From: Halorussus sp. MSC15.2
GTDB lineage: Archaea; Halobacteriota; Halobacteria; Halobacteriales; Haladaptataceae
Reading direction: 5' to 3'
DNA: 64,000 bases
Assembly: GCF_010747475.1 (NCBI RefSeq)
Contig: NZ_VSLZ01000003.1
Span: 186,001-250,000 of the forward strand
This document shows, one piece after another, positions 1-64,000 of this stretch. Within the stretch, counting starts at the first letter, position 1. Each line of letters starts with the position of its first letter. A program made the position numbers and the translations under genes. Under the pieces are notes generated by a model. It saw only the letters and a program-made list of their open reading frames with translations. It did not search any database and was not told where the DNA came from.

Positions 1-53
1 GAGGGGCGCTTCAGAAGGTTTTTGATTTGGCATGGGTTACCGGCTAGTTAGGA

Positions 54-1814
54 ATGCCAGACGACCTGAACTGGGCCATCGGCGGAGAGGCCGGCGATGG
101 GATTGACTCTACCGGGAAAATTTTCGCGCAAGCGCTTTCCCGCGCAGGACGACACGTGTTCACTTCCAAGGACTTCGCGTCCCGAATCCGCGGTGGGTAC
201 ACAGCCTACAAGATTCGAAGCTCGACCGACCGGGTCGAGAGCGTGGTGGACCGACTCGACATCCTCGTCGCGTTGACCGAACGCACCATCGACGAGAATC
301 TCGACGAACTGCACGAAGGGAGCGTCATCATCTACGACGGTGAGCGCACCGAGATGCAGGACGTGGAGATTCCCGAGGGCATGATTGGACTCGACGTGCC
401 GCTCCAGTCGCTCGCCGAGGAGGCCGGCGGGGCCATCATGCAGAACATCGTCGCGCTGGGCGCGGCCTGCGAGGTGACGAACTTCCCCATCGAGAACCTC
501 GACTCCGCGCTGGAGAAGAAGTTCGGCTCCAAGGGCGAGTCCATCGTGGACAACAACAAGGAGGCCGCCCGGAAGGGTCAGGAGTACGTTCAGGCGGAGT
601 ACGACCACGAGTTCGAGTACGACCTCGACACCACCGACAACGACTACGTCCTGCTGAACGGCGACGAGGCCATCGGCATGGGCGCTATCGCGGCCGGATG
701 CCGCTTCTACGCCGGGTACCCCATCACCCCGGCGACCGACGTGATGGAGTACCTGACGGGCCGCATCGAGCAGTTCGGCGGCGAAGTGGTGCAGGCCGAA
801 GACGAACTCTCGGCCATCAACATGGCGCTGGGCGCTGCCCGCGCCGGTGCGCGGTCGATGACCGCCACCTCCGGACCGGGTATCGACCTGATGACCGAGA
901 CGTTCGGTCTCGTGGCGACCAGCGAGACGCCGCTGGTCATCGCCGACGTGATGCGCTCGGGTCCCTCGACCGGGATGCCGACCAAGCAGGAGCAGGGCGA
1001 CCTCAACATGGCCCTCTACGGGGGTCACGGCGAGATTCCGCGGTTCGTCCTCGCGCCGACCAACGTCGCCGAGTGTTTCCAGAAGACCGTCGAGGCGTTC
1101 AACCTCGCCGAGAAGTACCAGACGCCGGTCTTCCTGCTCGCGGACCTCTCGATGGCCGTGACCGAGCAGACCTTCGAACCCGAGACGTTCGACATGGACG
1201 CCGTCGAAATCGACCGCGGGAAGGTCGTGGACGAGGACGAAATCGAGGCGTGGACCGACGAGAAAGACCGGTTCCAGCCCCACTTCTCGACCGCGGACGG
1301 CGTGAGTCCGCGGGCGTTCCCCGGGACGAAGAACGGCGCGCACATGTCCACCGGTCTCGAACACAACGCGCTCGGTCGCCGGACCGAGGACACCGACGTC
1401 CGCATCGAGCAGGTGGACAAGCGCAACCGGAAGGTCGAAACCGCCAAGGAAGAGGAAGACTGGAGTCCCCGGGAGTTCGGGGATTCGGACTCCGACAACC
1501 TCGTCATCTCGTGGGGGTCCAACGAGGGCGCGATGCGCGAGGCCCTCGAGTTCCTCGACGAGGAGGGCGTGGACGTTCGGTTCCTCTCGGTGCCCTACAT
1601 CTTCCCGCGACCCGACCTCAGCGACGAAATCGAGGCCGCCGACGAGGTCATCGTCGTCGAGTGTAACGAGAGCGGGCAGTTCGCCGACATACTCGAACAC
1701 GACGCACTTACCCGCGTCAAGCGCGTGAACAAGTACAACGGCATCAGATTCAAGGCCGACGAACTGGCAGACGACATCAAGTCGAGTCTCCAGAGCGAGG
1801 AGGTCACAGCATGA
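54..1814 (+). CDS. korA: 2-oxoacid:ferredoxin oxidoreductase, alpha subunit (KorA type)
   Basis: Alpha subunit of the CoA-dependent oxidative decarboxylase of 2-oxoacids (2-oxoglutarate or pyruvate) that passes electrons to ferredoxin in the cytoplasm. The 586-residue protein has the haloarchaeal fused order. The gamma domain comes first, with GGEAGDGIDSTGK near residue 10 and SRIRGGYTAYK near 45. The alpha/pyrimidine-binding domain follows, with AGYPITPATD near residue 220, and the last part is the transketolase C-terminal-like domain. The ATG at 54 gives the family N-terminus MPDDLNWAIGGE. Its stop overlaps the next start as ATGA, so the two subunits are translationally coupled. Length and motifs match haloarchaeal KorA; choosing 2-oxoglutarate over pyruvate is inference. 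Confidence 0.93.
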   Translation: MPDDLNWAIGGEAGDGIDSTGKIFAQALSRAGRHVFTSKDFASRIRGGYTAYKIRSSTDRVESVVDRLDILVALTERTIDENLDELHEGSVIIYDGERTEMQDVEIPEGMIGLDVPLQSLAEEAGGAIMQNIVALGAACEVTNFPIENLDSALEKKFGSKGESIVDNNKEAARKGQEYVQAEYDHEFEYDLDTTDNDYVLLNGDEAIGMGAIAAGCRFYAGYPITPATDVMEYLTGRIEQFGGEVVQAEDELSAINMALGAARAGARSMTATSGPGIDLMTETFGLVATSETPLVIADVMRSGPSTGMPTKQEQGDLNMALYGGHGEIPRFVLAPTNVAECFQKTVEAFNLAEKYQTPVFLLADLSMAVTEQTFEPETFDMDAVEIDRGKVVDEDEIEAWTDEKDRFQPHFSTADGVSPRAFPGTKNGAHMSTGLEHNALGRRTEDTDVRIEQVDKRNRKVETAKEEEDWSPREFGDSDSDNLVISWGSNEGAMREALEFLDEEGVDVRFLSVPYIFPRPDLSDEIEAADEVIVVECNESGQFADILEHDALTRVKRVNKYNGIRFKADELADDIKSSLQSEEVTA

Positions 1815-2674
1815 GTTCAGACGTTAGATTCACCGACTTCAAGTCCGACAAGCAGCCGACGTGGTGCCCGGGATGCGGCGACTTCGGCACGATGAACGGC
1901 ATGATGAAGGCGCTGGCCAACACGGGTAACGACCCGGACAACACCTTCGTCGTGGCGGGCATCGGCTGTTCCGGCAAAATCGGCACCTACATGCACAGCT
2001 ACGCGCTCCACGGCGTCCACGGGCGGGCGCTCCCCGTTGGCACGGGCGTGAAACTCGCCAACCCCGACCTCGAAGTGATGGTCGCGGGCGGCGACGGCGA
2101 CGGCTACTCCATCGGCGCGGGTCACTTCATCCACGCGGTCCGCCGGAACGTGGACATGACCTACGTCGTGATGGACAACCGTATCTACGGGCTGACCAAG
2201 GGGCAGGCCTCGCCGACCTCTCGGGAGGACTTCGAGACCTCGACCACCCCCGAGGGTCCGAAGCAACCGCCGGTCAACCCCCTCGCGCTCGCCCTCTCGG
2301 CGGGCGGGAGTTTCATCGCCCAGTCGTTCTCCACTGACGCCCAGCGTCACACCGAAATCGTCCAGAAGGCCATCGAACACGACGGCTTCGGCTTCGTGAA
2401 CGTCTTCAGTCCGTGCGTGACGTTCAACGACGTGGACACCTACGACTACTTCCGCGACTCCATCGTGGACCTCGACGACGAGGACCACGACCCGACCGAC
2501 CGCGAGGCGGCCAAAGAGAAGATTCTCGACGCCGACAAGGAGTATCAGGGCATCCTCTACCAGAACGAGGAGAGCGTTCCTTACTCCGAACTCCACGGTC
2601 TCGACTCCAACATGGCCGACATCCCGGACGGCGCGCCCGAGGGCGCGATGGACCTCGTCCGCGAGTTCTACTGA
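1811..2674 (+). CDS. korB: 2-oxoacid:ferredoxin oxidoreductase, beta subunit (KorB type)
   Basis: Thiamine-pyrophosphate-binding beta subunit that partners the preceding alpha subunit. The N-terminus has the conserved WCPGCGDFG. The TPP/Mg motif GGDGDGYSIGAGHF lies near residues 95-108 and is followed by DNRIYGLTKGQASPTS. At 287 residues it is the usual length. There is no ferredoxin-like [4Fe-4S] domain, as expected for the two-subunit haloarchaeal enzyme, which uses a separate ferredoxin. Start and upstream stop overlap by 4 nt. Confidence 0.93.
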   Translation: MSSDVRFTDFKSDKQPTWCPGCGDFGTMNGMMKALANTGNDPDNTFVVAGIGCSGKIGTYMHSYALHGVHGRALPVGTGVKLANPDLEVMVAGGDGDGYSIGAGHFIHAVRRNVDMTYVVMDNRIYGLTKGQASPTSREDFETSTTPEGPKQPPVNPLALALSAGGSFIAQSFSTDAQRHTEIVQKAIEHDGFGFVNVFSPCVTFNDVDTYDYFRDSIVDLDDEDHDPTDREAAKEKILDADKEYQGILYQNEESVPYSELHGLDSNMADIPDGAPEGAMDLVREFY

Positions 2675-2694
2675 CGACCCGACCCGAATTCGGT

Positions 2695-2715
2695 CGTCGT
2701 TTCTCTTTCCTCTCG
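2695..2715 (+). terminator. T-rich tract after korAB
   Basis: A pyrimidine/T-rich run (core GTTTCTCTTTCCTC) begins about 22 nt after the korB stop. Archaeal transcription, including aCPSF1-dependent termination, ends at U-rich stretches, so this is a plausible terminator. No stem-loop is needed or seen. Confidence 0.35.
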
Positions 2716-2797
2716 TCTCCCGTTCTCCACACCGATAGCCGAGCGCACCCCGCGAGACCCCACAAAGCGTATCCGGGGATGCGTCGTGCCGTAGTCC

Positions 2798-3829
2798 ATG
2801 AATCGACGGGAGTTACTGGGGGCCGTCGGCGCGGGAGCGACCGGGGTGGCGGGCCTGCTCGGCACGCGAGCACGCTCGGCGGGAGAGGACGCCGGGACCA
2901 TCACGACCGGAACGACCACCACGTCCGCCGAGGAGGACGGCTTCACCGGCATCGACTCGTCGGCCGACCGGCCGTTCGCGACGATTACGGTCGGGTCCCG
3001 CGAAGGCGTACAGAATCCGGAGAACAACCGTCCTCACGTCGTTCGCGTCTGGAACGACAGCCAGCAGGCCCGGACTGTCGGTCTCCGACTGGTCCGGGAC
3101 GACGCCGACGCGCCGGTGCTCGACCGGCGCGTGGAGTTCCCGGCCGACGGGTTCCTGACGGTACGACTGCTCGAACCCGCCGACTACGCGCTGACCGTCC
3201 GACCCGGCGGAGGCGGTGGAAGCCCGGGCGAGACGCCCACGGCGACGAGGACTACGGCGGCCGCCGCATCGGTGGGCGAGACCGTCCGGATTCCACGAGC
3301 GCAGTTCGACTGCAATCGGTCGCGGACCGACGTGGCGGTGACGGCGGACGGACAGGTGGAGTCGGGGACGGCCACCACCGAAGCGGGTTGTCCGCCCGAG
3401 GTGACCGGTCGGACGTTCACCGCGCTCGGCGGCTCCTGCGGGTCGGCCGACGACGCCAGCGTCTCGTTCGCCGACGAGTCGGTGACAGTTGCTGGGTCCA
3501 TCCGCGCGCCCAACCCCTGCTACGGGGCACAGTTGGCCGACGTGTCGGTCACGTCGGCCGACACCCTCCGAGTCGTGGTGGAGACCACTGAACCGGATGG
3601 GGGCGTGTGCGCCCAGTGCGTCGCGAGCGTGGAGTACGAGACCAACCTCGCGTTCCGCGACCGGGTGCCCGAGACCGTCGAGGTGGTCCACCGGCGCGGC
3701 GGCGAGACAGAGACGGTGGCGACGGTTTCGCGCGGCGGGTGGACGACGACCGCCGAAGGCACGGTGAGCGGAGTAGGTGGCGTAGCAGTGGCCGAAGACG
3801 ACGAGTCGAACCACCGAGACCGAACGTAG
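2798..3829 (+). CDS. Tat-exported protein of unknown function
   Basis: The 343-residue protein starts MNRRELLGAVGAGATGVAG, a twin-arginine signal with a short hydrophobic core and no lipobox Cys. A low-complexity Thr/Gly linker around residues 135-155 (GGGGGSPGETPTATRTT) separates two beta-rich halves. The C-terminal half holds several cysteines (DCNRS, AGCPPE, GSCGS, PCYG, VCAQC) that could form disulfides outside the cell. The family is not recognised. It stands alone between korB and the next exported protein, each with its own upstream region. Confidence 0.75.
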   Translation: MNRRELLGAVGAGATGVAGLLGTRARSAGEDAGTITTGTTTTSAEEDGFTGIDSSADRPFATITVGSREGVQNPENNRPHVVRVWNDSQQARTVGLRLVRDDADAPVLDRRVEFPADGFLTVRLLEPADYALTVRPGGGGGSPGETPTATRTTAAAASVGETVRIPRAQFDCNRSRTDVAVTADGQVESGTATTEAGCPPEVTGRTFTALGGSCGSADDASVSFADESVTVAGSIRAPNPCYGAQLADVSVTSADTLRVVVETTEPDGGVCAQCVASVEYETNLAFRDRVPETVEVVHRRGGETETVATVSRGGWTTTAEGTVSGVGGVAVAEDDESNHRDRT

Positions 3830-3974
3830 GAATTGCGATTCTCTTCTTCGGTCGTTCTCTCTATCGAGAAGTTCCGGAGGTCTCTGAGGACCTTTCGCAC
3901 CGGCCGCGGAGGAACATATTATTTCATGGATTCCTAGAAAGAAATTAGTCGGTGGGGATTCATCTTCCTCGTGC

Positions 3975-4801
3975 ATGTCAGAGCAAACTCAAGACGACGC
4001 CACGGACAGTACGACGGGTCGGCGAACGCTACTCCAACTCGCCGCGCTCGCCGGGCTGCCGCTGGCCGCGTCCGACCTCGGACGTGCGGCCACGAGTGGC
4101 CACCTCGGCGAGACGTGGACCGGGAGTGAGAACTTGGACATCGACGTCAGTGGCTCCAATCAGGGAGCCATCAACCTGAGTTCCGAAGAAGGGTTCGCGT
4201 TGAAGAGCACTCTCACTAGCGCCACCGACTCGACCGGAACCGCTATCTACGGCAATACCGCGTCCGATAGCGGAAAGGCCGTCTGGGCCGAGGCCACCAA
4301 CGATTCCGGAGATGCGATGGGCGTCTACGGCACCTCGTGGTCACCGAACGGATACGGCGTCTACGGTGACGACGGCGGAGCGGGCGGCTACGGTGTCTAC
4401 TCCGAGGGCGATATGCACGTCGAAGGCGACTTCACCGCCTCTGGCACCAAGAACTTCGTCCAGACCGTCGAGACGGCCGACGGCGAGAAGCAGGTCGCGT
4501 ACACCGCCGTCGAGGCCGACCGGGCGCAGACCGAGACGACCGGCGTCGCCGAACTCGAAGACGGTCGCGCGGAGATAGACCTCCCCGAACACTTCGGCAT
4601 GGTCACGTCGACGAGGAGGACCTCGTCGTCCAACTCACGCCCTACGAAATCGACGTCCCGGGACTCGCGGTTACGGAGCGAACGACCGACCACATCGTCG
4701 TGGAATCGCGAGACGGTACCGGCGAGTTCGAGTTCTCCTACACCGTTCGCGGAGTCCGCGAGGGCTACGAGGACACTGCGGTCGTCCGCGACCCCGAGTG
4801 A
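3975..4801 (+). pseudogene. Tat-exported glycine/tyrosine-repeat protein, frameshifted near the 3' end
   Basis: The ORF starts with a Tat signal (GRRTLLQLAALAGLPLA) and contains tandem short repeats of the type GVYG...YGVYGDD...GGYGVYSEG near residues 115-145. After DLPEHFGMV (about 4600) the frame switches to low-complexity Ser/Arg text. Reading from 4598 in the shifted frame gives HVDEEDLVVQLTPYEIDV and ends VREGYEDTAVVRDPE at 4801, an acidic, well-behaved C-terminus. The span is one base short of a whole number of codons. An AT-rich promoter candidate (GAAATTAG) sits about 30 nt before the ATG. The family is conserved in haloarchaea, but its function is unknown. Confidence 0.7.
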
Positions 4802-4920
4802 CCGACCGACGGACCGGAAGTAACGACCCCCGGAACGGGAGTAATCACCGATTGACACGTCACATCTTTTGCCCGCCACACGTCAACAGAATTTCCGTGC
4901 GAGAGCGTTTGCGTCCGTTT

Positions 4921-4927
4921 TTTAAGG
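4921..4927 (+). promoter_or_regulatory. TATA box (TTTAAGG)
   Basis: TTTAAGG after a T run, 25-30 nt before the ATG at 4952. This is the spacing of a leaderless haloarchaeal transcript and supports transcription of the small ORF and the reductase behind it. Confidence 0.55.
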
Positions 4928-4951
4928 GAGAGGTGTCTACCAGCAGTAGAG

Positions 4952-5202
4952 ATGACTGCGGACGAATACGACACCGGCGAGGGACCCTCGCCGACCACCC
5001 GGACGCGGTCCGGTGACATCGTCGCTGGGGGGACGACGGGGAGTCGGCCCGCTCCAGCGACTCTCCCGAACCGAAGTTCTACCACCGAACGACTCCGCTG
5101 GACGCCCGACTGCGGTCGAGGTCCCGACGGCAGTTCGGTCGGCAATTCACGAACCACAGGCGAGACGCCCTCTTCTACTCCCAACGAGGCGACTCGCTAT
5201 GA
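4952..5202 (+). CDS. small upstream ORF, probably frameshifted, coupled to the reductase gene
   Basis: Starting at ATG 4952 the frame reads MTADEYDTGEGPSPTTRTRS and then reaches a run of six G (about 5027-5032). One extra G would join it to a frame that reads DDGESARSSDSPEPKFYHR and ends FYSQRGDSL. That stop (5200-5202) overlaps the next ATG as ATGA. The span is one base short of whole codons. Without the shift the frame runs to 5206 with a less convincing Thr/Pro-rich end. Evidence for a real gene is the TATA spacing and the ATGA coupling. The function is not recognised. Confidence 0.4.
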
Positions 5203-6431
5203 CTGAGCAGTTCGACGTGGCGATTGCGGGTGCCGGTCCGGCGGGCGCGCAGTGCGCCCGAGACTTGGCCGAGCGCGGGTACGACGTGGTCGTCCTCGAA
5301 ACCGAGTCGGAGGACGAGTTCCCGGCCCAGAGCAACAAGTCCACCGCCGGGACGTTCCCGTCGATGATGGGCGCGTTCGGGATTCCCGACGACGTGGTAA
5401 TGAACTACACCGACGACGTCGTTCTGGAGTCGCCGAACGAGCACTTCGTCCGGCACCAACCCGGGGCCGTCTTGGAGTTCGCCGACTTCAAGAACTTCCT
5501 CGTCGAGGACGGCCGCGAGAGCGGCGCGGAGTACTGGTTCGACGCCCGCGTCTCGAACCCCGTGATGGACGACGGCGAGATAGTCGGCGTGCAGTACGAC
5601 GGCCAGAACGAAGTGTACGCCGACGTCGTCGTGGACGCGACCGGACCGGCCGCACCGCTGGCCAAGAAACTCGGCGTTACTGACCTCGAACGTAAGAATC
5701 AGGCCATCGGCGTCGAGTACGAACTCGAAGGCATCGACGTGGACGCCGAGGGGTACGCCGACCTCACCGACGCGATGATGCTGCGTCTCGACCACGACCT
5801 CGCGCCCGGCGGCTACTCGTGGATATTCCACACGGGCGGGGACACCGCGAAGGTCGGTCTCTGTTACATCCAGAACGAGGCCCACCGCGACTACGCGAAG
5901 GACGGGATGGGCATCGACGACTACCTCCAATACTGGCTCGACAGCGACCCGCGGTTCGAGAACGCCGAGCGCATCGAGGGCAAACAGCACCGCGGGTCGG
6001 CCCACATCCAGATGCCCAGCGGCTTCACCACGGACAACTTCATGGCCATCGGCGACACGGTGCCGACGGTCGACCCGCTCTGGGGCGAGGGCATCTACAC
6101 CTGCATGAAGTCGGGTCGAGCGGCGGCCGTCACCGCCGACCGGTGTTTCATGGCCAGCGACCGCGACACCTCCGCGGAACGGCTGTCCATCTACGACGAC
6201 CTCTGGCACGAGCGCGTCGCCCCGAAGATGCGGACGCGCCTGCTGATGACCCGACTGCTGTATCTGGCGTCGAACGAGCGCTACGACACGCTCATGCGGG
6301 ACCTAAACCGGTTCGACGACGACGTGCTGAACGCCGCCAACGAGGGCGACCTCCGAGCCGTTTCGAAGCTCATCCACCTCGGAGACGCGCCGCTATTGGC
6401 TCGCTTCTTCCGGGAACGGTTGATGGAATAG
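5199..6431 (+). CDS. geranylgeranyl reductase family FAD-dependent oxidoreductase
   Basis: A 410-residue flavoprotein. The N-terminus MTEQFDVAIAGAGPAGAQCA carries the Rossmann GxGxxG motif, an acidic ribose-binding residue follows in VVVLETES, and VVDATGPAAPLAK is the second FAD signature. GDTVPTVDPLWGEGIY is the GD motif near the flavin. Members of this superfamily saturate archaeal isoprenoid lipid chains or other polyprenyl groups, and the substrate here cannot be assigned. A longer frame opens at 5013, but ATG 5199 is chosen because the family motif begins there and it overlaps the upstream stop as ATGA. Confidence 0.85.
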   Translation: MTEQFDVAIAGAGPAGAQCARDLAERGYDVVVLETESEDEFPAQSNKSTAGTFPSMMGAFGIPDDVVMNYTDDVVLESPNEHFVRHQPGAVLEFADFKNFLVEDGRESGAEYWFDARVSNPVMDDGEIVGVQYDGQNEVYADVVVDATGPAAPLAKKLGVTDLERKNQAIGVEYELEGIDVDAEGYADLTDAMMLRLDHDLAPGGYSWIFHTGGDTAKVGLCYIQNEAHRDYAKDGMGIDDYLQYWLDSDPRFENAERIEGKQHRGSAHIQMPSGFTTDNFMAIGDTVPTVDPLWGEGIYTCMKSGRAAAVTADRCFMASDRDTSAERLSIYDDLWHERVAPKMRTRLLMTRLLYLASNERYDTLMRDLNRFDDDVLNAANEGDLRAVSKLIHLGDAPLLARFFRERLME

Positions 6432-6435
6432 GTCG

Positions 6436-8051
6436 TTACTCCTCGCCGAACCGGTCTTCGACGGCCTGCCTGTCGATTTTCTGCGGGCCGGACGTGGGCA
6501 TCTCGTCGACGAACGCCAGATGGCGTGGCCGTTTGAACCGGGCGAGTTTTCCGTCGAGGAACTCGGTGAGTTCCGCCAGCGTCAGCGATTCGTCGCCCTG
6601 TACCACCGCCTTCCCGACCTGTCCCCACTGGTCGTCCGGGACCGGAACCACGACGACCTCCTCGACTTTGGGGTGGTCGGCGATTCGGTCCTCGACCGCG
6701 GCGGGGTAGACGTTCTCGCCGCCCGAGACGTACATGTTCTTCTTTCGGCCCTCGATGTAGTAGTAGCCGTCCTCGTCGCGCCGGGCCAAGTCGCCGGTCG
6801 AGACCCACCCGTCGCCGAACGTCTCCTCGGTCTCCGACTGGTTGCGCCAGTACCCGGCGGCGGCGTGGGGACTCGACAGTTCGAGTTCGCCGATTCCGCC
6901 CGCTGGCAGTTCCTCGCCGTCGTCGTTCGACCGTGTCGAACTGCTCGACGAGCGTCGCTCGTCGGCGTCCACGACGCGGGCGTCCACGTGCATCGCGGGC
7001 ACGCCCACGCTGTCGGCCTTCTCGCGGGGCCAGCCCTCGGGCATCGTGAAGTTGTTCGGGCCGCACTCGGTGAGACCGTACCCCTGCGAGAGGTCCACGC
7101 CCCTGTCCCACCACGCCTCCATCACCGACTCGCGGCAGGGGCCGCCGCCCGACTTGGCGAACCGGAGCGCCGAGAGGTCGGTCGTCTCCCAGTCGTCGTG
7201 GGTCGCCATCATCCGGAGGACCGCCGGGACCGCCACGAGGACGGTCGCCCCCTCTGACTCCGCGAAGCGGAGGACCTCGCCGGGTTCGAACTCTCGGGCG
7301 AGGACGACAGTGCCGCCGAGGTGGAACAGCGGCACGGTGACGACGTTCCAGCCGCCGGTGTGGAACATCGGAAACACCATGGGCGTCACGTCCTCCGGGC
7401 GCAGTCCCCACGCCGTGATGGTGTTGAACGAGTTCCACAGAATCGAGCCGTGAGTCAGGACCGTCTCCTTCGGGACGCCGGTCGAACCGCCGGTGTGGAG
7501 GAACAGGTGCGGGTCGTCCATCGACAGGTCGGCGGTCTCGACCGGCGAGTCGTCCGCGGGGAGCGCGTCGGCCCACGCCTCCCGGCCGAGGTCGTCTCGC
7601 TCGGCGTTCGCGTCGGCGTCCTCGGCGAGAGCGCGACCACCGAGCAGTCGAACTTCCGGGCGTCGTGGGCCAGCACGTCGGCCGCGAGGGCCGCGAAGGG
7701 GGCTTCGACCACGAGCAGGGCCGGGTCCACGTCGTTCAGCATCTCGACCAGTTCGCCCGCCGCGAGGCGGTGCGAGAGGGGCGCGAGGACACCGCCGGTC
7801 TTCGCGGTGGCGAAGAACAGGTCCACGAGTTCCGGCCGGTTCCGCGAGAGGACCGCCACGCGCTCGCCTTCCGCGACGCCCTCCTCCCGGAGGAGTCGGG
7901 CGACGCGATTCGCTCGGCGGTCCAACTCGGCGTACGTGAACCGCTCGCCGGTCGTCGCGTCCACTACCCCGACCGAGTCGGGCGAGAGACTCGCGCGCCT
8001 CTCGCTCCACGCGCCGACCCAGTCGTAGGGCCGCTCGTGGTGGCTAAACAT
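6436..8051 (-). pseudogene. acyl-CoA ligase (AMP-binding), frameshifted, with an in-frame hairpin insertion
   Basis: An ANL-superfamily ligase that activates a carboxylic acid to acyl-AMP and then acyl-CoA. The 5' part starts MFSHHERPYDWVGAWSERRA and runs in one frame to DCSVVAL. The rest, beginning AEDADANAERDDLG, is one frame over, with the break near 7635. The second part holds the P-loop FLHTGGSTGVPKE, the motifs YGLTECGP and GWVSTGDLARRDEDGYYY, and the catalytic Lys region near DEMPTSGPQKIDRQ. The span is one base short. A Ser/Arg-rich insert (6922-6964) interrupts the usual VVD-DDGEELPAG linker. The gene start overlaps the end of the upstream hydrolase gene by 8 nt, so the two form an operon. 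Confidence 0.85.
6925..6964. repeat. two-hairpin palindromic insertion inside the ligase gene
   Basis: Two perfect inverted repeats lie in series: GTTCGAC-CGT-GTCGAAC (6925-6941; 7-bp stem, 3-nt loop) and CGACGAGC-GTC-GCTCGTCG (6946-6964; 8-bp stem, 3-nt loop). On the minus strand they encode ERRSSSSSTRSN, about a dozen residues that interrupt a normally continuous linker of AMP-binding enzymes. Confidence 0.7.
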
Positions 8052-8892
8052 CGGCGAGGAACTCCGCGAGGCGGTCGTTGACGGTCTCGGCCTGTTCGAT
8101 GAAAAAGAGGTGCGACCCGCCCTCGAACCGGGCGAGTTCGGCGCTCGGCAGTCGCTCGTACAGCAGGTCGGCGTTCTCGACGGGAAGCACCCGGTCGTCG
8201 GTACCGTGGGCGACGAGTGCGGGTACGTCCACGTCGCCGAGTCGGTCGCTCGAATCGAACGCCACGACCCCGGCGGCCTGCGCGTCGCGGGCGGCGTCGC
8301 TCGCATCGCCCGCCAACCGCCAGTCCACGATGTCCGAAATCAGGTCGTCGTTCTCCTCCCAGAACGCGTCGGTCATCGCGGGTTTCATCTTGTGGCGGAT
8401 GGCCTCGCGTTCGTCCGCGTCCTCGGGCACCGAGAACATCCGAGCCTGCGTCTCCTCGGGAATCTCGACCGCCTCATCGCCGCCGTGGCTGGTGCAGAGC
8501 AGACCGAGCGACGCCGCCCGGTCGTAGTCGAGCGCGTACTGCTGGGCTATCATCCCGCCCATGCTCGCGCCGACGACGTGGGCGCGCTCCGCGCCGACCG
8601 CCTCGAGGACCGCGTCGAGGTCGCTCGCCATCTCCTCGACGGTGTACGGCCCGTCGGGTTCGTCGGAGTCACCGGTGCCGCGGTTGTCCCAGACCACGAC
8701 CTGGTAGCCCTCCGCTGCGAGTCGGTCGCGCTGCCAGCGCCACATCCACCGACCGTAACCCAGTCCCTCCACGAGCGCGACGGTTTCGGCGTCACGCCCG
8801 CGCTCCTCCTGACTCCCGTCCGAGTCGGGACTGTCGGCCGGGTCGGTGGTCTCGTAGTAGAGCGAGACCCCGTCGTTGTCCGCGTAAGGCAT
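8044..8892 (-). CDS. alpha/beta hydrolase
   Basis: A 282-residue alpha/beta-fold hydrolase. The nucleophile elbow is GASMGG, the acid lies in HGTDDRVLP and the catalytic His in GGSHLFF near the C-terminus. The oxyanion-region signature is VVVWDNRGTGDS. Start ATG 8892 (MPYADNDGVSLYYE) fits the family; a start ten codons upstream would overlap the divergent promoter. The acidic DSPDSDGSQEERGRD segment near residue 30 is a loop extension. It overlaps the acyl-CoA ligase start by 8 nt, suggesting ester or thioester metabolism, but the substrate is unknown. Confidence 0.85.
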   Translation of the reverse strand: MPYADNDGVSLYYETTDPADSPDSDGSQEERGRDAETVALVEGLGYGRWMWRWQRDRLAAEGYQVVVWDNRGTGDSDEPDGPYTVEEMASDLDAVLEAVGAERAHVVGASMGGMIAQQYALDYDRAASLGLLCTSHGGDEAVEIPEETQARMFSVPEDADEREAIRHKMKPAMTDAFWEENDDLISDIVDWRLAGDASDAARDAQAAGVVAFDSSDRLGDVDVPALVAHGTDDRVLPVENADLLYERLPSAELARFEGGSHLFFIEQAETVNDRLAEFLADV

Positions 8893-8980
8893 GGCTGAAT
8901 CCACGGACGAACCCGCCTTCAAATCCCTGTTTCACATGTTAACCCTCGGATTGATTCGCCGGGCGACGCGACCATCTCCC

Positions 8981-9376
8981 ATGCCAGTCGCAACGCCGAA
9001 CGACACCGCAGAAGCCACCCTGACGGTCACCGAAGACACCATCGACGCCTACGCCGACCTGACGGGCGACGACAACCCAATCCACCGCGACGAGGCGTAC
9101 GCCGCCGAGACGTTCTTCGGCGGCCGGGTCGCCCACGGGATGCTCTCGGCGGGCGTCGTCAGCGCGGCGCTCGCGGACCTGCCGGGCGACATCGTCTACC
9201 TCTCGCAGGATGTGGACTTCGAGAACCCGGTTCGACCGGGACAGACCGTGACCGCGACGGTGACCGTCGAGGAGGAGTTGGGCGACGATAGGCTTCGGGT
9301 CGAGACGGTGGCGGAGACCGAAGACGAGCGAGTTCTCTCGGGCGAGGCCGTCGTACTGTCGCTCCCGCACGAGTAG
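8981..9376 (+). CDS. MaoC-family (R)-specific enoyl-CoA hydratase/dehydratase
   Basis: A single hot-dog domain of 131 residues. The hydratase-2 motif is DLTGDDNPIHRDEAYA with the catalytic Asp and His, followed by GGRVAHGML. It hydrates 2-enoyl-CoA to (R)-3-hydroxyacyl-CoA, as in fatty acid turnover or PHA supply. An in-frame ATG lies 30 codons upstream at 8891, inside the divergent gene start; ATG 8981 (MPVATPND) is preferred because the fold begins there. It is divergent from the hydrolase/ligase pair, which handles related substrates. Confidence 0.87.
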   Translation: MPVATPNDTAEATLTVTEDTIDAYADLTGDDNPIHRDEAYAAETFFGGRVAHGMLSAGVVSAALADLPGDIVYLSQDVDFENPVRPGQTVTATVTVEEELGDDRLRVETVAETEDERVLSGEAVVLSLPHE

Positions 9377-9397
9377 TCGGGGCGAATCGAAATACAC

Positions 9398-10630
9398 TTG
9401 TCACGTCAGAATCTCAACCATGCTGTGCCATCTATTCACACTCCATCGTCGGCGCTGGGACTGTTGGCGTGTCTCCTGATAGTGACGGCGACGATTCCGG
9501 CGGCGGCCTCCCATCCTCGGGTCAAGTTCTCGAATCCGGGGTACGAGGCCGACGCGGGCGACATCGTCTCGATTCCGGTCGAACTCCGGAGCACGGACTC
9601 GGCGACGGTCGTCGTTCGGGGGTACCGCGTTTGGCCCAGTACGACCAAGACGCGAACGTACCTCGCGAACGCGTCCGTCAGCGACGCGAACGGCGACGGC
9701 CGCGCGACTCTCCTGCTGGACACCCACGACGTGACGTGGCGCGCCCGCGGCCCGGACGAGGTGAACGTCACCGTCCGTATGGCGTCGGACGGCCCGCTCG
9801 ACGCGCACCACTACGACCTCTACGGCGTGGTCGAGAACGAGACGGGCTACGACCGCACGAGCGAGTCGAACCTCGACCTCTCCAAACCCGAAGCGGAGTC
9901 CCTGAAGACGTGGGTCGGTCCCTCGTCGGTCGAGGTGAGCGCGCAGACGCTCTCCACGTCGGCACCCCCGGCGCGGAACGTCGAGCGGAGTTCGGTCGCG
10001 CTCAGAAACGGGACGCTGGTGTTCGACCTCCGAACGTCGGGTCTCGGGGGTGCGGTCGAGTCCGGTCCGAACGCGACGGCCCGGTTCTTCGACGTTCTCG
10101 ACGGACGGCAGGCGAACCTGAGCGTCGTCCAGACGAACCCGGGACCGTCGCACCCGCCCAAGGAACTCCATCTCGGACCGAACTCGACCCGCGTCGTCGC
10201 CGACGGGTTCAACCAGAGCTACTACCTCGCGGTCGACCTCTCGGCGGTGAACGTCACCGGCGGTCCGAACGGTGAACTCCGGCGGGGCGACGAGTACCTC
10301 GCTAACTTCTCGCTCCGGAGAGCAAACTCGACGGACTCGAATCGCACGTGGTCCGTGGAGACGAAGTTCGCCGTCGGCGAAGCGGTACGTTCGACGGAGG
10401 GTGACGCGCCCGCGGAGACGACCGCCGGGCGGACGGAGACCGAGACGACGACCGAATCGAGTCGGCCGACGACCGCGGAAGCCGAAACGGAACCGACCGA
10501 CTCCACGACGGACGCGCAGTCGACGGCGACGGCGCGAGGCGGGACGCCAGACGGTATCGTCCCCGGATTCGGTGTCGGCGCGGCGCTGGTCGCACTGCTC
10601 GCCGGTCTGGCGTTCGCCGGAAGAAAATAA
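9398..10630 (+). CDS. exported surface glycoprotein-like protein with PGF-CTERM anchor
   Basis: A Sec-type signal (LGLLACLLIVTATIPAAAS) is followed by beta-rich repeats with many N-x-S/T sequons, a Thr/Glu-rich stalk (TETETTTESSRPTTAEAETE) and a C-terminal PGF motif (IVPGFGVGAALVALLAGLA) with a basic tail. That is the haloarchaeal sorting signal cleaved and lipidated by archaeosortase ArtA. There is no in-frame ATG near the start; TTG 9398 or GTG 9425 are the candidates, and GTG 9425 would place the hydrophobic core better. The role on the cell surface is unknown. Confidence 0.78.
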   Translation: MSRQNLNHAVPSIHTPSSALGLLACLLIVTATIPAAASHPRVKFSNPGYEADAGDIVSIPVELRSTDSATVVVRGYRVWPSTTKTRTYLANASVSDANGDGRATLLLDTHDVTWRARGPDEVNVTVRMASDGPLDAHHYDLYGVVENETGYDRTSESNLDLSKPEAESLKTWVGPSSVEVSAQTLSTSAPPARNVERSSVALRNGTLVFDLRTSGLGGAVESGPNATARFFDVLDGRQANLSVVQTNPGPSHPPKELHLGPNSTRVVADGFNQSYYLAVDLSAVNVTGGPNGELRRGDEYLANFSLRRANSTDSNRTWSVETKFAVGEAVRSTEGDAPAETTAGRTETETTTESSRPTTAEAETEPTDSTTDAQSTATARGGTPDGIVPGFGVGAALVALLAGLAFAGRK

Positions 10631-10641
10631 CGGCGCCGCGT

Positions 10642-12099
10642 TCAGTACGACTTCGCGAAGTAGGCCGTCTCCTCGGCCTCGTCGCCGCAGACGCCGCACT
10701 CGTCGCCGATGGGTTCCTCGTCGCGGTCCATCGGGACCATCACGATTTCCGCGGAAATCTCCTCCTTGATGACCTGCTCGCAGGCTTGGTCGCCGCACCA
10801 CGGCGTCTTGACGTAGCCGCCGTGCTGGCCGATGGTGCCCAGAATCTCGGCGGTCTCGTAGGCCTCGCGGACGTTCTCTTCGAGGTTCTGTTCGGCGGTC
10901 TCGTAGAGTTTGTCGGTCACGTCCTCGAAGTGGTCCTCGACGGTCTCGTCGATGTCCTCGCGGTCCTCCACGGTGTCCTCGCCGTCGGGGCGGTGGACGA
11001 CCGTGACCTCGCGGTCCTCGACCTCGTTGGGACCGATTTCGAGTCGGACGGGGACGCCCTTCAGCTCCCACTCGTTGAACTTGAACCCGGGGTTGCGCTC
11101 GTCGCGGTCGTCGAGTTCGACGCGGATGTCCTCGGCTTCGAGGTCGTCGGCCACGCCCTCGGCGTACTCCAGCACTTCGTCGCGGTTGTCCTCGTTCCAG
11201 ATGGGGACGATGACGACCTGCTCGGGCGCGATTTTCGGGGGCACCACGAGTCCCTGGTCGTCGGAGTGGGTCATGATGAGCGCGCCCAGCGCGCGCCACG
11301 AGAGACCCCACGAGGTGGTGTGGGCGACGCGCTCCTCCTCGTCCTCGTCGGTGTAGGTCAGGTCGTAGGCCTCCGCGAAGCCCTGTCCGAGGTAGTGGGA
11401 GGTCCCGCCCTGCACGGACTTGCCGTCGGGCATCAGCGCCTCGACGGTCGTGGTGGTGTGCGCGCCGGGGAACTTGTCGTGTTCGGGCTTGCGACCCCGG
11501 AGGACCGGGATGGCCAGCACGTCCTCGTAGAGGTTCTGGTACTGGTCGAGGCGGGTCATCGTCTCGTCCCACGCCTCGTCCTCGGACTCGTGGGCGGTGT
11601 GGCCCTCCTGCCAGAGGAACTCTTTGGTACGGAAGAACGGCTTGGTCTCGGTGGCCTCCCACCGGATGACGCTACACCACTGGTTCAGTCGCAGGGGCAG
11701 GTCGCGGTGGCTCCGGACCCAGTTGCTCATGAACGGCGTGATGATGGACTCGCTGGTGGGCCGGAACGCGAGTCGCTCTTCGAGTTCGTCGTGGCCGCCG
11801 TGGGTCACCCACGCCACCTCGGGGTCGAACCCTTCCACGATGTCGCTCTCGCGTTCGAGGTAGCTCTCGGGGATGAGCGCGGGGAAGTAGGCGTTCTGCG
11901 CCCCGGTCTGCTTGAACCACTTGTCGAGGTGGTCCTGCACGCCCTCCCAAAGGGCGTACCCGCGGGGCCGGGTGACGATGAACCCGCCCATGGGCGCGTA
12001 GTCGGCGAGTTCGGCCTTCTGGACGACCTCCGCGTACCAGTCGCCGGGGTTGTACTCCTTTCGCTCGGTGATGCCGAGTTCCTGCTCGTCGTCGCTCAT
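10642..12099 (-). CDS. proS: prolyl-tRNA synthetase, archaeal/eukaryotic type
   Basis: A class II aminoacyl-tRNA synthetase that charges tRNA-Pro. Over 485 residues it shows motif 2 (CSVIRWEATETKPFFRTKEF), motif 3 with TSWGLSWRALGALIMTHSDDQG, an anticodon-binding domain and a C-terminal zinc-type domain (CGDQACEQ ... CGVCGDEAEETAYFAKSY ending in the conserved Tyr). No bacterial editing insertion is present. Start ATG 12099 (MSDDEQELGITERKEYN) is supported by a TATA box at 12124-12131 with leaderless spacing. Confidence 0.95.
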   Translation of the reverse strand: MSDDEQELGITERKEYNPGDWYAEVVQKAELADYAPMGGFIVTRPRGYALWEGVQDHLDKWFKQTGAQNAYFPALIPESYLERESDIVEGFDPEVAWVTHGGHDELEERLAFRPTSESIITPFMSNWVRSHRDLPLRLNQWCSVIRWEATETKPFFRTKEFLWQEGHTAHESEDEAWDETMTRLDQYQNLYEDVLAIPVLRGRKPEHDKFPGAHTTTTVEALMPDGKSVQGGTSHYLGQGFAEAYDLTYTDEDEEERVAHTTSWGLSWRALGALIMTHSDDQGLVVPPKIAPEQVVIVPIWNEDNRDEVLEYAEGVADDLEAEDIRVELDDRDERNPGFKFNEWELKGVPVRLEIGPNEVEDREVTVVHRPDGEDTVEDREDIDETVEDHFEDVTDKLYETAEQNLEENVREAYETAEILGTIGQHGGYVKTPWCGDQACEQVIKEEISAEIVMVPMDRDEEPIGDECGVCGDEAEETAYFAKSY

Positions 12100-12123
12100 T
12101 GGGTACTGGTTTCTTCGATGCGG

Positions 12124-12131
12124 TCTTAAAG
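12124..12131 (-). promoter_or_regulatory. TATA box of proS
   Basis: The minus strand reads CTTTAAGA, 25-32 nt upstream of the proS ATG. This fits a leaderless transcript and supports the chosen start over an upstream in-frame ATG. Confidence 0.6.
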
Positions 12132-12170
12132 GCGATGAACCTGTGGTAACTGTTCGGAGGCGGCGGGCGG

Positions 12171-13370
12171 TCACCAAGCCTCGCGGAGGACCGCCTCCAC
12201 GTCCTCGGCGCTCGCGTCCAGTCCGGCGGGCGCGCGCTCCATCGGGTGGTCGTCGGCGACGAACGCGGCTATCGCCGGGAGGTCTTCCTCCCGGGTCTCG
12301 GGGAGGTCCCGCAGGCGCGTCGGCGCGTCGAGCGCGTCGCGCAACTCAGCGACCGCTTCGACGACGGCGTCGGCCACCTCCTCGTCCGAGCGGTCGGTCG
12401 GGTCGATGCCCAGTCCGTTCGCCAGCAGGTCGCGACCGGCGTCCACCTCGCCGAAGAGATACCGGAGGACGTGCGGGACGACGGCCGCGTGGACCGCGCC
12501 CTGCTGGACGTCGTACCGGCGGGCGAACCCGTGACCGAAGGCGTGGACCACCGAGACTTTGCGTTCGAGTTGGACGAGCAGCGTCCCGACCACGGCCCGG
12601 TCCATCGCCGCAGAGTCCGCGGAGGACTCGCCGACGACTCGGGGGAGCGCGTCGCTCAGCAGGCGGAGTCCGTGAACCGCCGTCGCGTCGCTGACGGGGT
12701 TCGCGTCGCGGGCGTACGGCGTCTCGACTCCCTTGTCGAACCCGTTCATCGCCGACCCCGCGAGCGCGCCCGTCGGCGTGGTCTCGAACAGCGCCGGGTC
12801 CGCGAAGTCGGCTATCGGCATCGCCGACCCGCGGGCGCTCACCGGTTGGCCCGTCGGCGACTCCGCGGCCGACAAGACCTCCATGGACCCGCCGCTCGAC
12901 ACGTCCGCGCCCGCGAACGTCGTCGGGACGACGACCACCGGCGGTCGCTCGTCGGCCGAGTCCGGCGGCCGGACCTCGCCGTCGCGTGCCTCCTCGCGGA
13001 GGTCGTCGAGCGAGCGACCGTCGGGCGCGAACACGCTCGCCTGCCGAGCGACGTCGAGGCTACTGCCGCCGCCGACGCCGACGACCACGTCCGCGTCCGC
13101 CTCGCGCATCGCGTCTACGACCTCGAACGCCGACTCGGCCTGTTTCTCCGGCGTGGTCTCGTCGTAGACGCCCGCAAGTCGGTCGCCGAGTCCGTCCTCG
13201 ATTGGGTCCATGAGGTCGTCGTTGGCCCCGACGTTTGACCCGCAGACGACGAGCGCGCGGTCGAGGTCGTGCTCCCCGAGGTACTCGCCCAGACGGGCCG
13301 CGCAGCCGCGGCCGTAGACGATGTCGCACCCGCGGTACTCGTACTCGAAGGCGTCGGCTATCGGAAGCAT
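12171..13370 (-). CDS. iron-containing alcohol dehydrogenase family protein
   Basis: A 399-residue member of the metal-dependent group III alcohol dehydrogenase/dehydroquinate-synthase fold. It has the nucleotide motif VVGVGGGSSLDVARQ near residue 100 and VVVPTTFAGADVSSGGS. Metal-ligand regions are MNGFDKGVE, HAFGHGFARRYDVQQGAVHA and PHVL. It would oxidise an alcohol or reduce an aldehyde with NAD(P)H in the cytoplasm. Substrate is not inferable. It lies 71 nt upstream of proS on the same strand. Confidence 0.83.
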   Translation of the reverse strand: MLPIADAFEYEYRGCDIVYGRGCAARLGEYLGEHDLDRALVVCGSNVGANDDLMDPIEDGLGDRLAGVYDETTPEKQAESAFEVVDAMREADADVVVGVGGGSSLDVARQASVFAPDGRSLDDLREEARDGEVRPPDSADERPPVVVVPTTFAGADVSSGGSMEVLSAAESPTGQPVSARGSAMPIADFADPALFETTPTGALAGSAMNGFDKGVETPYARDANPVSDATAVHGLRLLSDALPRVVGESSADSAAMDRAVVGTLLVQLERKVSVVHAFGHGFARRYDVQQGAVHAAVVPHVLRYLFGEVDAGRDLLANGLGIDPTDRSDEEVADAVVEAVAELRDALDAPTRLRDLPETREEDLPAIAAFVADDHPMERAPAGLDASAEDVEAVLREAW

Positions 13371-13415
13371 GGTCCCGAATTACAGCGGCGTCCCAATGAA
13401 GGTGGGGCCGCGGCG

Positions 13416-13901
13416 CTACCGTCGGACCGCGTCCAGTTCCCTCACGCCGGTCTCCACGTCCCACTCGCGCAGTTCGTCGCCCTCGGCGTCGAAGACGAAC
13501 TCCCCGGCGAACCGCTCGCCGTCGAGCAGGTGCGGAAGCCAGTAGCGGTCGTCCTCCCACATCTCGTCGTAGGGGACCGCGTCGTAGTCGTACCACTCGG
13601 GGTCGGCCTCCGGGGACGCCTCGGGCACGCCGTCGAACGCCTCGGCCCGGAAGACGTGGACGAACATCCGGGGGTCCTCGCCGAACACGAACCGGAACTC
13701 GCCGACCTTCTCCGGGTCGCGGGGCGTCACGCCGATTTCCTCCTCGACTTCGCGCACGACGCACTCGCCGGGAGTCTCGCCGTCTTCGACCTTCCCGCCG
13801 GGACCGACCAGTTTGCCCTCGCCCAGACCGCGCTTCTTCCGGATGAGCAGGACCTCCTCGGCGTCGGGCCGCAGGAGGTAACACAGCGTCGCGGGTTGCA
13901 T
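13416..13901 (-). CDS. Nudix hydrolase, MTH1/8-oxo-dGTPase-like
   Basis: A 161-residue Nudix protein. The full Nudix box is present as GGKVEDGETPGECVVREVEEEIGV at about residues 35-58 (G-x5-E-x7-REVEEE-x-G). The KKRGLGEGKLVGPGG preceding it is typical of MTH1-like enzymes that clean oxidised purine dNTPs. The start MQPATLCYLLRP is clear. A role in sanitising the nucleotide pool is inferred from family resemblance. Confidence 0.87.
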   Translation of the reverse strand: MQPATLCYLLRPDAEEVLLIRKKRGLGEGKLVGPGGKVEDGETPGECVVREVEEEIGVTPRDPEKVGEFRFVFGEDPRMFVHVFRAEAFDGVPEASPEADPEWYDYDAVPYDEMWEDDRYWLPHLLDGERFAGEFVFDAEGDELREWDVETGVRELDAVRR

Positions 13902-14002
13902 ACGCCGAGCGTCGGACCCCTGCGGGTTAGACCTGTCGGAATTTCATCATTCGGACTCGACCCGCCGGTACGGCTAACTCGTCGGCTACCGTCTCCCGGT
14001 CC

Positions 14003-14464
14003 ATGACCGACGCGGACGACGAACGAGCCAGACCGGTCGGCATCAACCACGTGGCGCTCGAAGTCGGCGACGTGGACGAGGCCCTCGACTTCTACGAATC
14101 GCTCTTCGAACTCGAACTCCGGGGACGAGGCGAGTCGGCGGCCTTCATCGACCTTGGCGACCAGTTCCTCGCGCTCTCGGAGACCGACGACCCCGGCGGT
14201 CCCGACGACCACCGCCACTTCGGTCTCGTCGTGGACGACCCCGAGGCCGTCGAGCGACGACTCGAAGCAGCCGACGCCGAGCGCGTCCCCTCCGGAAGCC
14301 TCGACTTCCGTGACCCGTGGGGCAATCGCGTGCAGGTCGTGGCCTACGAGGACGTTCAGTTCACCAAGGCCGACCACGTCCTTCGGGGGATGGGCCTTGA
14401 AGGACTCGGGAAGTCCGAGTCCGCGCGCTCGGAACTCGCCGAGAAGGGGATGGCCCCCGAGTGA
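14003..14464 (+). CDS. VOC superfamily (glyoxalase/dioxygenase-like) protein
   Basis: A single vicinal-oxygen-chelate domain of 153 residues. It begins INHVALEVGDVDEALDFYE, and metal-type residues follow in DDHRHFGLVVDD and DPWGNRVQVVAYEDVQFTK. This fold covers glyoxalase I, ring-cleaving dioxygenases and resistance proteins; the ligand here is unknown. A C-terminal tail of about 25 residues (EGLGKSESARSELAEKG) is typical of a haloarchaeal subgroup. Confidence 0.85.
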   Translation: MTDADDERARPVGINHVALEVGDVDEALDFYESLFELELRGRGESAAFIDLGDQFLALSETDDPGGPDDHRHFGLVVDDPEAVERRLEAADAERVPSGSLDFRDPWGNRVQVVAYEDVQFTKADHVLRGMGLEGLGKSESARSELAEKGMAPE

Positions 14465-14513
14465 GTTGCGCGCTCCGCAGGATTGATTAGCGTCGGGAAT
14501 CCAACACGAGCCG

Positions 14514-15032
14514 ATGATAGCAGTCTCACCGGACTACTGTCCCGACTGCGGGAGCGACCTCTCGACGACCGATTTCGAGGGCCGGGACCGCGACTACTGC
14601 CCGTCGTGCGAGCGGACGTGGTGGCGGCAGTCGGTGCCGACGACTAGCGTGACCGTCCGCGAGGCGGACCGCGTCCTGCTCATCCAGCGGTCCGCCGGTC
14701 GCGACGCCGGTCGGTGGGACCTCCCCGCTGGCCATCCCGAACACGACGAACCCGCCCGCGAGGCCGTCGCCCGCGAACTCCGGGAGGAGACCGGACTCGC
14801 GGTGGCCCCCCACGACCTCGACCTCGTGGGAACGGTGCTTTCGGAGGGACCCCGGGCGAACTACCGGTCGATAAACTACCGGACCGACCGCGCCGCGACC
14901 GACGGCGAGGTGACGGCCGGGTCGGACGCGGCCGACGCCCGGTTCGTCCCCGTCGAGTCGGTCCGGGCGGGCGACGTGGACGTTCGGAACCTCGGGCGAC
15001 TCCGCCTGCGCGACTCGGGCGTGCTGGAGTAA
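14514..15032 (+). CDS. zinc-ribbon Nudix hydrolase
   Basis: The N-terminal 40 residues form a zinc ribbon (CPDCGSD ... DYCPSCERTWW), followed by a Nudix domain whose box is GHPEHDEPAREAVARELREETGL. A substrate-loop RSAGRDAGRWDLPAG precedes it. Zinc-ribbon Nudix proteins often act on NADH or related nucleotides. The combination is seen here directly, but the substrate is inference. ATG 14514 is the first codon before the ribbon. Confidence 0.85.
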   Translation: MIAVSPDYCPDCGSDLSTTDFEGRDRDYCPSCERTWWRQSVPTTSVTVREADRVLLIQRSAGRDAGRWDLPAGHPEHDEPAREAVARELREETGLAVAPHDLDLVGTVLSEGPRANYRSINYRTDRAATDGEVTAGSDAADARFVPVESVRAGDVDVRNLGRLRLRDSGVLE

Positions 15033-15083
15033 CCCGGCCACCCGAGTTTTCCCTCCGTCGGTCGTATCACCGCCGATTCGACG

Positions 15084-15839
15084 ATGACCGACACCCACGA
15101 GGTCACGGTCAGGTCCGTCCACCAGATGACCCCGAGCGTCAAGCAGTTCGTGCTGGAGTCGGACGGCTACCAGTTCGACTTCGAACCCGGACAGCACACG
15201 CACGTCCACTTCGACCGCGCCGAGAGTCCGGCCGTGGACGACGCGGAACCGGACGACGAGGAGGTCGTCCGCCCCTACACCTCGACGGCGATGCCCGGCA
15301 CCGAGCGCATCACGCTCGCTATCAAGCGATACCCCGACGGCACCGCTTCGACGTGGATGCACGAGCGCGACCCGGGCGACCGCATCGAAATCGAGGAACT
15401 GGACGGGAACCTCTTCCTCCGGGACCTCGACGCGGACGCGGCGTTCGTGGCGACCGGTACGGGGGTCACGCCGATGATAGCGATGGCCAAGCAGTACGTG
15501 CGCGAGGCCACCGGAACGGCCCACTTCTTCTTCGGGGAGACGGACGAGGAACACCTCTTCTACCGCGAGACGCTGGACCAGTTGGCGGCCGACTACCCGA
15601 GTTTCGACGTGACCTACGTCCTCTCGCAGGCCGACGAGGAGTGGCGAGGACCCGAGGGCCACGTGCAGGACCACCTCGCGGAGCATCTGGACGACTTCGA
15701 GGAGCGCGACTTCTACGTCTGCGGCGTGCCCGAGATGGTCGTCGAGACCCGGGAGTACCTCGCGGACCGCGGCGTGGACGAGGACCGGGTCTACGTCGAG
15801 GGCTGGGAGGGCGACGAGGTGTCGGACGGGGAAGGCTGA
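15084..15839 (+). CDS. FAD-binding ferredoxin-NADP+ reductase-like oxidoreductase
   Basis: A 251-residue protein of the ferredoxin reductase fold. It has the FAD motif VVRPYTSTAMPG (RPYTS), the phosphate-binding ATGTGVTPMIAMAK, and the NAD(P) end motif FYVCGVPEMVVETREYL. There is no plant-type [2Fe-2S] domain, so it must pass electrons to or from a separate ferredoxin or a monooxygenase partner. KorAB at the start of the window needs ferredoxin recycling, but distance and strand give no direct link. Confidence 0.86.
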   Translation: MTDTHEVTVRSVHQMTPSVKQFVLESDGYQFDFEPGQHTHVHFDRAESPAVDDAEPDDEEVVRPYTSTAMPGTERITLAIKRYPDGTASTWMHERDPGDRIEIEELDGNLFLRDLDADAAFVATGTGVTPMIAMAKQYVREATGTAHFFFGETDEEHLFYRETLDQLAADYPSFDVTYVLSQADEEWRGPEGHVQDHLAEHLDDFEERDFYVCGVPEMVVETREYLADRGVDEDRVYVEGWEGDEVSDGEG

Positions 15840-15840
15840 G

Positions 15841-16578
15841 CTACTCCCTGCGAGCGTCGGGCGCGTCGCTTCTCTCCGTCCTCGGACGGGTCGCCAGCGT
15901 GGTCCCGAGGACGTAGGCGGGGGCGCCGAGCAGCGCGCCGATGCACCCGAAGGCGACGAAGACCACCGTGATGGGACCGAGCGAGTGCTCGGTCAGCGGA
16001 AGCGACCAGATTAAGACAGCCGCATACAGCGCGAACGGGAGGAGCAAGAGACGAGGCGACGGCGTTCCGGCGCTCCGGCGGCGGCGGTCGTGACCGAGCG
16101 GGAACTGAAGGGCGAGCGAGAGCGACAGCAACAACTCGGAGACGACGACACTGCCGCCGGAGACGCGCCGGATGAAACGGACCAGCGCCGCGGGGTCGAA
16201 CCCCCGCTCCGCGAGGACTGCGACCGCGACGCCGACTGCCGCGGCGAGCCACGGCCCGACAGTGCTGGGACGCCCGTCGCGGAAGTGACGCCCAACGTGG
16301 ACGTGTCCGACCGAATACGCACCGAGCGTGAGGTACGCACCGGCGACGGCGTACAACCACGGAGTTTTGCCCCGGATGAGCGGGACGAAAGCGGGATAGA
16401 GCGGATGGCCGAGGAAGTAGAGTCCGAGCGCAACGACGGCCGCAGCGGTCCGCTTCGCGCCGGTGGTCCGTTCGGTGAACGACCAATCCAAGACGCGAAC
16501 GACCGCGTAGAGTACCCCCGTGACGACCAGCGACGGGAGGACGACGCGTGCACCGAGATTCGCCACGAGCGCGTTCAC
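15841..16578 (-). CDS. multi-pass membrane protein of unknown function
   Basis: A 245-residue protein with about six hydrophobic segments (for example VVLPSLVVTGVLYAVV, VVALGLYFLGHPLYPAFVP, AAAVGVAVAVLAE, VVVSELLLSLSLALQF and FVAFGCIGALLGAPAYVLG) and basic loops. No signature residues are recognised. It converges with the ferredoxin reductase-like gene with a 1-nt gap between stops. Confidence 0.75.
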   Translation of the reverse strand: MNALVANLGARVVLPSLVVTGVLYAVVRVLDWSFTERTTGAKRTAAAVVALGLYFLGHPLYPAFVPLIRGKTPWLYAVAGAYLTLGAYSVGHVHVGRHFRDGRPSTVGPWLAAAVGVAVAVLAERGFDPAALVRFIRRVSGGSVVVSELLLSLSLALQFPLGHDRRRRSAGTPSPRLLLLPFALYAAVLIWSLPLTEHSLGPITVVFVAFGCIGALLGAPAYVLGTTLATRPRTERSDAPDARRE

Positions 16579-16678
16579 ATGATGGGCGAGAGACAGGACT
16601 GGTATGAGTCTTCTGGACGCCGCCTGCTGGCCGACAGTCGGACGTCCGGTCGCGTGCCGTCCTCGGACACGCCTCGCC

Positions 16679-17167
16679 TCACTGGTCCACCGCGAACGGA
16701 CTCTCGGTCTCCGTCCAGTCCCACCCCGGAAGTCGCGTCTGGAACCCGGCCGCCAGCGCGGCGTCGAGGTCGTCCGCGCCCGCGGTCTCGCGGGCGTCGT
16801 CGGCGTGGACCGTCACGTCCGCGTAGTGGAAGGTGGCCTCGGCGAGCAGTCTGAGGGGCTGGTTCCCCGCGAGGGTTCCGGCGAGTTGTCGGCCGAGGAG
16901 TTCGTCCACCACGAACCCCGGGTAGTCGCCTTCGACGTCGAGTTCGCGCAGGACGGCGACCATCGCGGCGACGTTGACCGCCCGGTCGCCGTCGGCGAAG
17001 ACGGCGTCCACTTCCCGGCGATAGTCGTCGGCGCTCACCTCGTCTACCGTGGTGTCGAACAGGTCGCCGAGGTCCGCGCGAACGTCGTTCAGCAGGGGCA
17101 CCACGACGTCGGCCCGGCCGCGGACCCACTCGTACTCGTCGGCGACGCGCTCACGTGTTACTCGCAT
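16679..17167 (-). CDS. haloarchaeal protein of unknown function
   Basis: A 162-residue acidic, mostly helical protein starting MRVTRERVADEYEWVRGRAD and ending TETESPFAVDQ. A longer frame exists upstream (in-frame ATG at 17206), but the TATA box at 17218-17226 would put the transcript start near 17193, downstream of that codon, so ATG 17167 is chosen. No domain is recognised. Confidence 0.72.
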   Translation of the reverse strand: MRVTRERVADEYEWVRGRADVVVPLLNDVRADLGDLFDTTVDEVSADDYRREVDAVFADGDRAVNVAAMVAVLRELDVEGDYPGFVVDELLGRQLAGTLAGNQPLRLLAEATFHYADVTVHADDARETAGADDLDAALAAGFQTRLPGWDWTETESPFAVDQ

Positions 17168-17508
17168 GGTTCGGACGAGGGGCGCGAGGGGTTTGGGTTT
17201 GCGCATTTTGAGAAGGCTTTTATAATATCGGGGACTAATGCCGCATAAGCGGGTTTTCCTGCGTCCCCGAGTGAGCGTCCGGTCTTCCCCGGTGTCCCGG
17301 GGACGAGGGCGACTCGCCGACACGCGAGTTTCAACACCCCGCGGAGAAGCGAAATCTATGCTGTGCTGTACTCTACGTCGTAGTCCTGATGGCAGTCCGA
17401 CCGGTCCGACGTTCGTCCGCGAGCAGGGAGTTCGCGGCGGCACGGACCTGTCAGGAGTGACTGCACGGCCCAGAGGACAGCACGGACAGACGGAACGACT
17501 TTTTCACT
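17168..17508. promoter_or_regulatory. divergent promoter region between the unknown gene and aCPSF1
   Basis: A 341-bp gene-free stretch. It holds a strong A/T box (TTTATAAT, 17218-17226) that reads as TATA on either strand and a GC hairpin TCCCCGG-TGTC-CCGGGGA (17286-17303). A T-rich stretch lies just before the aCPSF1 ATG. A forward 92-codon frame crosses the region but is basic and unlike haloarchaeal proteins. No tRNA or snoRNA fold was found. A plus-strand transcript starting near 17250 remains possible. Confidence 0.5.
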
Positions 17509-19434
17509 ATGAGTAAAGTAGACCAGCAACTCGAGGACCTGCGAGCAGAGATTACGAGCGAGTTACCGAGCGACATCTCGGTGTCGGACGTGAAGTACGA
17601 AGGCCCGGAACTGGTCGTGTACACGCGCGACCCCAAGAAGTTCGCCCGGAACGGCGACCTCATCCGGCAGTTGGCGAGCCAGCTCCGAAAGCGCATCACG
17701 GTCCGGCCCGACCCCGACGTGCTGTCGCGACCGAAAGACGCCCGGGACGAAGTGCTCGACGTCATCCCGGAGGAGGCCGGTGTGACCGACCTCGACTTCC
17801 ACGCCGACACGGGCGAGGTCGTCATCGAGGCCGAGAAACCCGGCATGGTCATCGGCAAGCACGGGTCGACCCTCCGAGAGATAACCCAAGAGGTCGGCTG
17901 GACGCCCGAAGTCGTCCGCACGCCGCCCATCGAATCCTCCACCGTCTCGAACGTCCGGAACTTCCTGAAACAGGAGCGTGACGACCGCCGCGACATCCTC
18001 GAGAAGGTGGGTCGCCAGATTCACCGCGAGGAGATGTCCGACGACGAGTACGTCCGCGTGACGACGCTCGGGTGCTGTCGCGAGGTCGGTCGCGCCTCGT
18101 TCATCCTCTCGACGCCCGAGACCCGAATCCTCATCGACTGCGGCGACAAACCGGGTGCCGAAGGCGAAGTGCCGTACCTCCAAGTCGAGGAGGCGCTGGG
18201 TGCGGGCGCGAGTACCATCGACGCCGTCGTCCTCACGCACGCCCACCTCGACCACTCGGCGCTCATCCCGCTGCTGTTCAAGTACGGCTACGACGGCCCC
18301 ATCTACACCACCGAACCGACTCGCGACCTGATGGGCCTGCTCCAGTTGGACTACCTCGACGTGGCGGCCAAGGAAGGCCGCGCGCCGCCCTACGAGTCCG
18401 AGATGGTCCGGGAGGCCATCAAGCACACCATCCCGCTTGAGTACGGCGACGTGACCGACATCGCGCCCGACGTGAAACTGACCCTCCACAACGCGGGTCA
18501 CATCCTCGGGTCGGCGGTCTCGCACTTCCACATCGGCGACGGTCTCTACAACGTCGCGTTCTCGGGCGACATCCACTACGACGACACCCGCCTGTTCAAC
18601 GGCGCGGTCAACGACTTCCCGCGCGTCGAGACCCTCATCCTCGAATCGACCTACGGCGGCCGCAACGACTACCAGACCGACCAAGAGGACTCCGAGCAGC
18701 GACTCAAGGAGGTCATCAACGAGACCTACGAGAAGGGCGGGAAGGTGCTCATCCCCGCCTTCGCGGTGGGTCGGTCCCAAGAGATGATGCTCGTCCTCGA
18801 AGAGGCGATGCGGAGCGGCGACATCCCCGAGATGCCGGTCCACCTCGACGGCATGATTTGGGAGGCGACCGCCATCCACACCACCTACCCCGAGTACCTC
18901 CGCGACGACCTCCGAGACCGCATCTTCCACGAGGACGAGAACCCCTTCCTCGCCGACCAGTTCAACCACATCGACGGCGGCGAGGAGGAGCGCCGCGAGG
19001 TGGCCGACGGCGACCAGTGCATCATCCTCTCGACCTCCGGCATGGTCACCGGCGGCCCCATCATGTCGTGGCTCGAACACATCGGACCCGACCCGGACAG
19101 CCGCATGGTGTTCGTCGGCTACCAAGCGCAGGGGACCCTCGGCCGACGCATCCAGAACGGCTGGGACGAGATTCCGATGAACCGCGGCGGCGGCCGCGGC
19201 CGCAACGGGAAACTGTCGCTGGAACTCGACGTGGAGACCGTGGACGGCTTCTCCGGCCACGCCGACCGACAGGGTCTGATGAACTTCGTGAAGACGATGA
19301 ACCCGCGGCCTGAGAAGGTGCTGTGCGTCCACGGCGACGAGTCGAGCGTGCAGGACCTCTCGTCGTCGCTCTATCACGAGTTCAACATGCGGACGTTCGC
19401 GCCGAAGAATCTGGAGACGTTCCGGTTCAAGTAG
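17509..19434 (+). CDS. fttA: beta-CASP ribonuclease aCPSF1 / transcription termination factor FttA
   Basis: Archaeal homologue of CPSF73 that cleaves nascent RNA at U-rich 3' ends and terminates transcription. Domains over 641 residues: two N-terminal KH-type domains (about 1-150, with GMVIGKHGSTLREI), a metallo-beta-lactamase core with the zinc motif LTHAHLDHSAL near residue 243, and a beta-CASP insert with ILSTSGMVTGG. The late motifs are VDGFSGHADRQGL near 580 and a C-terminal VLCVHGDESS. Full length, no odd residues. It is transcribed alone behind a long upstream region. Confidence 0.95.
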   Translation: MSKVDQQLEDLRAEITSELPSDISVSDVKYEGPELVVYTRDPKKFARNGDLIRQLASQLRKRITVRPDPDVLSRPKDARDEVLDVIPEEAGVTDLDFHADTGEVVIEAEKPGMVIGKHGSTLREITQEVGWTPEVVRTPPIESSTVSNVRNFLKQERDDRRDILEKVGRQIHREEMSDDEYVRVTTLGCCREVGRASFILSTPETRILIDCGDKPGAEGEVPYLQVEEALGAGASTIDAVVLTHAHLDHSALIPLLFKYGYDGPIYTTEPTRDLMGLLQLDYLDVAAKEGRAPPYESEMVREAIKHTIPLEYGDVTDIAPDVKLTLHNAGHILGSAVSHFHIGDGLYNVAFSGDIHYDDTRLFNGAVNDFPRVETLILESTYGGRNDYQTDQEDSEQRLKEVINETYEKGGKVLIPAFAVGRSQEMMLVLEEAMRSGDIPEMPVHLDGMIWEATAIHTTYPEYLRDDLRDRIFHEDENPFLADQFNHIDGGEEERREVADGDQCIILSTSGMVTGGPIMSWLEHIGPDPDSRMVFVGYQAQGTLGRRIQNGWDEIPMNRGGGRGRNGKLSLELDVETVDGFSGHADRQGLMNFVKTMNPRPEKVLCVHGDESSVQDLSSSLYHEFNMRTFAPKNLETFRFK

Positions 19435-19636
19435 AGAGAGGCGTTCCCGTTCAGTAGACGCCGGCCGGTAGCGCCTCTGTCCGGCACTCGCGCCGGGCGG
19501 ACCACCGGCGCTGACGGCGCGAGCCTGCTTCTCCGCGGTTTCGCGGTGACGGTGCAGTCGGCGGACGTACCCGGGCCGAGTCGCGACCTATCGCCGACCG
19601 ACTTAACACGGAGAGTGGCATAGTTCGGGCGAGCGT
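19435..19636. repeat. intergenic region with GC-rich inverted repeats
   Basis: Contains an 8-bp inverted repeat CTCGCGCC (19487-19494) / GGCGCGAG (19516-19523) enclosing further GGCGC-rich sequence, and a short CCGCG-GTTT-CGCGG hairpin just after (around 19532-19546). A weak A/T box (CTTAACAC, near 19600) precedes the next gene. The hairpins may help end the aCPSF1 transcript or be remnants of the palindromic elements seen elsewhere in the window. Confidence 0.4.
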
Positions 19637-20350
19637 ATGAGGGCTGTTACCGTCACTCTCGCAGTACTGCTGGTCGCGGCGGTCGGCGTCGCGCCCGCAC
19701 CCGCGCTCGGGCACCGGGATTCGGGCGTCTCCTGCGCGTACGACGAATCGCGGCTGGAGACCTACCAACCGGAGACCGTTATCGACCACCTCGCAGTGAA
19801 GCCGACGGCCAGTTACGCCGCCGTCTACTCGTCGCCCGAGCGCCCGACCGACGTCTACGTCTACTTCCTGCGGTACACCCATCAGGAAGGCGTGACCGCC
19901 GTGGACAGCCACACCGACGACCACGAACCGGTGTACGTGCTCGTGGACGACCAAACCGGCGAGGTCCGGCGCGTCGTCTTCTCGGCGTCCCACTACGTCA
20001 AGGAGACCGGGACGCCGTCGAGTCTCCCGATGAACGGTTCGCACGTCAAACTCCGGGTGGTCGCGCCGTGGCATCAGTACGTTCCGACCACCCAGTCCGG
20101 TTCCCGCGTTCGGTTGAAGAACTACTGCGCGGCGGTCGAGCGCTGGCACGCGAACGGGTGGGACGTGTCGGTCGAAGCCACGACCGACCCGTGGACGATG
20201 CGCCACCGCGATAGCTGGTGGGCGGACGACTCCGTCGGAGCGTCGATGGCCGAGCGGTACTGGGACGCCCGGCGGTCGCTCGGTGATGCGGTCTCGGACC
20301 TCAACGTGAGTTTCCCCGCGCGACAGTCGGGGCAGAAATCGACTGGCTGA
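19637..20350 (+). CDS. secreted protein of unknown function
   Basis: A 237-residue protein with a Sec signal (MRAVTVTLAVLLVAAVGVAPAP, cleavage likely near ALG). The mature part has two Cys (VSCAYDES, KNYCAAVERWH) that could pair, and a conserved-looking VYVYFLRYTHQEGVTAVDSH and HWHANGW-type aromatic region. No family is recognised. It has no transmembrane anchor at the C-terminus. Confidence 0.72.
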   Translation: MRAVTVTLAVLLVAAVGVAPAPALGHRDSGVSCAYDESRLETYQPETVIDHLAVKPTASYAAVYSSPERPTDVYVYFLRYTHQEGVTAVDSHTDDHEPVYVLVDDQTGEVRRVVFSASHYVKETGTPSSLPMNGSHVKLRVVAPWHQYVPTTQSGSRVRLKNYCAAVERWHANGWDVSVEATTDPWTMRHRDSWWADDSVGASMAERYWDARRSLGDAVSDLNVSFPARQSGQKSTG

Positions 20351-20401
20351 CGAGACGAGGGAGACGCGGCGGGAAACGCGTCCGTCTTCGAGGTCGGCCT
20401 G

Positions 20402-21601
20402 CTACGTCCCGTCCTTGACCGACGAGGCCCACTCTGGCCACTTCTGGCGCTGGGTCCCGTCGAACGAGGGGTCGCCCGACATGGCCTTTATCGAGCGGGC
20501 GTCGTCCAGACTCCAGACGGCCCCGTCCTCGTGGAACAGGCCGTTCAGGACGCCGTGTTTCCGCTGTGCCGGGACGAACGCGGGCTTGACCATCAGCGAC
20601 CAGAAGAAGTTACCGAACCCGGCCTCGTGAATCAGCGGCGCAAGCGACGAGTAGTTGGAGGACTTCTGGTCCTCCGGCGGTTCGGAGGCGAACCCCGTCG
20701 CGTGGCGGACGCGCTGCCACTCCGAGAGCCACACCGGGACGTCCACGTCGTCGGCGATGTCCCTGTTCGACCGGAGCATGTCCTCGTAGACGCCGGGACT
20801 CTCGGCGAAGTTGTAGTGGAACTGGAACGCGTCCACGCCCCAGTCGGCGTACGTCGAGTTGTTGGCCATGCTCGTGGACCCGACGGTGAGCGCCACGTCG
20901 CCCTGCCGTTCGTCGGCGGTCCCGTACATCCCGCGGGCGAACTGCTGGACGTACGACCGCCAACCGGGTTCGTTCATGATTTCGATGGCCAGCAGGCGGT
21001 CGTCGTCCCCGAAGTGGTCCATGAACCACCGGACGTACTCCCGCGGTTCGTCCCACCGCTGCTTGTTCCGCATAATCTTCGAAGACGGTTCGCGCACACC
21101 GGTCGCGCTCCGGGGGTCGGTGTCGTTGAGGCGCTGCTTCGTCGGTTCCTTCCCGGCGAAGTCGAACAGGCCGAGCAGCACCTGCTGGCCGTTGTCGTCG
21201 GCGGTCGAGAGGAAGTGTTCGACGTTCTTCCGGAGGGTCTCTGGCTCCTCGCGCCACGCTTCGAGGCTCGTCCACGTCCGAATCGCGTTGAGGTTCACCC
21301 TGCTGGCGTACCCGAGGTCGCGCTCGACGACGTCCGGGTCGTAGTCGGCCCACTGCTGGTAGAAGTTGAACGCCCTCGCGGGGATGTAAATCGCGCCGCG
21401 CACGTCCAGCGGTTCCAACTCGGTCTGGTCGATGCTCAACGCCGTCTCCGCGGGCGAGTTCGCCGTCGCGTCGCCGCGATTCGTCCCGTCCGAACGATTC
21501 GTCGTCCGACTGCCGGTCAAGGAGCTACAGCCACCGAATCCGACGAGAGTCGCTGCGGCGCTGGAAGTCAGGAAGGCGCGCCGCGAACAACGGTCCCCCA
21601 T
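20402..21601 (-). CDS. glycoside hydrolase clan GH-A-like Tat lipoprotein (cellulase/mannanase-like)
   Basis: A 399-residue exported enzyme. The start CSRRAFLTSSAAATLVGFGGC is a twin-arginine signal ending in a lipobox with Cys25. A Thr/Asn/Gly-rich spacer precedes a TIM-barrel domain. Candidate acid/base Glu211 lies in AIEIMNEPG, the clan GH-A NEP motif, and candidate nucleophile Glu294 in VWLSEWQ. The family resembles GH5-type cellulases and mannanases, but the polysaccharide is not inferable. It would act on the outer face of the membrane. Confidence 0.8.
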   Translation of the reverse strand: MGDRCSRRAFLTSSAAATLVGFGGCSSLTGSRTTNRSDGTNRGDATANSPAETALSIDQTELEPLDVRGAIYIPARAFNFYQQWADYDPDVVERDLGYASRVNLNAIRTWTSLEAWREEPETLRKNVEHFLSTADDNGQQVLLGLFDFAGKEPTKQRLNDTDPRSATGVREPSSKIMRNKQRWDEPREYVRWFMDHFGDDDRLLAIEIMNEPGWRSYVQQFARGMYGTADERQGDVALTVGSTSMANNSTYADWGVDAFQFHYNFAESPGVYEDMLRSNRDIADDVDVPVWLSEWQRVRHATGFASEPPEDQKSSNYSSLAPLIHEAGFGNFFWSLMVKPAFVPAQRKHGVLNGLFHEDGAVWSLDDARSIKAMSGDPSFDGTQRQKWPEWASSVKDGT

Positions 21602-21669
21602 ACACCTGCCACCACAGACGTATCAATAATTGTTGTTGCCTGTTTCGGGAGTGTTTCTCGGCTGGTACG

Positions 21670-22695
21670 CTATCGGAGTTCGAAATCGAAGCCGTCCGCG
21701 CCGGTGGCGTCGTCGCCCGCGACGGCGCTGGCGACGCCCGCGCCGAAGGCGTAGGCGACGGCCCGAGAGCCACCGCGGAGTCGTTCCACCACGCCGCGTT
21801 CGGGTTCGAACTCCTCGACGGTCACGTCCTCGACGCCGAGGTCGGCGGCGAGGCGCTCCTCGACCTCTCGCTTGGTGGCGAGTTCGTCCACCAGTCCGAT
21901 GGACTTGGCGTCCTCGCCGAGGTAGACTCTGGCCTCGGTGTCCCGGACCTGCTCGTCGCTCAGCTCCCGCCCGTCGGTCACGCGCTCGACGAACTCCTCG
22001 TAGTAGCCGTCGATGATGCCCTGCAGGTACTCGCGCTCGTCCTCGGTCATCTCCTTGAGCGACTGGCCCGCGTCCTTGTACTCGCCCGCCGCGAGGCGCT
22101 CGTACTCCAGTCCGAGTTTGTCGGCCATCCCCTTGGCGTTGACCCGGGACCCGATGACGCCGATGGACCCGACGATGCTCCCCTCGCGGGCGTAGATGTC
22201 GTCGCACCCGCTGGCAATCCAGTAGCCGCCGCTGGCGCACACGTCCGTCGCGTAGGCGACCGTCGGCCCGTCGAACCGCTCGGCCGCGAGTCGGATGTCG
22301 TCGCTCGGCACCACCTCGCCGCCGGGCGTGTTGAGTCGCAGGAGGAGCGCCTCGGCGTCGCCGTCCTCGTCGGCGCGCTCTATCTGTTCCACGACGTCGT
22401 CGGCGGGCGTCCCGCCGGGCCGGGGTGGAATCGTGCTTCCGCCGCCGTCGCGGGTGATGGGACCTTCGACGGCCACCTCCGCCACGTCGTAGTCGCTTAT
22501 CATCCCCGAGGCGACGCGCCCGGCCGCCCGCGCTCCGAGCGCGCCGGCGACGACCACCAGCACGACGCCGACGAGCCGCGCGAGGTTGCCGTCGGGCACG
22601 TCCACGAACAGGAACCACCCGAGCACGACCGCCGCGACCACGCCGAGGAACACGACGGCCGTCTGGAGGACCCGCGAGCTATCGGCCACAGTCAC
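21670..22695 (-). CDS. sppA: signal peptide peptidase SppA (S49 family)
   Basis: A membrane-bound serine/lysine-dyad protease that degrades cleaved signal peptides. Two N-terminal hydrophobic segments (about residues 10-32 and 39-52) precede the protease domain. The nucleophile is Ser155 in DVCASGGYW and the general base is Lys207 in GEYKDAG. The 52-residue spacing matches short Bacillus-type SppA, so this is the single-domain form. The start is GTG 22695. It is divergent from nothing and 105 nt downstream of the VTT gene on the same strand. Confidence 0.88.
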   Translation of the reverse strand: MTVADSSRVLQTAVVFLGVVAAVVLGWFLFVDVPDGNLARLVGVVLVVVAGALGARAAGRVASGMISDYDVAEVAVEGPITRDGGGSTIPPRPGGTPADDVVEQIERADEDGDAEALLLRLNTPGGEVVPSDDIRLAAERFDGPTVAYATDVCASGGYWIASGCDDIYAREGSIVGSIGVIGSRVNAKGMADKLGLEYERLAAGEYKDAGQSLKEMTEDEREYLQGIIDGYYEEFVERVTDGRELSDEQVRDTEARVYLGEDAKSIGLVDELATKREVEERLAADLGVEDVTVEEFEPERGVVERLRGGSRAVAYAFGAGVASAVAGDDATGADGFDFELR

Positions 22696-22800
22696 TCACC
22701 TCGATAAACTGCATATCACCGAGTGGGGCCGCACGCGCCGTTAAGGCTTCGCTCGGCGACAGTTCTGCTCGCTGCCGGGGAGCGCCCCAGTAAGAAGGCC

Positions 22801-23361
22801 TCAGAGGACCGCGACCGTGGACCCGACGAGGAAGATGGTCACGAGGAGTCGCCCGACGCTCCCGGCGAACGTCGCCAGCGCGAACTTGACGTAGTCCTCT
22901 TCGAGGACCGCGAACGCGTAGATGGAGAGCGTGTCGGGGAAGAACGGAACCGACAGCGCCAGCGCCATCCCGACGTACCCCCACTTCCGGGCGAGTTGGA
23001 GCGTCTTGTTCTCGGACCACTCGACCACGTCGAAGCGCGACCGACGGAGGAACCTGATGACGGGTCCCGACTCCTTGGCCTCCTGTCCGATGTGGAACGC
23101 GAAGATGCTCCCGGCGGCCTTGCCGACCGCACTGACGAGGATGATGAGCGTGAGGCGCTCGGCCTGCGTCAGACCGAGGTCCAGCGGCGCGGCCAGCACG
23201 ACCTCGCTCACGCCGGGGAGCGCGAAGGCGATGAGAAACGAGTAGGCGAAGATGATGGCGAGACCGACCCACCCGGTCGTCGTCTCGACGGCGTGTTGCA
23301 GCCATTCGAACGACCCGAGGGCGAGGCCGTCGAGCAACGCGAGGAGTGGGAAACCGAACAC
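22801..23361 (-). CDS. VTT-domain (DedA/YqaA-like) membrane protein
   Basis: A 186-residue integral membrane protein. The glycine-rich re-entrant motif typical of VTT/SNARE-associated proteins appears as VSAVGKAAGSIFAFHIG, and the second half has GYVGMALALSVPFFPDTLS and FAGSVGRLLVTIFLVG. DedA-superfamily members translocate lipids or support proton-driven transport. A lipid scramblase or flippase-like role is inference from the superfamily. Confidence 0.82.
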   Translation of the reverse strand: MFGFPLLALLDGLALGSFEWLQHAVETTTGWVGLAIIFAYSFLIAFALPGVSEVVLAAPLDLGLTQAERLTLIILVSAVGKAAGSIFAFHIGQEAKESGPVIRFLRRSRFDVVEWSENKTLQLARKWGYVGMALALSVPFFPDTLSIYAFAVLEEDYVKFALATFAGSVGRLLVTIFLVGSTVAVL

Positions 23362-23493
23362 AGTCGGATAGAGGCCGAAGCACGGTTATGAGCTTTTTGT
23401 CTCGCCACAGGTGAGTCCGGTGACAGGACGCGTCTCGGAACGGCGTCCGGCGCGGCGAACAGACTCATCCCTATCCGGACGTTACTCGGTTGC

Positions 23494-24219
23494 ATGTTCG
23501 ACCACGACTACACGCTGGTCGCGCACCCACGACTCCGCGCGGAACTCTCCTACCGGAGCGACGACGGTGACCTCGCGGCCGCGACCGTCCGCCTCGACTA
23601 CCGACGAGACGAACTCTGGACCGACGACGGAGCGGCGGTATCGCTGCCCGAACAGGCCGAGGTCTCCGGCGTCGAGTGGCAGGGTCTCTCGATTTCGCTG
23701 TATCGGGACGGCGAGCGCGTGTTGGCCCGCGAGGTCCCCAGTTCGCTGGTCTCGAACGCCGCGAACGCGGTGGACGCCGCCGAGACGGTCGCGCCAGCGC
23801 TGGTCCGTCGCGGCCGGGACGCCGCGAAGCGAATCACCGGCAAGCGGTCGGGCGGTCGGGTCGAGATGAGCCAACTCGACGGTTCGACGGTCGAGGCGCA
23901 CGCCCCGCCCGCGAAGGCCACTTTCGAGGTGTACGAGGGGAAAGACGAGAAGTGGCGCTGGCGACTCGTCCACGACAACGGGAACGTCATCGCCGACTCG
24001 GGGCAGGGCTACTCCTCGAAACGGAGCGCCGAGAAGGGCCTGCGGAGCGTCAAGCGCAACGCGCTCGGCGCACCGGTCGAACCGGTCGGCGGCGACACCG
24101 AACGCGACGTGCGGTCGGGGGCGGACGCCGAGAGTGGACCGGACTCGGGGACCGAGAGCGAACCGGGAAGCGACGCCGAATCGGGGTCGGGCGGCGACGC
24201 CGAATCCGCCGAGTCCTGA
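23494..24219 (+). CDS. DUF1508 (YegP-like) domain protein
   Basis: A 241-residue acidic protein. The first 120 residues are an unrecognised domain starting MFDHDYTLVAHPRLRAEL. Residues about 140-195 form a DUF1508/HVO_2922-like module (FEVYEGKDEKWRWRLVHDNG, IADSGQGYSSKRSAEKGL). The tail is a disordered Asp/Ser/Gly/Glu run. The biochemical function of DUF1508 is unknown. It is transcribed away from the VTT gene. Confidence 0.82.
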   Translation: MFDHDYTLVAHPRLRAELSYRSDDGDLAAATVRLDYRRDELWTDDGAAVSLPEQAEVSGVEWQGLSISLYRDGERVLAREVPSSLVSNAANAVDAAETVAPALVRRGRDAAKRITGKRSGGRVEMSQLDGSTVEAHAPPAKATFEVYEGKDEKWRWRLVHDNGNVIADSGQGYSSKRSAEKGLRSVKRNALGAPVEPVGGDTERDVRSGADAESGPDSGTESEPGSDAESGSGGDAESAES

Positions 24220-24256
24220 GCGTCGGGACTCCGGTTCGCTGACCGCAGAGTCGAGG

Positions 24257-24880
24257 TCACGATTCGGGGTAGAACACGTAGGAGTGTCGAGCGTCCACGT
24301 CGTACAGCAGGGTGCCCTCCGGCATCCGGAGGAGTCGCCACGAGAGGTAGAGGTCTCCGATTGCGCCCGAGGTGTTCACTACGAGCACGAGGAACGCCGC
24401 GAGCGCCACCGGGAGCGGCCCGGTGAGCAGCGGCGTCAGGGCGACCGTGAACACCGCGAGCGGTGCGAGCGCGACCGCGACGTTATCGCGGCGCGTCTGG
24501 AACTGGCCGAAGGCGGCGGCGTACGCCGCGCCCATGTTGAGCGCGAGTCCGTACTCGACTCGATAGCCCAGCAGGTGGTAGACCAGTCCGTGGACCAGTT
24601 CGTGGACGACGACGGTCGCGACCGACAGCGCGGCGACGACGCCGATTCCGGCCGGTCCCACGGTGAACTCGACGGGCGTCCCGCCGCGGAGCGCGTGCAT
24701 CAGCCTGCCGAAACCGGCGACCGCGAGGACGAACAGCACCAGCGACCCCGCGGACAGCCACAGCCCCGGATAGGAGAACTCGGTCGGGTCGCCGTAGCCC
24801 TCGGGCGATTCGGGCGGGCCGGGCGTCGGCGTGGCGGGCGGCGTGTCGGAAGCGGGCCGGGCGGAGGGACGATTGGTCAT
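24257..24880 (-). CDS. DUF3267-type membrane zinc metalloprotease
   Basis: A 207-residue membrane protein with four or five hydrophobic helices. The zinc-protease motif HELVH is at residues 93-97 inside VVVHELVHGLVYHLLGY, and the GLALNMGAAYAAAFGQF loop follows as in site-2-protease-like families. The N-terminus is Pro/Ala-rich and cytoplasmic. Start ATG 24880 is preferred over the much longer upstream frame, which is an antisense shadow of the next gene. The likely role is intramembrane or membrane-proximal proteolysis; the substrate is unknown. Confidence 0.83.
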   Translation of the reverse strand: MTNRPSARPASDTPPATPTPGPPESPEGYGDPTEFSYPGLWLSAGSLVLFVLAVAGFGRLMHALRGGTPVEFTVGPAGIGVVAALSVATVVVHELVHGLVYHLLGYRVEYGLALNMGAAYAAAFGQFQTRRDNVAVALAPLAVFTVALTPLLTGPLPVALAAFLVLVVNTSGAIGDLYLSWRLLRMPEGTLLYDVDARHSYVFYPES

Positions 24881-24933
24881 CGCCCCGACAGACGGCGGAC
24901 GGACGGAAAACAGTTTATCCCCGAATCGCTCCG

Positions 24934-25983
24934 TCAGAGCGCGTCGAGGTCGGCCACGAACGATTCGAGCATCTCGCGGGTGACGTGGGGCATGCAGACC
25001 ACCCGAAGCTCTCCGGACGCGGTGGGCGAGACCCGCCACCCCTCCGACCGGAGCGTCTCTATCTCCTCGCGCGGGATTTCGGCCGCGACCAGCGGCAGGA
25101 CCGGGTCCACGACCGAGTAGCCCCGCGATTCGAGGGCGTCGGCCACCCACTCGGCGTTCGCCTGCCCGCGCTCGTAGTTCTCGCGGTAGCCCTCGGGCCA
25201 CAGCGCCTCCATGGCGGCGTGGGCGCCCGCAACGCCCGCGCCGCTCCGGGTCCCGGTCAGGGTTGCCTGCGAGGTGGATTCGAGGTACGGCGTATCGACC
25301 GCGAGCGCGTCCAGAATCGCCTCGTCGCGCGCGAGGAAGCCCCCGGCGGGCACCGGCGCGCGGCCCATCTTGTGCGGGTCGATGGCCATGGTATCGACCG
25401 GCGCGTCCTCGAAGTTCCACGCCCAGTCGGTGAACGGGAGGACGAACCCGCCCCACGCCGCGTCCACGTGGAGGAGCGCGTCCGCGTCGGCGGCCGCGTC
25501 CGCGAGCGCCGGAATCGGGTCCACCCGGCCGTACTCGGTGGTCCCGGCCACGCCCACCACGAGCGCGGTGTCCTCGTCGGCGAGTCGCCGGACGTCCGCG
25601 AGGTCCGCGCGGCGGTCGTCGTCGGTCGCGGCGAGGCGCAACTCCACGTCGAGCACGTCGGCGGCCTTCTGGAAACTGAAGTGGGCGCTCTCGGGTGCGA
25701 CGACGTTCGGGTCGGGCGAGTCGGCGAGGTTCCGGGCCGCGCGCACGGCCTGCAGGTTGGCCTCGGTCCCGCCGCTGGCGACGTAGCCGTTGGGGTCGGC
25801 CAGCCCCGTCATCTCGCCGAGCATCTCGACCGCCTCGCGCTCCAACTCGGCGACCGCGGGGTAGGTCGTGGGGTCGCCGGGGTTGTCCGCGAGGTATCTG
25901 GCGGCGGCCTCGCGGGCGTCGGGGTGGGGTTCGGTACACATCGACGAGAGGACCCGCCCGAAGTCTTGGGGCGCTCGCTGCAT
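24934..25983 (-). CDS. mfnA: PLP-dependent L-tyrosine/L-aspartate decarboxylase (MfnA type)
   Basis: A group II decarboxylase of 349 residues. PLP-binding Lys205 lies in [10 protein letters not shown], the stacking His101 in [10 protein letters not shown] and the Asp174 that binds the pyridine N in [10 protein letters not shown]. Haloarchaea lack methanofuran, so aspartate 1-decarboxylation to beta-alanine for coenzyme A is the more likely role. ATG 25983 ([15 protein letters not shown]) is supported by an A/T box (ATAAACG on the minus strand, around 26006-26013) at leaderless spacing. Confidence 0.88.
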
Positions 25984-26153
25984 GCTCGGTAAATTTTGTC
26001 GGGAGCGTTTATCGGTTCTGTTCTCGTTCTCCCGCGAGACGCGCCGAGCGAGTCGCGCCGCGGGCCTGTGGAGTCGAGAAGCGCCCCCGACCGACTCCGG
26101 CGACTTCGGGCCGGTATCCCTATGCCGAACGCTACCGTGAGTCAATCAGAGCC

Positions 26154-26513
26154 ATGGAGGAGTCTTCGTCACGGGAGATAGCACTCACCGGCAGCGAGAC
26201 CAGCACCGTGCTGGAGGCGCTCGAACACCACGAATCGGGCGCGACCGACGCCACCGAAGCCGAACTCGACGACCTCGAATCGCGGTTCGACCGCGACCTC
26301 GACGCGGGCGAGGCCGCCGAGGTCGAACTCACGCGGGCCGACGCCCACGTCGTCCTCTCGGCGCTGGAGGAGCGCGAACCCCTGACGAGCGGCCGCGACC
26401 TTGAGAAGTTGCTGGCGCTTCGCGGTCGGTTCGCCGAGGCGTTCGACTTCGAGGACCGCGTCCCCGACGGGGCGGAACCGATGGAGGACGAACGCTACCC
26501 CGGCGGGACGTAG
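26154..26513 (+). CDS. small acidic haloarchaeal protein of unknown function
   Basis: A 119-residue acidic helical protein starting MEESSSREIALTGSETSTVL. It shows two similar half-units, ETSTVLEALEHHE and DAHVVLSALEERE, each followed by an acidic helix, suggesting an internal duplication. No domain is recognised. It is divergent from mfnA; a longer upstream frame has basic, shadow-like composition and is not accepted. Confidence 0.72.
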   Translation: MEESSSREIALTGSETSTVLEALEHHESGATDATEAELDDLESRFDRDLDAGEAAEVELTRADAHVVLSALEEREPLTSGRDLEKLLALRGRFAEAFDFEDRVPDGAEPMEDERYPGGT

Positions 26514-26567
26514 CCGAGTCTTCGCGACGGTAGAGAGAACTCGTGGCGGCGGCAGAGAGGAAGAGCT

Positions 26568-27362
26568 TCAGGCCTCGACGGTCAGTTCGGCCTCGCGGAG
26601 CGCCTCCTCGGCGGAGCGTCCGTCGTGGACGACCGCGGCGACCGCCCGCGCGATGGCTTCCGGGTCGTCGTGTTGGAAGATGGACCGACCCATCGAAACG
26701 CCCGCCGCGCCCGCGTCCATCGCGCCGCGGACCGCGTCGAGGGTCGCACGGTCGCCCTCGGGTTCGCCGCCCGCGATGATGACCGGCTTGGCGGTCGATT
26801 CCACGACGCGCTCGAAGCTCTCGGCGTCGCCGCTGTAGGCGGTCTTCACGAGGTCCGCGCCGACCTCCTCGGCGAGTCGGACCGCGTGGCCGAGGCTCTC
26901 GGCGTCGTGTTCGTCCACGCCCGGGCCGCGGGCGTACGCCATCGCCAGCACGGGCATCCCGTAGTCGTCGGCGTCGTCGGTGACCTCGGCGAGTTCCTCA
27001 ACCTGTTCGCGCTCGTACTTGCTCCCGACGTTGATGTGGAACGAGACGGCGTCCGCGCCCGCCCGGACCGCCTCCTTGACGGTCCCGGTCATCCGCTTGT
27101 CGTTGCTGTCTGGACCGATAGTGGTCGAGGCGTTGAGGTGGACGAGGTAGCCCGCGCCGTTCTTGTTCGGGTGGACGCGGGGTGCGATGCCCTTCTGCGT
27201 GAGGACGGAGTCCGCGCCGCCGCGGGTCACCGCGTCGATGGTCGATTCGATGTCCACGAGACCCTCGACGGCCCCGAGTGTGATGCCGTGGTCCATCGGG
27301 ACCATTACGTACTTCCTGTCTGTGCCGATTCGGTCGAGTCGTGCTCGGATTCCGGCGGTCAT
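26568..27362 (-). CDS. 2-amino-3,7-dideoxy-D-threo-hept-6-ulosonate synthase (archaeal shikimate-entry aldolase)
   Basis: A DeoC/FbaB-like class I aldolase of 264 residues. It joins 6-deoxy-5-ketofructose-1-phosphate and aspartate semialdehyde in the archaeal route to dehydroquinate. The N-terminus has VMVPMDHGITLGAVEGL, the Schiff-base Lys is in ADLVKTAYSGD, and the phosphate loop is GGAA-type AGAAGVSMGRSIFQ. It lies 27 nt after trpA as the last gene of the trp unit. That position argues for aromatic biosynthesis over glycolytic aldolase activity. Confidence 0.85.
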   Translation of the reverse strand: MTAGIRARLDRIGTDRKYVMVPMDHGITLGAVEGLVDIESTIDAVTRGGADSVLTQKGIAPRVHPNKNGAGYLVHLNASTTIGPDSNDKRMTGTVKEAVRAGADAVSFHINVGSKYEREQVEELAEVTDDADDYGMPVLAMAYARGPGVDEHDAESLGHAVRLAEEVGADLVKTAYSGDAESFERVVESTAKPVIIAGGEPEGDRATLDAVRGAMDAGAAGVSMGRSIFQHDDPEAIARAVAAVVHDGRSAEEALREAELTVEA

Positions 27363-27389
27363 AGTATGTGAAACTGTGGCAAGTGGTGG

Positions 27390-28244
27390 TTAAGTTCGTT
27401 CTGGTTCCGGTACTTTCTCGCCGCCTTCCACCGCGCCCTCCTTGAGTTCGCGGGCCTTGGCTTCGAGGCGGTCGGCGACTGACTCCCCTTTCGCAACGAT
27501 GTCCACGAACGCGCTCCCGACGACGACGCCGTCCGCGCCGCCCGCGACGATTTCCCGGGCGTGTTCGCGCTCGCTGATGCCGAACCCGACGGCCTTCGGC
27601 AGGTCGGTCCCGGAGAGTCGGTCGAGGCTGACGTGGGTCTCGCTGCTCACGTCCGAGCGCGCACCGGTCGTGCCCAGTCGACCCTGCACGTAGACGAACC
27701 CGGACGCGCGGTCGAGCATCCGGGCGAGGCGCTCGTCGGTGGTGGTCGGCGCGACGATGAACACGAGGTCGAGTCCGTGGGCCTCGCAGGCCTCCTTCAG
27801 GGGGTCGCTCTCGTCCACCGGCAGGTCCGGGACGACGAGTCCCGAGATGCCCGCCTCGGCGGCGGCCTCCACGAAGGGTTCCACGCCGTCCCGTCCCTTC
27901 CGGGAGCCGTACTGATAGATGAGATTGTAGTAGGTCATGCAGACCAGCGGCACGTCCACGTCCTCCGAGAGGTCGGCCACGAGGTCGAAGTACCTGTCGG
28001 GGGTCATCCCGGCGTCGAGCGCCCGGCGGATGGCCTGCTGGATGGTCGGCCCCTCCGCGATGGGTTCGGAGAAGGGCAGGCCCAGTTCCACCACGTCCGT
28101 CCCGCCGCGGACGAGCGCCCGGACGTACTCCTTGGTCGATTCGGCGTCGGGGTCGCCCGCCGCCACGTACGAGACCAGCGCGGGGTCGTCGGCGAAGGCG
28201 GCCTCGATGTCGCTCTCGCCGGACCCTTCGGTCTCACTGGCCAT
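27390..28244 (-). CDS. trpA: tryptophan synthase alpha chain
   Basis: Cleaves indole-3-glycerol phosphate and channels indole to TrpB. The 284-residue TIM barrel has the signature [19 protein letters not shown]. Catalytic Glu53 corresponds to Salmonella Glu49, but the position of Asp60 is Glu64 (IAEGP). The phosphate loop is [10 protein letters not shown]...[12 protein letters not shown]. The start overlaps the trpB stop by 11 nt. A charged C-terminal tail ([12 protein letters not shown]) extends beyond the fold. Confidence 0.93.
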
Positions 28245-29471
28245 TCTCGAACACCTCCATCGCGGGGGCCGCGTCGATGTCGCGCTTCTCGCTCTCCTCG
28301 ATGACCGTGTCGAGGTCCTTGTCGCCCCGTCCCGAGACGTTGACGACGACGAGATCGCCCAGTTCCTCGGGACTCTCCTCCAAGTACGCCAGCGCGTGAC
28401 TCGACTCCAGCGCGGGGATGATGCCCTCCAGCTTCGAGAGCCGGTGGAACGCTTCGAGTGCGGCGTCGTCGCCGACGTTGACGGGCGTCACGCGGCCCTC
28501 GTCGGCGAGGTAGGCCAGTTCCGGGCCGACCCCGGAGTAGTCGAGTCCCGCGCTCACGCTGTGGGATTCCAGAATCTGACCGTCGGGATTCTGGAGGAGT
28601 TTGGTGCGCGCGCCGTGGAGGACGCCCTCGTCGCCCGTCGAGAGCGACGCCGAGTGGGGCGCGAGACCCTCCTCCTCGTCGATGGTCAGCGAGGACCCGC
28701 CGGCTTCCACGGCCACGAGGTCCACGTCTTCGTCGCCGACGAACTCGTGGAACGCCCCCATCGTGTTCGACCCGCCCCCGGCGCAGGCGACCACGCTGTC
28801 GGGGAGTCGCCCGGCCCGTTCCCGAATCTGTTCGCGGGCCTCCTCGGAGATGACCGACTGGAAGTCCCTGACCATCTTCGGGAACGGGTGGGGACCGACG
28901 ACGACCCGATGACGTAGTGGGTGTCCTCGACGTTGGTCGCCCAATCGCGCATCGTCTCGTTGATGGCCTCCTTCAGCGTCCCCGACCCGATTTCCACCGG
29001 GTTCACCTCGGCGTCGTGGATGCGCATCCGGAAGACGTTGGGGCGCTGTCGGTTGATGTCGGTCCGGCCCATGTATATCTCGCAGTCGATGCCGAGGTGC
29101 GCGCACGCCATCGCGGTCGCGGTGCCGTGCTGGCCCGCGCCCGTCTCGGCCACGATGCGCTCTTTGCCCATGTACTTCGCCAGCAGGACCTGCCCGAGCG
29201 CGTTGTTCAACTTGTGCGCGCCGCCGTGGAGCAGGTCCTCGCGCTTGAGGTAGACCTCCCGGTCGTACCGCTCCGAGAGTCGGTCCGCGCGCTGGAGCGG
29301 CGTGGGTCGCCCGCCGAACTCCCGCAGGCGCTCGCGGAACTCGTCCACGAACCCGTCCTCGTTGTCGAGAACGTATCGCTCGTAGGCGTCTGTCAACTCC
29401 TCGATGGCGGGCATCAACGCCTCTGGGACGTACTGGCCGCCGTAGTCGCCGAACTTTGATTCGCTACTCAT
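28234..29471 (-). pseudogene. trpB: tryptophan synthase beta chain, single-base frameshift
   Basis: PLP enzyme joining indole and serine. The first frame starts [19 protein letters not shown] and includes the PLP Lys in [13 protein letters not shown], up to DTHYVIGS. The remainder ([18 protein letters not shown], the PLP phosphate loop [27 protein letters not shown]) is in the next frame; the break is near 28905. Restoring one base (GACGACCGACCC on the plus strand) gives 412 residues, the normal length, with no missing residue. It lies between trpC (8-nt gap) and trpA (11-nt overlap). A real loss would make the cell a tryptophan auxotroph while trpC and trpA stay intact, so a sequence error is likelier. 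Confidence 0.92.
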
Positions 29472-29478
29472 GTCTGTG

Positions 29479-30393
29479 TCACCTCTGGGTCCGCGCTCGC
29501 GTCAACCGCCGCGTGTTCTCCGTGACTGTTTCGAGAGACTCGGTCTCTCGGTCCTCGGAGGAAGACTCCGAGACGCCGTCCATTATCGCGCTCCCGACGA
29601 GCAGGCCGTCGGCCCCCGCCTCGACCATCCGGCGGGCGTCGCCGGGCGAACCGATACCGCTCTCCGCGACGAGGGTCACGTCGCCGGGCGCTTGGGGCGC
29701 GACCGTCTCGAAGGTTTCGAGGTCCACCTCCAACTTCGCCAAGTCGCGGTTGTTCACGCCGATTAGCTCCGCGCCCGCCGCGACCGCTCGCTCCAACTCC
29801 GCGGCGTCGTGGACCTCCACGAGCGGTTGGAACCCGCGCGCCTCCGCGGCCGCCACGAGGTCGGCGAGGTCATCATCTTCTCGCGGGCAGGGAGACGGCT
29901 CTGCCGTCTCTTCCGAGGCGGTTACACCGCCTCGCGGCCCGCTCGAATGGTCCGCGGAGCTCCGCTCCGCGCTACCCACGAACCGGGCGATGAGCAGGAC
30001 CACGTCGGCCGCCACGGTGTCGAGTTGGCTCTCGCGCACGACGAAGTCCTTCCGGAGGACCGGCACGTCCACGGTCTCGCGGATTCGCCGCAGGTTCTCG
30101 GGCGACCCCCCGAAGTGGTCCGGTTCGGTCAGCACCGAGAGCGCGGCCGCGCCGCCATCCACCATGCGCTCGGCCAGTTCCACGGGGTCGGCGTCTCGGG
30201 TCCCGTCGGTCGTCGGACTCGTGGGCTTCACCTCTGCGATGACCGGGACGCGTCCGTCGGTCTCCGCCCGCGAGAGGGCCGCGGGGAGCGACCGAGCATC
30301 GACCGAGAGCGGCCCGCCCTCCGGGTCGCCGCGGGCCTCCGCGGACCGGAGGATGGACGCGACCGCGGGCGCGAGTTCCTCGCTATCGTTCAT
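29479..30393 (-). CDS. trpC: indole-3-glycerol phosphate synthase with two palindromic insertions
   Basis: Converts the CdRP intermediate to indole-3-glycerol phosphate. Barrel motifs are [42 protein letters not shown] and [12 protein letters not shown]. At 304 residues it is longer than the usual 255 or so because of two inserts. Residues about 141-173 ([16 protein letters not shown]...) sit between LLIARFVG and DDLADLV. Residues about 275-289 ([15 protein letters not shown]) lie near the C-terminus. Both map onto perfect hairpins in the DNA. It is the first gene of the trp unit, with its promoter just upstream. Confidence 0.92.
29532..29572. repeat. two-hairpin insertion near the 3' end of trpC
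   Basis: CGAGAGAC-TCG-GTCTCTCG (29532-29550; 8-bp stem, 3-nt loop) is followed by CTCGGAG-GAAGA-CTCCGAG (29554-29572; 7-bp stem, 5-nt loop). The segment encodes [15 protein letters not shown], extra to the normal TrpC end. Confidence 0.65.
29892..29971. repeat. three-hairpin insertion in the middle of trpC
   Basis: Three perfect hairpins lie in tandem: GAGACGGC-TCT-GCCGTCTC (29892-29910), CGAGGCGGT-TAC-ACCGCCTCG (29914-29934) and CGCGGAGC-TCC-GCTCCGCG (29953-29971). Stems are 8-9 bp and every loop is 3 nt. The insert stays in frame and adds about 33 residues between strand and helix of the barrel. Confidence 0.75.
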
Positions 30394-30396
30394 CGT

Positions 30397-30426
30397 TGTG
30401 CATCAACGGACGGAATTGTACATAAG
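30397..30426 (-). promoter_or_regulatory. trp promoter with TGTACA/TGTGCA boxes
   Basis: The minus strand has an A/T box (CCTTATGTAC, 30418-30427) 25-34 nt before the trpC ATG. It overlaps the palindrome TGTACA (30417-30422), with a related TGTGCA at 30397-30402. TGTACA is the TRP box bound by TrpY in Methanothermobacter. Whether a similar factor acts here is speculation. Confidence 0.4.
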
Positions 30427-30519
30427 GCTTGCGTCTACCCGGACCCCGGTCGGGGAACGGCGAAACCCCGAATCAGAATTAGAACCGCCGGGACTGCGGA
30501 ACGCTCGGAGAACAGGGAG

Positions 30520-31089
30520 TCACGCCGACGAATTCGAAATCGACGTCGGGTCGGCGGTCGGCGACGGGAGGTCGGCCATCTCGCTCGCGTGTCGGCGTCG
30601 CAGCGACTCGTACCGCGCGACGAACCGGGCGAACGCCTCGTTCGACCGGCGCTCCTCCGCCGACGTCACGGCGCGGAGTACCCGGTACTTCTCCGCGAGC
30701 GCCGCGCAGGTCCGGACCGCCGGGTCGGCCGAGGAGAGCGCCGCGAACCGGTCGATAGTCGCGCGAAACTGGTCGCGGGAGACGGGTTTTCGGAGGTACA
30801 CGTCCACGGGCACGTCCGCGAGGTCGACGGTCGGGGTCGCGCTGGTGACGAATCCGGTGAAGCGGTTCTCGTCGGCGAGACGCGCGACCAACTCGCGTCC
30901 GGTCGCGTCGGGCAGTCGCCGCTCGGTCAACACCGCGTCGAACTCCTCGCCGACCGTGGCGAGCGCCGCCTCGGCGTCCGCGACGGCCGACACCGTTCCG
31001 ACCTCCGAACACCACTCGTCGTAGAGCGCGCGGAGCGTCGGGTCGGCGTCGACGAGTAGAACTGTCGGTCGGGATTCACGTCCACCCAT
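30520..31089 (-). CDS. HalX-type response regulator with degenerate receiver
   Basis: A 189-residue protein with an N-terminal receiver fold (PTVLLVDADPTLRALYDEW) and a C-terminal HalX-like helical domain (YRVLRAVTSAEERRSNEAF). The phospho-acceptor position is Glu56 in DAVLTERRLPD where Asp is expected, and one of the two metal-binding acidic residues is Ala15 (VDAD). Thr82/Ser83 and Lys101 (LRKPVSR) are kept. Phosphorylation is therefore unlikely, and Glu may mimic the active state. Start ATG 31089 has a TTTATC box about 20-25 nt upstream. It is divergent from the winged-helix gene. Confidence 0.83.
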   Translation of the reverse strand: MGGRESRPTVLLVDADPTLRALYDEWCSEVGTVSAVADAEAALATVGEEFDAVLTERRLPDATGRELVARLADENRFTGFVTSATPTVDLADVPVDVYLRKPVSRDQFRATIDRFAALSSADPAVRTCAALAEKYRVLRAVTSAEERRSNEAFARFVARYESLRRRHASEMADLPSPTADPTSISNSSA

Positions 31090-31189
31090 AATTCCGACCA
31101 CGCGGTCTCCGAATGATAAACCCCGGCGGCTGTTCCCACCTCCGGGAATCACCTTACAACATTTGGGTGACAGAAAATAAGGTCCCGAC

Positions 31190-31525
31190 GTGGCCGAAGA
31201 AGGTACCCCCGAGGCTGTCTTAGAACTGTTGGACGGGTACACCTGCGCGATTCTGTCCGCGGCGAGTTCGCGTCCGGTGTCCGCCAAGTCGATACACGAG
31301 GCGTTCGGCGTCCCCGACTCGACGCTGTACCGCCGTCTGCCGCGACTCGTCGAGCGCGGGCTACTGACCGAGCGGACTCGCATCGACGACGACGGCAATC
31401 ACTACCGAGTGTACGAGTCCCGCATCGAGCGAGTCGTCTTCGAGGTCGCCGACGGCACGGCGACCGCCCGGGTCTCGGTGGTAGACGACGACCGGACTCG
31501 GGTCGAGACGTGGCGGTTCGACTGA
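31190..31525 (+). CDS. winged-helix DNA-binding protein
   Basis: A 111-residue regulator. The N-terminal helix-turn-helix is ILSAASSRPVSAKSIHEAFGVPDSTLYRRLPRL (core SIHEAFGVPDSTLYRRL) with the wing ERTRIDDDGNHYRVYES. The C-terminal half is a small beta domain ending VETWRFD. It resembles the ArsR/HTH_20 haloarchaeal regulators often paired with bat- or HalX-type sensors. The start is GTG 31190. The 100-bp divergent spacer with the degenerate response regulator suggests shared control. Confidence 0.8.
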   Translation: MAEEGTPEAVLELLDGYTCAILSAASSRPVSAKSIHEAFGVPDSTLYRRLPRLVERGLLTERTRIDDDGNHYRVYESRIERVVFEVADGTATARVSVVDDDRTRVETWRFD

Positions 31526-31572
31526 CGGACGCTCGCGGAATCTTCAAGTCCGGACCGGCCGAATCGCAGGGT

Positions 31573-32064
31573 ATGGACGACACTGTCGAGACCGAGGACC
31601 CGAGCGACGTCGCCGGTATCTTCGCACGCGAATCGTCGTATCTGGAGCGGTACGTCCAGTTGGGAGTCGCCAGCGGACGCGTCCTCAGCGTCTCGTTCCC
31701 GGACACGCCCGACGAGCAGGCCCAGACCGACCACGACCTGCTCGACCGCATCTTCGACTACCTCGACGGCGTCGAGGAGGACGACTTCTCGGACGTGACC
31801 GTCGCGCTCACGGTGCCGACCGACCAGCGCCGCGTGCTGGAACGCGTCCGTGGGATTCCATACGGGGACCAGATAGACGTCGAGACGCTGGCCCGGATGA
31901 CCAGCGGCGTGGACCACACCGACGAGGACGACCTGAACACGGTCCGAACCGCGCTCGACCGCAACCCAGCGCCGCTGCTGATTCCGGACCACCGAGTCCG
32001 CGACGGCCCGAGCGCCGCGCCGCCCGCGGTCGAACAGAAACTCCGGTCGCTAGAGGGACTGTAA
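31573..32064 (+). CDS. alkyltransferase-like (MGMT-family) protein with Asp in place of the acceptor Cys
   Basis: A 163-residue protein. The C-terminal 95 residues follow the O6-alkylguanine-DNA alkyltransferase DNA-binding fold (VALTVPTDQRRVLERVRGIPYGD, TVRTALDRNPAPLLIPDHRV). The active-site PCHRV becomes PDHRV with Asp139, so it cannot accept an alkyl group. Alkyltransferase-like proteins bind damaged bases and hand them to excision repair, and that role is inferred. Start ATG 31573 is chosen because it follows the preceding stop and begins the acidic MDDTVETEDPSD. Confidence 0.82.
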   Translation: MDDTVETEDPSDVAGIFARESSYLERYVQLGVASGRVLSVSFPDTPDEQAQTDHDLLDRIFDYLDGVEEDDFSDVTVALTVPTDQRRVLERVRGIPYGDQIDVETLARMTSGVDHTDEDDLNTVRTALDRNPAPLLIPDHRVRDGPSAAPPAVEQKLRSLEGL

Positions 32065-32250
32065 CCTCGGCCGCTCGCGGTTCGACTCTCGCATAACCCT
32101 CGTTCTAGTTGATTCCCCAACATTTCTACTTCCGAACTCAGAGTCGGCCACTCCTTCGGAAAGTTAGTTTCTCCCCGCTGGCGGGACACGGGACCGGATG
32201 CGACGCGCGTCTGACGCAACGTTTACTTGTTCGCGCACAATTACCCGCCC

Positions 32251-33192
32251 ATGACAAGCCTCGCGGAGGCCTACGAGGAGAACGTCGGCGAGGTGGGGAA
32301 CGTCCGACTGCTCTATCTCGGGGTCGGTCTGTTCGCCGTCGGGGTGTCGCTCGTCGTGTTCGCGATTCTGCTCTCCACGACGGACGTCCACTCCGCGTTC
32401 GGTCTCGGCACGCTCGGTGCCCGGGAAGTCGCGGGCGTCCTCGCCGGACTCGGCGTCCCGGCGGTGTTCGTCGGCATCTTCAGCGTCCTGCCGGCCAGCC
32501 AGCGCGTCAGGGCCGCGGCCGCCATCGGGTCGGGCGTCTCGTTGCTCGGCGTCGCGCTGTTCACCCACGCCTACCCGAAGCACTGGGCCGGGTACGGCCG
32601 ACAGTTGACCCTGCCGGTCGTCGCCGTCTACTTCTTCGGCGCGCTGGTCACGTTCGGGTGCCTGTTCGTCGCCGTGGTCAACTTCAAGACGCGCAACGAC
32701 CCCGGCGGGACCGTCACGCTCGAAGTGAGCCACGACGGCGAGGTCCGCACCGTCGAGGTCCGGAAGGGCGAACTGGACGAGTTCGACGACTTGGACGACC
32801 TGCGCGCGCTCCGGACCGGACTGGCCGACTCGGCCGCCGGGGACCCCGACAACGACCCCGAACCGGTCCCGACCGGGATGGGCGGCGTCGGCTTCTTCGG
32901 CGACACGCCCGACGGCGAGACGCCGACGCAGACGAACCAACCGGGACGAGGAGCGCCCGGCCGGGGAAGCGCGACCAGCGACGGCGGGACCGCGGCCGAC
33001 GACGACATCCGGTCGCCGCTGGACGACGCCGACGCGCCCGACCGGCCCCACCCGACCACCGACGCCTACTGCGGCAACTGCCAGCACTTCCAGTACGTCC
33101 GGACCAACGAGGGGATGCAACCCCACTGCGGCTTCTACGGCCGGACGATGAGCGACATGGACGCCTGCGAGGAGTGGGAACCGAACAGTTGA
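32251..33192 (+). CDS. membrane protein with C-terminal zinc-binding Cys cluster
   Basis: A 313-residue protein with four transmembrane helices in the first 140 residues (YLGVGLFAVGVSLVVFAILL, REVAGVLAGLGVPAVFVGIF, AAAIGSGVSLLGVALF, VVAVYFFGALVTFGCLFVAV). A short beta segment (TVTLEVSHDGEVRTVEV), a long disordered Asp/Gly/Pro linker and a terminal Cys cluster follow (YCGNCQHF, HCGFYG, ACEEW). The last is a rubredoxin-like zinc knuckle. The ATG at 32251 has TTTACTT about 30 nt upstream. The function is unknown. Confidence 0.8.
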   Translation: MTSLAEAYEENVGEVGNVRLLYLGVGLFAVGVSLVVFAILLSTTDVHSAFGLGTLGAREVAGVLAGLGVPAVFVGIFSVLPASQRVRAAAAIGSGVSLLGVALFTHAYPKHWAGYGRQLTLPVVAVYFFGALVTFGCLFVAVVNFKTRNDPGGTVTLEVSHDGEVRTVEVRKGELDEFDDLDDLRALRTGLADSAAGDPDNDPEPVPTGMGGVGFFGDTPDGETPTQTNQPGRGAPGRGSATSDGGTAADDDIRSPLDDADAPDRPHPTTDAYCGNCQHFQYVRTNEGMQPHCGFYGRTMSDMDACEEWEPNS

Positions 33193-33269
33193 CGCCGCGG
33201 CCGCGGGCCGACGCGACCCCGAACGTGTTCCGGAAAAGATAGTTACCGGCCGAGTGTCGATTGTCGCAC

Positions 33270-33434
33270 ATGGTCGAAATCAGCGCGAGCAGACTCGGCG
33301 CTCTGGGCGTTCTGGGGGTCCTCGGCGTCTGGGCAAACGAACCGGCGCTGTTCGCACTCTTCGCGTTGTTCGCGCTGTTCGGGTCCGACCGGACGCTGCG
33401 CGTCCCAACGCCCCGCGACGGAGGCGAGAGCTAG
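33270..33434 (+). CDS. 54-residue small membrane protein
   Basis: A short ORF starting MVEISASRLGALGVLGVLGV and containing LFALFALFALFG, a threefold LFA repeat that forms a second hydrophobic helix, then a basic-polar tail ending PRDGGES. An AAAAGATAG A/T box sits about 27 nt before the ATG. The stop overlaps the convergent Mut7-C gene by 4 nt (33431-33434). Similar two-helix microproteins occur in haloarchaea; the function is unknown. Confidence 0.6.
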   Translation: MVEISASRLGALGVLGVLGVWANEPALFALFALFALFGSDRTLRVPTPRDGGES

Positions 33435-33949
33435 AGGTCCGAGAGCGTCTCTTCGACCGACGCCCAGTGACTCCCCTTCCAGAAGTGCTGGTCGCACTCG
33501 GGACACCGCCAGACCCGGAACTCGTCGGTGTCGGGCGCGTACTCGGGCGTCTCTGCGTCCGCCGCGAGGGCCACCAGCTCCGCGTTGCACTCGGCGCACC
33601 GCGTCGGTTCCGAGAGTTCGAGTTCGAAGCCCGCGTCGGCGAGTTCCCGGAGTTGGTCGGTCACTGGTTTCGTCGTCAGTAGGAGTCCGTCGGCGCGCTC
33701 GGCCAACTCCGCGTCCCGAGTCACGAGCAGTCGCCCTTCGGATTCTGCGAGAGCCAGCAGGTCGTCGTCGTCCTCGACGCCTCCCGGGTCGTCGCATCGC
33801 TCGTCCCCGCTCGTCCGTTCCGAGGCGCTTCGCGCCTCGCGGTCCAGCGCGTACGCCGCGTCGTACCCGCACATCCGGAGGTACGTCGCCAGTTTGCCCA
33901 GCATCGCGTCGAGCAGGAGCGCCGACTCCGCGGGCGTGCGCGTCGGCAT
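33431..33949 (-). CDS. Mut7-C RNase-domain protein with zinc ribbon and palindromic insertion
   Basis: A 172-residue PIN-fold Mut7-C protein. The conserved start LLLDAMLGKLATYLRMCGYD holds the first catalytic Asp, and LLVTRDAELAER holds further acidic residues. The C-terminal zinc ribbon is CAECNAEL ... CPECDQHFWKGSHW. Residues about 37-58 (REARSASERTSGDERCDD) are an insert coinciding with a DNA hairpin. It likely acts as an RNase or RNA-binding protein. It is transcribed after polX, with 1 nt between that stop and this gene's upstream boundary. Confidence 0.83.
   Translation of the reverse strand: MPTRTPAESALLLDAMLGKLATYLRMCGYDAAYALDREARSASERTSGDERCDDPGGVEDDDDLLALAESEGRLLVTRDAELAERADGLLLTTKPVTDQLRELADAGFELELSEPTRCAECNAELVALAADAETPEYAPDTDEFRVWRCPECDQHFWKGSHWASVEETLSDL
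33798..33839. repeat. palindromic insertion in the Mut7-C gene
   Basis: CGAGGCGC-TTC-GCGCCTCG (33821-33839; 8-bp stem, 3-nt loop), preceded by two direct copies of CGCTCGTCC (33798-33806, 33808-33816). The outer sequence TTCCGAGGCG...CGCCTCGCGG is shared with the second hairpin of the trpC insert, which points to a common origin. Confidence 0.65.
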
Positions 33950-33950
33950 C

Positions 33951-35735
33951 TCAGTCGAGGAACTCCCGCACGCCGTCGGCGTCGCGGGCGTTCAGGATAT
34001 CGTCGGCCTGCGCCCACCCGCGCCGGGCGGTGTGGACGCCGTACCGGACGTGTTCGTACTCCGCCGGGGAGTGGGCGTCGGTGTCGATGGCGATGGTCGC
34101 GCCCTCCTCGACGGCCTGCTTGACCGCGCTCCCCCAGAGGTCGAGGCGATAGGGACTGCTGTTGACTTCGAGGGCGGTACCGTGGTCGGCGGCGGCGCGC
34201 GCCACCACGTCGATGTCCAACTCGACGCCGGGGCGCTGGTGTATCATCCGCCCGGTCGGGTGGCCGACGATGTCCACGCTCGGGTGTTCGATGGCGGCGA
34301 CGATGCGGTCGGTCGCGTCGCCCTCCAGCGCGCTGTGGGGCGAGGCGACCACGCAGTCGAGGTCCGCCAGCAGGTCGTCGCCGACGCTGATGTCGCCGTC
34401 CCTGTCGATGTTGGCCTCGACGCCCGCGAAGACGGTGATGGGAAGGTCGTCGGCCATCGCCCGAATCTCGGCCAGTTGCTCGCGCAACTCCTCGTCGTCC
34501 AGTCCGACGCCGCCGACCATTCCCGGTCCGGTCGCGTGGTCGGCGACGCTGATGTAGTCGTGGCCGAACTCGGCCGCGGCCTCGGCCATCTCCGCGACGC
34601 TGAACCCGCCGTCGGACCACTCGGTGTGGAGGTGGAGGTCGCCCCGGATTTCGCCCTCCTCGACGAGGTCCGGCAGGTCGCCGTCCGCGGCGGCGGCTAT
34701 CTCCCCGCGGTCTTCGCGCATCTCGGGTTCGATGTACGGCAGGCCGACCGCTTCGTACATCCCCGCCTCGGTCTCGCCCGCGACGCGTTCGCCGACTCGC
34801 TGGCCCGAATCGGGGTCTTCGACTTCCGAGACGTCGTCGGACGAGTCCGACGAGCCGTCCGAGCCGAGCTCGGAGACGTCGAACGCGCCGTACTCGTTTA
34901 TCTTGTATCCGCGGTCGATGGCGTAGTTCCGCAACCGGATGTTGTGCTCTTTGCTCCCGGTGAAGTACTGGATGGCGCTCCCGAACTCCTCGGGCACGAC
35001 GACCCGGAGGTCCACGCGCTGGCCGTCCGAGCGCACGCTGGCCTTGTCGGTCCCGGCCTCGATTACCTCGTCGGCCTCCTCCCACTCCGTGAACGCGTCG
35101 ATGACCGCCTGTCGGTCGTCGCTGCCGACCAGCACGTCGATGTCGCCGATGGTCGGTTTCCACCGCCGGAGCGACCCCGCGAGTTCGCACCGGCCCGCCT
35201 CCGGAATCGCCTCGAAGAACTCCAAGGCGGCCTCGCCCACGGGTCGGGCGTCGCCGAGCAGCGACCGGCCCTGCGACTCGCGGGCGAACTGGATACCGTC
35301 GAGGATGTTCTGCTCGGTCTTCTCGCCGAACCCGGAGACCTCCCGAATCTGCCCCTCGCGGGCGGCGTGTTCGAGGTCGTCTAAGTCCCGCACGTCGAGC
35401 GCCCGGTAGAGGTCGCCCACCGTCTTGGGACCGACGCCCTCGACGCTGGTGAGTTCGGCCATCTCGACCGGCATCTGCTCGCGCTCGTCCTCCAACTGCT
35501 CGAACGTGCCCGTCTCGACCGCCTCTACGACTTTCTTCGAGATAGACTCGCCCACGTCCTGAATCCGCTGGACCGCCTCGGGACCCTCGGCGGCCAACTC
35601 CTCGATGGCCTCCGGGGAGTCGCGGATGCTCTCGGCCGCCCGCTCGTAGACCTTCGGCTTGTAGTCCACGCCCTGCGCGGACAGCAGGTCGGCGTACTCT
35701 TCGAGTAAGTCGGCGATTTCGGCGTTGCGTGTCAT
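33951..35735 (-). CDS. polX: family X DNA polymerase with PHP nuclease domain
   Basis: A 594-residue PolX. The N-terminal helix-hairpin-helix 8-kDa-like region starts MTRNAEIADLLEEYADLL. Further HhH motifs are VEGVGPKTVGDLY and VSGFGEKTEQNIL, and the palm has the catalytic GDIDVLV and RVDLRVVVP. The C-terminal PHP domain has DLHLHTEWSDGG, HDYISVADHATG, EANIDRDGD, HPTGR and DTDAHSP. It acts in gap-filling base-excision repair, and the PHP domain adds 3'-5' exonuclease or AP endonuclease activity. A Ser/Asp insert (LGSDGSSDSSDDVSE) after FDVSE is a translated palindromic element. Confidence 0.93.
   Translation of the reverse strand: MTRNAEIADLLEEYADLLSAQGVDYKPKVYERAAESIRDSPEAIEELAAEGPEAVQRIQDVGESISKKVVEAVETGTFEQLEDEREQMPVEMAELTSVEGVGPKTVGDLYRALDVRDLDDLEHAAREGQIREVSGFGEKTEQNILDGIQFARESQGRSLLGDARPVGEAALEFFEAIPEAGRCELAGSLRRWKPTIGDIDVLVGSDDRQAVIDAFTEWEEADEVIEAGTDKASVRSDGQRVDLRVVVPEEFGSAIQYFTGSKEHNIRLRNYAIDRGYKINEYGAFDVSELGSDGSSDSSDDVSEVEDPDSGQRVGERVAGETEAGMYEAVGLPYIEPEMREDRGEIAAAADGDLPDLVEEGEIRGDLHLHTEWSDGGFSVAEMAEAAAEFGHDYISVADHATGPGMVGGVGLDDEELREQLAEIRAMADDLPITVFAGVEANIDRDGDISVGDDLLADLDCVVASPHSALEGDATDRIVAAIEHPSVDIVGHPTGRMIHQRPGVELDIDVVARAAADHGTALEVNSSPYRLDLWGSAVKQAVEEGATIAIDTDAHSPAEYEHVRYGVHTARRGWAQADDILNARDADGVREFLD
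34828..34881. repeat. palindromic insertion in polX flanked by a 9-bp direct repeat
   Basis: TCGTCGGA-CGAG-TCCGACGA (34834-34853; 8-bp stem, 4-nt loop) and TCCGAGC-CGA-GCTCGGA (34858-34874; 7-bp stem, 3-nt loop). GAGACGTCG occurs at 34828-34836 and again at 34873-34881, exactly 45 bp apart, as a target-site duplication would. At the protein level DVSE is duplicated around the insert. Confidence 0.7.
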
Positions 35736-35781
35736 GGATGAATCCGTCGCGTGTTCGGGGTGAATCTGTCGGCCGTCGGTT

Positions 35782-36219
35782 TCAGAGTCGGCCGCGACTG
35801 CTCGCGTCGTCCCGGCCGAGCGCCTGCTTGAGGAACGACATCCAGCGCTTGCGGTCGGCGGCCTCCTGCGCCTGTTCCTCGCGTTCGAGGTCTGTCGGTC
35901 CGAGGTTCTGGAGGGCGTTGAGCGCGCGGTCGATGCCCACGACGGCGTTGACCAACTCCTCGCCCTCCGCCCGCGTGATGTCACCCTCTTCGAGCAGTTG
36001 CTTGCGCTGGAGGCGCTCGCGCCGGAGGTTCTTCTTCGCCCGGTCCACGCGGTCGCGCTCGCCCGAGGGGACGGTGTCCCGGCGCTTTATCTCGAAGACG
36101 AACTCCCGGAGGTCAATCGACTCGCCCTGCACGTCGATGGTCTCGGGGATGTCCGCCCCGACCGTCGCGCCCTCGCGCTCGACGCGCTCCAGCAGTTGTT
36201 TCCGCTCGTACTCCTTCAC
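35782..36219 (-). CDS. DUF5788-like haloarchaeal protein
   Basis: A 145-residue charged helical protein (VKEYERKQLLERVEREGATV, FVFEIKRRDTVPSGERDRVD, NLRRERLQRKQLLEEGDIT, VVGIDRALNALQNLG) that matches my memory of DUF5788. No ATG is available, and GTG 36219 fits the conserved start. It lies 46 nt upstream of polX on the same strand and may be cotranscribed. The coiled-coil basic centre could bind nucleic acid; this is a guess. Confidence 0.75.
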   Translation of the reverse strand: MKEYERKQLLERVEREGATVGADIPETIDVQGESIDLREFVFEIKRRDTVPSGERDRVDRAKKNLRRERLQRKQLLEEGDITRAEGEELVNAVVGIDRALNALQNLGPTDLEREEQAQEAADRKRWMSFLKQALGRDDASSRGRL

Positions 36220-36413
36220 GCCTCTATCTCGGTGGTCCAGCGTCAAAAATTCGCCGGGAAAGGAGGTTCGGTCGGGACGGGCACGACCCGGGACGTGGGC
36301 CGCGCGTCGTAGACACGGGCGGGAACTGCCGATGCATGCGCTCGGGGCATAATCGCCCGGCGGCGCTATGATTGGCTTCAAAGCATACATGCGTGGGCTG
36401 ATTACGGGAGGCC

Positions 36414-37102
36414 ATGAAGAAGCCCGGCGAAGTGTTTGCGGACGCGAGCGTCTACGACCCCGGTATCGAGGCCATCGTCCCGCGGTACGACGAACTCCAC
36501 GACGCGCTGCTCAACGCCCCGCCGCAGGACCGAAACGAGTCGATTCGGGTCCTCGAACTCGGCGCGGCACCGGCGAACTCACCACGAAACTCCTCACGCG
36601 GTTCCCGAACAGCAGCGTCCTCGCGGTGGACCACAGCGACCAGATGCTCGACGAGGCCGAGCGCAAACTGGAGACGTTCGGCGACAGGGCCACCCTCGAA
36701 CGCGGAGCCTTCCCGGACGACTACCCGTCGGTCTCCGGCGAGTACGACCTCGTGGTCTCGTCGCTGGCGGTCCACCACCTCGACGAGACCCAGAAGCAGA
36801 CCCTCTTCGACGCCATCTACGAGTCGCTGGTGCCCGGCGGGTGGTTCCTCAACGGCGACGTGATTCGCTTCGACGCGCCCCACCTCGAGACGCTGTCGGG
36901 CGAGATGATAGAGAACTGGGTGCGCTCGAAGGGGTGGCGCGAGGACGACTTCATGGAGGAGTGGGAGGCCAGCGACGACTACGACGACCCCTCCTCGCTG
37001 ACCGACCAACTCGTCTGGCTCCGGGAGTCGGAATTCGAGGCGGTCACCTCCATCTGGCAGTACTACAACTTCGCAGTGTACGGCGGTAAGAAGCCGGAGT
37101 GA
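36414..37102 (+). pseudogene. class I SAM-dependent methyltransferase, single-base frameshift
   Basis: The first frame starts MKKPGEVFADASVYDPGIEA and reaches motif I at VLELGA (near 36565). From there TGELTTKLLTRFPNSSVLAVDHS continues in another frame with the acidic post-motif I, LVVSSLAVHHLDE and VPGGWFLNGDVIR. One G restored in GGCGCG(G)GCACC rebuilds VLELGAGTGELTT and 229 residues. The span is one base short. The substrate is unknown. Confidence 0.85.
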
Positions 37103-37208
37103 GAGTCCCCGAACACCGAGCGTCGGGGAGTATCGAGGGTCTCGGGGGTGTTAGAACGACCGGCAGAGAGACCGAGTCCAAAGAGCGACCGACCGCTTCG
37201 GGGCTGAA

Positions 37209-37215
37209 TTTTAAG
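37209..37215 (+). promoter_or_regulatory. TATA box (TTTTAAG)
   Basis: TTTTAAG, 25-31 nt before the ATG at 37240, the spacing of a leaderless transcript. It decides the start of the acetyltransferase against a longer upstream frame. Confidence 0.6.
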
Positions 37216-37239
37216 CGGACGCGGTCGGTTCGTCCCTAC

Positions 37240-37761
37240 ATGGGAAGTGACGACGTTTCGGTCGTCCGGACCGAGGTAGACGGTCACGAATCGGCGTTGC
37301 GGGAGCTACTGCTGGACTATTACGAGTTCGCCGACCGGGAGGCGCAGGCGTACTTCGACGAACTCACGGGCATCGACGTCGAGGCGGCCGTCGAGGACGA
37401 CATCGACCGACTGGGGAGCGCCGCGGTGGACGACCCCCTGTTTCTGGCTCGCGACGGCGACCGAATCGTCGGGTCGGTCCAGTTGAAGCGACTGGACGAG
37501 ACCACCGCCGAGGTCAAGCGGTTGTACGTCACCCCCGACTACCGGGGAAGGGGACTCGGCCGGCGACTCGTGGAGGAACTGCTGGACGGTGCCGAGCGCG
37601 ACGGGTTCGAGACGCTTCGACTCGGGGTCGGGCCGTACCTCGACGCGGCGCGGTCGCTGTACGAGGACCTCGGCTTCGAGTACACGTCCCGGTACGACCA
37701 GAGCGGTGCCCCGGAAGCGGTCGGCGACGAGTGGGGGTTCATGCGACGGTCGCTCGACTGA
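37240..37761 (+). CDS. GNAT family N-acetyltransferase
   Basis: A 173-residue acetyltransferase. The acetyl-CoA pyrophosphate loop is VTPDYRGRGLGRRLVEELL near residues 98-115 (Q/RxxGxG/A as RGRGLG), and a C-terminal GFEYTSRYD completes motif B. The N-terminal helices carry an acidic stretch. It transfers acetyl from acetyl-CoA to an amine; the target is unknown. Confidence 0.87.
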   Translation: MGSDDVSVVRTEVDGHESALRELLLDYYEFADREAQAYFDELTGIDVEAAVEDDIDRLGSAAVDDPLFLARDGDRIVGSVQLKRLDETTAEVKRLYVTPDYRGRGLGRRLVEELLDGAERDGFETLRLGVGPYLDAARSLYEDLGFEYTSRYDQSGAPEAVGDEWGFMRRSLD

Positions 37762-37873
37762 CGCCGACCCGGAACTCCCGGAACCCCGACAGATACCGTC
37801 CCCGAACCCATCGTTCCGGCGCGGAACGCGACGACCCAAATCCCTTTCAGGTCCGGCCCCCAAGGGTTCGCCA

Positions 37874-38800
37874 ATGGCGCAGTGCGACGTGTGTGGCGAA
37901 AGCGAGAACATGCCGTACGAGTGTCGGCGGTGCGGCGGCACCTTCTGTTCGGCCCACCGACTCCCGGAGAGTCACGACTGTCCGGGGCTGAACGAGTGGA
38001 ACGACCCGGACGGCGTGTTCGACAGTGGTTTCGACGACACCGTGAACGACAGCGGGCGGGCGGGCGGAATCACGGATAGAATCGGCGTCGACACCGGACC
38101 CGGCGGTCCCTTGGGCTACTTCCGAGGGAACATGACATTCGTCCTGTTGGGGCTGATGTGGATAACCTTCGCGCTCCAGTGGATAGTCCTCCTCGTCGCG
38201 CCCCAACTCTACCAGCCTCTATTCGTCCTCCAGTCCGACCACCTCCTCAACGTCTGGACGTGGTTCACGTCCATCTTCAGCCACAGTCCGACCAACTTCC
38301 TCCACATCGTCTTCAACAGCATGGTGCTGTACTTCTTCGGTCCCGTGGTCGAGCGCCGGGTCGGCAGCAAGAAGTTCGCCGTCCTGTTCCTCGTGGCGGG
38401 AGCGATAGCCGGACTCGCGCAGGTCGGCATCTACGCGCTGATGAACCCCGCCGCCCCGGCGACCGGCGTCCTCGGCGCGAGCGGTGCAGTCGCGGCGGTG
38501 CTGGGCGTGCTGACGATTCTGAACCCCAACCTCACCATCTACCTCTACTTCATCCTCCCGATGCCCCTGTGGCTGGCGACCACGCTGTTCGTCGGCTACT
38601 CGGTGTTCGTCAGCGCGGCCGGGGGCATCGGCGCGGGCGGGGTCGCCCAGTTGGCCCACCTCGCAGGCGTCGGCATCGGTCTGCTGTACGGTATCAAACT
38701 CAAGCGCGAGGGCGAGCGCGCGCCCCAGCAGTTGCAGGTCGGCGGCGGCCGGGGTCCAGGCGGTCCCGGCGGCCCCGGCGGTCCGGGCGGACGTTTCTAA
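37874..38800 (+). CDS. rhomboid intramembrane serine protease with N-terminal AN1-type zinc finger
   Basis: Residues 1-40 are an AN1-like zinc finger (CDVCGES, ECRRCGGTFCSAHRLPESHDC). Six transmembrane helices follow. Catalytic Ser203 lies in GVLGASGAVAAVL and His262 in AQLAHLAGVGIG. The oxyanion region is NFLHIVFNSMVLYFFGP, with loop Arg residues in EVVERRVG-type VVERRVGSKKF. The tail is a Gly/Pro repeat (GGPGGPGGPGG). It cleaves membrane-protein substrates, and the zinc finger may recruit them on the cytoplasmic side. Confidence 0.9.
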   Translation: MAQCDVCGESENMPYECRRCGGTFCSAHRLPESHDCPGLNEWNDPDGVFDSGFDDTVNDSGRAGGITDRIGVDTGPGGPLGYFRGNMTFVLLGLMWITFALQWIVLLVAPQLYQPLFVLQSDHLLNVWTWFTSIFSHSPTNFLHIVFNSMVLYFFGPVVERRVGSKKFAVLFLVAGAIAGLAQVGIYALMNPAAPATGVLGASGAVAAVLGVLTILNPNLTIYLYFILPMPLWLATTLFVGYSVFVSAAGGIGAGGVAQLAHLAGVGIGLLYGIKLKREGERAPQQLQVGGGRGPGGPGGPGGPGGRF

Positions 38801-38824
38801 CCCCTCCGCCCCGTCTGTTCTCCC

Positions 38825-39643
38825 ATGACGCCAGTTCATCCCGAGTTCGTCCCCGACCCGACGCTCTCCCGCGAGGAGATGGAGCGACTCCAGCGCGACA
38901 TCGCCGAGGTCGCGGTCTTCGAGGACGACTTCGCGTTCGACCCCGCGGCGGTGCGGGCCGACCAGACCGACGACGGCCAGACCGCGCTCGGCGCGGCGAC
39001 CGACGACGCCGAACCCCCGGTGGTCGTCGGCGTGGACCAGGCGTTCGTGGACGCGTTCTCCGAGGAGGCGCTCGCGGTCAGCGCCATCGTCGCCACGCGC
39101 GGGGGCGAGGTAATCGAGGAGGTCCACGCGGTCGAACCGACCGAGATTCCCTACGTCCCCGGACTCCTCTCGTTCCGCGAGGGCGGGGCCATCCTCTCGG
39201 CGTTCGAGAAGTTGTCGGTCGACCCCGACCTCGCGGTCCTCGACGGGAGCGGGCGCATCCACTTCCGACAGGCCGGAATCGCCACGCACGTCGGCGTCAC
39301 GCTCGACGTGCCCGCGGTCGGGGTCGCAAAGAGCCTGCTCTGCGGTCGGCCCCGAGAGTCGCTGGACGAGTATCTGTCTCAGGGCGCGCGCGTCGCCATC
39401 GAGGCGGACGACAGCGTGACCGCGCCGCCGGGAACGGTCATCGGCCACGCCTACCAGTCGCGCCAGTACGACAACCCCGAGACGCGCCACGTCAATCCGC
39501 TCTACGTCAGCCCCGGCCACCGCGTGAGCGCCGAGACCACGACCGACCTCGTGGAACGCCTCTGTGCGGGCTACAAACTGCCCGAACCGACTCGGCTGGC
39601 CGATAACTACGCCGACGAAGTGAAGGCCGAAGTCCGCGACTGA
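38825..39643 (+). CDS. nfi: endonuclease V
   Basis: Cleaves DNA (or RNA) next to deaminated bases such as inosine. Motifs: VVVGVDQAF with Asp71, the signature PYVPGLLSFRE with Glu119, and VLDGSGRIHFRQAGIATHVG with Asp140. GVAKSLLCG and GHAYQSRQYDNP follow. At 272 residues it is longer than bacterial Nfi owing to an acidic N-terminal segment (RADQTDDGQTALGAATDD). It lies 24 nt after the rhomboid gene and may share its transcript. Confidence 0.92.
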   Translation: MTPVHPEFVPDPTLSREEMERLQRDIAEVAVFEDDFAFDPAAVRADQTDDGQTALGAATDDAEPPVVVGVDQAFVDAFSEEALAVSAIVATRGGEVIEEVHAVEPTEIPYVPGLLSFREGGAILSAFEKLSVDPDLAVLDGSGRIHFRQAGIATHVGVTLDVPAVGVAKSLLCGRPRESLDEYLSQGARVAIEADDSVTAPPGTVIGHAYQSRQYDNPETRHVNPLYVSPGHRVSAETTTDLVERLCAGYKLPEPTRLADNYADEVKAEVRD

Positions 39644-39777
39644 GGCCGACGAGGTGAGTCCACCGCCGGAGCGAACGACCGGGCGGGGCGTTCCACGCGT
39701 CCGTCGAAGTTCTCCATCCCTTACACGTCCTCGGCGACCCGTGGTGCGACGCCCAGTGACACCCCGAAGCGACGAAA

Positions 39778-39783
39778 TTTATC
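39778..39783 (+). promoter_or_regulatory. TATA box of the SDR gene
   Basis: TTTATC within AAATTTATC, 25-30 nt before the GTG at 39808. It supports leaderless transcription and the GTG start. Confidence 0.55.
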
Positions 39784-39807
39784 TGTCCGGACCGCGACAG
39801 TGCGAGC

Positions 39808-40650
39808 GTGACCGAAACTGTCCTCATCACCGGTTGTTCGTCGGGCATCGGGCGCGAGACGGCGCACTGCTTCCTCGAAGACGGGTGGGAAGTGTACGCG
39901 ACGGCCCGCAACCCCGCCGATATCCAGTCGCTCGGCGACGCGGGGGCAAACGTCGCCTCGCTCGACGTGACCGACGAGGACGACGCCGAGCGCGTCGTCG
40001 AGCGCATCATCGACGAGAAGGGGCGCATCGACTGTCTCGTCAACAACGCGGGGTACGCCCAACTCGGCCCGGTCGAAGACGTGACGACCGAGAGCGTCGA
40101 GAACCAGTTCGAGGTGAACGTCTTCGGTCCCCACCGCCTGCTTCGCGAGGTGCTACCTCACATGCGCGACCGCCGGACCGGGACTGTCGTCAACGTCTCC
40201 AGCGTGTCGGGACGACTCGCCACGCCCGGGATGGGTATCTACAACGGGTCGAAGTTCGCCATGGAGGGAATCAGCGACGCCCTGCGACCCGAGGTGTCGG
40301 AGTACGGTATCGACGTGGTACTGGTCGAACCCGGCCCGGTGGACACCGCCTTCGCGGAGCGGGCCTCCGACGAAGTCGAGGGGTTGGAGCGCTCGGACGC
40401 CTACGAGACGCTGTACTCCATTCTGGACGACACCGAGGCCGTCGGCGGCGGCGGTCCGGGCGCGGTGGCCCCTCGCAGAGTGGCCGAGACGATTCTGGAC
40501 GCCGCGAATCTGACCGACCCCGCCGCGCGCTACCCGGTCGGACAGGTAGCGAAGGTGGCGATGCTCGGTCGGTTCGTCCCCGCGAAGTTGCGCGACAAGT
40601 TCTACAGACTCGCGCTCTCGCTGGTGGCGAAGAATCCGCTCGGGGACTGA
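39808..40650 (+). CDS. short-chain dehydrogenase/reductase (SDR)
   Basis: A 280-residue classical SDR. The cofactor motif is TGCSSGIG, NNAG is at residues 79-82 and the active site is Ser132/134, Tyr145 and Lys149 (VNVSSVSG, YNGSKF). Arg34 in TARNP favours NADPH. The C-terminal extension with a VAEETILDAA-like helix is as in steroid/retinol-type SDRs. Oxidises or reduces a hydroxyl/keto compound; substrate unknown. The start is GTG. Confidence 0.88.
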   Translation: MTETVLITGCSSGIGRETAHCFLEDGWEVYATARNPADIQSLGDAGANVASLDVTDEDDAERVVERIIDEKGRIDCLVNNAGYAQLGPVEDVTTESVENQFEVNVFGPHRLLREVLPHMRDRRTGTVVNVSSVSGRLATPGMGIYNGSKFAMEGISDALRPEVSEYGIDVVLVEPGPVDTAFAERASDEVEGLERSDAYETLYSILDDTEAVGGGGPGAVAPRRVAETILDAANLTDPAARYPVGQVAKVAMLGRFVPAKLRDKFYRLALSLVAKNPLGD

Positions 40651-40654
40651 GTGC

Positions 40655-42727
40655 TCACTCGGTCGTCCGGCGTGCGAGCATCGCGGCCGCGAGGAGTGCG
40701 ACCACCGACGCGCCGACCGTGAATCCCGGCGTCTCGCCGCTCGAAGTCGTCTCCGCGTTCGTCTCCACGTCCCGTTCGTCCTCGACCGCCGCTTCGCCGG
40801 CCGACTCGTTTCGCACCTCGAAGTTCAACGTCAGTCCGTCGTACTCGCGCGCGGCGCTCTTGTTTCCGACCGGGAAGTACGTGATGGCGGCCCGGAGCGT
40901 GTACGTACCGGGGTCCGACCCGGTCACTTTCGCCGAGATGTCCATGGTCTCGCCGGGTTCGATGACGAACGTCGAAGTTGGGAGACCGCCGCCGCTGCTC
41001 TGCACGTCGCTCCCGCCCTGAATCCGGATGCCGCTAGGTACCTGAAGGGTAATCTGGACCTTCGTGGGTTCGTCGTTGGTCACGTCCGCAGTGAACGCGC
41101 CCGCGAGTCGGCCCGGACTCCCGGGTGCGATGACCTTTTGGGGAGCGTAGAGTCGAGCGACCTGAAACAGTTCGCCCCTCGCGAACGACTCGCCGTTGGT
41201 CTCGCCGTTCGACGACTCCGCCGTCGATTCGACGGACTCGGTCCCCTCCGTCACACCCATGGACGAGGGCGACTCCGCAGTAGTCGTGGTGGTGGTAATC
41301 GACACGTCGCCGACCGGAATCGTCCGGACCCGTTTGACCGTGCGCTCGCCGTTGTCTGTCACCCGGAGCGTGACCGTGTGAGCGCCCTCGTCCTCGAACG
41401 TGAAGGTGTTGTGCGACCCGTAGTGCTCGAAGTAGCCGTCGCCGTCGAAGTCCCACTCGTAGTCGGTAATCTGGCCGTCGGCGTCCGCGGACGCCCCGGC
41501 GTCGAAGGTCACGGTCCTGTCGGGACTCGGGTTCGACGGCGAGTACGTGAACGAGGCCTCGGGGGCCGAGTTCTCGACCCGAATCGTCCGAGTCCGCTTG
41601 ACCGTGTGCTCGCCGTTGTCGGTCACTCGGAGCGTGACGGTGTACGTACCGGCGGTGTCGTAGGTGAAGGAGTTCTGGGACCCGTAGTACTCGTAGTAAC
41701 CGTCGCCGTCGAAGTCCCACTCGTAGTCGGTAATCTGGCCGTCGGCGTCCGAAGACGCTCCGGCGTCGAACGTGATGGCGTCGTCGGGACTCGGCTTCGT
41801 CGGCGAGTAACTGAACGTGGCGTTCGGTGCGTCGTTCTGCACCGTCACCGACCGCACCTTCTTGCTAGTCGCTTCACCGTTGTCGGTGACCCGGAGCGTA
41901 ACCGTGTAGGTGCCAGCGGTGTCGTAGGTGAAGGTGTTCTGAGACCCGTAGTACTCGTAGTAGCCGTCGCCGTCGAAGTCCCACTCGTAGTCGGTAATCT
42001 GGCCGTCGGCGTCCGAAGACGCTCCGGCGTCGAACGTGATGGAGTCGTCGGGACTCGGACTCGACGGCGAGTAACTGAACGAGACGTTCGGCGGTTCGTT
42101 CCCGACGGTGACCGTCTTCGTCTCCTTGGTGGTCACGCCGCCGTTGTCGGTGACCCGGAGCGTGACGGTGTAACTGCCAGCGGTGTCGTAGGTGAAGGTG
42201 TTCTGAGACCCGTAGTACTCGTAGTAGCCGTCGCCGTCGAAGTCCCACTCGTACTCCTCGATGCTCCCGTCGGTGTCCGAGGACGACGCGGCGTCGAAGG
42301 TAATCGACTCGTCTGGCACCGGGTCAGACGGCGAGTAGTCGAACGCGGCGGTCGGCGCGTCGTTCGTCACCGAGACTGTCTGGGTCGTCTCGGCGGTGTT
42401 GCCGTCGTCGTCGGTAACCCGGAGCGTCACCACGTACTCGCCCGCCGAGTCGAACGTTTGCGTGACCGTCGCCCCGTAGTACTCGTAGTAGCCGTCCCCG
42501 TCGAGGTCCCACTCGTACTCGTCGATGGTCCCGTCGTCGGTGGACGACGAAGCGTCGAACGTCACCGTCTCGTCGGGCACCGGGTCCGACGGCGAGTAAC
42601 TGAACGACACCGTCGGCGCGTTCCCGGCGGCCGACGCGCCGACGGTGGTCACCCCGGCCGTCGCTCCCACCGACAGTACACAGACCAATACCCAAAGATA
42701 CGTCAGAGATTCCCGTCGTCTATTCAT
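40655..42727 (-). CDS. PKD-repeat surface protein with PGF-CTERM anchor
   Basis: A 690-residue exported protein. A signal peptide (LWVLVCVLSVGATAGVTTVG) is followed by five PKD domains of about 86 residues (about 36-470), each with a core such as ITDYEWDFDGDGYYEYYGSQ and ending YTVTLRVTDNG. A Ser/Thr/Glu linker and one beta-sandwich domain (about 540-640, GTYTLRAAITYFPVG) come next. The C-terminal PGF motif is TPGFTVGASVVALLAAAML. A double A/T box (TATATAAATATT, 42752-42763) is the promoter. It converges with the SDR gene, with 4 nt between stops. Likely adhesion or S-layer-associated. Confidence 0.87.
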   Translation of the reverse strand: MNRRRESLTYLWVLVCVLSVGATAGVTTVGASAAGNAPTVSFSYSPSDPVPDETVTFDASSSTDDGTIDEYEWDLDGDGYYEYYGATVTQTFDSAGEYVVTLRVTDDDGNTAETTQTVSVTNDAPTAAFDYSPSDPVPDESITFDAASSSDTDGSIEEYEWDFDGDGYYEYYGSQNTFTYDTAGSYTVTLRVTDNGGVTTKETKTVTVGNEPPNVSFSYSPSSPSPDDSITFDAGASSDADGQITDYEWDFDGDGYYEYYGSQNTFTYDTAGTYTVTLRVTDNGEATSKKVRSVTVQNDAPNATFSYSPTKPSPDDAITFDAGASSDADGQITDYEWDFDGDGYYEYYGSQNSFTYDTAGTYTVTLRVTDNGEHTVKRTRTIRVENSAPEASFTYSPSNPSPDRTVTFDAGASADADGQITDYEWDFDGDGYFEHYGSHNTFTFEDEGAHTVTLRVTDNGERTVKRVRTIPVGDVSITTTTTTAESPSSMGVTEGTESVESTAESSNGETNGESFARGELFQVARLYAPQKVIAPGSPGRLAGAFTADVTNDEPTKVQITLQVPSGIRIQGGSDVQSSGGGLPTSTFVIEPGETMDISAKVTGSDPGTYTLRAAITYFPVGNKSAAREYDGLTLNFEVRNESAGEAAVEDERDVETNAETTSSGETPGFTVGASVVALLAAAMLARRTTE
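41400..42620. repeat. five tandem PKD-coding repeats, near-identical DNA
   Basis: The PKD units repeat with a period of about 255-260 bp. Repeats 2-4 share long identical runs (for example the block encoding WDFDGDGYYEYYGSQN recurs almost unchanged at 41680, 41950 and 42210). Such arrays can expand or contract by recombination. Confidence 0.75.
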
Positions 42728-42751
42728 CCAATCCGGTATTTAAAACTGAGA

Positions 42752-42763
42752 TATATAAATATT
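42752..42763 (-). promoter_or_regulatory. promoter of the PKD protein gene
   Basis: TATATAAATATT, unusually A/T-rich for this genome, about 25-36 nt upstream of the ATG. A second box (GTTTTAAATA on the minus strand, 42737-42746) lies closer to the start. Confidence 0.55.
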
Positions 42764-42781
42764 CGAGAGACGGAACGCGAG

Positions 42782-43939
42782 TCAGTCGAGACACGACGCC
42801 ACGAGTGCCAGCATGCGCTCGCCCCGCACTTCGTCGGCGAGCAGGGGCACTCGCTTCACGTCGTGCCCGCGGAAGACGTCCTGCGCTCGGGCGAGGGCGT
42901 CCTGTTGGACCTCCCACCGTCGCTGGCAGAACTCGCAGGTGTCGAGGTTGGGCGAGACGAAGGCGTCGGTATCCTCGCTCGTCACGCCGCCCGACTCCGT
43001 CTCACCCGCAGTCGAGCGCGGTTCGACGACGTCCGCGAGGTCTTCCATCACCTTGTTGACAACCACGGTGCCGACCGGCACCCCGAACTCCGAGAGTTGG
43101 TCGAGCAGGCGCTCGGACTCGAAGACGCTCATCTCCTCGGGGACCAGCACGACACGGAAGTCGGTCTTGCTCGGGTCTCGGAGGGTGTCACGGAGTCGTT
43201 CGATGCGGTCGCTGAGTTCGTCGAGGTCGTCGAACCCCTGCTCGGGGTCGGCGTCCTCGCCGCCGAACATCCCCTTCATGCCCTCCATCATACCTTGGAA
43301 CTTCTGCTTGAGCTTCATGATGCGGCCCAGCATCGTGTCCATTAGTTCGGGCAGTTCGAGGAGTCGGAGGGTGTGGCCGGTCGGCGCGGTGTCCACGACC
43401 ACGCGCTCGAAGCGCGGGTCGTCCATGTACTCCAGTAGCTTCTGCATCGCGGCGGCCTCGTCCGCGCCCGGCATCGGCCCGCCCAGCAGCGCGTCCATCG
43501 GGTTGCCCTCTCCCAGCATCTCGCCGAGACCGCCGAGCGGGCCGGACTGGTCGCCAGCGCCGACGCCCGACCCGGCGGGGTCCGCCTCGGGACCGCCGGT
43601 CCCGGCACCTCCGGCCGCTCCGCCGAAGACCGCGTCCCCTTCTTCGAGCGCGGCGTCGGGGTCGATTTCGGCGGCGTAGAGCGGCACGTCCTCGCGGATG
43701 CGCTCGGGGGTCGCCGGAATCTCGGTCTCGAAGGTGTCCGACAGCGAGTGAGCGGGGTCGGTCGAGACGACCAGCGTGGCGGTGCCGCCGCGGGCGCTCG
43801 CAAGCCCCGTCGCGGCCGCCATCGTGGTCTTCCCGACGCCGCCCTTCCCGCCGTAGAGGACGTACTCGGGCGCGTCGATGCCCGCCGGAACGTCGCTCTC
43901 GTCGATTCGCTCGACCGGTTCCACGTCGAGTTCGGTCAT
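42782..43939 (-). CDS. ArsA/Get3-family ATPase
   Basis: A 385-residue P-loop ATPase. The deviant Walker A is LYGGKGGVGKTTMAAATG (residues 30-39 core), switch I STDPAHSLSDTF and switch II VVVDTAPTGHTLRLLELP. The hydrophobic Met-rich GMMEGMKGMFGG resembles the Get3 client groove. The C-terminal CEFCQRRW gives the CxxC that zinc-dimerises Get3. A Gly/Ala/Pro-rich loop (about residues 105-150) is an expansion. In archaea it probably targets tail-anchored proteins; arsenite extrusion is less likely without arsB nearby. Confidence 0.87.
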   Translation of the reverse strand: MTELDVEPVERIDESDVPAGIDAPEYVLYGGKGGVGKTTMAAATGLASARGGTATLVVSTDPAHSLSDTFETEIPATPERIREDVPLYAAEIDPDAALEEGDAVFGGAAGGAGTGGPEADPAGSGVGAGDQSGPLGGLGEMLGEGNPMDALLGGPMPGADEAAAMQKLLEYMDDPRFERVVVDTAPTGHTLRLLELPELMDTMLGRIMKLKQKFQGMMEGMKGMFGGEDADPEQGFDDLDELSDRIERLRDTLRDPSKTDFRVVLVPEEMSVFESERLLDQLSEFGVPVGTVVVNKVMEDLADVVEPRSTAGETESGGVTSEDTDAFVSPNLDTCEFCQRRWEVQQDALARAQDVFRGHDVKRVPLLADEVRGERMLALVASCLD

Positions 43940-44149
43940 TGTCGGAGGGTAGTGAGTCGGGACTTGTGTACTCGTCGGTCCGACGTGTCGTCGTCCCGCG
44001 AGACGGTAGCGACGACCTGCACGGAGTGGTTCCGTCGGTACTGCGGAAGCGAGGAGACGGTTCTCGGAAACCAGTGACTCTCGGGCCACCGAATCCGTCA
44101 CGCGACTGTCCCGCAACCGAACTGCACTGCCCCGCGCCGGACTCGGTTT

Positions 44150-45253
44150 TCAGCTACGGCGAACGTCGGCCACGTCGTTACGGGAGACGTCCAGAACCTC
44201 CGCGGGCGTCAGCGCCACCTCGCGCCACGCCGGAAGCCGCCGGTCCTCGCCCGGCGGGGCGACGGCCTCGGCGTAGATGTCCACCTGCTCGCGCTCCTCG
44301 CTCCGGTCGTAGTCGAGACCGTTGAACCCGGCGTCGGCGGCGTACTGCTCGACGAACGACTCCGCGGTCCGCCGATAGCGCTCGGGCAGGGCGTCGTAGT
44401 CGGGGGTCACGCCGTGGGACTCGACCGCCCGGAGGAGCGCCCGGCCGACGTGACGACTCATGTCCGAGAGACCGGTCGGTCCCGAGACCGCCCGATGGTC
44501 GTGTTCGTACCGGCCGAGGTCCACCTGCGCGGTGCCCTCGAACCCGGCGTAACCGAACGCCTCGCCGAGCGTGCCGACCTCCAGCCCCCAGTGGCGCTCG
44601 ACCCGGAGCGCGCGGACGAAGTCGGCGGTCGCCCCGAACTCCCCGGCCAGCGCGTACCGGAACGACACGAGGTAGTCCAGCACCGCCGCGTCGGGGTGGG
44701 CGTCGGCCAGCGCCCGGACCAGCGGCGCGTAGAACAGCCGACAGAGCCGCCCGTAGAGGCGTCCGTTCTCGACGCGGGCGTAGTAGCCCTTCGAGAACTC
44801 GTAGCCCCGACTCAGGGGGAACAGCAGTCGGGCCACGTCGCCCGCCTCGTAGGTCTTGGCGTCGGCGTCGTGGACCACCACGTACTCGCTGCGCGCGGCG
44901 GCGACTCCGAGCGCCAGCCACACGTCTCGACCTTTCCCGGCCTCGCCGTTGAGACCGTACTCGTCGAGGCGGTCGGTGACGCCCGGACCGTTGCACCACA
45001 CCACCGACAGCGGCAGGTCGAACCCCGAGAGCCAGTCGCAGAACGCCCCGACCTTCTCGGGCGGCGCGCGCAGGGCCACGACCACCTCGCCGGGCGCGAC
45101 CGACTCCAGTTCAGAGAGGACGCGCTCGGCCGCGAGTCCGGCGTACTCGCGCTCGGTCATCGGGACGACCACCGCGGCGCGGTCCGTCGGGGCGTCGGGG
45201 ACGGTGCCCGTCAGGTCGTGTAGCGTGGCGACGCGCTCCTGTCCGTACTCCAT
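44150..45253 (-). CDS. glycosyltransferase (GT2/GT81-like, glucosyl-3-phosphoglycerate synthase-like)
   Basis: A 367-residue GT-A fold protein. AVVVPMTEREYAG starts the nucleotide-sugar domain, the DxD-type motif is YVVVHDADAKTY, and GRDVWLALGVAAA precedes it. Acceptor-side motifs RHWGLEVGTLGEAF resemble glucosyl-3-phosphoglycerate synthases, which make compatible solutes. There are no transmembrane helices. The annotation as a solute synthase is tentative. It shares strand with the MFS gene 65 nt upstream. Confidence 0.75.
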   Translation of the reverse strand: MEYGQERVATLHDLTGTVPDAPTDRAAVVVPMTEREYAGLAAERVLSELESVAPGEVVVALRAPPEKVGAFCDWLSGFDLPLSVVWCNGPGVTDRLDEYGLNGEAGKGRDVWLALGVAAARSEYVVVHDADAKTYEAGDVARLLFPLSRGYEFSKGYYARVENGRLYGRLCRLFYAPLVRALADAHPDAAVLDYLVSFRYALAGEFGATADFVRALRVERHWGLEVGTLGEAFGYAGFEGTAQVDLGRYEHDHRAVSGPTGLSDMSRHVGRALLRAVESHGVTPDYDALPERYRRTAESFVEQYAADAGFNGLDYDRSEEREQVDIYAEAVAPPGEDRRLPAWREVALTPAEVLDVSRNDVADVRRS

Positions 45254-45318
45254 CGCGTGACGGTTGGGATGGAGGGGTTGAAAAGGGGCGGGAATCGGAC
45301 GCCGGTGCCGGTTCGGCG

Positions 45319-46515
45319 TCAGTCCCCGCGAACCACGGTCGGGTCCTGTCCGCCGGTCGGCAGCGCGTCGTTCGCCCAGAGGACGACCAGCACCAGCAGA
45401 ATCGCGACCAGCACGCCCCCGAAGGTCTGGAACACCGTATCGTAGCCGAACCCGGCGTCGACGAGCGCGCCGACCGCCACGCTCCCCAGCGCCTGCACTA
45501 TCATCATCGACCCGCTGTACAGCGAGTAGGCGCTCGCGCGGTTCTGGTCGGGGAGCGAGTCGAGCAGGTAGGTGTCGAGCGCCGGGAAGAGACTGTGGAC
45601 CACGTAGCCGAGGATTGCGGTGACGACGGCGATAGCGACCAACCCCTGTACCGCGGTCAGCGCGAACAGGCAGGCGACGAACCCGCCGAGAATCGTCAGC
45701 ATGAGCGGGACGTGGGGGAGGCGGTCGGCGAGTCGTCCCGTGAGCCAGAAGGCCGGAACGCCCGCGGCGAACACCACCGTGAGGAGGGTGTTGCCGGTTG
45801 CGGCGTCGAGTCCCTTCGTCGCCGTGACGTACTTGACGTAGAAGTTGAAGAGACCGTTCCAGACGAACCCGGTCGCGCCGAGGATAGCGACCCCGCTCAC
45901 GATGATGGGCCACTGCTTCCGGGCCGCCGTGAGCAGGTCGCGGTCCTCGGTCCCGGCGTCGGGCATCTCGGTCCGACGCGCGGTCCAGTAGAAGACCGCG
46001 GTGGCGCAGGCCGCCACGACCGCGATGATACTGAAGACTCCGCGCCACGTCGCGCCCGCCAGCACCGCGCCGACGAACAGCGGCGCGGCGACCGCGGCAA
46101 CCTGACTCGCGGTGCCGTGAACGCCGAGCGTCCGGCCGACTCGCTCGGGGTAGAGTTCCGTGATGAGGGGGTTGGCGGCGATGAAGTACGCGCCGCTGGC
46201 CACGCCCATGAGGAACGCGCCGACCCCGAGCATCACCACCGACTGGGCGACGGTCATGAACGCCGCCGCCCCGGTCAGCACCGCGCCGGTGCCGAGGACG
46301 ACCCGGTGGCGGTCCACGCGGGTCAGCAGGTAGCCCGTCGGGATTCGGGGCGTCGCGCTCCCCAACCACGCCAGCGTGGCTATCAGTCCGGCCGTGGATT
46401 CGGTGAGCGCGAACGCCGCCGACAGCGGTTCGAGCAGCGGCGCGAACACCACGCGGGCGAGGTTGACCAGAAACACCAGCGAACACATCGAAGCGAAGAC
46501 CCGGCCACGAGACAC
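45319..46515 (-). CDS. MFS transporter
   Basis: A 398-residue permease with 12 predicted transmembrane helices. Conserved loop features include ALTESTAGLIATLAWLGSATPRIPTGYLLTRVDRHRVVLGTG (core GYLLTRVDRHR, motif A) and a central cytoplasmic linker DAGTEDRDLLTAARKQW. The start is GTG 46515, and an internal ATG lies ten codons on. It probably moves a sugar, drug or organic acid by proton or sodium antiport; the substrate is unknown. Confidence 0.85.
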   Translation of the reverse strand: MSRGRVFASMCSLVFLVNLARVVFAPLLEPLSAAFALTESTAGLIATLAWLGSATPRIPTGYLLTRVDRHRVVLGTGAVLTGAAAFMTVAQSVVMLGVGAFLMGVASGAYFIAANPLITELYPERVGRTLGVHGTASQVAAVAAPLFVGAVLAGATWRGVFSIIAVVAACATAVFYWTARRTEMPDAGTEDRDLLTAARKQWPIIVSGVAILGATGFVWNGLFNFYVKYVTATKGLDAATGNTLLTVVFAAGVPAFWLTGRLADRLPHVPLMLTILGGFVACLFALTAVQGLVAIAVVTAILGYVVHSLFPALDTYLLDSLPDQNRASAYSLYSGSMMIVQALGSVAVGALVDAGFGYDTVFQTFGGVLVAILLVLVVLWANDALPTGGQDPTVVRGD

Positions 46516-46638
46516 GTTCGACGCTACTCCGAGGGGACAGTCAAACCTTCCGAATCCAGAAGGTCGTCTCCACGCGTTTCGAATCCGGAGTTCCCTCCCC
46601 CAAGGTTTTCGGTCGCCTCCGTCGTACTAGTTGGGTAT

Positions 46639-46833
46639 ATGAAATCAATTCGGCGAGGTCTCTGGGACGGTGAAGTCGGAAAGGACGCCCGCGGGCGGTT
46701 CTCGTGTCGCATCTGCCGTCGGTCGCTCGTGGCCCGGACGGAGGCGGAGGACGGCGTCGAGCGGTCCTGTCCGGACTGCGGTCGGGCGTGGAAGTCGCGG
46801 GCGGCCCCCCGGTGGCGGACGACGGGCGGGTAG
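46639..46833 (+). CDS. small zinc-finger protein (HVO_0758-like)
   Basis: A 64-residue protein starting MKSIRRGLWDGEVGKDARGR. It has two CxxC pairs (CRICRRS, CPDCGRAW) that form a zinc ribbon. The pattern and length match the haloarchaeal HVO_0758 family of small zinc-finger proteins as I recall it. It is the real tail of a much longer forward frame whose first 1 kb is only antisense to the MFS gene. It is convergent with the aldo/keto reductase gene. Confidence 0.72.
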   Translation: MKSIRRGLWDGEVGKDARGRFSCRICRRSLVARTEAEDGVERSCPDCGRAWKSRAAPRWRTTGG

Positions 46834-46842
46834 CGCCGAGCG

Positions 46843-47931
46843 CTACTCGAACACCGCGTCGAAGGCGTCCGCGCCGAGGGGGTCGAACCGACCGGCGGCC
46901 AGATTCTCCTCGACGTGTTCCGGGTCGCTCGTGCCGACCAGCGAACTGGTCACGCCGGGCGCGCTCCGGGCGAAGTTGATGGCGCGCTGGACCGCGGTGT
47001 CGCCCGCGAGTCGGTCGCTCACGTCCTCGGGGAGACCGCTGGCGAGGTCCCCCTGCCCGATGCTGGCGCTGGTGAAGACGTTCAGGCCCGCCTCGTGGGC
47101 GAACCAGAGCGCGCTCTGGGGACCCTCCGGTCCCTCGTGGGCCTCCACGGTGAAGGCGTCGGCCATGAAGACGTTGAAGGGCAACTGGATGGCCCGGAGG
47201 TGGGTGGCGGTGTTCTCTGCGGCCTTGGCGGCCTTTCGGGCGCGAGAGACGATTTCGGGCAGCGAGAGGTACTGGTCGTCGGTCTCGGGCACGCGGAGGG
47301 CGTTCCACGTCGCGACGCCGTACGTCGAGATGTCGCCCGCCGCCGCCCGCTCTTCGAGGCGGGTGAACGTCTCCTCTAACTGGTCGTACACCGCCTCTCG
47401 GGAGCGCGCGTGGAGTTGGGTCTCGGGGTTGTGGACGTAGTAGAGGTCTATCTCCTCGACGCCCAGATTGTCGAGCGACCGGTCGAGTTGGGCGTCGATG
47501 AAGTCGGGGGCGATGCAGTGGCTCCCGCGGGCGAGGTCCTCGCGTTCCACGAGACCCGTATCGACGAACTCGCGTTTGACGTACTCGCCGGGGTTCTCCG
47601 GTCGCTCGCCGTCGAAGGGGACGAATCCGCCCTTCGTGGAGACGAACACCGCGTCGCGGTCCACGTCGGCGTCCTCGATGGCCGTCCCGACCGCGCGCTC
47701 GCTCCGCTGGCACCGGTAGTTGATGGCGGTGTCCACGACGTTGATGCCGCCCTCCAGCGCGGTAGCGACGGCGTCGCGGTACCGGGCGTCCACCTCGTCG
47801 GTCGGGTCGCCGAGGTAGGTGCCGACGCCGACCGACGAGACGGCGAGACCGTCGAACAGTCGGAAGTAGGTCCGGCCGAAGTCGTCGCCGTGCTGGAGTT
47901 TGTACTCGTAGGTTCCGTCGTCGGTGGCCAT
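46843..47931 (-). CDS. aldo/keto reductase
   Basis: A 362-residue TIM-barrel reductase. The catalytic tetrad is visible as Asp and Tyr in NVVDTAINYRCQRSE, Lys in VFVSTKGGF and His in DLYYVHNPETQ. The NADP-binding end is SLVGTSDPEHVEENLAAG. Start ATG 47931 (MATDDGTYEYKLQ) is preferred over an ATG nine codons upstream because CTTATGCC lies at TATA distance. It is divergent from the metal-box-controlled lipoprotein gene. Confidence 0.87.
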   Translation of the reverse strand: MATDDGTYEYKLQHGDDFGRTYFRLFDGLAVSSVGVGTYLGDPTDEVDARYRDAVATALEGGINVVDTAINYRCQRSERAVGTAIEDADVDRDAVFVSTKGGFVPFDGERPENPGEYVKREFVDTGLVEREDLARGSHCIAPDFIDAQLDRSLDNLGVEEIDLYYVHNPETQLHARSREAVYDQLEETFTRLEERAAAGDISTYGVATWNALRVPETDDQYLSLPEIVSRARKAAKAAENTATHLRAIQLPFNVFMADAFTVEAHEGPEGPQSALWFAHEAGLNVFTSASIGQGDLASGLPEDVSDRLAGDTAVQRAINFARSAPGVTSSLVGTSDPEHVEENLAAGRFDPLGADAFDAVFE

Positions 47932-48005
47932 GCCGGAGCGTAACGCTCCTATCGGCATAAGACCGGAGGATTCGAGACCGGTACACGGGAGCCGCCTCCG
48001 GGTAG

Positions 48006-48021
48006 TTTAGGTCAGCCAAAA
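48006..48021. promoter_or_regulatory. imperfect metal-repressor-like box
   Basis: TTTAGGTCAGCCAAAA, a near-palindrome of the TTTAGG-N4-CCTAAA type with one mismatch. It lies 18 bp upstream of the perfect copy and between the two divergent genes. Confidence 0.45.
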
Positions 48022-48038
48022 TCGGAACGCTTTTTGTT

Positions 48039-48054
48039 TTTAGGTGTGCCTAAA
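48039..48054. promoter_or_regulatory. perfect metal-repressor-like palindrome overlapping the transcript start
   Basis: TTTAGGTGTGCCTAAA is a perfect inverted repeat (TTTAGG-N4-CCTAAA) ending 5 nt before the ATG at 48060. It resembles DtxR/SirR/Idr iron-regulator sites (TTAGG...CCTAA). Position over the initiation site, next to the T-rich A/T box (TTTTTGTTTTTA), suits repression. Confidence 0.6.
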
Positions 48055-48059
48055 CCGAT

Positions 48060-50488
48060 ATGGCGACTAATCGACGAGACCTGTTGAAAGCGGGGAGCGC
48101 ACTGTTCGCTGGCGTCTCACTCGCCGGTTGTGGCGGGAAGTTGGAATCTGCAGCTCCGGGGGCGTCCGGCGACGGGAGCGGCGGCGACGCGCCGAAACCG
48201 GCCGAACTGGCCGTCGCGGCCGAGTGGAACGTCTACCGGGCGCTGGCGGCCGACGCGCTCGCGCTCGGTCTCGCGGGCGAGTTCGACGCCGCGGCCGGCG
48301 TCGCGGCCGACGCCTTCCAGAAGTTCGAGGGGGCCACGGGCGAGTGGGGCGCCCACGAAGTCCTCGAAACCACCAGTGAGAAGCGCTACGCGGAGTTCGA
48401 GGAGGCGCTGGGCCAACTCCGAGAGCGCGCGAAAGGCGAGAACGTCGAGGAGATGCGAGTCGAGGCGGACCTCGTCTCGAAGCACCTCTCGGCCGCCCAG
48501 ACGAAACTCGTCGGCGAGGAGAACGCTCGCGCGCTCGACCTCCAGTTCCTCGGGACGCGCCTCGTGACGGCCTCGTCGCTCTACGCGGCCGGGAAGGGCG
48601 ACGCCGCGGCGACGATTGCGGGCGACACCTACGAGCGGTTCGAGCAGGCCGCGGTCCACGAGGACCTCGAAGCGGCCGACGCCGAGAGCTACGAGGGCTT
48701 CGAGAGCGCCGTCGAAGCGGTCGAGAAGGCCGCGAAGGCCGGGACCGGCGGAACGGTTCGCAACGAGGCCAACGCTGCCTTCGACGCCGCCGCGACGGGG
48801 TCGTACGCGGTCGCGGCCAGCGAGAGCGCGGCCGGGGCGGGCCACCTCGCGGCGATGCAGGCACGCGGCTACGACGCTTCGATGCTGGCCTCGCTGGGCG
48901 GCCCCTCGACGGCGTTCGCGCACGCCGCCGCGCTGAACGTCTACCGGGCGCGGGCCTACGACGTGGCGTGGCTGACCGCCCGCGGGAAGTCCGAGTACGC
49001 GAAGACCGCGGCGGAGGACATCTTCGCCCACTTCGAGGGCGCGAAGGCCCACGAAGCGCTCGAAGAAGCCGACCACGAGGCCTACGAGGGCTTCGAGACC
49101 GGACTGGAGGACCTCGCCAGCGCGGCCGGAAAGGGCGACGCCGAAGCCGCCGCGAGCGCCGCGGACGCCGTCGAGAAACACCTCCGGGCCGGAATCTCGG
49201 CGCTGGCTACCGAGACCGAGGCCGCTGTCCTTCAGGCGGCCTTCTTCCGGGCGCGGTTCGGCGACGCCCGCGAACTGTACGCGCTCGGCGAGGGGAAGGC
49301 GGCCGCGAGCGTCGCGCAGGGTCTCTTCCAGCGGTTCGAGCGCGACGAAATCGGCTTCCACGAGCGCCTCGAGAGCGCGAGTGAGAAGCTCTATCAGTCC
49401 TTCGAACACGAACACCTCCAAGACGGGCTGATTCCGGCGTTCAAGAACGGAAACGACGGTGCCGTGGAGACGCACTTCGGCGGAGTGAACGACTCGCTCC
49501 TGCAGTTCGCCACGAAAGTCGGGTCCGAGGCGCGGGTCAGCGCCGCCGAGAGCGGCCTGCTGAGCGCCCGCGCTTCGACGCCGCCGCGCTCGCGGCGCTC
49601 GGCGAGTCGAAGCGCGCTCGGTCGGTGGTGCAGTCGGCGTTCCAGCACTTCGAGGAGGGCGCGGGCGGGTTCCACGAAGCGCTCGAACACGCCGACCACG
49701 CCCTCTACGAGTCGTTCGAGGGCGCGCTGGAGTCGGTCGGAAGCGCGGCGAAAAACGGCGACGCCTACTCGTCGGCCACGACGTTCAACGGGAAGGCGGT
49801 GACTGCGCTATACACCGTCGTCTCGAACGCGGGCGGTGACTTCGGCGAGGCGGCCGCGACCGTCGCGCAGGACGCGTTCGCCGCCTTCGAGGAGGCCGAG
49901 GTCCACGAGTTACTGGAGAAGGCCGACCGAGACGCCTACGAGTCCTTCGAGGGTAAACTGCAGGGACTCGTCGAGGCGCTGAAGCAGGGGTCGGGCGTCT
50001 CCGGCGCGCTCTCGGCGTTCGCGCGCGCCTCGCTCCGCGCGGAGTTCGCGGTGGCCGGAGCGCCCGGGAAGGCCCCGGTCGGGAAGTCCGAGTCGAGCGA
50101 GGGCGGTTCCGAGACGAAACTCTCTGGCGGGCCGAACGTCGTGAAGGGCACGCCCGACGACGCCGACCACGTCGTGAAACTGAAGGCCGTCTCGTTCGAC
50201 CCGGCCGAACTGACGGTCTCGAAGGGCGACAAAGTGGCCTTCGTACACGCCGCGGGAGAACCCCACTCCGTGACGGCCTACGGCGACAAGATTCCCGAGG
50301 GAGCAGACTACTGGGCGTCCGGCGACTTCGACTCCCAGAAAGCGGCCGAGACCGGGTGGGAGAACGGGAAGGGCGCGGTCCAGTCGGGCCAGTCGTTCGT
50401 CCACACCTTCGAGACGACGGGCACCCACGAGTACTACTGCGTGCCCCACGAGGCCGCGGGCATGACCGGGAAAATCGTCGTGGAGTAG
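48060..50488 (+). pseudogene. Tat lipoprotein with six HExLE repeats and a C-terminal halocyanin domain, single-base frameshift
   Basis: The start NRRDLLKAGSALFAGVSLAGC is a twin-arginine signal with lipobox. About 650 residues of Ala/Glu-rich helices carry six copies of a unit like AEDIFAHFEGAKAHEALEEA ... YEGFE, each with HExLE (HEVLE, HEDLE, HEALE, HERLE, HEALE, HELLE). The last 110 residues are a blue-copper halocyanin domain with ligands in GEPHSVTAYG and EYYCVPHEAAGMTG. The frame breaks near 49567 after GLLSAR; RFDAAALAALGESKRARSVV continues one frame over, and the span is one base short. It matches DUF5059 architecture as I recall it. Likely a membrane-anchored metal-binding or redox protein. 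Confidence 0.82.
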
Positions 50489-51679
50489 CTACACGTCGCC
50501 GTTGAGCGCGGCGAAGACGTCGTCGCCGAGTTCGGCCTGCGACCACATCGCGGCCTCCGCGCCGCTGGCGTAGGCCGCGCCCTCCACCGGGACCTGCCCG
50601 CCGCCCATGCGGGCGTGGCCGCCCGCGCTCGCACCGGGGATGTCGTCGGCGACGCTCTCCAGCGCCTTGCCCATGTGGACTCGGTCATCGCGCGACCGGC
50701 CCGAGAGGTGGACCATGTCGTCGCGCCTGCCGAAGACGACCACCGCGGTCACGCCCTCCAGTTGGAGGAGTTCGTCGGCGGCCTGCGGGATGGCGTCGGC
50801 GTTGTTGATGCGACCCACGTCGCTGACCGCGAACGACCCGCGTACGTCCCGGCCGGAGATGGCCTGCGCCTTGACTTCCAGCACCTCGGCGCTGACCTGC
50901 GGGTTCGCGATGCGGTCGAGCAGGTCCTCGTCCACGCCCTCGTAGAGGTACGCCGCCGCGGAGAACTCGGCCTCCGTACACCCGCTGGTGAGGTGCTTGG
51001 TGTCGGACTGGACGCCGTAGAGCAGGCCGGTCGATACCGCCGAGGGGACCACAAACCCGTCTGCGTTCTCCTCGTCCTCGTCCGGGCCGACCGGCGTGCC
51101 GCCCACGTCTTCGAGGTACTCCGCGACGATGGTCGCGCAGGCACCGTAGTCGGTGCGCTGGTCGGTGAACTCTTCGCCGGTCCCGTTGCCGGGGTGGTGG
51201 TCCACGACCGCGTAGGGTTCGAGTCGCTCGGCCCCTTCGAACCCGCGCGGGGTGTTGTGGTCCACCAGAATCACGTCCTCGGCCGCGACCTGACTCACGT
51301 GGTCTATCTGTTCGAGGTCGAGGTCGAGGACCGTCCGGAACGCGCGGTTCTCCTGATGGCGAATCTGGCCCGGGAACTGGAGGGTCGCGTCGGTGCCGAC
51401 TTCGCTGGCGAGGTGAGCGACGCCTATCGCGCACGCCATCACGTCGGGGTCGGGGTTCGGGTGCATGAGAACCGCGACCTCGTCGCACTTGCTCAGCGCG
51501 CGCTTGAGTCGCGCCCCCATCGGTCGCCGAAGCCACCGGACGACGAGCCACAGCGACGCCACGAGTGCGACCGCCCCGAGGGCGGCGGCACCTGCGAGTT
51601 CCGGCGAACTCAGACCGTAGGCCTCAGCGGCCTGAACGACCTCCCGAACCCGCAATTCCGGAATGCCCGGCAGTTGCAT
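50489..51679 (-). CDS. DHH/DHHA1 phosphoesterase with N-terminal transmembrane segment
   Basis: A 396-residue protein. One transmembrane helix (LGAVALVASLWLVVRWL) near residue 40 is followed by a DHH domain with motif I MHPNPDPDVMA (72-82), ILVDHN (Asp140) and VVDHHPGNG (160-166). The DHHA1 domain ends with GGHARMGGG, the substrate-binding loop. Such proteins hydrolyse cyclic dinucleotides, nanoRNA or pApA. Membrane anchoring resembles GdpP, so c-di-AMP turnover is a reasonable guess. Its stop abuts that of the lipoprotein gene. Confidence 0.87.
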   Translation of the reverse strand: MQLPGIPELRVREVVQAAEAYGLSSPELAGAAALGAVALVASLWLVVRWLRRPMGARLKRALSKCDEVAVLMHPNPDPDVMACAIGVAHLASEVGTDATLQFPGQIRHQENRAFRTVLDLDLEQIDHVSQVAAEDVILVDHNTPRGFEGAERLEPYAVVDHHPGNGTGEEFTDQRTDYGACATIVAEYLEDVGGTPVGPDEDEENADGFVVPSAVSTGLLYGVQSDTKHLTSGCTEAEFSAAAYLYEGVDEDLLDRIANPQVSAEVLEVKAQAISGRDVRGSFAVSDVGRINNADAIPQAADELLQLEGVTAVVVFGRRDDMVHLSGRSRDDRVHMGKALESVADDIPGASAGGHARMGGGQVPVEGAAYASGAEAAMWSQAELGDDVFAALNGDV

Positions 51680-51740
51680 GTCTTACTCCCACAACGCGGA
51701 CGAACAAGAAATTTTCCCGATACGTAGACGTTTGAGCGAT

Positions 51741-52634
51741 TCACGCCGGTTGATTCCGATAGGCCTCGATTTCGTCGCGGTAGCCCTCGCGGTACGTCGG
51801 ATAGCGGAACTCGTACCCGAGACCCCGTAGCTTCTCGTTCGAGCAGCGCTTGCTCGTCACGAGTCGGCGTCGCGCGCGCTCCGAGAGGTCGCCGTCGAGT
51901 CGCTCCTCGGTCGTCTGCTTCGGCGGGCGGTCCTCGCCGCACTCGTCGGCGAGCCAGTCCGCGAACGACCACTTCGAGACGGGTTCGTCGTCCACCACCA
52001 ACACCACCTCGCCCCGAGCGTGGTCCTCCGTCAGTAGGAAGCGGACCGCGCCCGCGGCGTCGTCGCGGTGAATCATGTTGAGGTATCCCTCGGTGACAGG
52101 TCCCTCGACGTACCGCTCCAGTCGCGTCCGGCCCGGCCCGTAGATTCCGGCGAGGCGCGCGACGGTGCCGTCGATGCCGCGGTCTGCAGTCGCTTCGAGC
52201 GCCACGCGTTCTGCCTCGGCCAGCACCTCGGTCTTGTCGGTCGTCGGGTCGAGCGGCGTCTCCTCGTCCACCCAGCCGCCGCCGTGGTCGCCGTAGACGC
52301 CCGTGCTGGAGGTGTAGACCAATCGCTCGGGCGGGGTCTCTCGCGCGCCGAAGTGGTCGATTACGGTCTGCAGTCCCTCGACGTACACCTCGCGGGCGGC
52401 CTCGGCGTCGCGGCCGCCGGAACTCGCGGCGAAGACCACGGCGTCCGCGTCGGGCACCGCGTCGAGCGAGTCGGCGTCGGTCACGTCCGCCCGTACCGCC
52501 TCGAACCCTGCGTCCTCGATTTCTGCGAGACCGTCGTCGGAGCGCCGGACACCGATTGCCCGGTGGCCGCGTTCGGTCAACTGGCGACCGAGTTCGAGTC
52601 CCACGTAGCCGCATCCGAGTATCGCCACGTTCAT
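51741..52634 (-). CDS. NAD-dependent epimerase/dehydratase (extended SDR)
   Basis: A 297-residue Rossmann protein. The cofactor motif is NVAILGCGYVGLELG with GxGxxG, then DADAVVFAAS. Active-site residues are in YTSSTGVYGDHGG (Ser/Thr and Tyr), but the usual YxxxK is not obvious, as in YeeZ/SDR48-like proteins. RLAGIYGPGRTRLE and the C-terminal SNEKLRGLGYEFRYPTYREG match that subgroup. Nucleotide-sugar or redox activity is uncertain. Confidence 0.83.
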   Translation of the reverse strand: MNVAILGCGYVGLELGRQLTERGHRAIGVRRSDDGLAEIEDAGFEAVRADVTDADSLDAVPDADAVVFAASSGGRDAEAAREVYVEGLQTVIDHFGARETPPERLVYTSSTGVYGDHGGGWVDEETPLDPTTDKTEVLAEAERVALEATADRGIDGTVARLAGIYGPGRTRLERYVEGPVTEGYLNMIHRDDAAGAVRFLLTEDHARGEVVLVVDDEPVSKWSFADWLADECGEDRPPKQTTEERLDGDLSERARRRLVTSKRCSNEKLRGLGYEFRYPTYREGYRDEIEAYRNQPA

Positions 52635-52715
52635 GCGCCGGTGTTGGGGCGTGGCAGGGATAACTCCCGCGACGGGAGGACGCGAGAACGAGCGGACGAT
52701 TACGAGAGCGAACTG

Positions 52716-53153
52716 CTACCGCTGACGGCTCGCTATGAAGTGGTGGAGCGTCGCGTACTCGGCGAGGGTCATCGGCGCGCGCCCCTCGACCTTCTGGTGG
52801 ACCTGCTTGCCGTCCATGTCGGCGTCGATGTCGGCCGCGATGGTGTCCACGTCGAGGACCGCGGTCGTCATCCCCATCAGGAGGTTGTCCCGGACCTCCG
52901 CGACGATGGCGTCGGCGTCCGGCGTCTCGTCGGCCAGCGCCGCGACGGCGGCCGCCTCCTCCAGCGTGATACCGTCCGCCGCGTCGGCGTCGCTCTCGGT
53001 CAGCGCCGCGACCGTCTCCCGGTCCACGCCGGTCTCGTCGGCGACCGAATCGACCCCGTGGGTCTCGACGACCTCGGCGAGTTCGGAGACGTACTCCGCA
53101 CGTAGCTCCGCCGGGGAGGTCGAATCGGGGTCCGCGATGTCGTCGTAGAGCAT
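52716..53153 (-). CDS. DUF5791-like haloarchaeal protein
   Basis: A 145-residue acidic protein. The N-terminal half resembles a helix-turn-helix (GVDSVADETGVDRETVAALTE). The C-terminal half (LLMGMTTAVLDVDTIAADID, KVEGRAPMTLAEYATLHHFI) matches my memory of DUF5791. A DNA-binding or adaptor role is possible but unproved. Start ATG 53153. Confidence 0.75.
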   Translation of the reverse strand: MLYDDIADPDSTSPAELRAEYVSELAEVVETHGVDSVADETGVDRETVAALTESDADAADGITLEEAAAVAALADETPDADAIVAEVRDNLLMGMTTAVLDVDTIAADIDADMDGKQVHQKVEGRAPMTLAEYATLHHFIASRQR

Positions 53154-53307
53154 ACCCGACCCGACGGTCCGGCGGTTGAAAGAGGTTTCACTTCGGTTCG
53201 GTGTCGGTTGGAGCTGCTCTCCCCCATCGGGACGCCGCCCGACAGCGCGGGGCCATCTACTCGTCGAATTGCGGAAACCCGTTCCACACCGCTTCCGAGG
53301 TATCTGC

Positions 53308-56300
53308 CTACCCCGACGACCATCCCGGGGAGGTCTCGTCTCGATTCCCGTCCCTATCGCCGACGCCGGGCGGACCCGGCGGGACGACCACCACGACGGT
53401 CGTCTCCGTCTCGAACGAGACCGGCGTCGTCCGGCCGACCACCTCCGACTCGCCGTCGTCGTCCCAGTCGAGTCGAACCGTCGCCGACTCCCGGACGTAC
53501 GAGACCGACTCGCCGGGCGGTCCCTGCGGCGCGGTGACGGCGAACCGGGCGTACTGGCCCCGAACCGAGACCGTCCAGACGTTGAGCGTCGCGTACCAGT
53601 ACCCCGGCACCGGCGCGACCGGCAGTCCGGCCGGGACCGCGCCCAACACCTCGCCGAACCATCGCTTGCTGGCGACTTCGGTCGCGTTCCCGAGACCGGT
53701 CGTCACCGCCTGCTTCAGCGCGGTCTTCGCCACGCTGCGGGTCGCGGTCCCGGTCCGGTTCACCTGCGACCGGGGCGGTCCAGCCACGCTCCGCCGGACC
53801 GATTCGACCGCCAACTCCGCCCTGAGGCGGACCCAGTCCCGTCGTACAGGCTGTCGAAGCGCGGACCGCCGCCGAACCACCGCCGCGGAGACGGCCTGCG
53901 CGGCGGACCCGTTGGCCACCGCGAGCGCCCGCCCGGCGGTCGTGTTCCAACGCGTCAGTCCGGAATCGACCGCCGCGCGACGCTCCGCCTCCGTGAGGTC
54001 GAACCGCGGCATCGACAACTCCTCGACCAGTCGCTCGCGGGCCGTTTGCATCGACGCGGCGAGCGAAGACTGCAACTCGTTGCGACGGTGCACGAGACTC
54101 CGGTTGTCCGTCTCGGCCAGCGTCCGGTTCGCGGCCCGGAGCGCCAGCGCGGCGGTCCGGAGGTCGGCACGGTCCGACTCGCCCCCGCCGACGAGTTCCG
54201 AAGCCACCGTCTCCGCGGCGTCACCGTACGGTATCGCGAAGACGTTCTCGTTCTCGGCCGCGAGCGGATGGTCCCGTTCGCCTTCGGGTATCGCGGTCAC
54301 CTGCTCGTGGTCGAGCGCCGCCAGCGTGAGATAGGGCGGCGCGCCCTCGACGGTCAGGTTCGTCGCGCGCCCGGGACCGTCGGCGGGCATCGCCCGCGCC
54401 GGTGGGGTCCGAAACAGCGAGGACGGGGACGCGCGCGACCGCATCTGCGTGCGAAGAATCCGGTGCGCTCGGTCCATCGAACTCCCGGCGTCGGCGAGGA
54501 CCCGCCCGACGGCGGACCGGGTGGCGTTCGTCCGGTCGGCCCGCGATTCGAGTCGCGCCACCACGCGGTCGAGATACGCGGCCCTCGCCGCGACTCGCGC
54601 CCGGTCGGCGACGCCGTCGTACCGAGCGGGCGCGTCGAGGAGTTCGGTCCGCCGACTCCGGAGCGTCTCGGCCAACTCCGCGGCTGGCGGCGCACCGCCG
54701 AGAGTCCGCGCTCGGGCGACCGCTACCGAGAGGTTCCGGACGCGTTCGCGCAGCGCCGCGAGGTCCCGGTACACCCACGTGCGAAGGTCCGGCGGTCGCC
54801 GTCCCACGACCCGCTTCGACCGCGTGTCGAGCGTCCCGACGACCGCCCGGCGAGCGAGCGCGTCGAACCCGCCGCGGTCGGCGACCAGTCGCTCGGTCGC
54901 CTTCGCCGACAGGTCCCGGAAGTTCGGCCCGTCGAGCGCCCCGCCGCGCTCGTGGACGCCCGCGACCGGTCTCGCTGGCGGCGCGGGAACCGATGGAGTG
55001 ACGCGAACCGCTTCACCGTGGTCGCCGGAGACGCCGACGCTCACTGCGAACGACTCGGTCCACCGCTGGACGGTCCGGCGGGTCTCGTTGCCTCGCACCC
55101 AGTCGGCGACGAGCGAACTCGTCCGGACGACTCGGCGAGATTCGTAGCGGAGCAGGTGCCAGCCCTGCGGCACCCCCGGAGGTGGTCCGGTCGCAGATTC
55201 GACCCCAGTCGTCGTCCGGACCTCGCTCGACTGTAGCGTCCAGTTCGGGCCGGGGGAATCCGGCGAGGGGTTCCTGTCGCCCTCGGTGTCGCTCTTCCGG
55301 ACGGAAGCGACGAGGCGCGCGTCAGCCGTGTAGGCCGACCGCAGGACTCCGGTGAGGTCGGTCCCGTTTTCGCCGGTCACGAGGCCCGCGAAAGCCCGGT
55401 CGGCGGTCCGGTTGACCCCGACTCGGAGCTTCGATTCGGAAGTGTTTCGGTCCCGCGTGAGGCCGCCGGGCATCGGATTGCGCTTCTGGTAGTCCTTCGC
55501 GGCGGCCAGCAGTTGGTCGGTCCGGGCCGTCCCGCGACGGGCGTTCGCGGCGGTGAGGAGGTCGGTCACACCGACTCTGGCGGTGGCCCACCCGAGCGCG
55601 CGCCGACCGCGGGGGTCGCTCCGACCGAACGCGGCGCGCTGTTCGCGCAGGACCCCGCCGTTCGCCGCGAGTTCGACGTGGCGGTTCGCCACCACGTTCT
55701 CGATGGGTGCGCGACCGTACTGGGCGTACCCCCGGACCCACGCCAGAGCGTAGAGTCGGGTCGTGAGTCGCCGACCCAGTCCCGGCGCGAGGGGTCCGCG
55801 GTTCAGTCGCGTCTCGAAGCGCTCGGTTCGCTCGTGGAGCGCCAGCGCCGGGGTCGCCACGACCAACGCGGGCGAGAACTGTTCGCGTTCGACGACTCGG
55901 CCGTCGCGGGTCGCGGTGGCGGTGACGTTCGCGATTCGGACCCGGAGACCGGCGTTCTCCGCGCTCTCGGCCCCGCCAGCGGGTTCGATTTTCACCCGTC
56001 GCTTCGCGTCCCGGAGGTCCGAGGCGTTCCGAATCGGCGGAAGCGAGACCGTCGCGGTGACGCCGCCGCCGGGAGACCGAGACCCGCCGGCGTGAACCTT
56101 CACCGAGGTGAGGGCGTCGCGGGCCGCGAGGTAGATTCGGATTCGGAGCGAGTCCCGGTACGGCGTCGAGTCGTTCAGCACCCTGCCCGCGGTGGTGTTT
56201 GCCGGGTCGGTCACCGGCCCGCGGGCGGCCTGTCGTCCGGCGCGAGCGATTGCACCGCGGAGCGCCGTCCCGGTTGCGGCGGTGGCGCGGTCCACCGCGA

Positions 56301-56433
56301 CGCCGACCGAATCGTCGGTTCTGGGCGTCGGGCCGCCCGCGAGCGTCGCGCTGAGGCCCGCGCTCCCGACCAGAAGGAGGACGCCGACGAGCGCGAAGGG
56401 GACCCGCGCCCGACGGTCGGCCGCGAGGTTCAC
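53308..56433 (-). CDS. large single-TM exported protein of unknown function
   Basis: A 1041-residue protein with one N-terminal hydrophobic helix (RVPFALVGVLLLVGSAGLSAT) preceded by arginines, so the bulk faces outside. The rest is Arg/Ala/Thr-rich, helical, with many NxT/NxS sequons (for example NTTAGRVLNDST, NTSESKLRVGVNRT). The C-terminus ends EVVGRTTPVSFETETTVVVV and a Pro/Gly/Asp tail. No enzyme motif is seen. GTG 56433 is chosen because it overlaps the upstream stop as GTGA. It is the last gene of a four-gene coupled unit. The composition recalls haloarchaeal pilus- or secretion-associated DUF clusters, from memory. Confidence 0.72.
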   Translation of the reverse strand: MNLAADRRARVPFALVGVLLLVGSAGLSATLAGGPTPRTDDSVGVAVDRATAATGTALRGAIARAGRQAARGPVTDPANTTAGRVLNDSTPYRDSLRIRIYLAARDALTSVKVHAGGSRSPGGGVTATVSLPPIRNASDLRDAKRRVKIEPAGGAESAENAGLRVRIANVTATATRDGRVVEREQFSPALVVATPALALHERTERFETRLNRGPLAPGLGRRLTTRLYALAWVRGYAQYGRAPIENVVANRHVELAANGGVLREQRAAFGRSDPRGRRALGWATARVGVTDLLTAANARRGTARTDQLLAAAKDYQKRNPMPGGLTRDRNTSESKLRVGVNRTADRAFAGLVTGENGTDLTGVLRSAYTADARLVASVRKSDTEGDRNPSPDSPGPNWTLQSSEVRTTTGVESATGPPPGVPQGWHLLRYESRRVVRTSSLVADWVRGNETRRTVQRWTESFAVSVGVSGDHGEAVRVTPSVPAPPARPVAGVHERGGALDGPNFRDLSAKATERLVADRGGFDALARRAVVGTLDTRSKRVVGRRPPDLRTWVYRDLAALRERVRNLSVAVARARTLGGAPPAAELAETLRSRRTELLDAPARYDGVADRARVAARAAYLDRVVARLESRADRTNATRSAVGRVLADAGSSMDRAHRILRTQMRSRASPSSLFRTPPARAMPADGPGRATNLTVEGAPPYLTLAALDHEQVTAIPEGERDHPLAAENENVFAIPYGDAAETVASELVGGGESDRADLRTAALALRAANRTLAETDNRSLVHRRNELQSSLAASMQTARERLVEELSMPRFDLTEAERRAAVDSGLTRWNTTAGRALAVANGSAAQAVSAAVVRRRSALRQPVRRDWVRLRAELAVESVRRSVAGPPRSQVNRTGTATRSVAKTALKQAVTTGLGNATEVASKRWFGEVLGAVPAGLPVAPVPGYWYATLNVWTVSVRGQYARFAVTAPQGPPGESVSYVRESATVRLDWDDDGESEVVGRTTPVSFETETTVVVVVPPGPPGVGDRDGNRDETSPGWSSG

Positions 56434-56933
56434 TGCGACCACGTCCTGACGGTCAGTCTGACCTGCCGGACCGCGAACGCGGCCGCGTGAACGTCGGCGT
56501 CCGGAGGCGGAGCGTCGCCCGCGACGACGCGGCCCTCGTGCGCTGTGTTCGATTCCGAAGCGCGGGACTGCGGGCGGTTCTTGCGGGCGACGACCTGCGC
56601 GTCCCCGTCGAGTCGCCGGAGCGTTCGGCCGACCCTCGTCGTGACGGCCTGTACGAACCCGTCGTGGGACTCGGGACCGGAGTCGGCGACTGCGGCGCTG
56701 GCGAGGAGTCCCGCGAGGGTGTCGTGTGCGGTCCGATTGCGGGAACCGGCGTCGTAGGTCACGAGGGCGGTACTCGTCGCCAGCAGTTCCGCGGTCTCGT
56801 CGGCGGTGTCGGGGTCAGTCGCGGCGGTGCCAGCGCCACCCGGCCCGGTCGGCGTGGCCGCGAGGGTCAGCGCGCTCGCCGAGACCAACAGGAGGCAGAG
56901 CGACGCGTCGAGGACCGTACTGATGGCTCTCAC
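56430..56933 (-). CDS. small single-TM exported protein of unknown function
   Basis: A 167-residue protein. Starting at GTG 56933 it reads VRAISTVLDASLCLLLVSAS, a pilin-like N-terminal hydrophobic segment. The GTG overlaps the upstream stop as GTGA, so this start is preferred over a longer basic N-terminus. The exported part has GSRNRTAHDTLAGLLA and a C-terminal VRQVRLTVRTWSQ. Its own stop overlaps the next gene start, again as GTGA. Confidence 0.7.
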   Translation of the reverse strand: MRAISTVLDASLCLLLVSASALTLAATPTGPGGAGTAATDPDTADETAELLATSTALVTYDAGSRNRTAHDTLAGLLASAAVADSGPESHDGFVQAVTTRVGRTLRRLDGDAQVVARKNRPQSRASESNTAHEGRVVAGDAPPPDADVHAAAFAVRQVRLTVRTWSQ

Positions 56934-57376
56934 GACCACACCTCCGCGCGGAGCGTGCCGGGCCTGACCCGTCCGGGGCCGACTCGGACGCTCACCGCGA
57001 GTTCGGCGGCGTCGGCGCTCGTCGGCGGGGTCGGTCCGGTGCGCCACGTTCGACCGGCCGCTTCGAGGGTGAGGGTGACCGAGTAACCGTTCGGTCCGGC
57101 CCGCAGACCCGCCGCGAGTGCGTCGGGGTCCGCCACGCCGACTTCACTGACCGCGCGCTCTGCGCGCTCGACCGTCGGTTCCGCGAGATTCCGGTCGTGC
57201 GTTGGGAGCGTCGCGCCGAGAACTCCCGTGTAAGCCGTGAGCGCGGCGCCGACAGCGAAGACGGCGACCAGCGCCGCCAGCGGTTCGACTTGGGCACGGG
57301 TCGGCCAGCGAAGGTGCGTCAATTCGTGGCGCAGGTTCGTCTCTCCGCGACCGGCGTCACCCGACCAGCGTGACAT
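56930..57376 (-). CDS. pseudopilin-like single-TM protein of unknown function
   Basis: A 148-residue protein. After a basic leader comes RAQVEPLAALVAVFAVGAAL, a hydrophobic helix with Glu at the fifth position after Arg. This is the layout of type IV pseudopilins and TadE-like proteins. The exported C-terminal part is a small beta domain (YSVTLTLEAAGRTWR, AELAVSVRVGPGRVR). ATG 57376 overlaps the upstream gene by 20 nt. Confidence 0.7.
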   Translation of the reverse strand: MSRWSGDAGRGETNLRHELTHLRWPTRAQVEPLAALVAVFAVGAALTAYTGVLGATLPTHDRNLAEPTVERAERAVSEVGVADPDALAAGLRAGPNGYSVTLTLEAAGRTWRTGPTPPTSADAAELAVSVRVGPGRVRPGTLRAEVWS

Positions 57377-57821
57377 CGACGCCCTCCCACGCGACTCGCC
57401 GGACGGTCAGTCGGTCGCGCGAGCGCCAGACCGGCGTCCGGTCCCGGGCGTCCGCCGCGGCCCGTCGGAAGTCCGCGGCGGTTCCGAAGGCGCGCTCGGG
57501 CGGCGTGCCCCGAAGGACGTCCCAGAGCGCGGTGTCCCGTCGTACCGGGGTCACGGGACCGAAGGCGAACGTCGCGTGGCCGGTCGCGCCGTCGTCTCGG
57601 AGCCAGATTCGATAGGTGCCGACTCTGGCGGCGTCGGCCGACAGCGGGTGGACTCCGGTCGTCGGGCGGTCGCTCGCGGCGACGGAGTCGACGGTCTCGG
57701 CCGCGCCCGCGGCGTCGGGCGGCGGCGCGCGCGGGAGGGTCGCCGCGAGACCGACTGCGGCCGCACTCGCCACCGCGAGACCGACCCAGAGGTACCACGT
57801 CTCGACTGGTGCGTCGAACAT
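57357..57821 (-). CDS. single-TM exported protein of unknown function, first gene of a coupled unit
   Basis: A 154-residue protein starting MFDAPVETWYLWVGLAVASA with one hydrophobic helix, then an exported domain with YRIWLRDDGATGHATFAFGP and a C-terminal RRVAWEGVDVTLVG. A TTTAAG box on the minus strand (57846-57853) is at leaderless distance and is the only clear promoter of the four-gene unit. Family not identified with certainty. Confidence 0.7.
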   Translation of the reverse strand: MFDAPVETWYLWVGLAVASAAAVGLAATLPRAPPPDAAGAAETVDSVAASDRPTTGVHPLSADAARVGTYRIWLRDDGATGHATFAFGPVTPVRRDTALWDVLRGTPPERAFGTAADFRRAAADARDRTPVWRSRDRLTVRRVAWEGVDVTLVG

Positions 57822-58194
57822 GGCCCGGGTTCGTCCCGGCTTCGGACTTAAACCCTCGCGTGGGGAGGAGGCGGTTTCTCGGGCGATTTCGGCACGGTCT
57901 GTCCGTCTCGACTGGCCACCTCCTTCAGTTCGGCGCGCGCTGGCGCGACCCGCGAGTGGTCGCGCCGATATGCGCGAGGGACGAGGACCGCAGGGAGCGC
58001 AGCGACCGAGGACCGCAGGCGGTTGGGGAGGGGTGAGGTTCGCGGTCGCGGTTGCTGGGCGGTTACTCATATGTGACGGCAGTAGCTAGCGCCGCTCGGC
58101 TATTCGCGCCGGTAGAGAGACTACTCACTTCACAGGCTAGACTACTCACTCCGTTCGAGCGAAACCACCCCCGAAAATCGAGAGCCGCGACCGC
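57822..58194. repeat. gene-free region with direct repeats and a 9-bp hairpin
   Basis: A 373-bp stretch without a credible ORF. It holds the TATA box of the unknown operon (57846-57853) and a hairpin GGCGCGACC-N7-GGTCGCGCC (57943-57951/57959-57967). CGAGGACCGCAGG occurs twice (57982-57994 and 58007-58019, 25-bp period), and AGACTACTCACT twice (58118-58129 and 58139-58150, 21-bp period). The first repeat type resembles degenerate intergenic repeats common in haloarchaea. The second could be a paired binding site. Confidence 0.55.
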
Positions 58195-59538
58195 CTACAC
58201 CAGACTCTCGCCGTCGAACTCGCCCGGTTCGTACTCCATCTCCATCAGGTCCAGAATCGTCGGCGTGATGTCGTAGAGGTTCACGTCGCGAATCGTCGCG
58301 TCGGGGTCGTCCACGAACAGCGAGGCGTTGTCGAAACTGTGCATCCCGTCGCGCGGACCGTGACCGAACACGTCGTCGTGGCCCTTGAACCCGGCCTTGA
58401 GGTCGAAGCCGTAGTTCGGGATGGCGACGAGGTCCGGGGCGATGTCCGCGTGGTCGCCGTGGAAGACCTCCTCCTTCTCGACCACGCGGTCACAGACCTT
58501 CCGACCGTTCGGCCCTTCCAGATTTTCGAGCGCCTCCTTGAGTTGGTCGCGCTTGGCCTCGTACTCGCTCTCGGGGACGCTTCCGCGGGGTTCGCGGCCT
58601 TCGAGGTTGATGTAGAACCGGCCGGGAATCAGCGAGTAGGCCTCGGTGTCGTCGCTGATGTCGCCGAGTTCCTCGTGGTCGTCGTCCTCGTATGAGAGCC
58701 ACCCCTCCTGTTCGAGCCACGTGTTGGCGTAGAACTCGTAGTCCAGCGAGGTGAACCCGTGGTCGGAGGCGACCATCATCGTCACGTCGTCCGGGAGGTT
58801 CTGGCGAATCTCGCCGAGGTAGCGGTCGACCTTCCGGTAGAAGTCGAGGAACTCCTCCTTGTACTCGCCGTCCTCCTCGTAGTCCTTGTAGAGGAAGTGG
58901 TTCACGCGGTCGGTCGTCATGAAGACGCCGAAGAAGAGGTCCCAGTCGTCCTGCTGGAGGTAGTGCTTGAACGCCTCGTAGCGGGCGTCGAGGGTCTCGT
59001 GTGCGTCCTCGATGAACTCCTCTTTGTCCTCGCTGTGGCCGAGTTTGGCGTTCGTGTCGATGCGGTAGTCGGTGGACTGGAGGTACTCGCGCATCTCGTC
59101 GGGGTACGACGCCTTGTCCACGCCGGGCGAGAGGAATCCGGAGACCATCCGCTGGACGTTACGCTGGGGCGGGAACGTCACGGGGACGTTCATCACCGTC
59201 GCGTCTCGGCCCGCCTCCTGCACGCGGTCCCAGAGTCGGGTCGCCTGCACGTCTCGGCCCATCGGGACGTAGGTGTCGTACGAGCCGATTTCGCGGTCCT
59301 GAAAGCCGTAGACGCCGGTCTTCCCGGGGTTGACCCCGGTCGTCAGGGAGGGCCAGCACGCCGAGGACTCGGGCGGGACGATGCTGTCTATCGCGCCCGA
59401 CGACCCCTCGTCGGCGAGCGCACCGAGATGCTCGAACTCGTCGAAGTGGTCCTCGAGAAAGCTATACGGCACGCCGTCGATTCCGAAGAAGGCAACGCGC
59501 GGCTTGTCGTCGCCACGGAGCCTATCGAAGAGACCCAT
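58195..59538 (-). CDS. alkaline-phosphatase-superfamily phosphodiesterase/nucleotide pyrophosphatase-like protein
   Basis: A 447-residue enzyme. Metal and nucleophile motifs: VAFFGIDGVPYSFL, PPESSACWPSLTTGVNPGKTG (nucleophile Ser/Thr region), MTTDRVNHFLY, MMVASDHGFTSLDYE and the late HGPRDGMHSFDNASLF, DITPTILDLM. No signal peptide is present, so it is cytoplasmic. It hydrolyses a phosphoester or phosphodiester of unknown nature. ATG 59538 (MGLFDRLRGDDKPR) is preferred over an upstream in-frame ATG in the A/T-rich promoter. Confidence 0.87.
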   Translation of the reverse strand: MGLFDRLRGDDKPRVAFFGIDGVPYSFLEDHFDEFEHLGALADEGSSGAIDSIVPPESSACWPSLTTGVNPGKTGVYGFQDREIGSYDTYVPMGRDVQATRLWDRVQEAGRDATVMNVPVTFPPQRNVQRMVSGFLSPGVDKASYPDEMREYLQSTDYRIDTNAKLGHSEDKEEFIEDAHETLDARYEAFKHYLQQDDWDLFFGVFMTTDRVNHFLYKDYEEDGEYKEEFLDFYRKVDRYLGEIRQNLPDDVTMMVASDHGFTSLDYEFYANTWLEQEGWLSYEDDDHEELGDISDDTEAYSLIPGRFYINLEGREPRGSVPESEYEAKRDQLKEALENLEGPNGRKVCDRVVEKEEVFHGDHADIAPDLVAIPNYGFDLKAGFKGHDDVFGHGPRDGMHSFDNASLFVDDPDATIRDVNLYDITPTILDLMEMEYEPGEFDGESLV

Positions 59539-59563
59539 GTAGCCCGATACGAGAACGGCATAC

Positions 59564-59575
59564 AAGAAATTTCTT
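59564..59575. promoter_or_regulatory. 12-bp palindrome AAGAAATTTCTT in the phosphodiesterase promoter
   Basis: A perfect A/T palindrome 26-37 nt upstream of the ATG at 59538. It may serve as the promoter A/T box, an operator, or both. It lies in the 117-bp gap to the DHH-like gene on the same strand. Confidence 0.45.
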
Positions 59576-59655
59576 TTCGTAACACGCGTATTCGCCGTGA
59601 AGAACGATGAGGGACTCGGCGTTCGGGCATCGCCGTCCGCGGACCCGCGACCCGA

Positions 59656-60771
59656 CTACGAACTCTCGAACGCCTCGAACAGCGCCTTCCGGGTGCTGGC
59701 GTCGATGAGCATGTCCAGCGTCTCCTCGTGGTCGCCGTCTACCTGCGCGAACAGGCCGAGGGGGACGCGTGCTGTCGCGGCGTCGGTGTTCCCGCCGGTC
59801 GTCTCGCTGGTGCCGAAGGCGGAGTCGAGGATGTCGAAGGCGTTGGTTCGCACGTCCTCCGCGCGACACGAGACCACGATGGTCTCCTCGTGGATGCCGA
59901 AGACGGCGGCGGTCGAGACCCCCTCCAGTCGGAGCATGGTGTCGGCGGCCTCCTCCAGCGCCGACACCGAGGGGACCGCACCGACGTTCGTCACGGCGAA
60001 ACTCGCCCGGCGCTCGCGGTTGGCGATAGCGTCGCTGATGACGTCGAAGGTGTCGCCGCTCATGCCCGGCGACCGGAGGTCCTCGATGCGCCCGAGGTCG
60101 GCGTAAGTGTGGAGGAACCCGGCGGCCTCGTAGTCGCGCTTCCCGTTGGCGCGGCGGAACTCGCGGGTCCCCGCCCGGACGCCGTGGAGCAGCGCGGTCG
60201 CGACTCGCTGGTCGGGGACGACGCCCTCCTCCTCCAGCAGGCGCGTGACCGTGGTCGAGGTCGAACCGTCGTCGGTCGGCGTCACCGTGAGGATGTTCTC
60301 CTCGGCGGTCGGTCGGTGGCGGACCACGGCGACGACCGGCGGGTTGTTCGAGAGCCGGGGGACGCCGCCCCCGCCGCCGACCGCGACCGCGGCACCGGCG
60401 TCGGTGAGTTCCTCGGCCCCCTCGCCGATGACCGAGAGTTCGAGGTCGAAGATGTTGCAGAACGTCTTGCTGTCCTCGCCGGTGACGGGACCCTCCGCGA
60501 ACAGTTGGGCGGTGACGCCCCACTCGGTGCAGAGCGTCTGGAGACCCATGGCCGCGGCCAGCGCGTCGATACTCGGTCCTTCCGGGACGACGAGCGCGAC
60601 TCGGTTCTGGCCCGCGACCGTGGTTCTGAGTTCGTCAACTGGTTGTTCGCCGTCGTCTCGCCGCCAGTCGCTGACCGACTGAGCGGCGTAGAGAACGAAT
60701 CCGCCCGAGAGCAGGAGCATCGCGGCTACGGCGACCGTCTCGACACCGGTGAACGAGGACCCGAAAGCCAT
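59656..60771 (-). CDS. DHH-like membrane protein with lost catalytic motifs
   Basis: A 371-residue protein with an N-terminal helix (VAVAAMLLLSGGFVLYAA), then a DHH/DHHA1 fold that aligns with the gene at 50489-51679 (for example ASFAVTNVGAVPSVSALEEAADTML against GSFAVSDVGRINNADAIPQ). Motif I is VVPEGPSIDALA, the DHH triad is RHR (151-153), and the GGH loop is GGNTDA. Metal binding should be lost, so a binding or regulatory role is inferred. Start ATG 60771. Confidence 0.82.
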   Translation of the reverse strand: MAFGSSFTGVETVAVAAMLLLSGGFVLYAAQSVSDWRRDDGEQPVDELRTTVAGQNRVALVVPEGPSIDALAAAMGLQTLCTEWGVTAQLFAEGPVTGEDSKTFCNIFDLELSVIGEGAEELTDAGAAVAVGGGGGVPRLSNNPPVVAVVRHRPTAEENILTVTPTDDGSTSTTVTRLLEEEGVVPDQRVATALLHGVRAGTREFRRANGKRDYEAAGFLHTYADLGRIEDLRSPGMSGDTFDVISDAIANRERRASFAVTNVGAVPSVSALEEAADTMLRLEGVSTAAVFGIHEETIVVSCRAEDVRTNAFDILDSAFGTSETTGGNTDAATARVPLGLFAQVDGDHEETLDMLIDASTRKALFEAFESS

Positions 60772-60856
60772 CGGTTCGGCGTTGTTCAGGCCAGTGCCAA
60801 ATAGTTTCGGGCAGGTATCCGACCGCTGAGAGTGTCAGAAAAAGTTCGCTGCGACG

Positions 60857-61390
60857 TCAGGCGAACTTCTCTTCGTAGAGTTCCATCGCGTGTTCGACGG
60901 CGTCCATCGCGGACTGCTTGTCCTCCCAGCCGAGGGTCTCGGTCTGCTTTCCGGCTTCGAGGTTCTTGTAGGTCTCGAAGAACTCCGAAATCTCGGCCTT
61001 CTGCTGGTCGGTCAGGTCGTCTACGTCCTGCACGTCGTCGTACCGGGGGTCCTCGGAGGGGACGGCGATGACCTTGTCGTCTTTCTCGCCGTCGTCGTCC
61101 ATCTTCATCAGCGCGACCGGACGGGCCTCGACGACGCATCCGGGGAACGTCTGGTCCTCCACGAGGACCAGCACGTCGAAGGGGTCCTCGTCGTCGTAGT
61201 ACGACTGCGGGATGAACCCGTAGTCGCTCGGATAGTGGACGTTGCTGTGGAGGACGCGGTCGAGGACGACGCCGGGGATGTCCTTATCGTACTCGTACTT
61301 GTTGCGCTCGCCTTTGAGACACTCTACGACAGCGTAGATTTCCTCGGGCGGGTTCGGTCCAGTCTCCAAATCTTCCCAGAGGTTCGCCAT
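60857..61390 (-). CDS. ppa: inorganic pyrophosphatase, family I
   Basis: Hydrolyses pyrophosphate to drive biosynthesis. The 177-residue cytoplasmic enzyme has the family signature YYDDEDPFDVLVL near residues 64-75, the Lys/Arg and Tyr substrate contacts in GERNKYEYDKD and YPSDYGFIPQSYY, and VIAVPSEDPRYDDVQD. It is divergent from rosR, as in Halobacterium from memory. Confidence 0.95.
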   Translation of the reverse strand: MANLWEDLETGPNPPEEIYAVVECLKGERNKYEYDKDIPGVVLDRVLHSNVHYPSDYGFIPQSYYDDEDPFDVLVLVEDQTFPGCVVEARPVALMKMDDDGEKDDKVIAVPSEDPRYDDVQDVDDLTDQQKAEISEFFETYKNLEAGKQTETLGWEDKQSAMDAVEHAMELYEEKFA

Positions 61391-61615
61391 GTGCAGTCCG
61401 GGAATCCGTCCGAAGTCCGGAAAGTCCTTTCGGCATTGCGTCGTCGGCCGCGGTGCGCGCGAGAGGATATTGCCGTGACAGGTCGCGTCGATTCTCGAAT
61501 TTTACCCGGATGCACCTACCATTCGGTGGTAGTATCGGCATATTCCTCCTGTAAACTCCGGCCAATTGAGGAAGGATTAAATACCGTCGTGACAAATCGC
61601 AGGGTGTCAGAGTCT
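61391..61615. promoter_or_regulatory. divergent ppa/rosR promoter region
   Basis: 225 bp. It holds an A/T box GGATTAAATA (61574-61582) for rosR and an inverted repeat CTACCA-TTCGG-TGGTAG (61516-61532) that could be an operator. A GTG at 61604, in frame with rosR and four codons upstream, is an alternative start. Confidence 0.5.
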
Positions 61616-61972
61616 ATGTCAGAGGCACAGACACTCACAGAGACGAGTACCGCACGCAACCTTACCGCCTTCCAGAAGAACATCCTGACCATCCTCTCCG
61701 AGGAACCGATGTACGGTCTCGCTATCAAGCGAGAACTCGAGGACTTCTACGGGGAAGAGGTCAATCACGGGCGACTGTACCCGAACCTCGACACGCTGGT
61801 CGAGAAGGGGTACGTCGAGAAGAGCGAACTCGACAAGCGAACCAACCAGTACGAACTCACCGACGAGGGTCTCGCTGTCGTCGTGGACGCCCTTCAGTGG
61901 ACGCTCTCGAAGTTCGTCACCGACGAGGAGCGCGCCGAACAGGTCCGCGAACTCGTCGCAGACAACGAGTAA
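61616..61972 (+). CDS. rosR: PadR-like winged-helix regulator, RosR orthologue
   Basis: A 118-residue winged-helix protein: NLTAFQKNILTILSEEPMYGLAIKRELEDFY (core PMYGLAIKRELEDFYGEEV), recognition helix RLYPNLDTLVEKGYVE, wing KSELDKRTNQYELTDEG and a C-terminal dimerisation helix. It closely resembles RosR, the Halobacterium regulator of the oxidative stress response, and has the same neighbours (ppa, rnhA, tfb). A homodimer that leaves DNA on oxidant exposure is inferred from that orthologue. Confidence 0.83.
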   Translation: MSEAQTLTETSTARNLTAFQKNILTILSEEPMYGLAIKRELEDFYGEEVNHGRLYPNLDTLVEKGYVEKSELDKRTNQYELTDEGLAVVVDALQWTLSKFVTDEERAEQVRELVADNE

Positions 61973-61999
61973 CACCGACTCCCGTCGCCCGGACGAAGA

Positions 62000-62593
62000 T
62001 TAATCGTTGGCGACCTCGAACACGAGGTCGATAGACTCCTCGACGACCGCTCGTTGTTTTTCTGTCGGCCACGCGTTTCGCGGGAAGTATTCTTCGAGGA
62101 ACTCCGCCACTTCTGCGCTGGTCGCCGATTCGACCGGCCGAGCGTAGTGGTTCCCCATGAAATCCGCGAACGCGGCGACGTTGTCGCCGTGAACACGACC
62201 GTGTTCGCGCCGCACTTTCTCGGCGATGTCGCGGTTGTGCTCCTCGACGGAGTCCCAGTCGTCGGGGTCGCCCGGCCCGGACAGCGACACCTCGACCGCG
62301 CGGTCGGTGTCGTCGATGCGCTCGGTCCGAATCGTCCCGTCTTCGAGCCATTCGTCGGGATGAAGGACCAGCGTCGCGCCGGTGTCCTCCTCGCGGACCC
62401 GCGCTCTGAAGTCGTAGTCGGCGAGCAGGTCGGCCCGGTCCTCGCGGTAGGCGTCGGCCTCCGCGTCGTCCACGGCCTCGCGCGCGAGTCGCGTCAAGCG
62501 CTCGACGCGCTCGACCGTCTCTCTGGGGAGTTCGCCGTCGGCCGGTTCGTCGCCGTTCTCGATAGCGTCGTCGGAACTGTCGGTCTCAGGCAT
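62000..62593 (-). CDS. rnhA-operon protein of unknown function
   Basis: A 197-residue acidic protein that follows rnhA with an 8-nt overlap (62586-62593). The N-terminus is disordered (DSSDDAIENGDEPADGE); the core contains LADYDFRARVREEDTGATLVLHPDEWLEDG and RREHGRVHGDNVAAFADFMG. It is conserved with rnhA in haloarchaea as far as I recall. A role with RNase HI is inferred only from coupling. Confidence 0.78.
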   Translation of the reverse strand: MPETDSSDDAIENGDEPADGELPRETVERVERLTRLAREAVDDAEADAYREDRADLLADYDFRARVREEDTGATLVLHPDEWLEDGTIRTERIDDTDRAVEVSLSGPGDPDDWDSVEEHNRDIAEKVRREHGRVHGDNVAAFADFMGNHYARPVESATSAEVAEFLEEYFPRNAWPTEKQRAVVEESIDLVFEVAND

Positions 62594-63179
62594 CGTCGAG
62601 GGCCTCGTTGGCCAGTTTGTCGGCGCGCTCGTTTATCTCTCTCGGCACGTGACTCAGTTCCCAGTCGTCGAAGTCGGTCAGCAGTTCACGGACCGTGACG
62701 CGATACTCGCGCAGGTCGGGGTCGTTGGTGTTCCACGCGCCCGTGACCTGTTTGACGATGAGTTCGGAGTCGCCTTTCACCTCGACGGTGTCGAACCCGT
62801 AGTCGCGCGCGGCCCGAAGCGCGTGAATCAGTGCCTCGTACTCGGCCTGATTGTTCGTCGCGCGCCCGATGGTCTCGCTGCCCTCCGCGGCGATACCGTC
62901 GCTCGTGACGACGACCCATCCGACGGACGCCGGTCCGGGATTCCCCCTGCTCGCGCCGTCGAAGTAGACGTAGGCGTGGCCGCCCTCCTCGCGGAGCAGC
63001 GACTCGATGTCGTGCGGATTCGAACCCTGTATCACGACTTTCTCGTCGTACGCGACGGCGTTCGCGTCGCCGTACTCCGCGCGCCACCGCTCGTGGTCGG
63101 AGTTGCCCGCCGACACGTCCGCACCCGCGTCGGCTAGTTTCTGGCGCGCGGCGTCCACGTCGCACTCGATAACGGGCAT
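62586..63179 (-). CDS. rnhA: ribonuclease HI with N-terminal extension
   Basis: Degrades RNA in RNA-DNA hybrids. Catalytic residues are Asp74 (YFDGASRGNPG), Glu113 (NNQAEYEAL), Asp137 (KGDSELIVKQ) and Asp187 (NERADKLANEAL). The first 68 residues are an extra domain (WRAEYGDANAVAYDEKVVIQ) similar to the Halobacterium enzyme. A 10-bp palindrome CGTTTAAACG (63200-63209) is at TATA distance from ATG 63179. Confidence 0.92.
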   Translation of the reverse strand: MPVIECDVDAARQKLADAGADVSAGNSDHERWRAEYGDANAVAYDEKVVIQGSNPHDIESLLREEGGHAYVYFDGASRGNPGPASVGWVVVTSDGIAAEGSETIGRATNNQAEYEALIHALRAARDYGFDTVEVKGDSELIVKQVTGAWNTNDPDLREYRVTVRELLTDFDDWELSHVPREINERADKLANEALDDA

Positions 63180-63199
63180 GACAGTTCATCCACGATAGC

Positions 63200-63209
63200 C
63201 GTTTAAACG
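63200..63209 (-). promoter_or_regulatory. palindromic TATA box of rnhA
   Basis: CGTTTAAACG, a perfect 10-bp palindrome, 21-30 nt upstream of the rnhA ATG. It can be read as an A/T box on either strand, between the divergent rnhA and tfb genes. Confidence 0.6.
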
Positions 63210-63317
63210 CCTTCCGATGGCGGTTTGCGCCGCTAATGGTGACCACCGGCAGAACTCGAAATGACGATGCGCGCCGCGGAATGTGACCTTCGAGTAAGGG
63301 GCCATTACCGGGCAAGG

Positions 63318-63324
63318 GTTTAAG
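63318..63324 (+). promoter_or_regulatory. TATA box of tfb
   Basis: GTTTAAG, 30-36 nt before the tfb ATG. A second A/T run (TATAAAAG, 63343-63350) lies too close to the start to place a transcript before the ATG. Confidence 0.5.
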
Positions 63325-63353
63325 TGCATCGACACTACTACTATAAAAGTGCG

Positions 63354-64000
63354 ATGACACGGTCCACTCGCCAGCGGGAGCGCCAAGCCGAGGCGGAGCA
63401 AACGGAGGACGAGTCAGAGGGTGTACGCGAATGCCCCGAATGCAATTCTGACAACCTCGTGAAGAGTTCCGACAGGGCGGAACTCGTATGTGAAGACTGC
63501 GGTCTCGTCGTCGAGGAGGAGCAAATCGACCCCGGTCCTGAGTGGCGCGCGTTCAACCATCAGGAGCGTCAGGAGAAGTCGCGCGTGGGTGCCCCGACCA
63601 CCCAGACGATGCACGACAAGGGCCTGACGACCACCATCGACTGGAAGGACAAGGACGCCTACGGTCGGTCCATCTCCTCGAAGAAGCGAAGTCAGATGCA
63701 TCGACTGCGAAAGTGGCAGGAGCGAATTCGGACGAAGGACGCGGGCGAGCGCAATCTCCAGTTCGCGCTCAGCGAAATCGACCGCATGGCCTCGGCACTC
63801 GGCGTCCCGCGGTCGGTCCGGGAGGTGGCGAGCGTCATCTACCGGCGTGCGCTCAAGGAGGACCTGATTCGGGGGCGCTCCATCGAGGGCGTCGCCACGA
63901 GCGCACTCTACGCCGCGTGTCGAAAGGAGGGCATCCCGCGAAGCCTCGAAGAAATCTCGGAGGTATCGCGCGTCGAACGGAAGGAAATCGGTCGAACCTA
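63354..64000 (+). CDS. tfb: transcription initiation factor TFB (partial, cut by window edge)
   Basis: The archaeal TFIIB homologue that bridges TBP-bound TATA and RNA polymerase. Visible: the zinc ribbon ([22 protein letters not shown]), the B-reader/linker ([35 protein letters not shown]) and the first cyclin fold ([40 protein letters not shown]). The frame is open at the right edge, so the second cyclin repeat is outside the window. Haloarchaea have several TFBs; from memory, a tfb gene sits at this place in Halobacterium. Confidence 0.95.

Follow-up and report, generated by a model that had tools for sequence, protein, structure and literature searches.

A stretch of 64,000 nucleotides from Halorussus sp. 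MSC15.2 (hereafter, the window; the source Halorussus adjoins H. aquaticus) contains several genes that are interrupted by perfect hairpins, which raises the question of whether these segments are integral loops of the respective proteins or pieces of mobile DNA that have come to be translated. The initial annotation had favoured the latter and proposed that translated palindromic elements are inserted in frame in at least four genes; the comparison described here supports this core claim.

Hairpin inserts in the window

The host genes had been named correctly as encoding IGPS (trpC), an AMP-binding ligase, a PolX-type polymerase and a Mut7-C RNase (Table 1). The hairpins of all five inserts that had been noticed were found where they had been placed, the frame is kept in all five, and each insert is missing from the same gene in at least one relative. 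The positions of the inserts held up but not all of their extents: the Mut7-C insert spans about 60 bp, and only its second hairpin had been recorded.

The ligase insert (copy L223) amounts to 42 extra bp that are lacking in G004 and G007, and the codon test places it in frame, in the sense orientation. The Mut7-C and polX inserts are common to the source genome and G004, and G002 lacks both. The insert at trpC site 1 is real but composite, unlike the structure originally described for it; it is missing from 18 of the 19 other aligned trpC genes, that of G004 among them (one of the 18, L018, has four extra residues at the site), and G003 carries a shorter insert. In the predicted structure of the TrpC protein, insert residues 142-172 have pLDDT values below 50, and the rest of the barrel is well modelled. 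Site 2 of trpC is variable as well, with a differing insert in G004 and some other genomes and none in other relatives; the right flank of this site is low-scoring in the codon test, so no frame call is made.

An additional element, absent from the initial annotation, was detected near the beginning of the window. No frame with codon support runs across it and MTEQFDVAIAGAGPAGAQ begins at about position 5199, which rules it out as the N-terminus of an FAD-dependent oxidoreductase; the element is probably intergenic, approximately 180 bp upstream of the point where the gene for that protein most likely starts.

Table 1. Hairpin elements in the window and the genes that contain them
Feature	Position	Strand	Evidence and reading
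Family 2 element absent from the initial annotation	4975..5020	+	R3 40.8 bits; G004 has a copy
AMP-binding ligase, host gene	6436-8010	-	Pfam
Ligase insert, family 2, two hairpins	6919..6964	-	R3 55.3 bits; reads DERRSSSSSTRSND
trpC, host gene	29479-30393	-	
Insert at trpC site 2, close to the C-terminus; matches family 2 weakly	29532..29577	+	R3 27.1 bits, E 0.0019
trpC site 1 insert, composite, family 1 material	29872..29974	+	net 99 bp relative to G004; 32-residue reading
Complete family 1 element inside trpC site 1	29931..29972	+	R1 50.0 bits; in frame
Mut7-C, host gene	33431-33949	-	
Mut7-C insert, family 1	33781..33840	+	R1 46.0 bits; in frame; reads REARSASERTSGDERCDDPGG
polX, host gene	33951-35984	-	
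polX insert, family 2	34835..34880	+	R3 43.5 bits; in frame; antisense reading DVSELGSDGSSDSSDD
Possible decayed family 2 element (uncertain)	42993..43033	+	R3 22.4 bits, E 0.026

Plain hairpin counts exceed the chance expectation only mildly, with 22 perfect stems of at least 7 bp and 3-nt loops in the window where Markov-5 sequence gives 13.6 on average, and five close hairpin pairs compared with one to four by chance; therefore, we did not use these counts as proof and relied on comparative evidence. Among the 41 clean indels of at least 18 bp between G000 and G004, most of which are presence/absence differences with no fixed polarity of gain or loss, 14 contain a hairpin of at least 7 bp, whereas random segments yield a mean of 1.8 and a maximum of 6 (200 draws). 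Length divisibility by three does not count as evidence because it is observed in 12 of 16 hairpin indels and in 23 of 25 others. A search of the whole window against Rfam produced no match at gathering scores.

Two families across the Halobacteriales

The elements recur, as proposed, but not as one family: there are at least two, which are spread across the order Halobacteriales. Family 1 (model R1) covers trpC site 1 and the Mut7-C insert, and the shared sequence TTCCGAGGCG...CGCCTCGCGG, from which a common source of the trpC and Mut7-C hairpins had been deduced, corresponds to the second half of this family. Family 2 (model R3) covers the ligase and polX inserts and, weakly, trpC site 2. 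The elements of both families are about 45-54 bp long (with cores of 43-55 bp in most copies) and consist of two hairpins connected by a short linker. Each model has matches in 20 of 21 genomes, with 4-58 matches per genome for R1 and 1-30 for R3. Searches of a broader sample identified R1 in 122 of 146 Halobacteriales genomes and in 45 of the 57 genera that these cover, but in none of 124 genomes from the rest of the phylum. Across the 21 genomes, the pattern CCGCTCGN{2,6}TCCGAGG has 166 matches, compared with 15 for the reversed control. Ten copies in the source genome reside in genes for ordinary proteins, including CPSase, SAICAR synthetase, biotin ligase, a LarC-type protein, a MutS-like protein and a methyltransferase.

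Changes in the stems are paired, with 103 cells changed on both sides and 5 on one (0 of 500 shuffles), although these counts lean to structure because the models and alignments were built with it. Copying of one arm onto the other would leave stems that are perfect yet variable and that seldom differ on one side only, and some polymorphic hairpin inserts fit neither R1 nor R3; both observations would be accommodated by hairpins that form on the spot through replication template switching and are held in frame by selection, without any mobile element. However, conserved linkers, tails and an encoded peptide recur in unrelated genes across the order, which calls for a common source. Template switching, which may be the cause of the stem rewriting, is accordingly disfavoured as the sole origin of the elements, and we consider this explanation very improbable.

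Reading frame and the encoded peptide

Among the 89 R1 copies examined, a sample of mostly strong matches, 64 were scored as genic; all 64 are in one orientation and 62 are read in one frame. Five of the six frames of R1 are mostly open, and the frame used is the only one that is net acidic (charge -0.60, compared with +2.0 to +4.5 for the other five). The same frame is used in 23 of 26 copies from 80 trp loci that were not chosen for the presence of elements and in 10 of 12 further copies in the source genome. The exceptions (L070 and L107 among the 64, three of the 26 and two of the 12) are all weak, nested, partial or doubtful matches, and the rule for family 1 is nearly absolute: almost always, the single acidic frame is the one read. 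For R3, the 26 genic copies are divided between two frames (21 and 5), and the less used of the two does not give an acidic peptide on average.

The peptide encoded by an element is probably an extra floppy loop of the host protein. Under the scenario that we propose, a genic copy would persist if its orientation and frame yield an acidic, serine-rich, presumably disordered peptide in an exposed loop, and family 1 copies read in other frames would produce arginine-rich peptides and would be purged, such that the frame bias would result from selection after insertion rather than from aimed insertion. Alternatively, insertion itself could be aimed at translated loops or take its orientation from them, with the order as a whole adding and removing short acidic loops in core enzymes by transposition. 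We regard this as improbable; if it is true, the elements would be a continuing generator of protein surface.

Exact-site variation, nesting and probable mobility

Sister species differ by clean insertions at exact sites, and so do two strains under the name Natrinema hispanicum, of which one has a 54-bp R1 copy in trpB and the other does not. When mapped on the trpC tree, where related genomes that are filled at one site do not provide independent cases, a site in trpA (15 of 58 genes filled, as judged by length) requires at least 11 changes, and two sites in trpB (9 of 57 and 8 of 64 filled) require at least nine and at least eight, respectively. An insert shared at one site by distant genera, which the initial annotation had taken as the mark of an old protein loop, is seen in part, given that several genera carry family 1 in the trpA loop, but the pattern is patchy, and this combination of few filled sites and many changes fits a permissive loop that is repeatedly filled or emptied rather than one old loop. 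Together with the acidic, polar character of the peptide, the trpA loop could still suggest old loops that are useful in high salt, selected, inherited and lost in some lineages. Such inheritance is hard to reconcile with the same peptide in unrelated genes, with nested copies, with differing versions at one site and with the equality of changes and filled copies at both trpB sites (9/9 and 8/8), and is strongly disfavoured, to the point of being extremely unlikely.

Nested copies share an element-in-element junction, CGAG^TAGCG...GA^CGG, in L300, L312, L322, L360 and also L141. No target duplication was seen in the first four when the junctions were compared by eye with the consensus of the outer element, which took the place of an empty allele, and L285 is ambiguous.

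The lack of target duplication in nested copies is also what would be seen if the elements belonged to the superfamilies of GTAG- and CGTC-tagged REPs, which RAYT-like Y1 transposases would mobilise and of which some copies would land in genes. These REPs are described as small tagged hairpins, often dimers, some of them intragenic, and the CGTC repeats are said to include the intragenic RPE-4 and RPE-6 of Rickettsia conorii (PMC3733652). The second hairpin of R3 is followed by GACG (CGTC at the foot in the reverse reading) in 45 of 55 copies, a number inflated by the GACGCC tail included in the search model, and R1 begins with TAG in 28 and with GTAG in 12 of 89 copies, that is, the GTAG tag is only partial. 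By that description, REPs are mostly intergenic, with RAYT linkage of the GTAG type, whereas most of the examined R1 copies score as genic. In CGTC REPs, the tag sits at the foot of a stem of 8-9 bp whose loop has 4-5 nt; the second stems here are 7-10 bp long, and the loops are mostly 3 nt. Nine of the 20 carrier genomes, G003 with its 58 R1 matches included, have no match to Y1_Tnp (PF01797; Y1/RAYT-type). The patchy distribution of Y1_Tnp does not follow that of the elements, and we rejected RAYT/IS200 as the mobiliser; membership in the REP superfamilies appears unlikely.

Closer in taxonomic terms are the PATEs and SMRs of Haloquadratum walsbyi, which are likewise haloarchaeal, transposase-free, composed of palindromic or inverted repeats, produce no target duplication and insert into other elements (PMC3119063). 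The elements might accordingly be terminal-only PATE-like remnants or SMRs, in which the two ends of an IS605-type transposon have fused and remain mobile: Haloquadratum is reported to have 52-bp terminal-only PATEs that may move and leave no target duplication, and SMRs that target other elements (PMC3119063), and TnpB (PF07282) is encoded in all 20 carrier genomes and not in the element-free G013. The latter correlation is weak, G013 being a small and incomplete genome. Nor is there an excess of R1 motifs at the 34 Y1/TnpB loci (4 per 106 kb compared with 22 per 400 kb elsewhere; two R1 matches below E 0.001 in these loci), and proximity to TnpB was set aside. The comparison with PATEs and SMRs is by description rather than by sequence, and the portions of PMC3119063 that describe them do not mention translated copies in host proteins. 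This origin, too, seems doubtful.

The explanation that we favour with high confidence is that the elements are mobile but non-autonomous palindromes, retained in those genes in which their reading gives an acidic peptide that is tolerated. Their mobility is deduced from differences between species or named strains. Small two-hairpin elements would insert into genes and intergenic DNA without obvious target duplication, and a trans-acting enzyme with hairpin DNA as its substrate, probably in single-stranded form, would effect the movement; the perfect stems could be upheld by arm-to-arm copying or by renewed transposition.

Conceptually, as recognised at the outset, these elements resemble the Rickettsia palindromic elements, which are palindromic, multi-copy and inserted in frame in unrelated genes; several families of these are described, each with a conserved peptide and a length of about 150 bp (PMC10969869). 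The similarity extends to the conserved peptide produced from one frame in the case of R1, whereas R3 uses two frames, and the Rickettsia elements are bacterial and, as described there, much longer than the haloarchaeal elements, with their two short hairpins and distribution across a whole archaeal order. MITEs are non-autonomous as well and can fuse to reading frames (PMC10969869), but are described as having inverted repeats at their ends and, in many cases, target duplications (PMC3119063); no duplication was seen in the nested elements analysed here. Consistent with the initial impression, we found no description of intragenic palindromic elements in haloarchaea, or in archaea, in the open-access PMC literature.

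Selfish DNA inside proteins is known from Rickettsia, with parallels among bacterial REPs. Given two such families in an archaeal order and, for one of them, a frame rule that is nearly absolute, the long-standing question of how these insertions are tolerated and moved can be put to the test in haloarchaea that are in culture, Halorussus and Natrinema among them, with filled and empty versions of TrpA, TrpB and TrpC serving as natural experiments. For annotators and structural biologists, the implication is that an insert in a conserved enzyme of a haloarchaeon can be DNA that arrived recently rather than a functional loop.

Inserts of the window and their presence in relatives

The initial annotation proposed five hairpin-bearing inserts translated within their host genes; the window sequence contains all five where it placed them, and the host gene families were confirmed for all named genes. 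Gene-by-gene alignment with relatives, which that annotation had recommended, revealed that the ligase, trpC, Mut7-C and polX inserts vary in presence. The window spans G000:C3:186001-250000. The host genome (G000, a Halorussus next to H. aquaticus) and its sister G004 are ~93-95% identical in aligned blocks. The ligase insert is a 42-bp insertion in G000 relative to G004 and is also absent from G007; conversely, the G004 ligase gene carries a 111-bp hairpin insert of its own, ~120 bp from the G000 insert site. Site 1 of trpC is a net 99-bp insertion relative to G004. Of the 19 other aligned genomes, 18 have no insert at this site (one of these, locus L018, has four extra residues), and G003 has a shorter one. 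In the trpC alignment, site 2 is occupied, by differing sequences, in some relatives and vacant in others. The Mut7-C and polX inserts are both shared with G004 and missing from G002. The predicted TrpC model (mean pLDDT 79.2) shows a good barrel; pLDDT falls below 50 in the site 1 insert (residues 142-172) and at residues 275-278, which lie in site 2. For the copy upstream of the oxidoreductase gene, codon support was found in no frame crossing the element.

Features of the window and their matches to the models of family 1 (R1) and family 2 (R3)
Feature	Position	Match	Remark
trpC site 1		R1	
Mut7-C		R1	
ligase		R3	
polX		R3	
trpC site 2		R3, weak	
copy upstream of oxidoreductase gene	4975-5020	R3	likely gene start near 5199
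~0.74 kb stretch	~19636-20387		in G000, missing from G004
ORF of 690 aa	40655-42727		internal ~265-bp repeats at 41300-42620 (offset alignments)

Two recurring families and their distribution

Comparison of the polymorphic inserts yielded the family 1 consensus CTCGCGG-loop-CCGCTCG-linker-TCCGAGG-loop-CCTCGC, with cores mostly of 43-55 bp. The pattern CCGCTCGN{2,6}TCCGAGG covers one arm only of each stem. Across 21 genomes, 20 of which contain it, it matches 166 times versus 15 for the reversed control; among 30 loci fetched by the exact pattern, 23 match R1 and seven do not. A looser pattern found 23 copies, of which four were discarded as misaligned or long-looped and the remaining 19 were used to build R1. 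The model detects 4-58 copies per genome in 20 of the 21 genomes, which are lower bounds because at most 150 candidates were scored per genome. In a sample of 148 genomes of the phylum, R1 matched 19 of the 24 that belong to the order Halobacteriales and, by sorted listing, none of the 124 outside it; in a sample drawn from the order, 122 of 146 genomes had matches, representing 45 of 57 genera. Genomes without R1 include four of ~1 Mb as well as some of normal size. Three R1 units stand in tandem in L089.

The family 2 consensus is CG-N6-loop-N6-CG-AGC(A)-second hairpin-GACGCC. Scanning by structure gave nine cases, among them copies that had first suggested the idea and copies shared by G000 and G004, at 10,125 CG[AT]GC sites (1.24 Mb) versus 11 at ~157,000 sites of eight other tags. 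R3 copies number 1-30 per genome in 20 of 21 genomes, and one G016 gene holds three 45-bp units in tandem. In several genomes, genes encode LFxN just upstream of family 2 copies (L234:1411-1546 and L261 (G016), L220, L229, L230 and L232); the three tandem copies of the G016 LFxN gene form 15-residue repeats. Intergenic mosaic repeats with several hairpins, up to 200-300 bp, contain near-identical family 2 cores (L247-L254 in G006, L256-L259 in G016, L262-L263 in G002, L264-L265 on G000:C5). In appearance these repeats are the haloarchaeal equivalent of BIMEs; the modules may derive from them, or the repeats may be a further host of the modules.

When 464 kb of G000 was aligned to G004 and indels of 18-160 columns were taken, requiring at least 78% identity in both 50-column flanks left 41 clean indels, with 13 longer ones set aside. 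Stems of at least 7 bp occur in 14 of the 41, whereas 200 random draws gave a mean of 1.8 and at most 6; two hairpins occur in nine (random mean 0.5, maximum 4). Net length is divisible by three in 12 of 16 indels with stems of at least 6 bp versus 23 of 25 without, so divisibility is no special mark of hairpin indels. Hairpin inserts polymorphic between G000 and G004 at window-scale positions 62331, 197368, 24510 and 28255 have at least two further shapes, not clearly R1 or R3; further families probably exist.

Reading frame and stem pairing

We examined 89 R1 copies, mostly strong hits. A first set of 84 hits gave 75 rows after removal of five duplicates and two weak or partial rows and merging of three tandem ones; a second set of 14 hits gave ten rows (three dropped, two merged), and four further hits had E < 0.001. 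By a codon score on flanks excluding the element, 64 of the 89 are genic on both sides and 25 are edge, intergenic or unclear. All 64 genic copies share one orientation, and 62 share one frame, reading SEARSASDxSSGDEPRD (exceptions, L070 and L107:746); looser and stricter thresholds give 66 and 57 copies in that frame with the same two exceptions. Stop codons do not explain this choice, because all frames but one stay open in 82-87 of the 87 copies (the sixth in 39). The used frame is the only net negative one (charge -0.60 vs +2.0 to +4.5 in the other five). In a trpC-query set (80 of 153 loci kept, organism-titled; six search peptides, one touching the window insert), 32 R1 hits comprise six without a call and 26 that count as in frame once the threshold is relaxed slightly; of these, 23 use the same frame, two phase 0 and one phase 2, these three being nested, decayed or partial. 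Among the 20 of 23 own-genome hits fetched, ten use that frame, two weak ones another phase in the same orientation, and eight gave no call; hosts of the ten include carbamoyl-phosphate synthase, SAICAR synthetase, biotin ligase, nickel insertion protein and a MutS-like protein.

For R3, 59 copies were examined (40 plus 19 picked mostly for identical scores among several): 26 are genic and 33 gave no call, among them trpC site 2 and 4975-5020. Of the genic copies, 21 are read in the sense direction, all in one phase (AVEHGSTSSRTQSDDA or similar); the other five, the polX type, are read antisense, also in a single phase. The sense frame is on average the least positive of six; charge alone fails to explain R3, because the antisense frame is not. 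In these frame counts, copies occupying one site in several related genomes do not represent independent events.

The R1 alignment has 84 rows, 78 of them distinct; 98.6% of its cells pair, and stem changes affect both sides in 103 cells versus one side in five. The R3 alignment (10 rows) has 94.0% pairing and 47 double changes. All these pairing figures are inflated, because structure guided the choice or fitting of both alignments. That one-sided (G-T) steps are so few suggests that the DNA itself pairs or that one arm is copied from the other.

Turnover, kinship and possible mechanism

Sites exceeding the median length by 8 residues or more were counted as filled and mapped onto a quick trpC tree covering 80 genomes: the trpA loop is filled in 15 of 58 (at least 11 changes), trpB site i in 9 of 57 (at least nine) and trpB site ii in 8 of 64 (at least eight), some fillings not being clear R1 copies. 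The trpA loop, after an 11-residue stretch, is a permissive hot spot in many genomes, and the version of the element found there varies among haloarchaea. Of two strains named Natrinema hispanicum, only one has a 54-bp R1 copy in trpB, between flanks that are ~92-93% identical. Elements also lie inside elements (L300, L312, L322, L360 and L141; L285 has ambiguous ends); read against the consensus, nested elements enter the outer copy at CGAG^CGG, with no target duplication seen.

Rickettsia palindromic elements (PMC10969869) and intragenic GTAG/CGTC REPs (PMC3733652) work in a similar way to the elements described here. Among haloarchaea, the closest precedent is the PATEs and SMRs known from Haloquadratum (PMC3119063); excerpts from the Hfx. 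volcanii genome paper (PMC2841640) use 'palindromic' for CRISPR only. The foot of R3 resembles CGTC and that of R1 is in part TAG, a lead on kinship and not proof of it. The RAYT-type transposase domain Y1_Tnp is absent from 9 of 20 carrier genomes, including G003 with 58 R1 hits, and no R1 enrichment was found in Y1/TnpB loci.

The elements form recurring families, differ in presence at exact sites, nest, and in R1 keep a near-absolute frame. Their spread most likely involves transposition, with some enzyme moving them in trans; selection for frame would act after insertion, and arm copying would keep the stems.

Follow-up and report, generated by a model that had tools for sequence, protein, structure and literature searches.

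The window analysed here, a stretch of 64,000 nucleotides, comes from a Halorussus genome (contig C3, 186001-250000), for which the closest named relative found is Halorussus aquaticus XZYJ18. The gene under study is carried on the + strand and is preceded by two palindromic boxes, with the start codon ATG at 48060. Its first part, in the correct frame (48060-49577, + strand), encodes the signal, helical units 1-4 and the start of unit 5, and its second part, in a shifted frame (49580-50488, + strand), encodes the remainder of the helical region and a copper domain, with the stop codon at 50486-50488. The signal (48060-48131, + strand) is of the Tat lipoprotein type, reading RRDLLK with its RR motif and then the lipobox LAGC with Cys24, and the residues R5, R6 and C24 are kept in homologues, which bears out the description of the product as a lipoprotein in an earlier note on this DNA. 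Both parts match the DUF5059 profile (PF16502) well above the Pfam gathering score of 25 bits, the first over profile positions 1-452 of 619 (E=3e-160, 535 bits) and the second over positions 455-619 (E=3e-59, 202 bits). Judged by these matches, the helical part of the protein is one known family, DUF5059; the helical HExLE units pointed out in the earlier note are real, while their membership of this family had been overlooked. Elsewhere in the window, inspection by eye of the list of open reading frames indicates at 40655-42727 on the - strand a large exported protein in which PKD-like repeats occur several times and the C-terminal segment resembles an anchor.

The stretch had been taken before as a single protein gene, and it was overlooked that a one-base deletion splits it into two frames. 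The open reading frame 48060-49802 comprises the signal, units 1-4 and then out-of-frame sequence, while units 5-6 and the copper domain sit in the different frame 49580-50488. In the alignment with Halorussus aquaticus, which has 95.5% nucleotide identity to the window over 9 kb and an intact open reading frame of 810 amino acids, the deletion is placed at 49571-49575 on the + strand, near 49572, with CGCGGCTT present in Halorussus aquaticus where the window reads CGCG-CTT. There is no second frame-breaking gap within the gene in this alignment, the other gaps being read as intergenic, and in two more Halorussus homologues the frame is intact at the deletion site. Programmed frameshifting as the cause of the split frame is ruled out, because the relatives simply have one base more. 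A long-decayed pseudogene is not supported, given the continued constraint behind the break, where pN/pS is 0.15 versus 0.22 before it, i.e., the purifying constraint is similar on both sides; for this reason the lesion is a recent mutation or else a sequencing error. Because of the deletion the window copy is probably non-functional or mis-sequenced. Note also that the single intact reading frame that is usual in nearly all DUF5059 members, and that the window copy lacks, is the mark of a working gene and no defining feature of the family.

The six HExLE motifs described in the earlier note are all present in the sequence, all on the + strand. Each of them belongs to a set of residues, E-H-E-Y-E, that consists of the Glu of an FE, the His and Glu of HExxE, a Tyr, and the Glu of a second FE. 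Among 68 full-length homologues the set is retained in 67 for unit 1 (HEVLE, 48354-48368), in all 68 for both unit 3 (HEALE, 49050-49064) and unit 4 (HERLE, 49359-49373), and in 66 for both unit 5 (HEALE, 49673-49687) and unit 6 (HELLE, 49904-49918). Unit 2 (HEDLE, 48657-48671) is the sole poorly conserved one, with the set in 34/68 and with several of its members sometimes missing at once, and it is decaying. Glu and His make up 20 of the 49 invariant positions of the domain. The earlier note had made its reading depend on the conservation of the His and Glu of HExLE in homologues. In five units out of six these residues hardly vary, so that the reading stands, and it is probable from this conservation that the repeats are metal sites.

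The predicted structure of the domain of one homologue (L061; alignment of 62 sequences) has a mean pLDDT of 94.8 and a pTM of 0.71, the latter value making the arrangement between units less sure. In each predicted unit, a Glu ends one long helix, HExxE lies on a short helix, and the Tyr and another Glu come early in the helix that follows. With the residues so placed in the prediction, the tip of each helical hairpin would be a suitable place for a metal site. In some genomes there is also a shorter DUF5059 form, of about 503 amino acids and with three units.

The cupredoxin (blue copper) domain lies at 50177-50485 on the + strand (PF00127, E=1.3e-17). Its ligands H735, C793, H796 and M801 are each present in 67/68 full-length homologues, the remaining one being a gap, and with this fold and the His, Cys, His, Met set the domain belongs to the type 1 copper proteins (plastocyanin/azurin family, PF00127). 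The halocyanin domain claimed in the earlier note passes as Pfam Copper-bind and misses the cut-off of the NCBIfam halocyanin model TIGR03102, with 38.9 bits against 93.8. In the short form, four of six proteins have Gln or His in place of the axial copper Met, often with an extra Cys beside the ligand Cys (FCC); a Foldseek search for the short form leads to plastocyanin.

Upstream of the gene, two boxes, annotated without strand, flank a core promoter. The proximal box, TTTAGGTGTGCCTAAA (48039-48054), is perfect, is placed between the TATA-like element and the start codon, and ends 5 nt before the ATG; the distal box, TTTAGGTCAGCCAAAA (48006-48021), has one mismatch and lies upstream of the BRE and TATA. 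The spacing of 17 bp between them (48022-48038, + strand) holds, as read from the sequence, a BRE-like element, TCGGAAC, and a TATA-like element, CTTTTTG. By chance, 0.21 sites with at most two mismatches are expected per 64 kb. The perfect palindrome and the near copy upstream had both been described correctly, while the position of the former on the transcript start is putative.

In the whole genome there are 12 perfect TTTAGG-N4-CCTAAA boxes, and 24 with at most one mismatch versus 5 for the control pattern, in which the box is read backwards. The search for the box before iron genes of the same genome, which had been suggested as a check, finds it before siderophore and iron-transport genes: many copies precede iron-III binding proteins, FecCD and a siderophore cluster, the identified neighbours being Peripla_BP_2 and SBP_bac lipoproteins, a FecCD permease, and a class-III aminotransferase that belongs to a cluster with two IucA/IucC genes. 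The operator of the window gene is thus common to the iron-uptake and siderophore genes of its genome, as in the haloarchaeal DtxR-family iron regulon (Idr1/Idr2, SirR, TroR), where siderophore and iron-transport genes share a box as well. The box is an iron-type operator. A DtxR-type regulator with the three domains Fe_dep_repress, Fe_dep_repr_C and FeoA is encoded on the same contig as the window gene and is a candidate for the regulator that would bind the box in Halorussus.

The operator is also kept before the orthologues. All 75 non-redundant DUF5059 promoters (74 homologues and the window) have a box with at most one mismatch no more than 200 bp from the assigned start, which is misassigned in a few cases, and in 60 of the 75 a second box lies 33-37 bp from the first, so placed that the two flank the core promoter, with a BRE/TATA-like element between the paired boxes in homologues too. 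The surroundings of the homologues, 576 kb in all, contain 124 boxes, of which 112 stand before a DUF5059 gene; the reversed pattern has no match there. Moreover, HVO_1228, the orthologue of Haloferax volcanii, changes together with siderophore genes in two independent transcriptomes that were designed for questions other than iron, with log2 +4.2 upon endA knock-down (PMC7714728) and log2 -2.92 in a cas1/fen1 double mutant (PMC9051519). The Haloferax proteome under iron starvation (PMC11349517) does not mention HVO_1228 by name in its main text. Given the box shared with iron genes in the genome, its presence before all homologues examined, and the co-expression of HVO_1228, the iron control of the gene, as proposed in the earlier note, is well supported.

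DUF5059 is found above cut-off in 77/292 haloarchaeal genomes and, in a phylum sample of 393 genomes, in none outside the order of the window; it is confined to Halobacteria. The protein is thus present in about one in four of the haloarchaeal genomes sampled, where it is annotated only as DUF5059 or halocyanin, although the operator of iron type and the greater part of the repeated ligands are kept in every homologue examined. No conserved operon partner was found, the commonest neighbour cluster being present at only 9/60 loci, which is consistent with a stand-alone component. The link to siderophore synthesis is modest: DUF5059 and IucA/IucC occur together in 32 of 292 genomes and each alone in 45 (Fisher p=8e-4, without phylogenetic correction).

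The family itself is already known. HcpE (HVO_1228) of Haloferax volcanii and HcpG of Haloferax mediterranei have the same helical region and C-terminal copper domain, and the window gene is a member of this family, the frameshift being a feature of the window copy. No function is assigned to HcpE or HcpG in PMC9240420, PMC7714728 and PMC9051519, an earlier listing as a DtxR target being possible, and the function proposed below is new to the papers found.

A known protein of similar design is EfeO of the EfeUOB system, in which the cupredoxin is N-terminal and the C-terminal part is M75, a helical domain that has the motif HxxE (PMC9174327). Both proteins are exported and iron-regulated, and both have a cupredoxin and a helical metal-binding domain with a His/Glu motif, the metal binding being a prediction here. 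By contrast, the DUF5059 protein has its cupredoxin at the C-terminus and its motif, HExxE, in six units. Membership of EfeO/M75 is ruled out by profile, fold and genome searches: hhalign gives a probability of 0.1% against E. coli EfeO, the Foldseek match to EfeO is not significant (E=1.8), the window protein has no Pfam match to M75, M75 was not found in 194 haloarchaea, and the FTR1/EfeU permease was not found in 292 haloarchaeal genomes. By analogy, the DUF5059-cupredoxin protein may work like EfeO without being one. As for other folds, Foldseek with the six-unit model returns nothing with E below 0.001, its top matches, alpha-catenin and vinculin, being generic helical bundles, and the sequence search for relatives of solved structure gave only coiled-coil noise. 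One unit alone resembles the helical bundle of the small metal-binding protein SMBP (PDB 3u8v; Foldseek prob 0.96, TM 0.75 on the target); SMBP, however, is a single unit with 20% identity, a Foldseek E of 4.4 and no copper domain, and its fold is generic.

We propose a model in which the gene product would be a lipoprotein of the DUF5059-cupredoxin family, exported through the Tat pathway and anchored in the membrane. In the model, an iron-sensing DtxR-type regulator would repress the gene at plentiful iron, and the protein would be produced under iron shortage. Every helical unit would hold one metal ion, most likely iron, at the cell surface; its ligands would be the conserved Glu, His, Glu and Glu, grouped about a short, kinked helix that lies between two long ones, and the conserved Tyr would be close by. 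As a tethered partner, the blue-copper domain would give electrons to the bound iron or take them from it, with Fe(II) oxidised or Fe(III) reduced at capture or at hand-over, and the iron would then be handed to the Fe(III)/siderophore ABC importers under the same control. The scheme would resemble that of EfeO, but the helical family is another one, the two domains come in the opposite order, and the search for an FTR1 permease found none. Metal capture together with electron handling is plausible, and iron as the metal, the redox role of copper and the hand-over to ABC importers are what we infer in addition. Most likely, the protein binds iron at the surface in the manner of EfeO, has its own copper redox partner built in and arose separately; to the whole of this reading, iron-repressed and Tat-exported, we would give about an even chance of being right.

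The copper ligands are conserved, and under iron starvation the Haloferax proteome loses cytochromes and ferredoxins (PMC11349517), which would also be expected if the protein were an iron-sparing electron carrier, with copper carriers replacing haem and Fe-S ones under iron shortage, the repeats serving as scaffold or docking sites and their acidic and His residues being structural. A carrier, however, would not need about 600 helical residues with a near-invariant E-H-E-Y-E set five or six times over, and the short forms retain the helical sites while the axial Met of copper varies to Gln or His. We consider this explanation unlikely.

If the repeats are metal sites, the metal could be Mn, Zn or Cu and the box could mark a DtxR-type metal regulon broader than iron. 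DtxR-family regulators include Mn-type members, one box with one mismatch in the genome precedes a ZIP transporter, and the likeness of one unit to SMBP at prob 0.96 points the same way; against these stand the iron or siderophore genes that are several of the perfect-box neighbours, and HVO_1228 tracking siderophore genes, so that another metal seems quite unlikely. A receptor role, in which the repeats would take up a ferric siderophore or haem and not bare metal ions, seems very unlikely: the co-regulation with siderophore genes and some co-occurrence with IucA/IucC would be consistent with such a receptor, but IucA/IucC is missing from 45 of the 77 DUF5059 genomes, the ligand pattern resembles direct metal coordination, and the regulon already has dedicated binding proteins of the Fe-siderophore type.

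Returning to the surface iron binder with its copper partner, we note that its origin separate from EfeO is suggested by M75 and FTR1 not being found in 194 and 292 haloarchaea, respectively. It is possible, and we put it forward only tentatively, that haloarchaea evolved independently of EfeO a surface iron capture with up to six four-ligand units and a blue copper domain, feeding ABC importers rather than FTR1; if this is true, it would be a new class of copper-coupled iron capture. The protein is a candidate for the coupling of copper redox chemistry to iron uptake in haloarchaea without EfeUOB or Ftr1, and its function is directly testable in a genetically tractable model, with HVO_1228 in Haloferax volcanii.

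Finally, we note several features of the boxes at other genes. Among the short three-unit forms (L099, L100 and L115-L118), 5/6 have the proximal box only and the one at L100 has both. In the Halorussus genome, a siderophore-type cluster (L050; C2:748500-768000) with two IucA/IucC genes and the class-III aminotransferase has five perfect boxes within 13 kb. Other boxes precede genes with no obvious iron role, namely glutamine-synthetase-like (L050:3589), GSDH, as a lipoprotein (L052:3292), gluconate dehydrogenase subunit 3, DUF7552 (L049:3745/3765) and RibK-type, a CTP-dependent riboflavin kinase with HTH (L055:3649). A box-preceded binding lipoprotein of iron type (L056:3531-4711; C7:84530-85710), a paralogue of that at L050:5978-7162, likewise has a frameshift, near 4224-4232, that splits it; with this second box-controlled gene broken too, the assembly may contain occasional indels, or iron genes may have been lost in culture.
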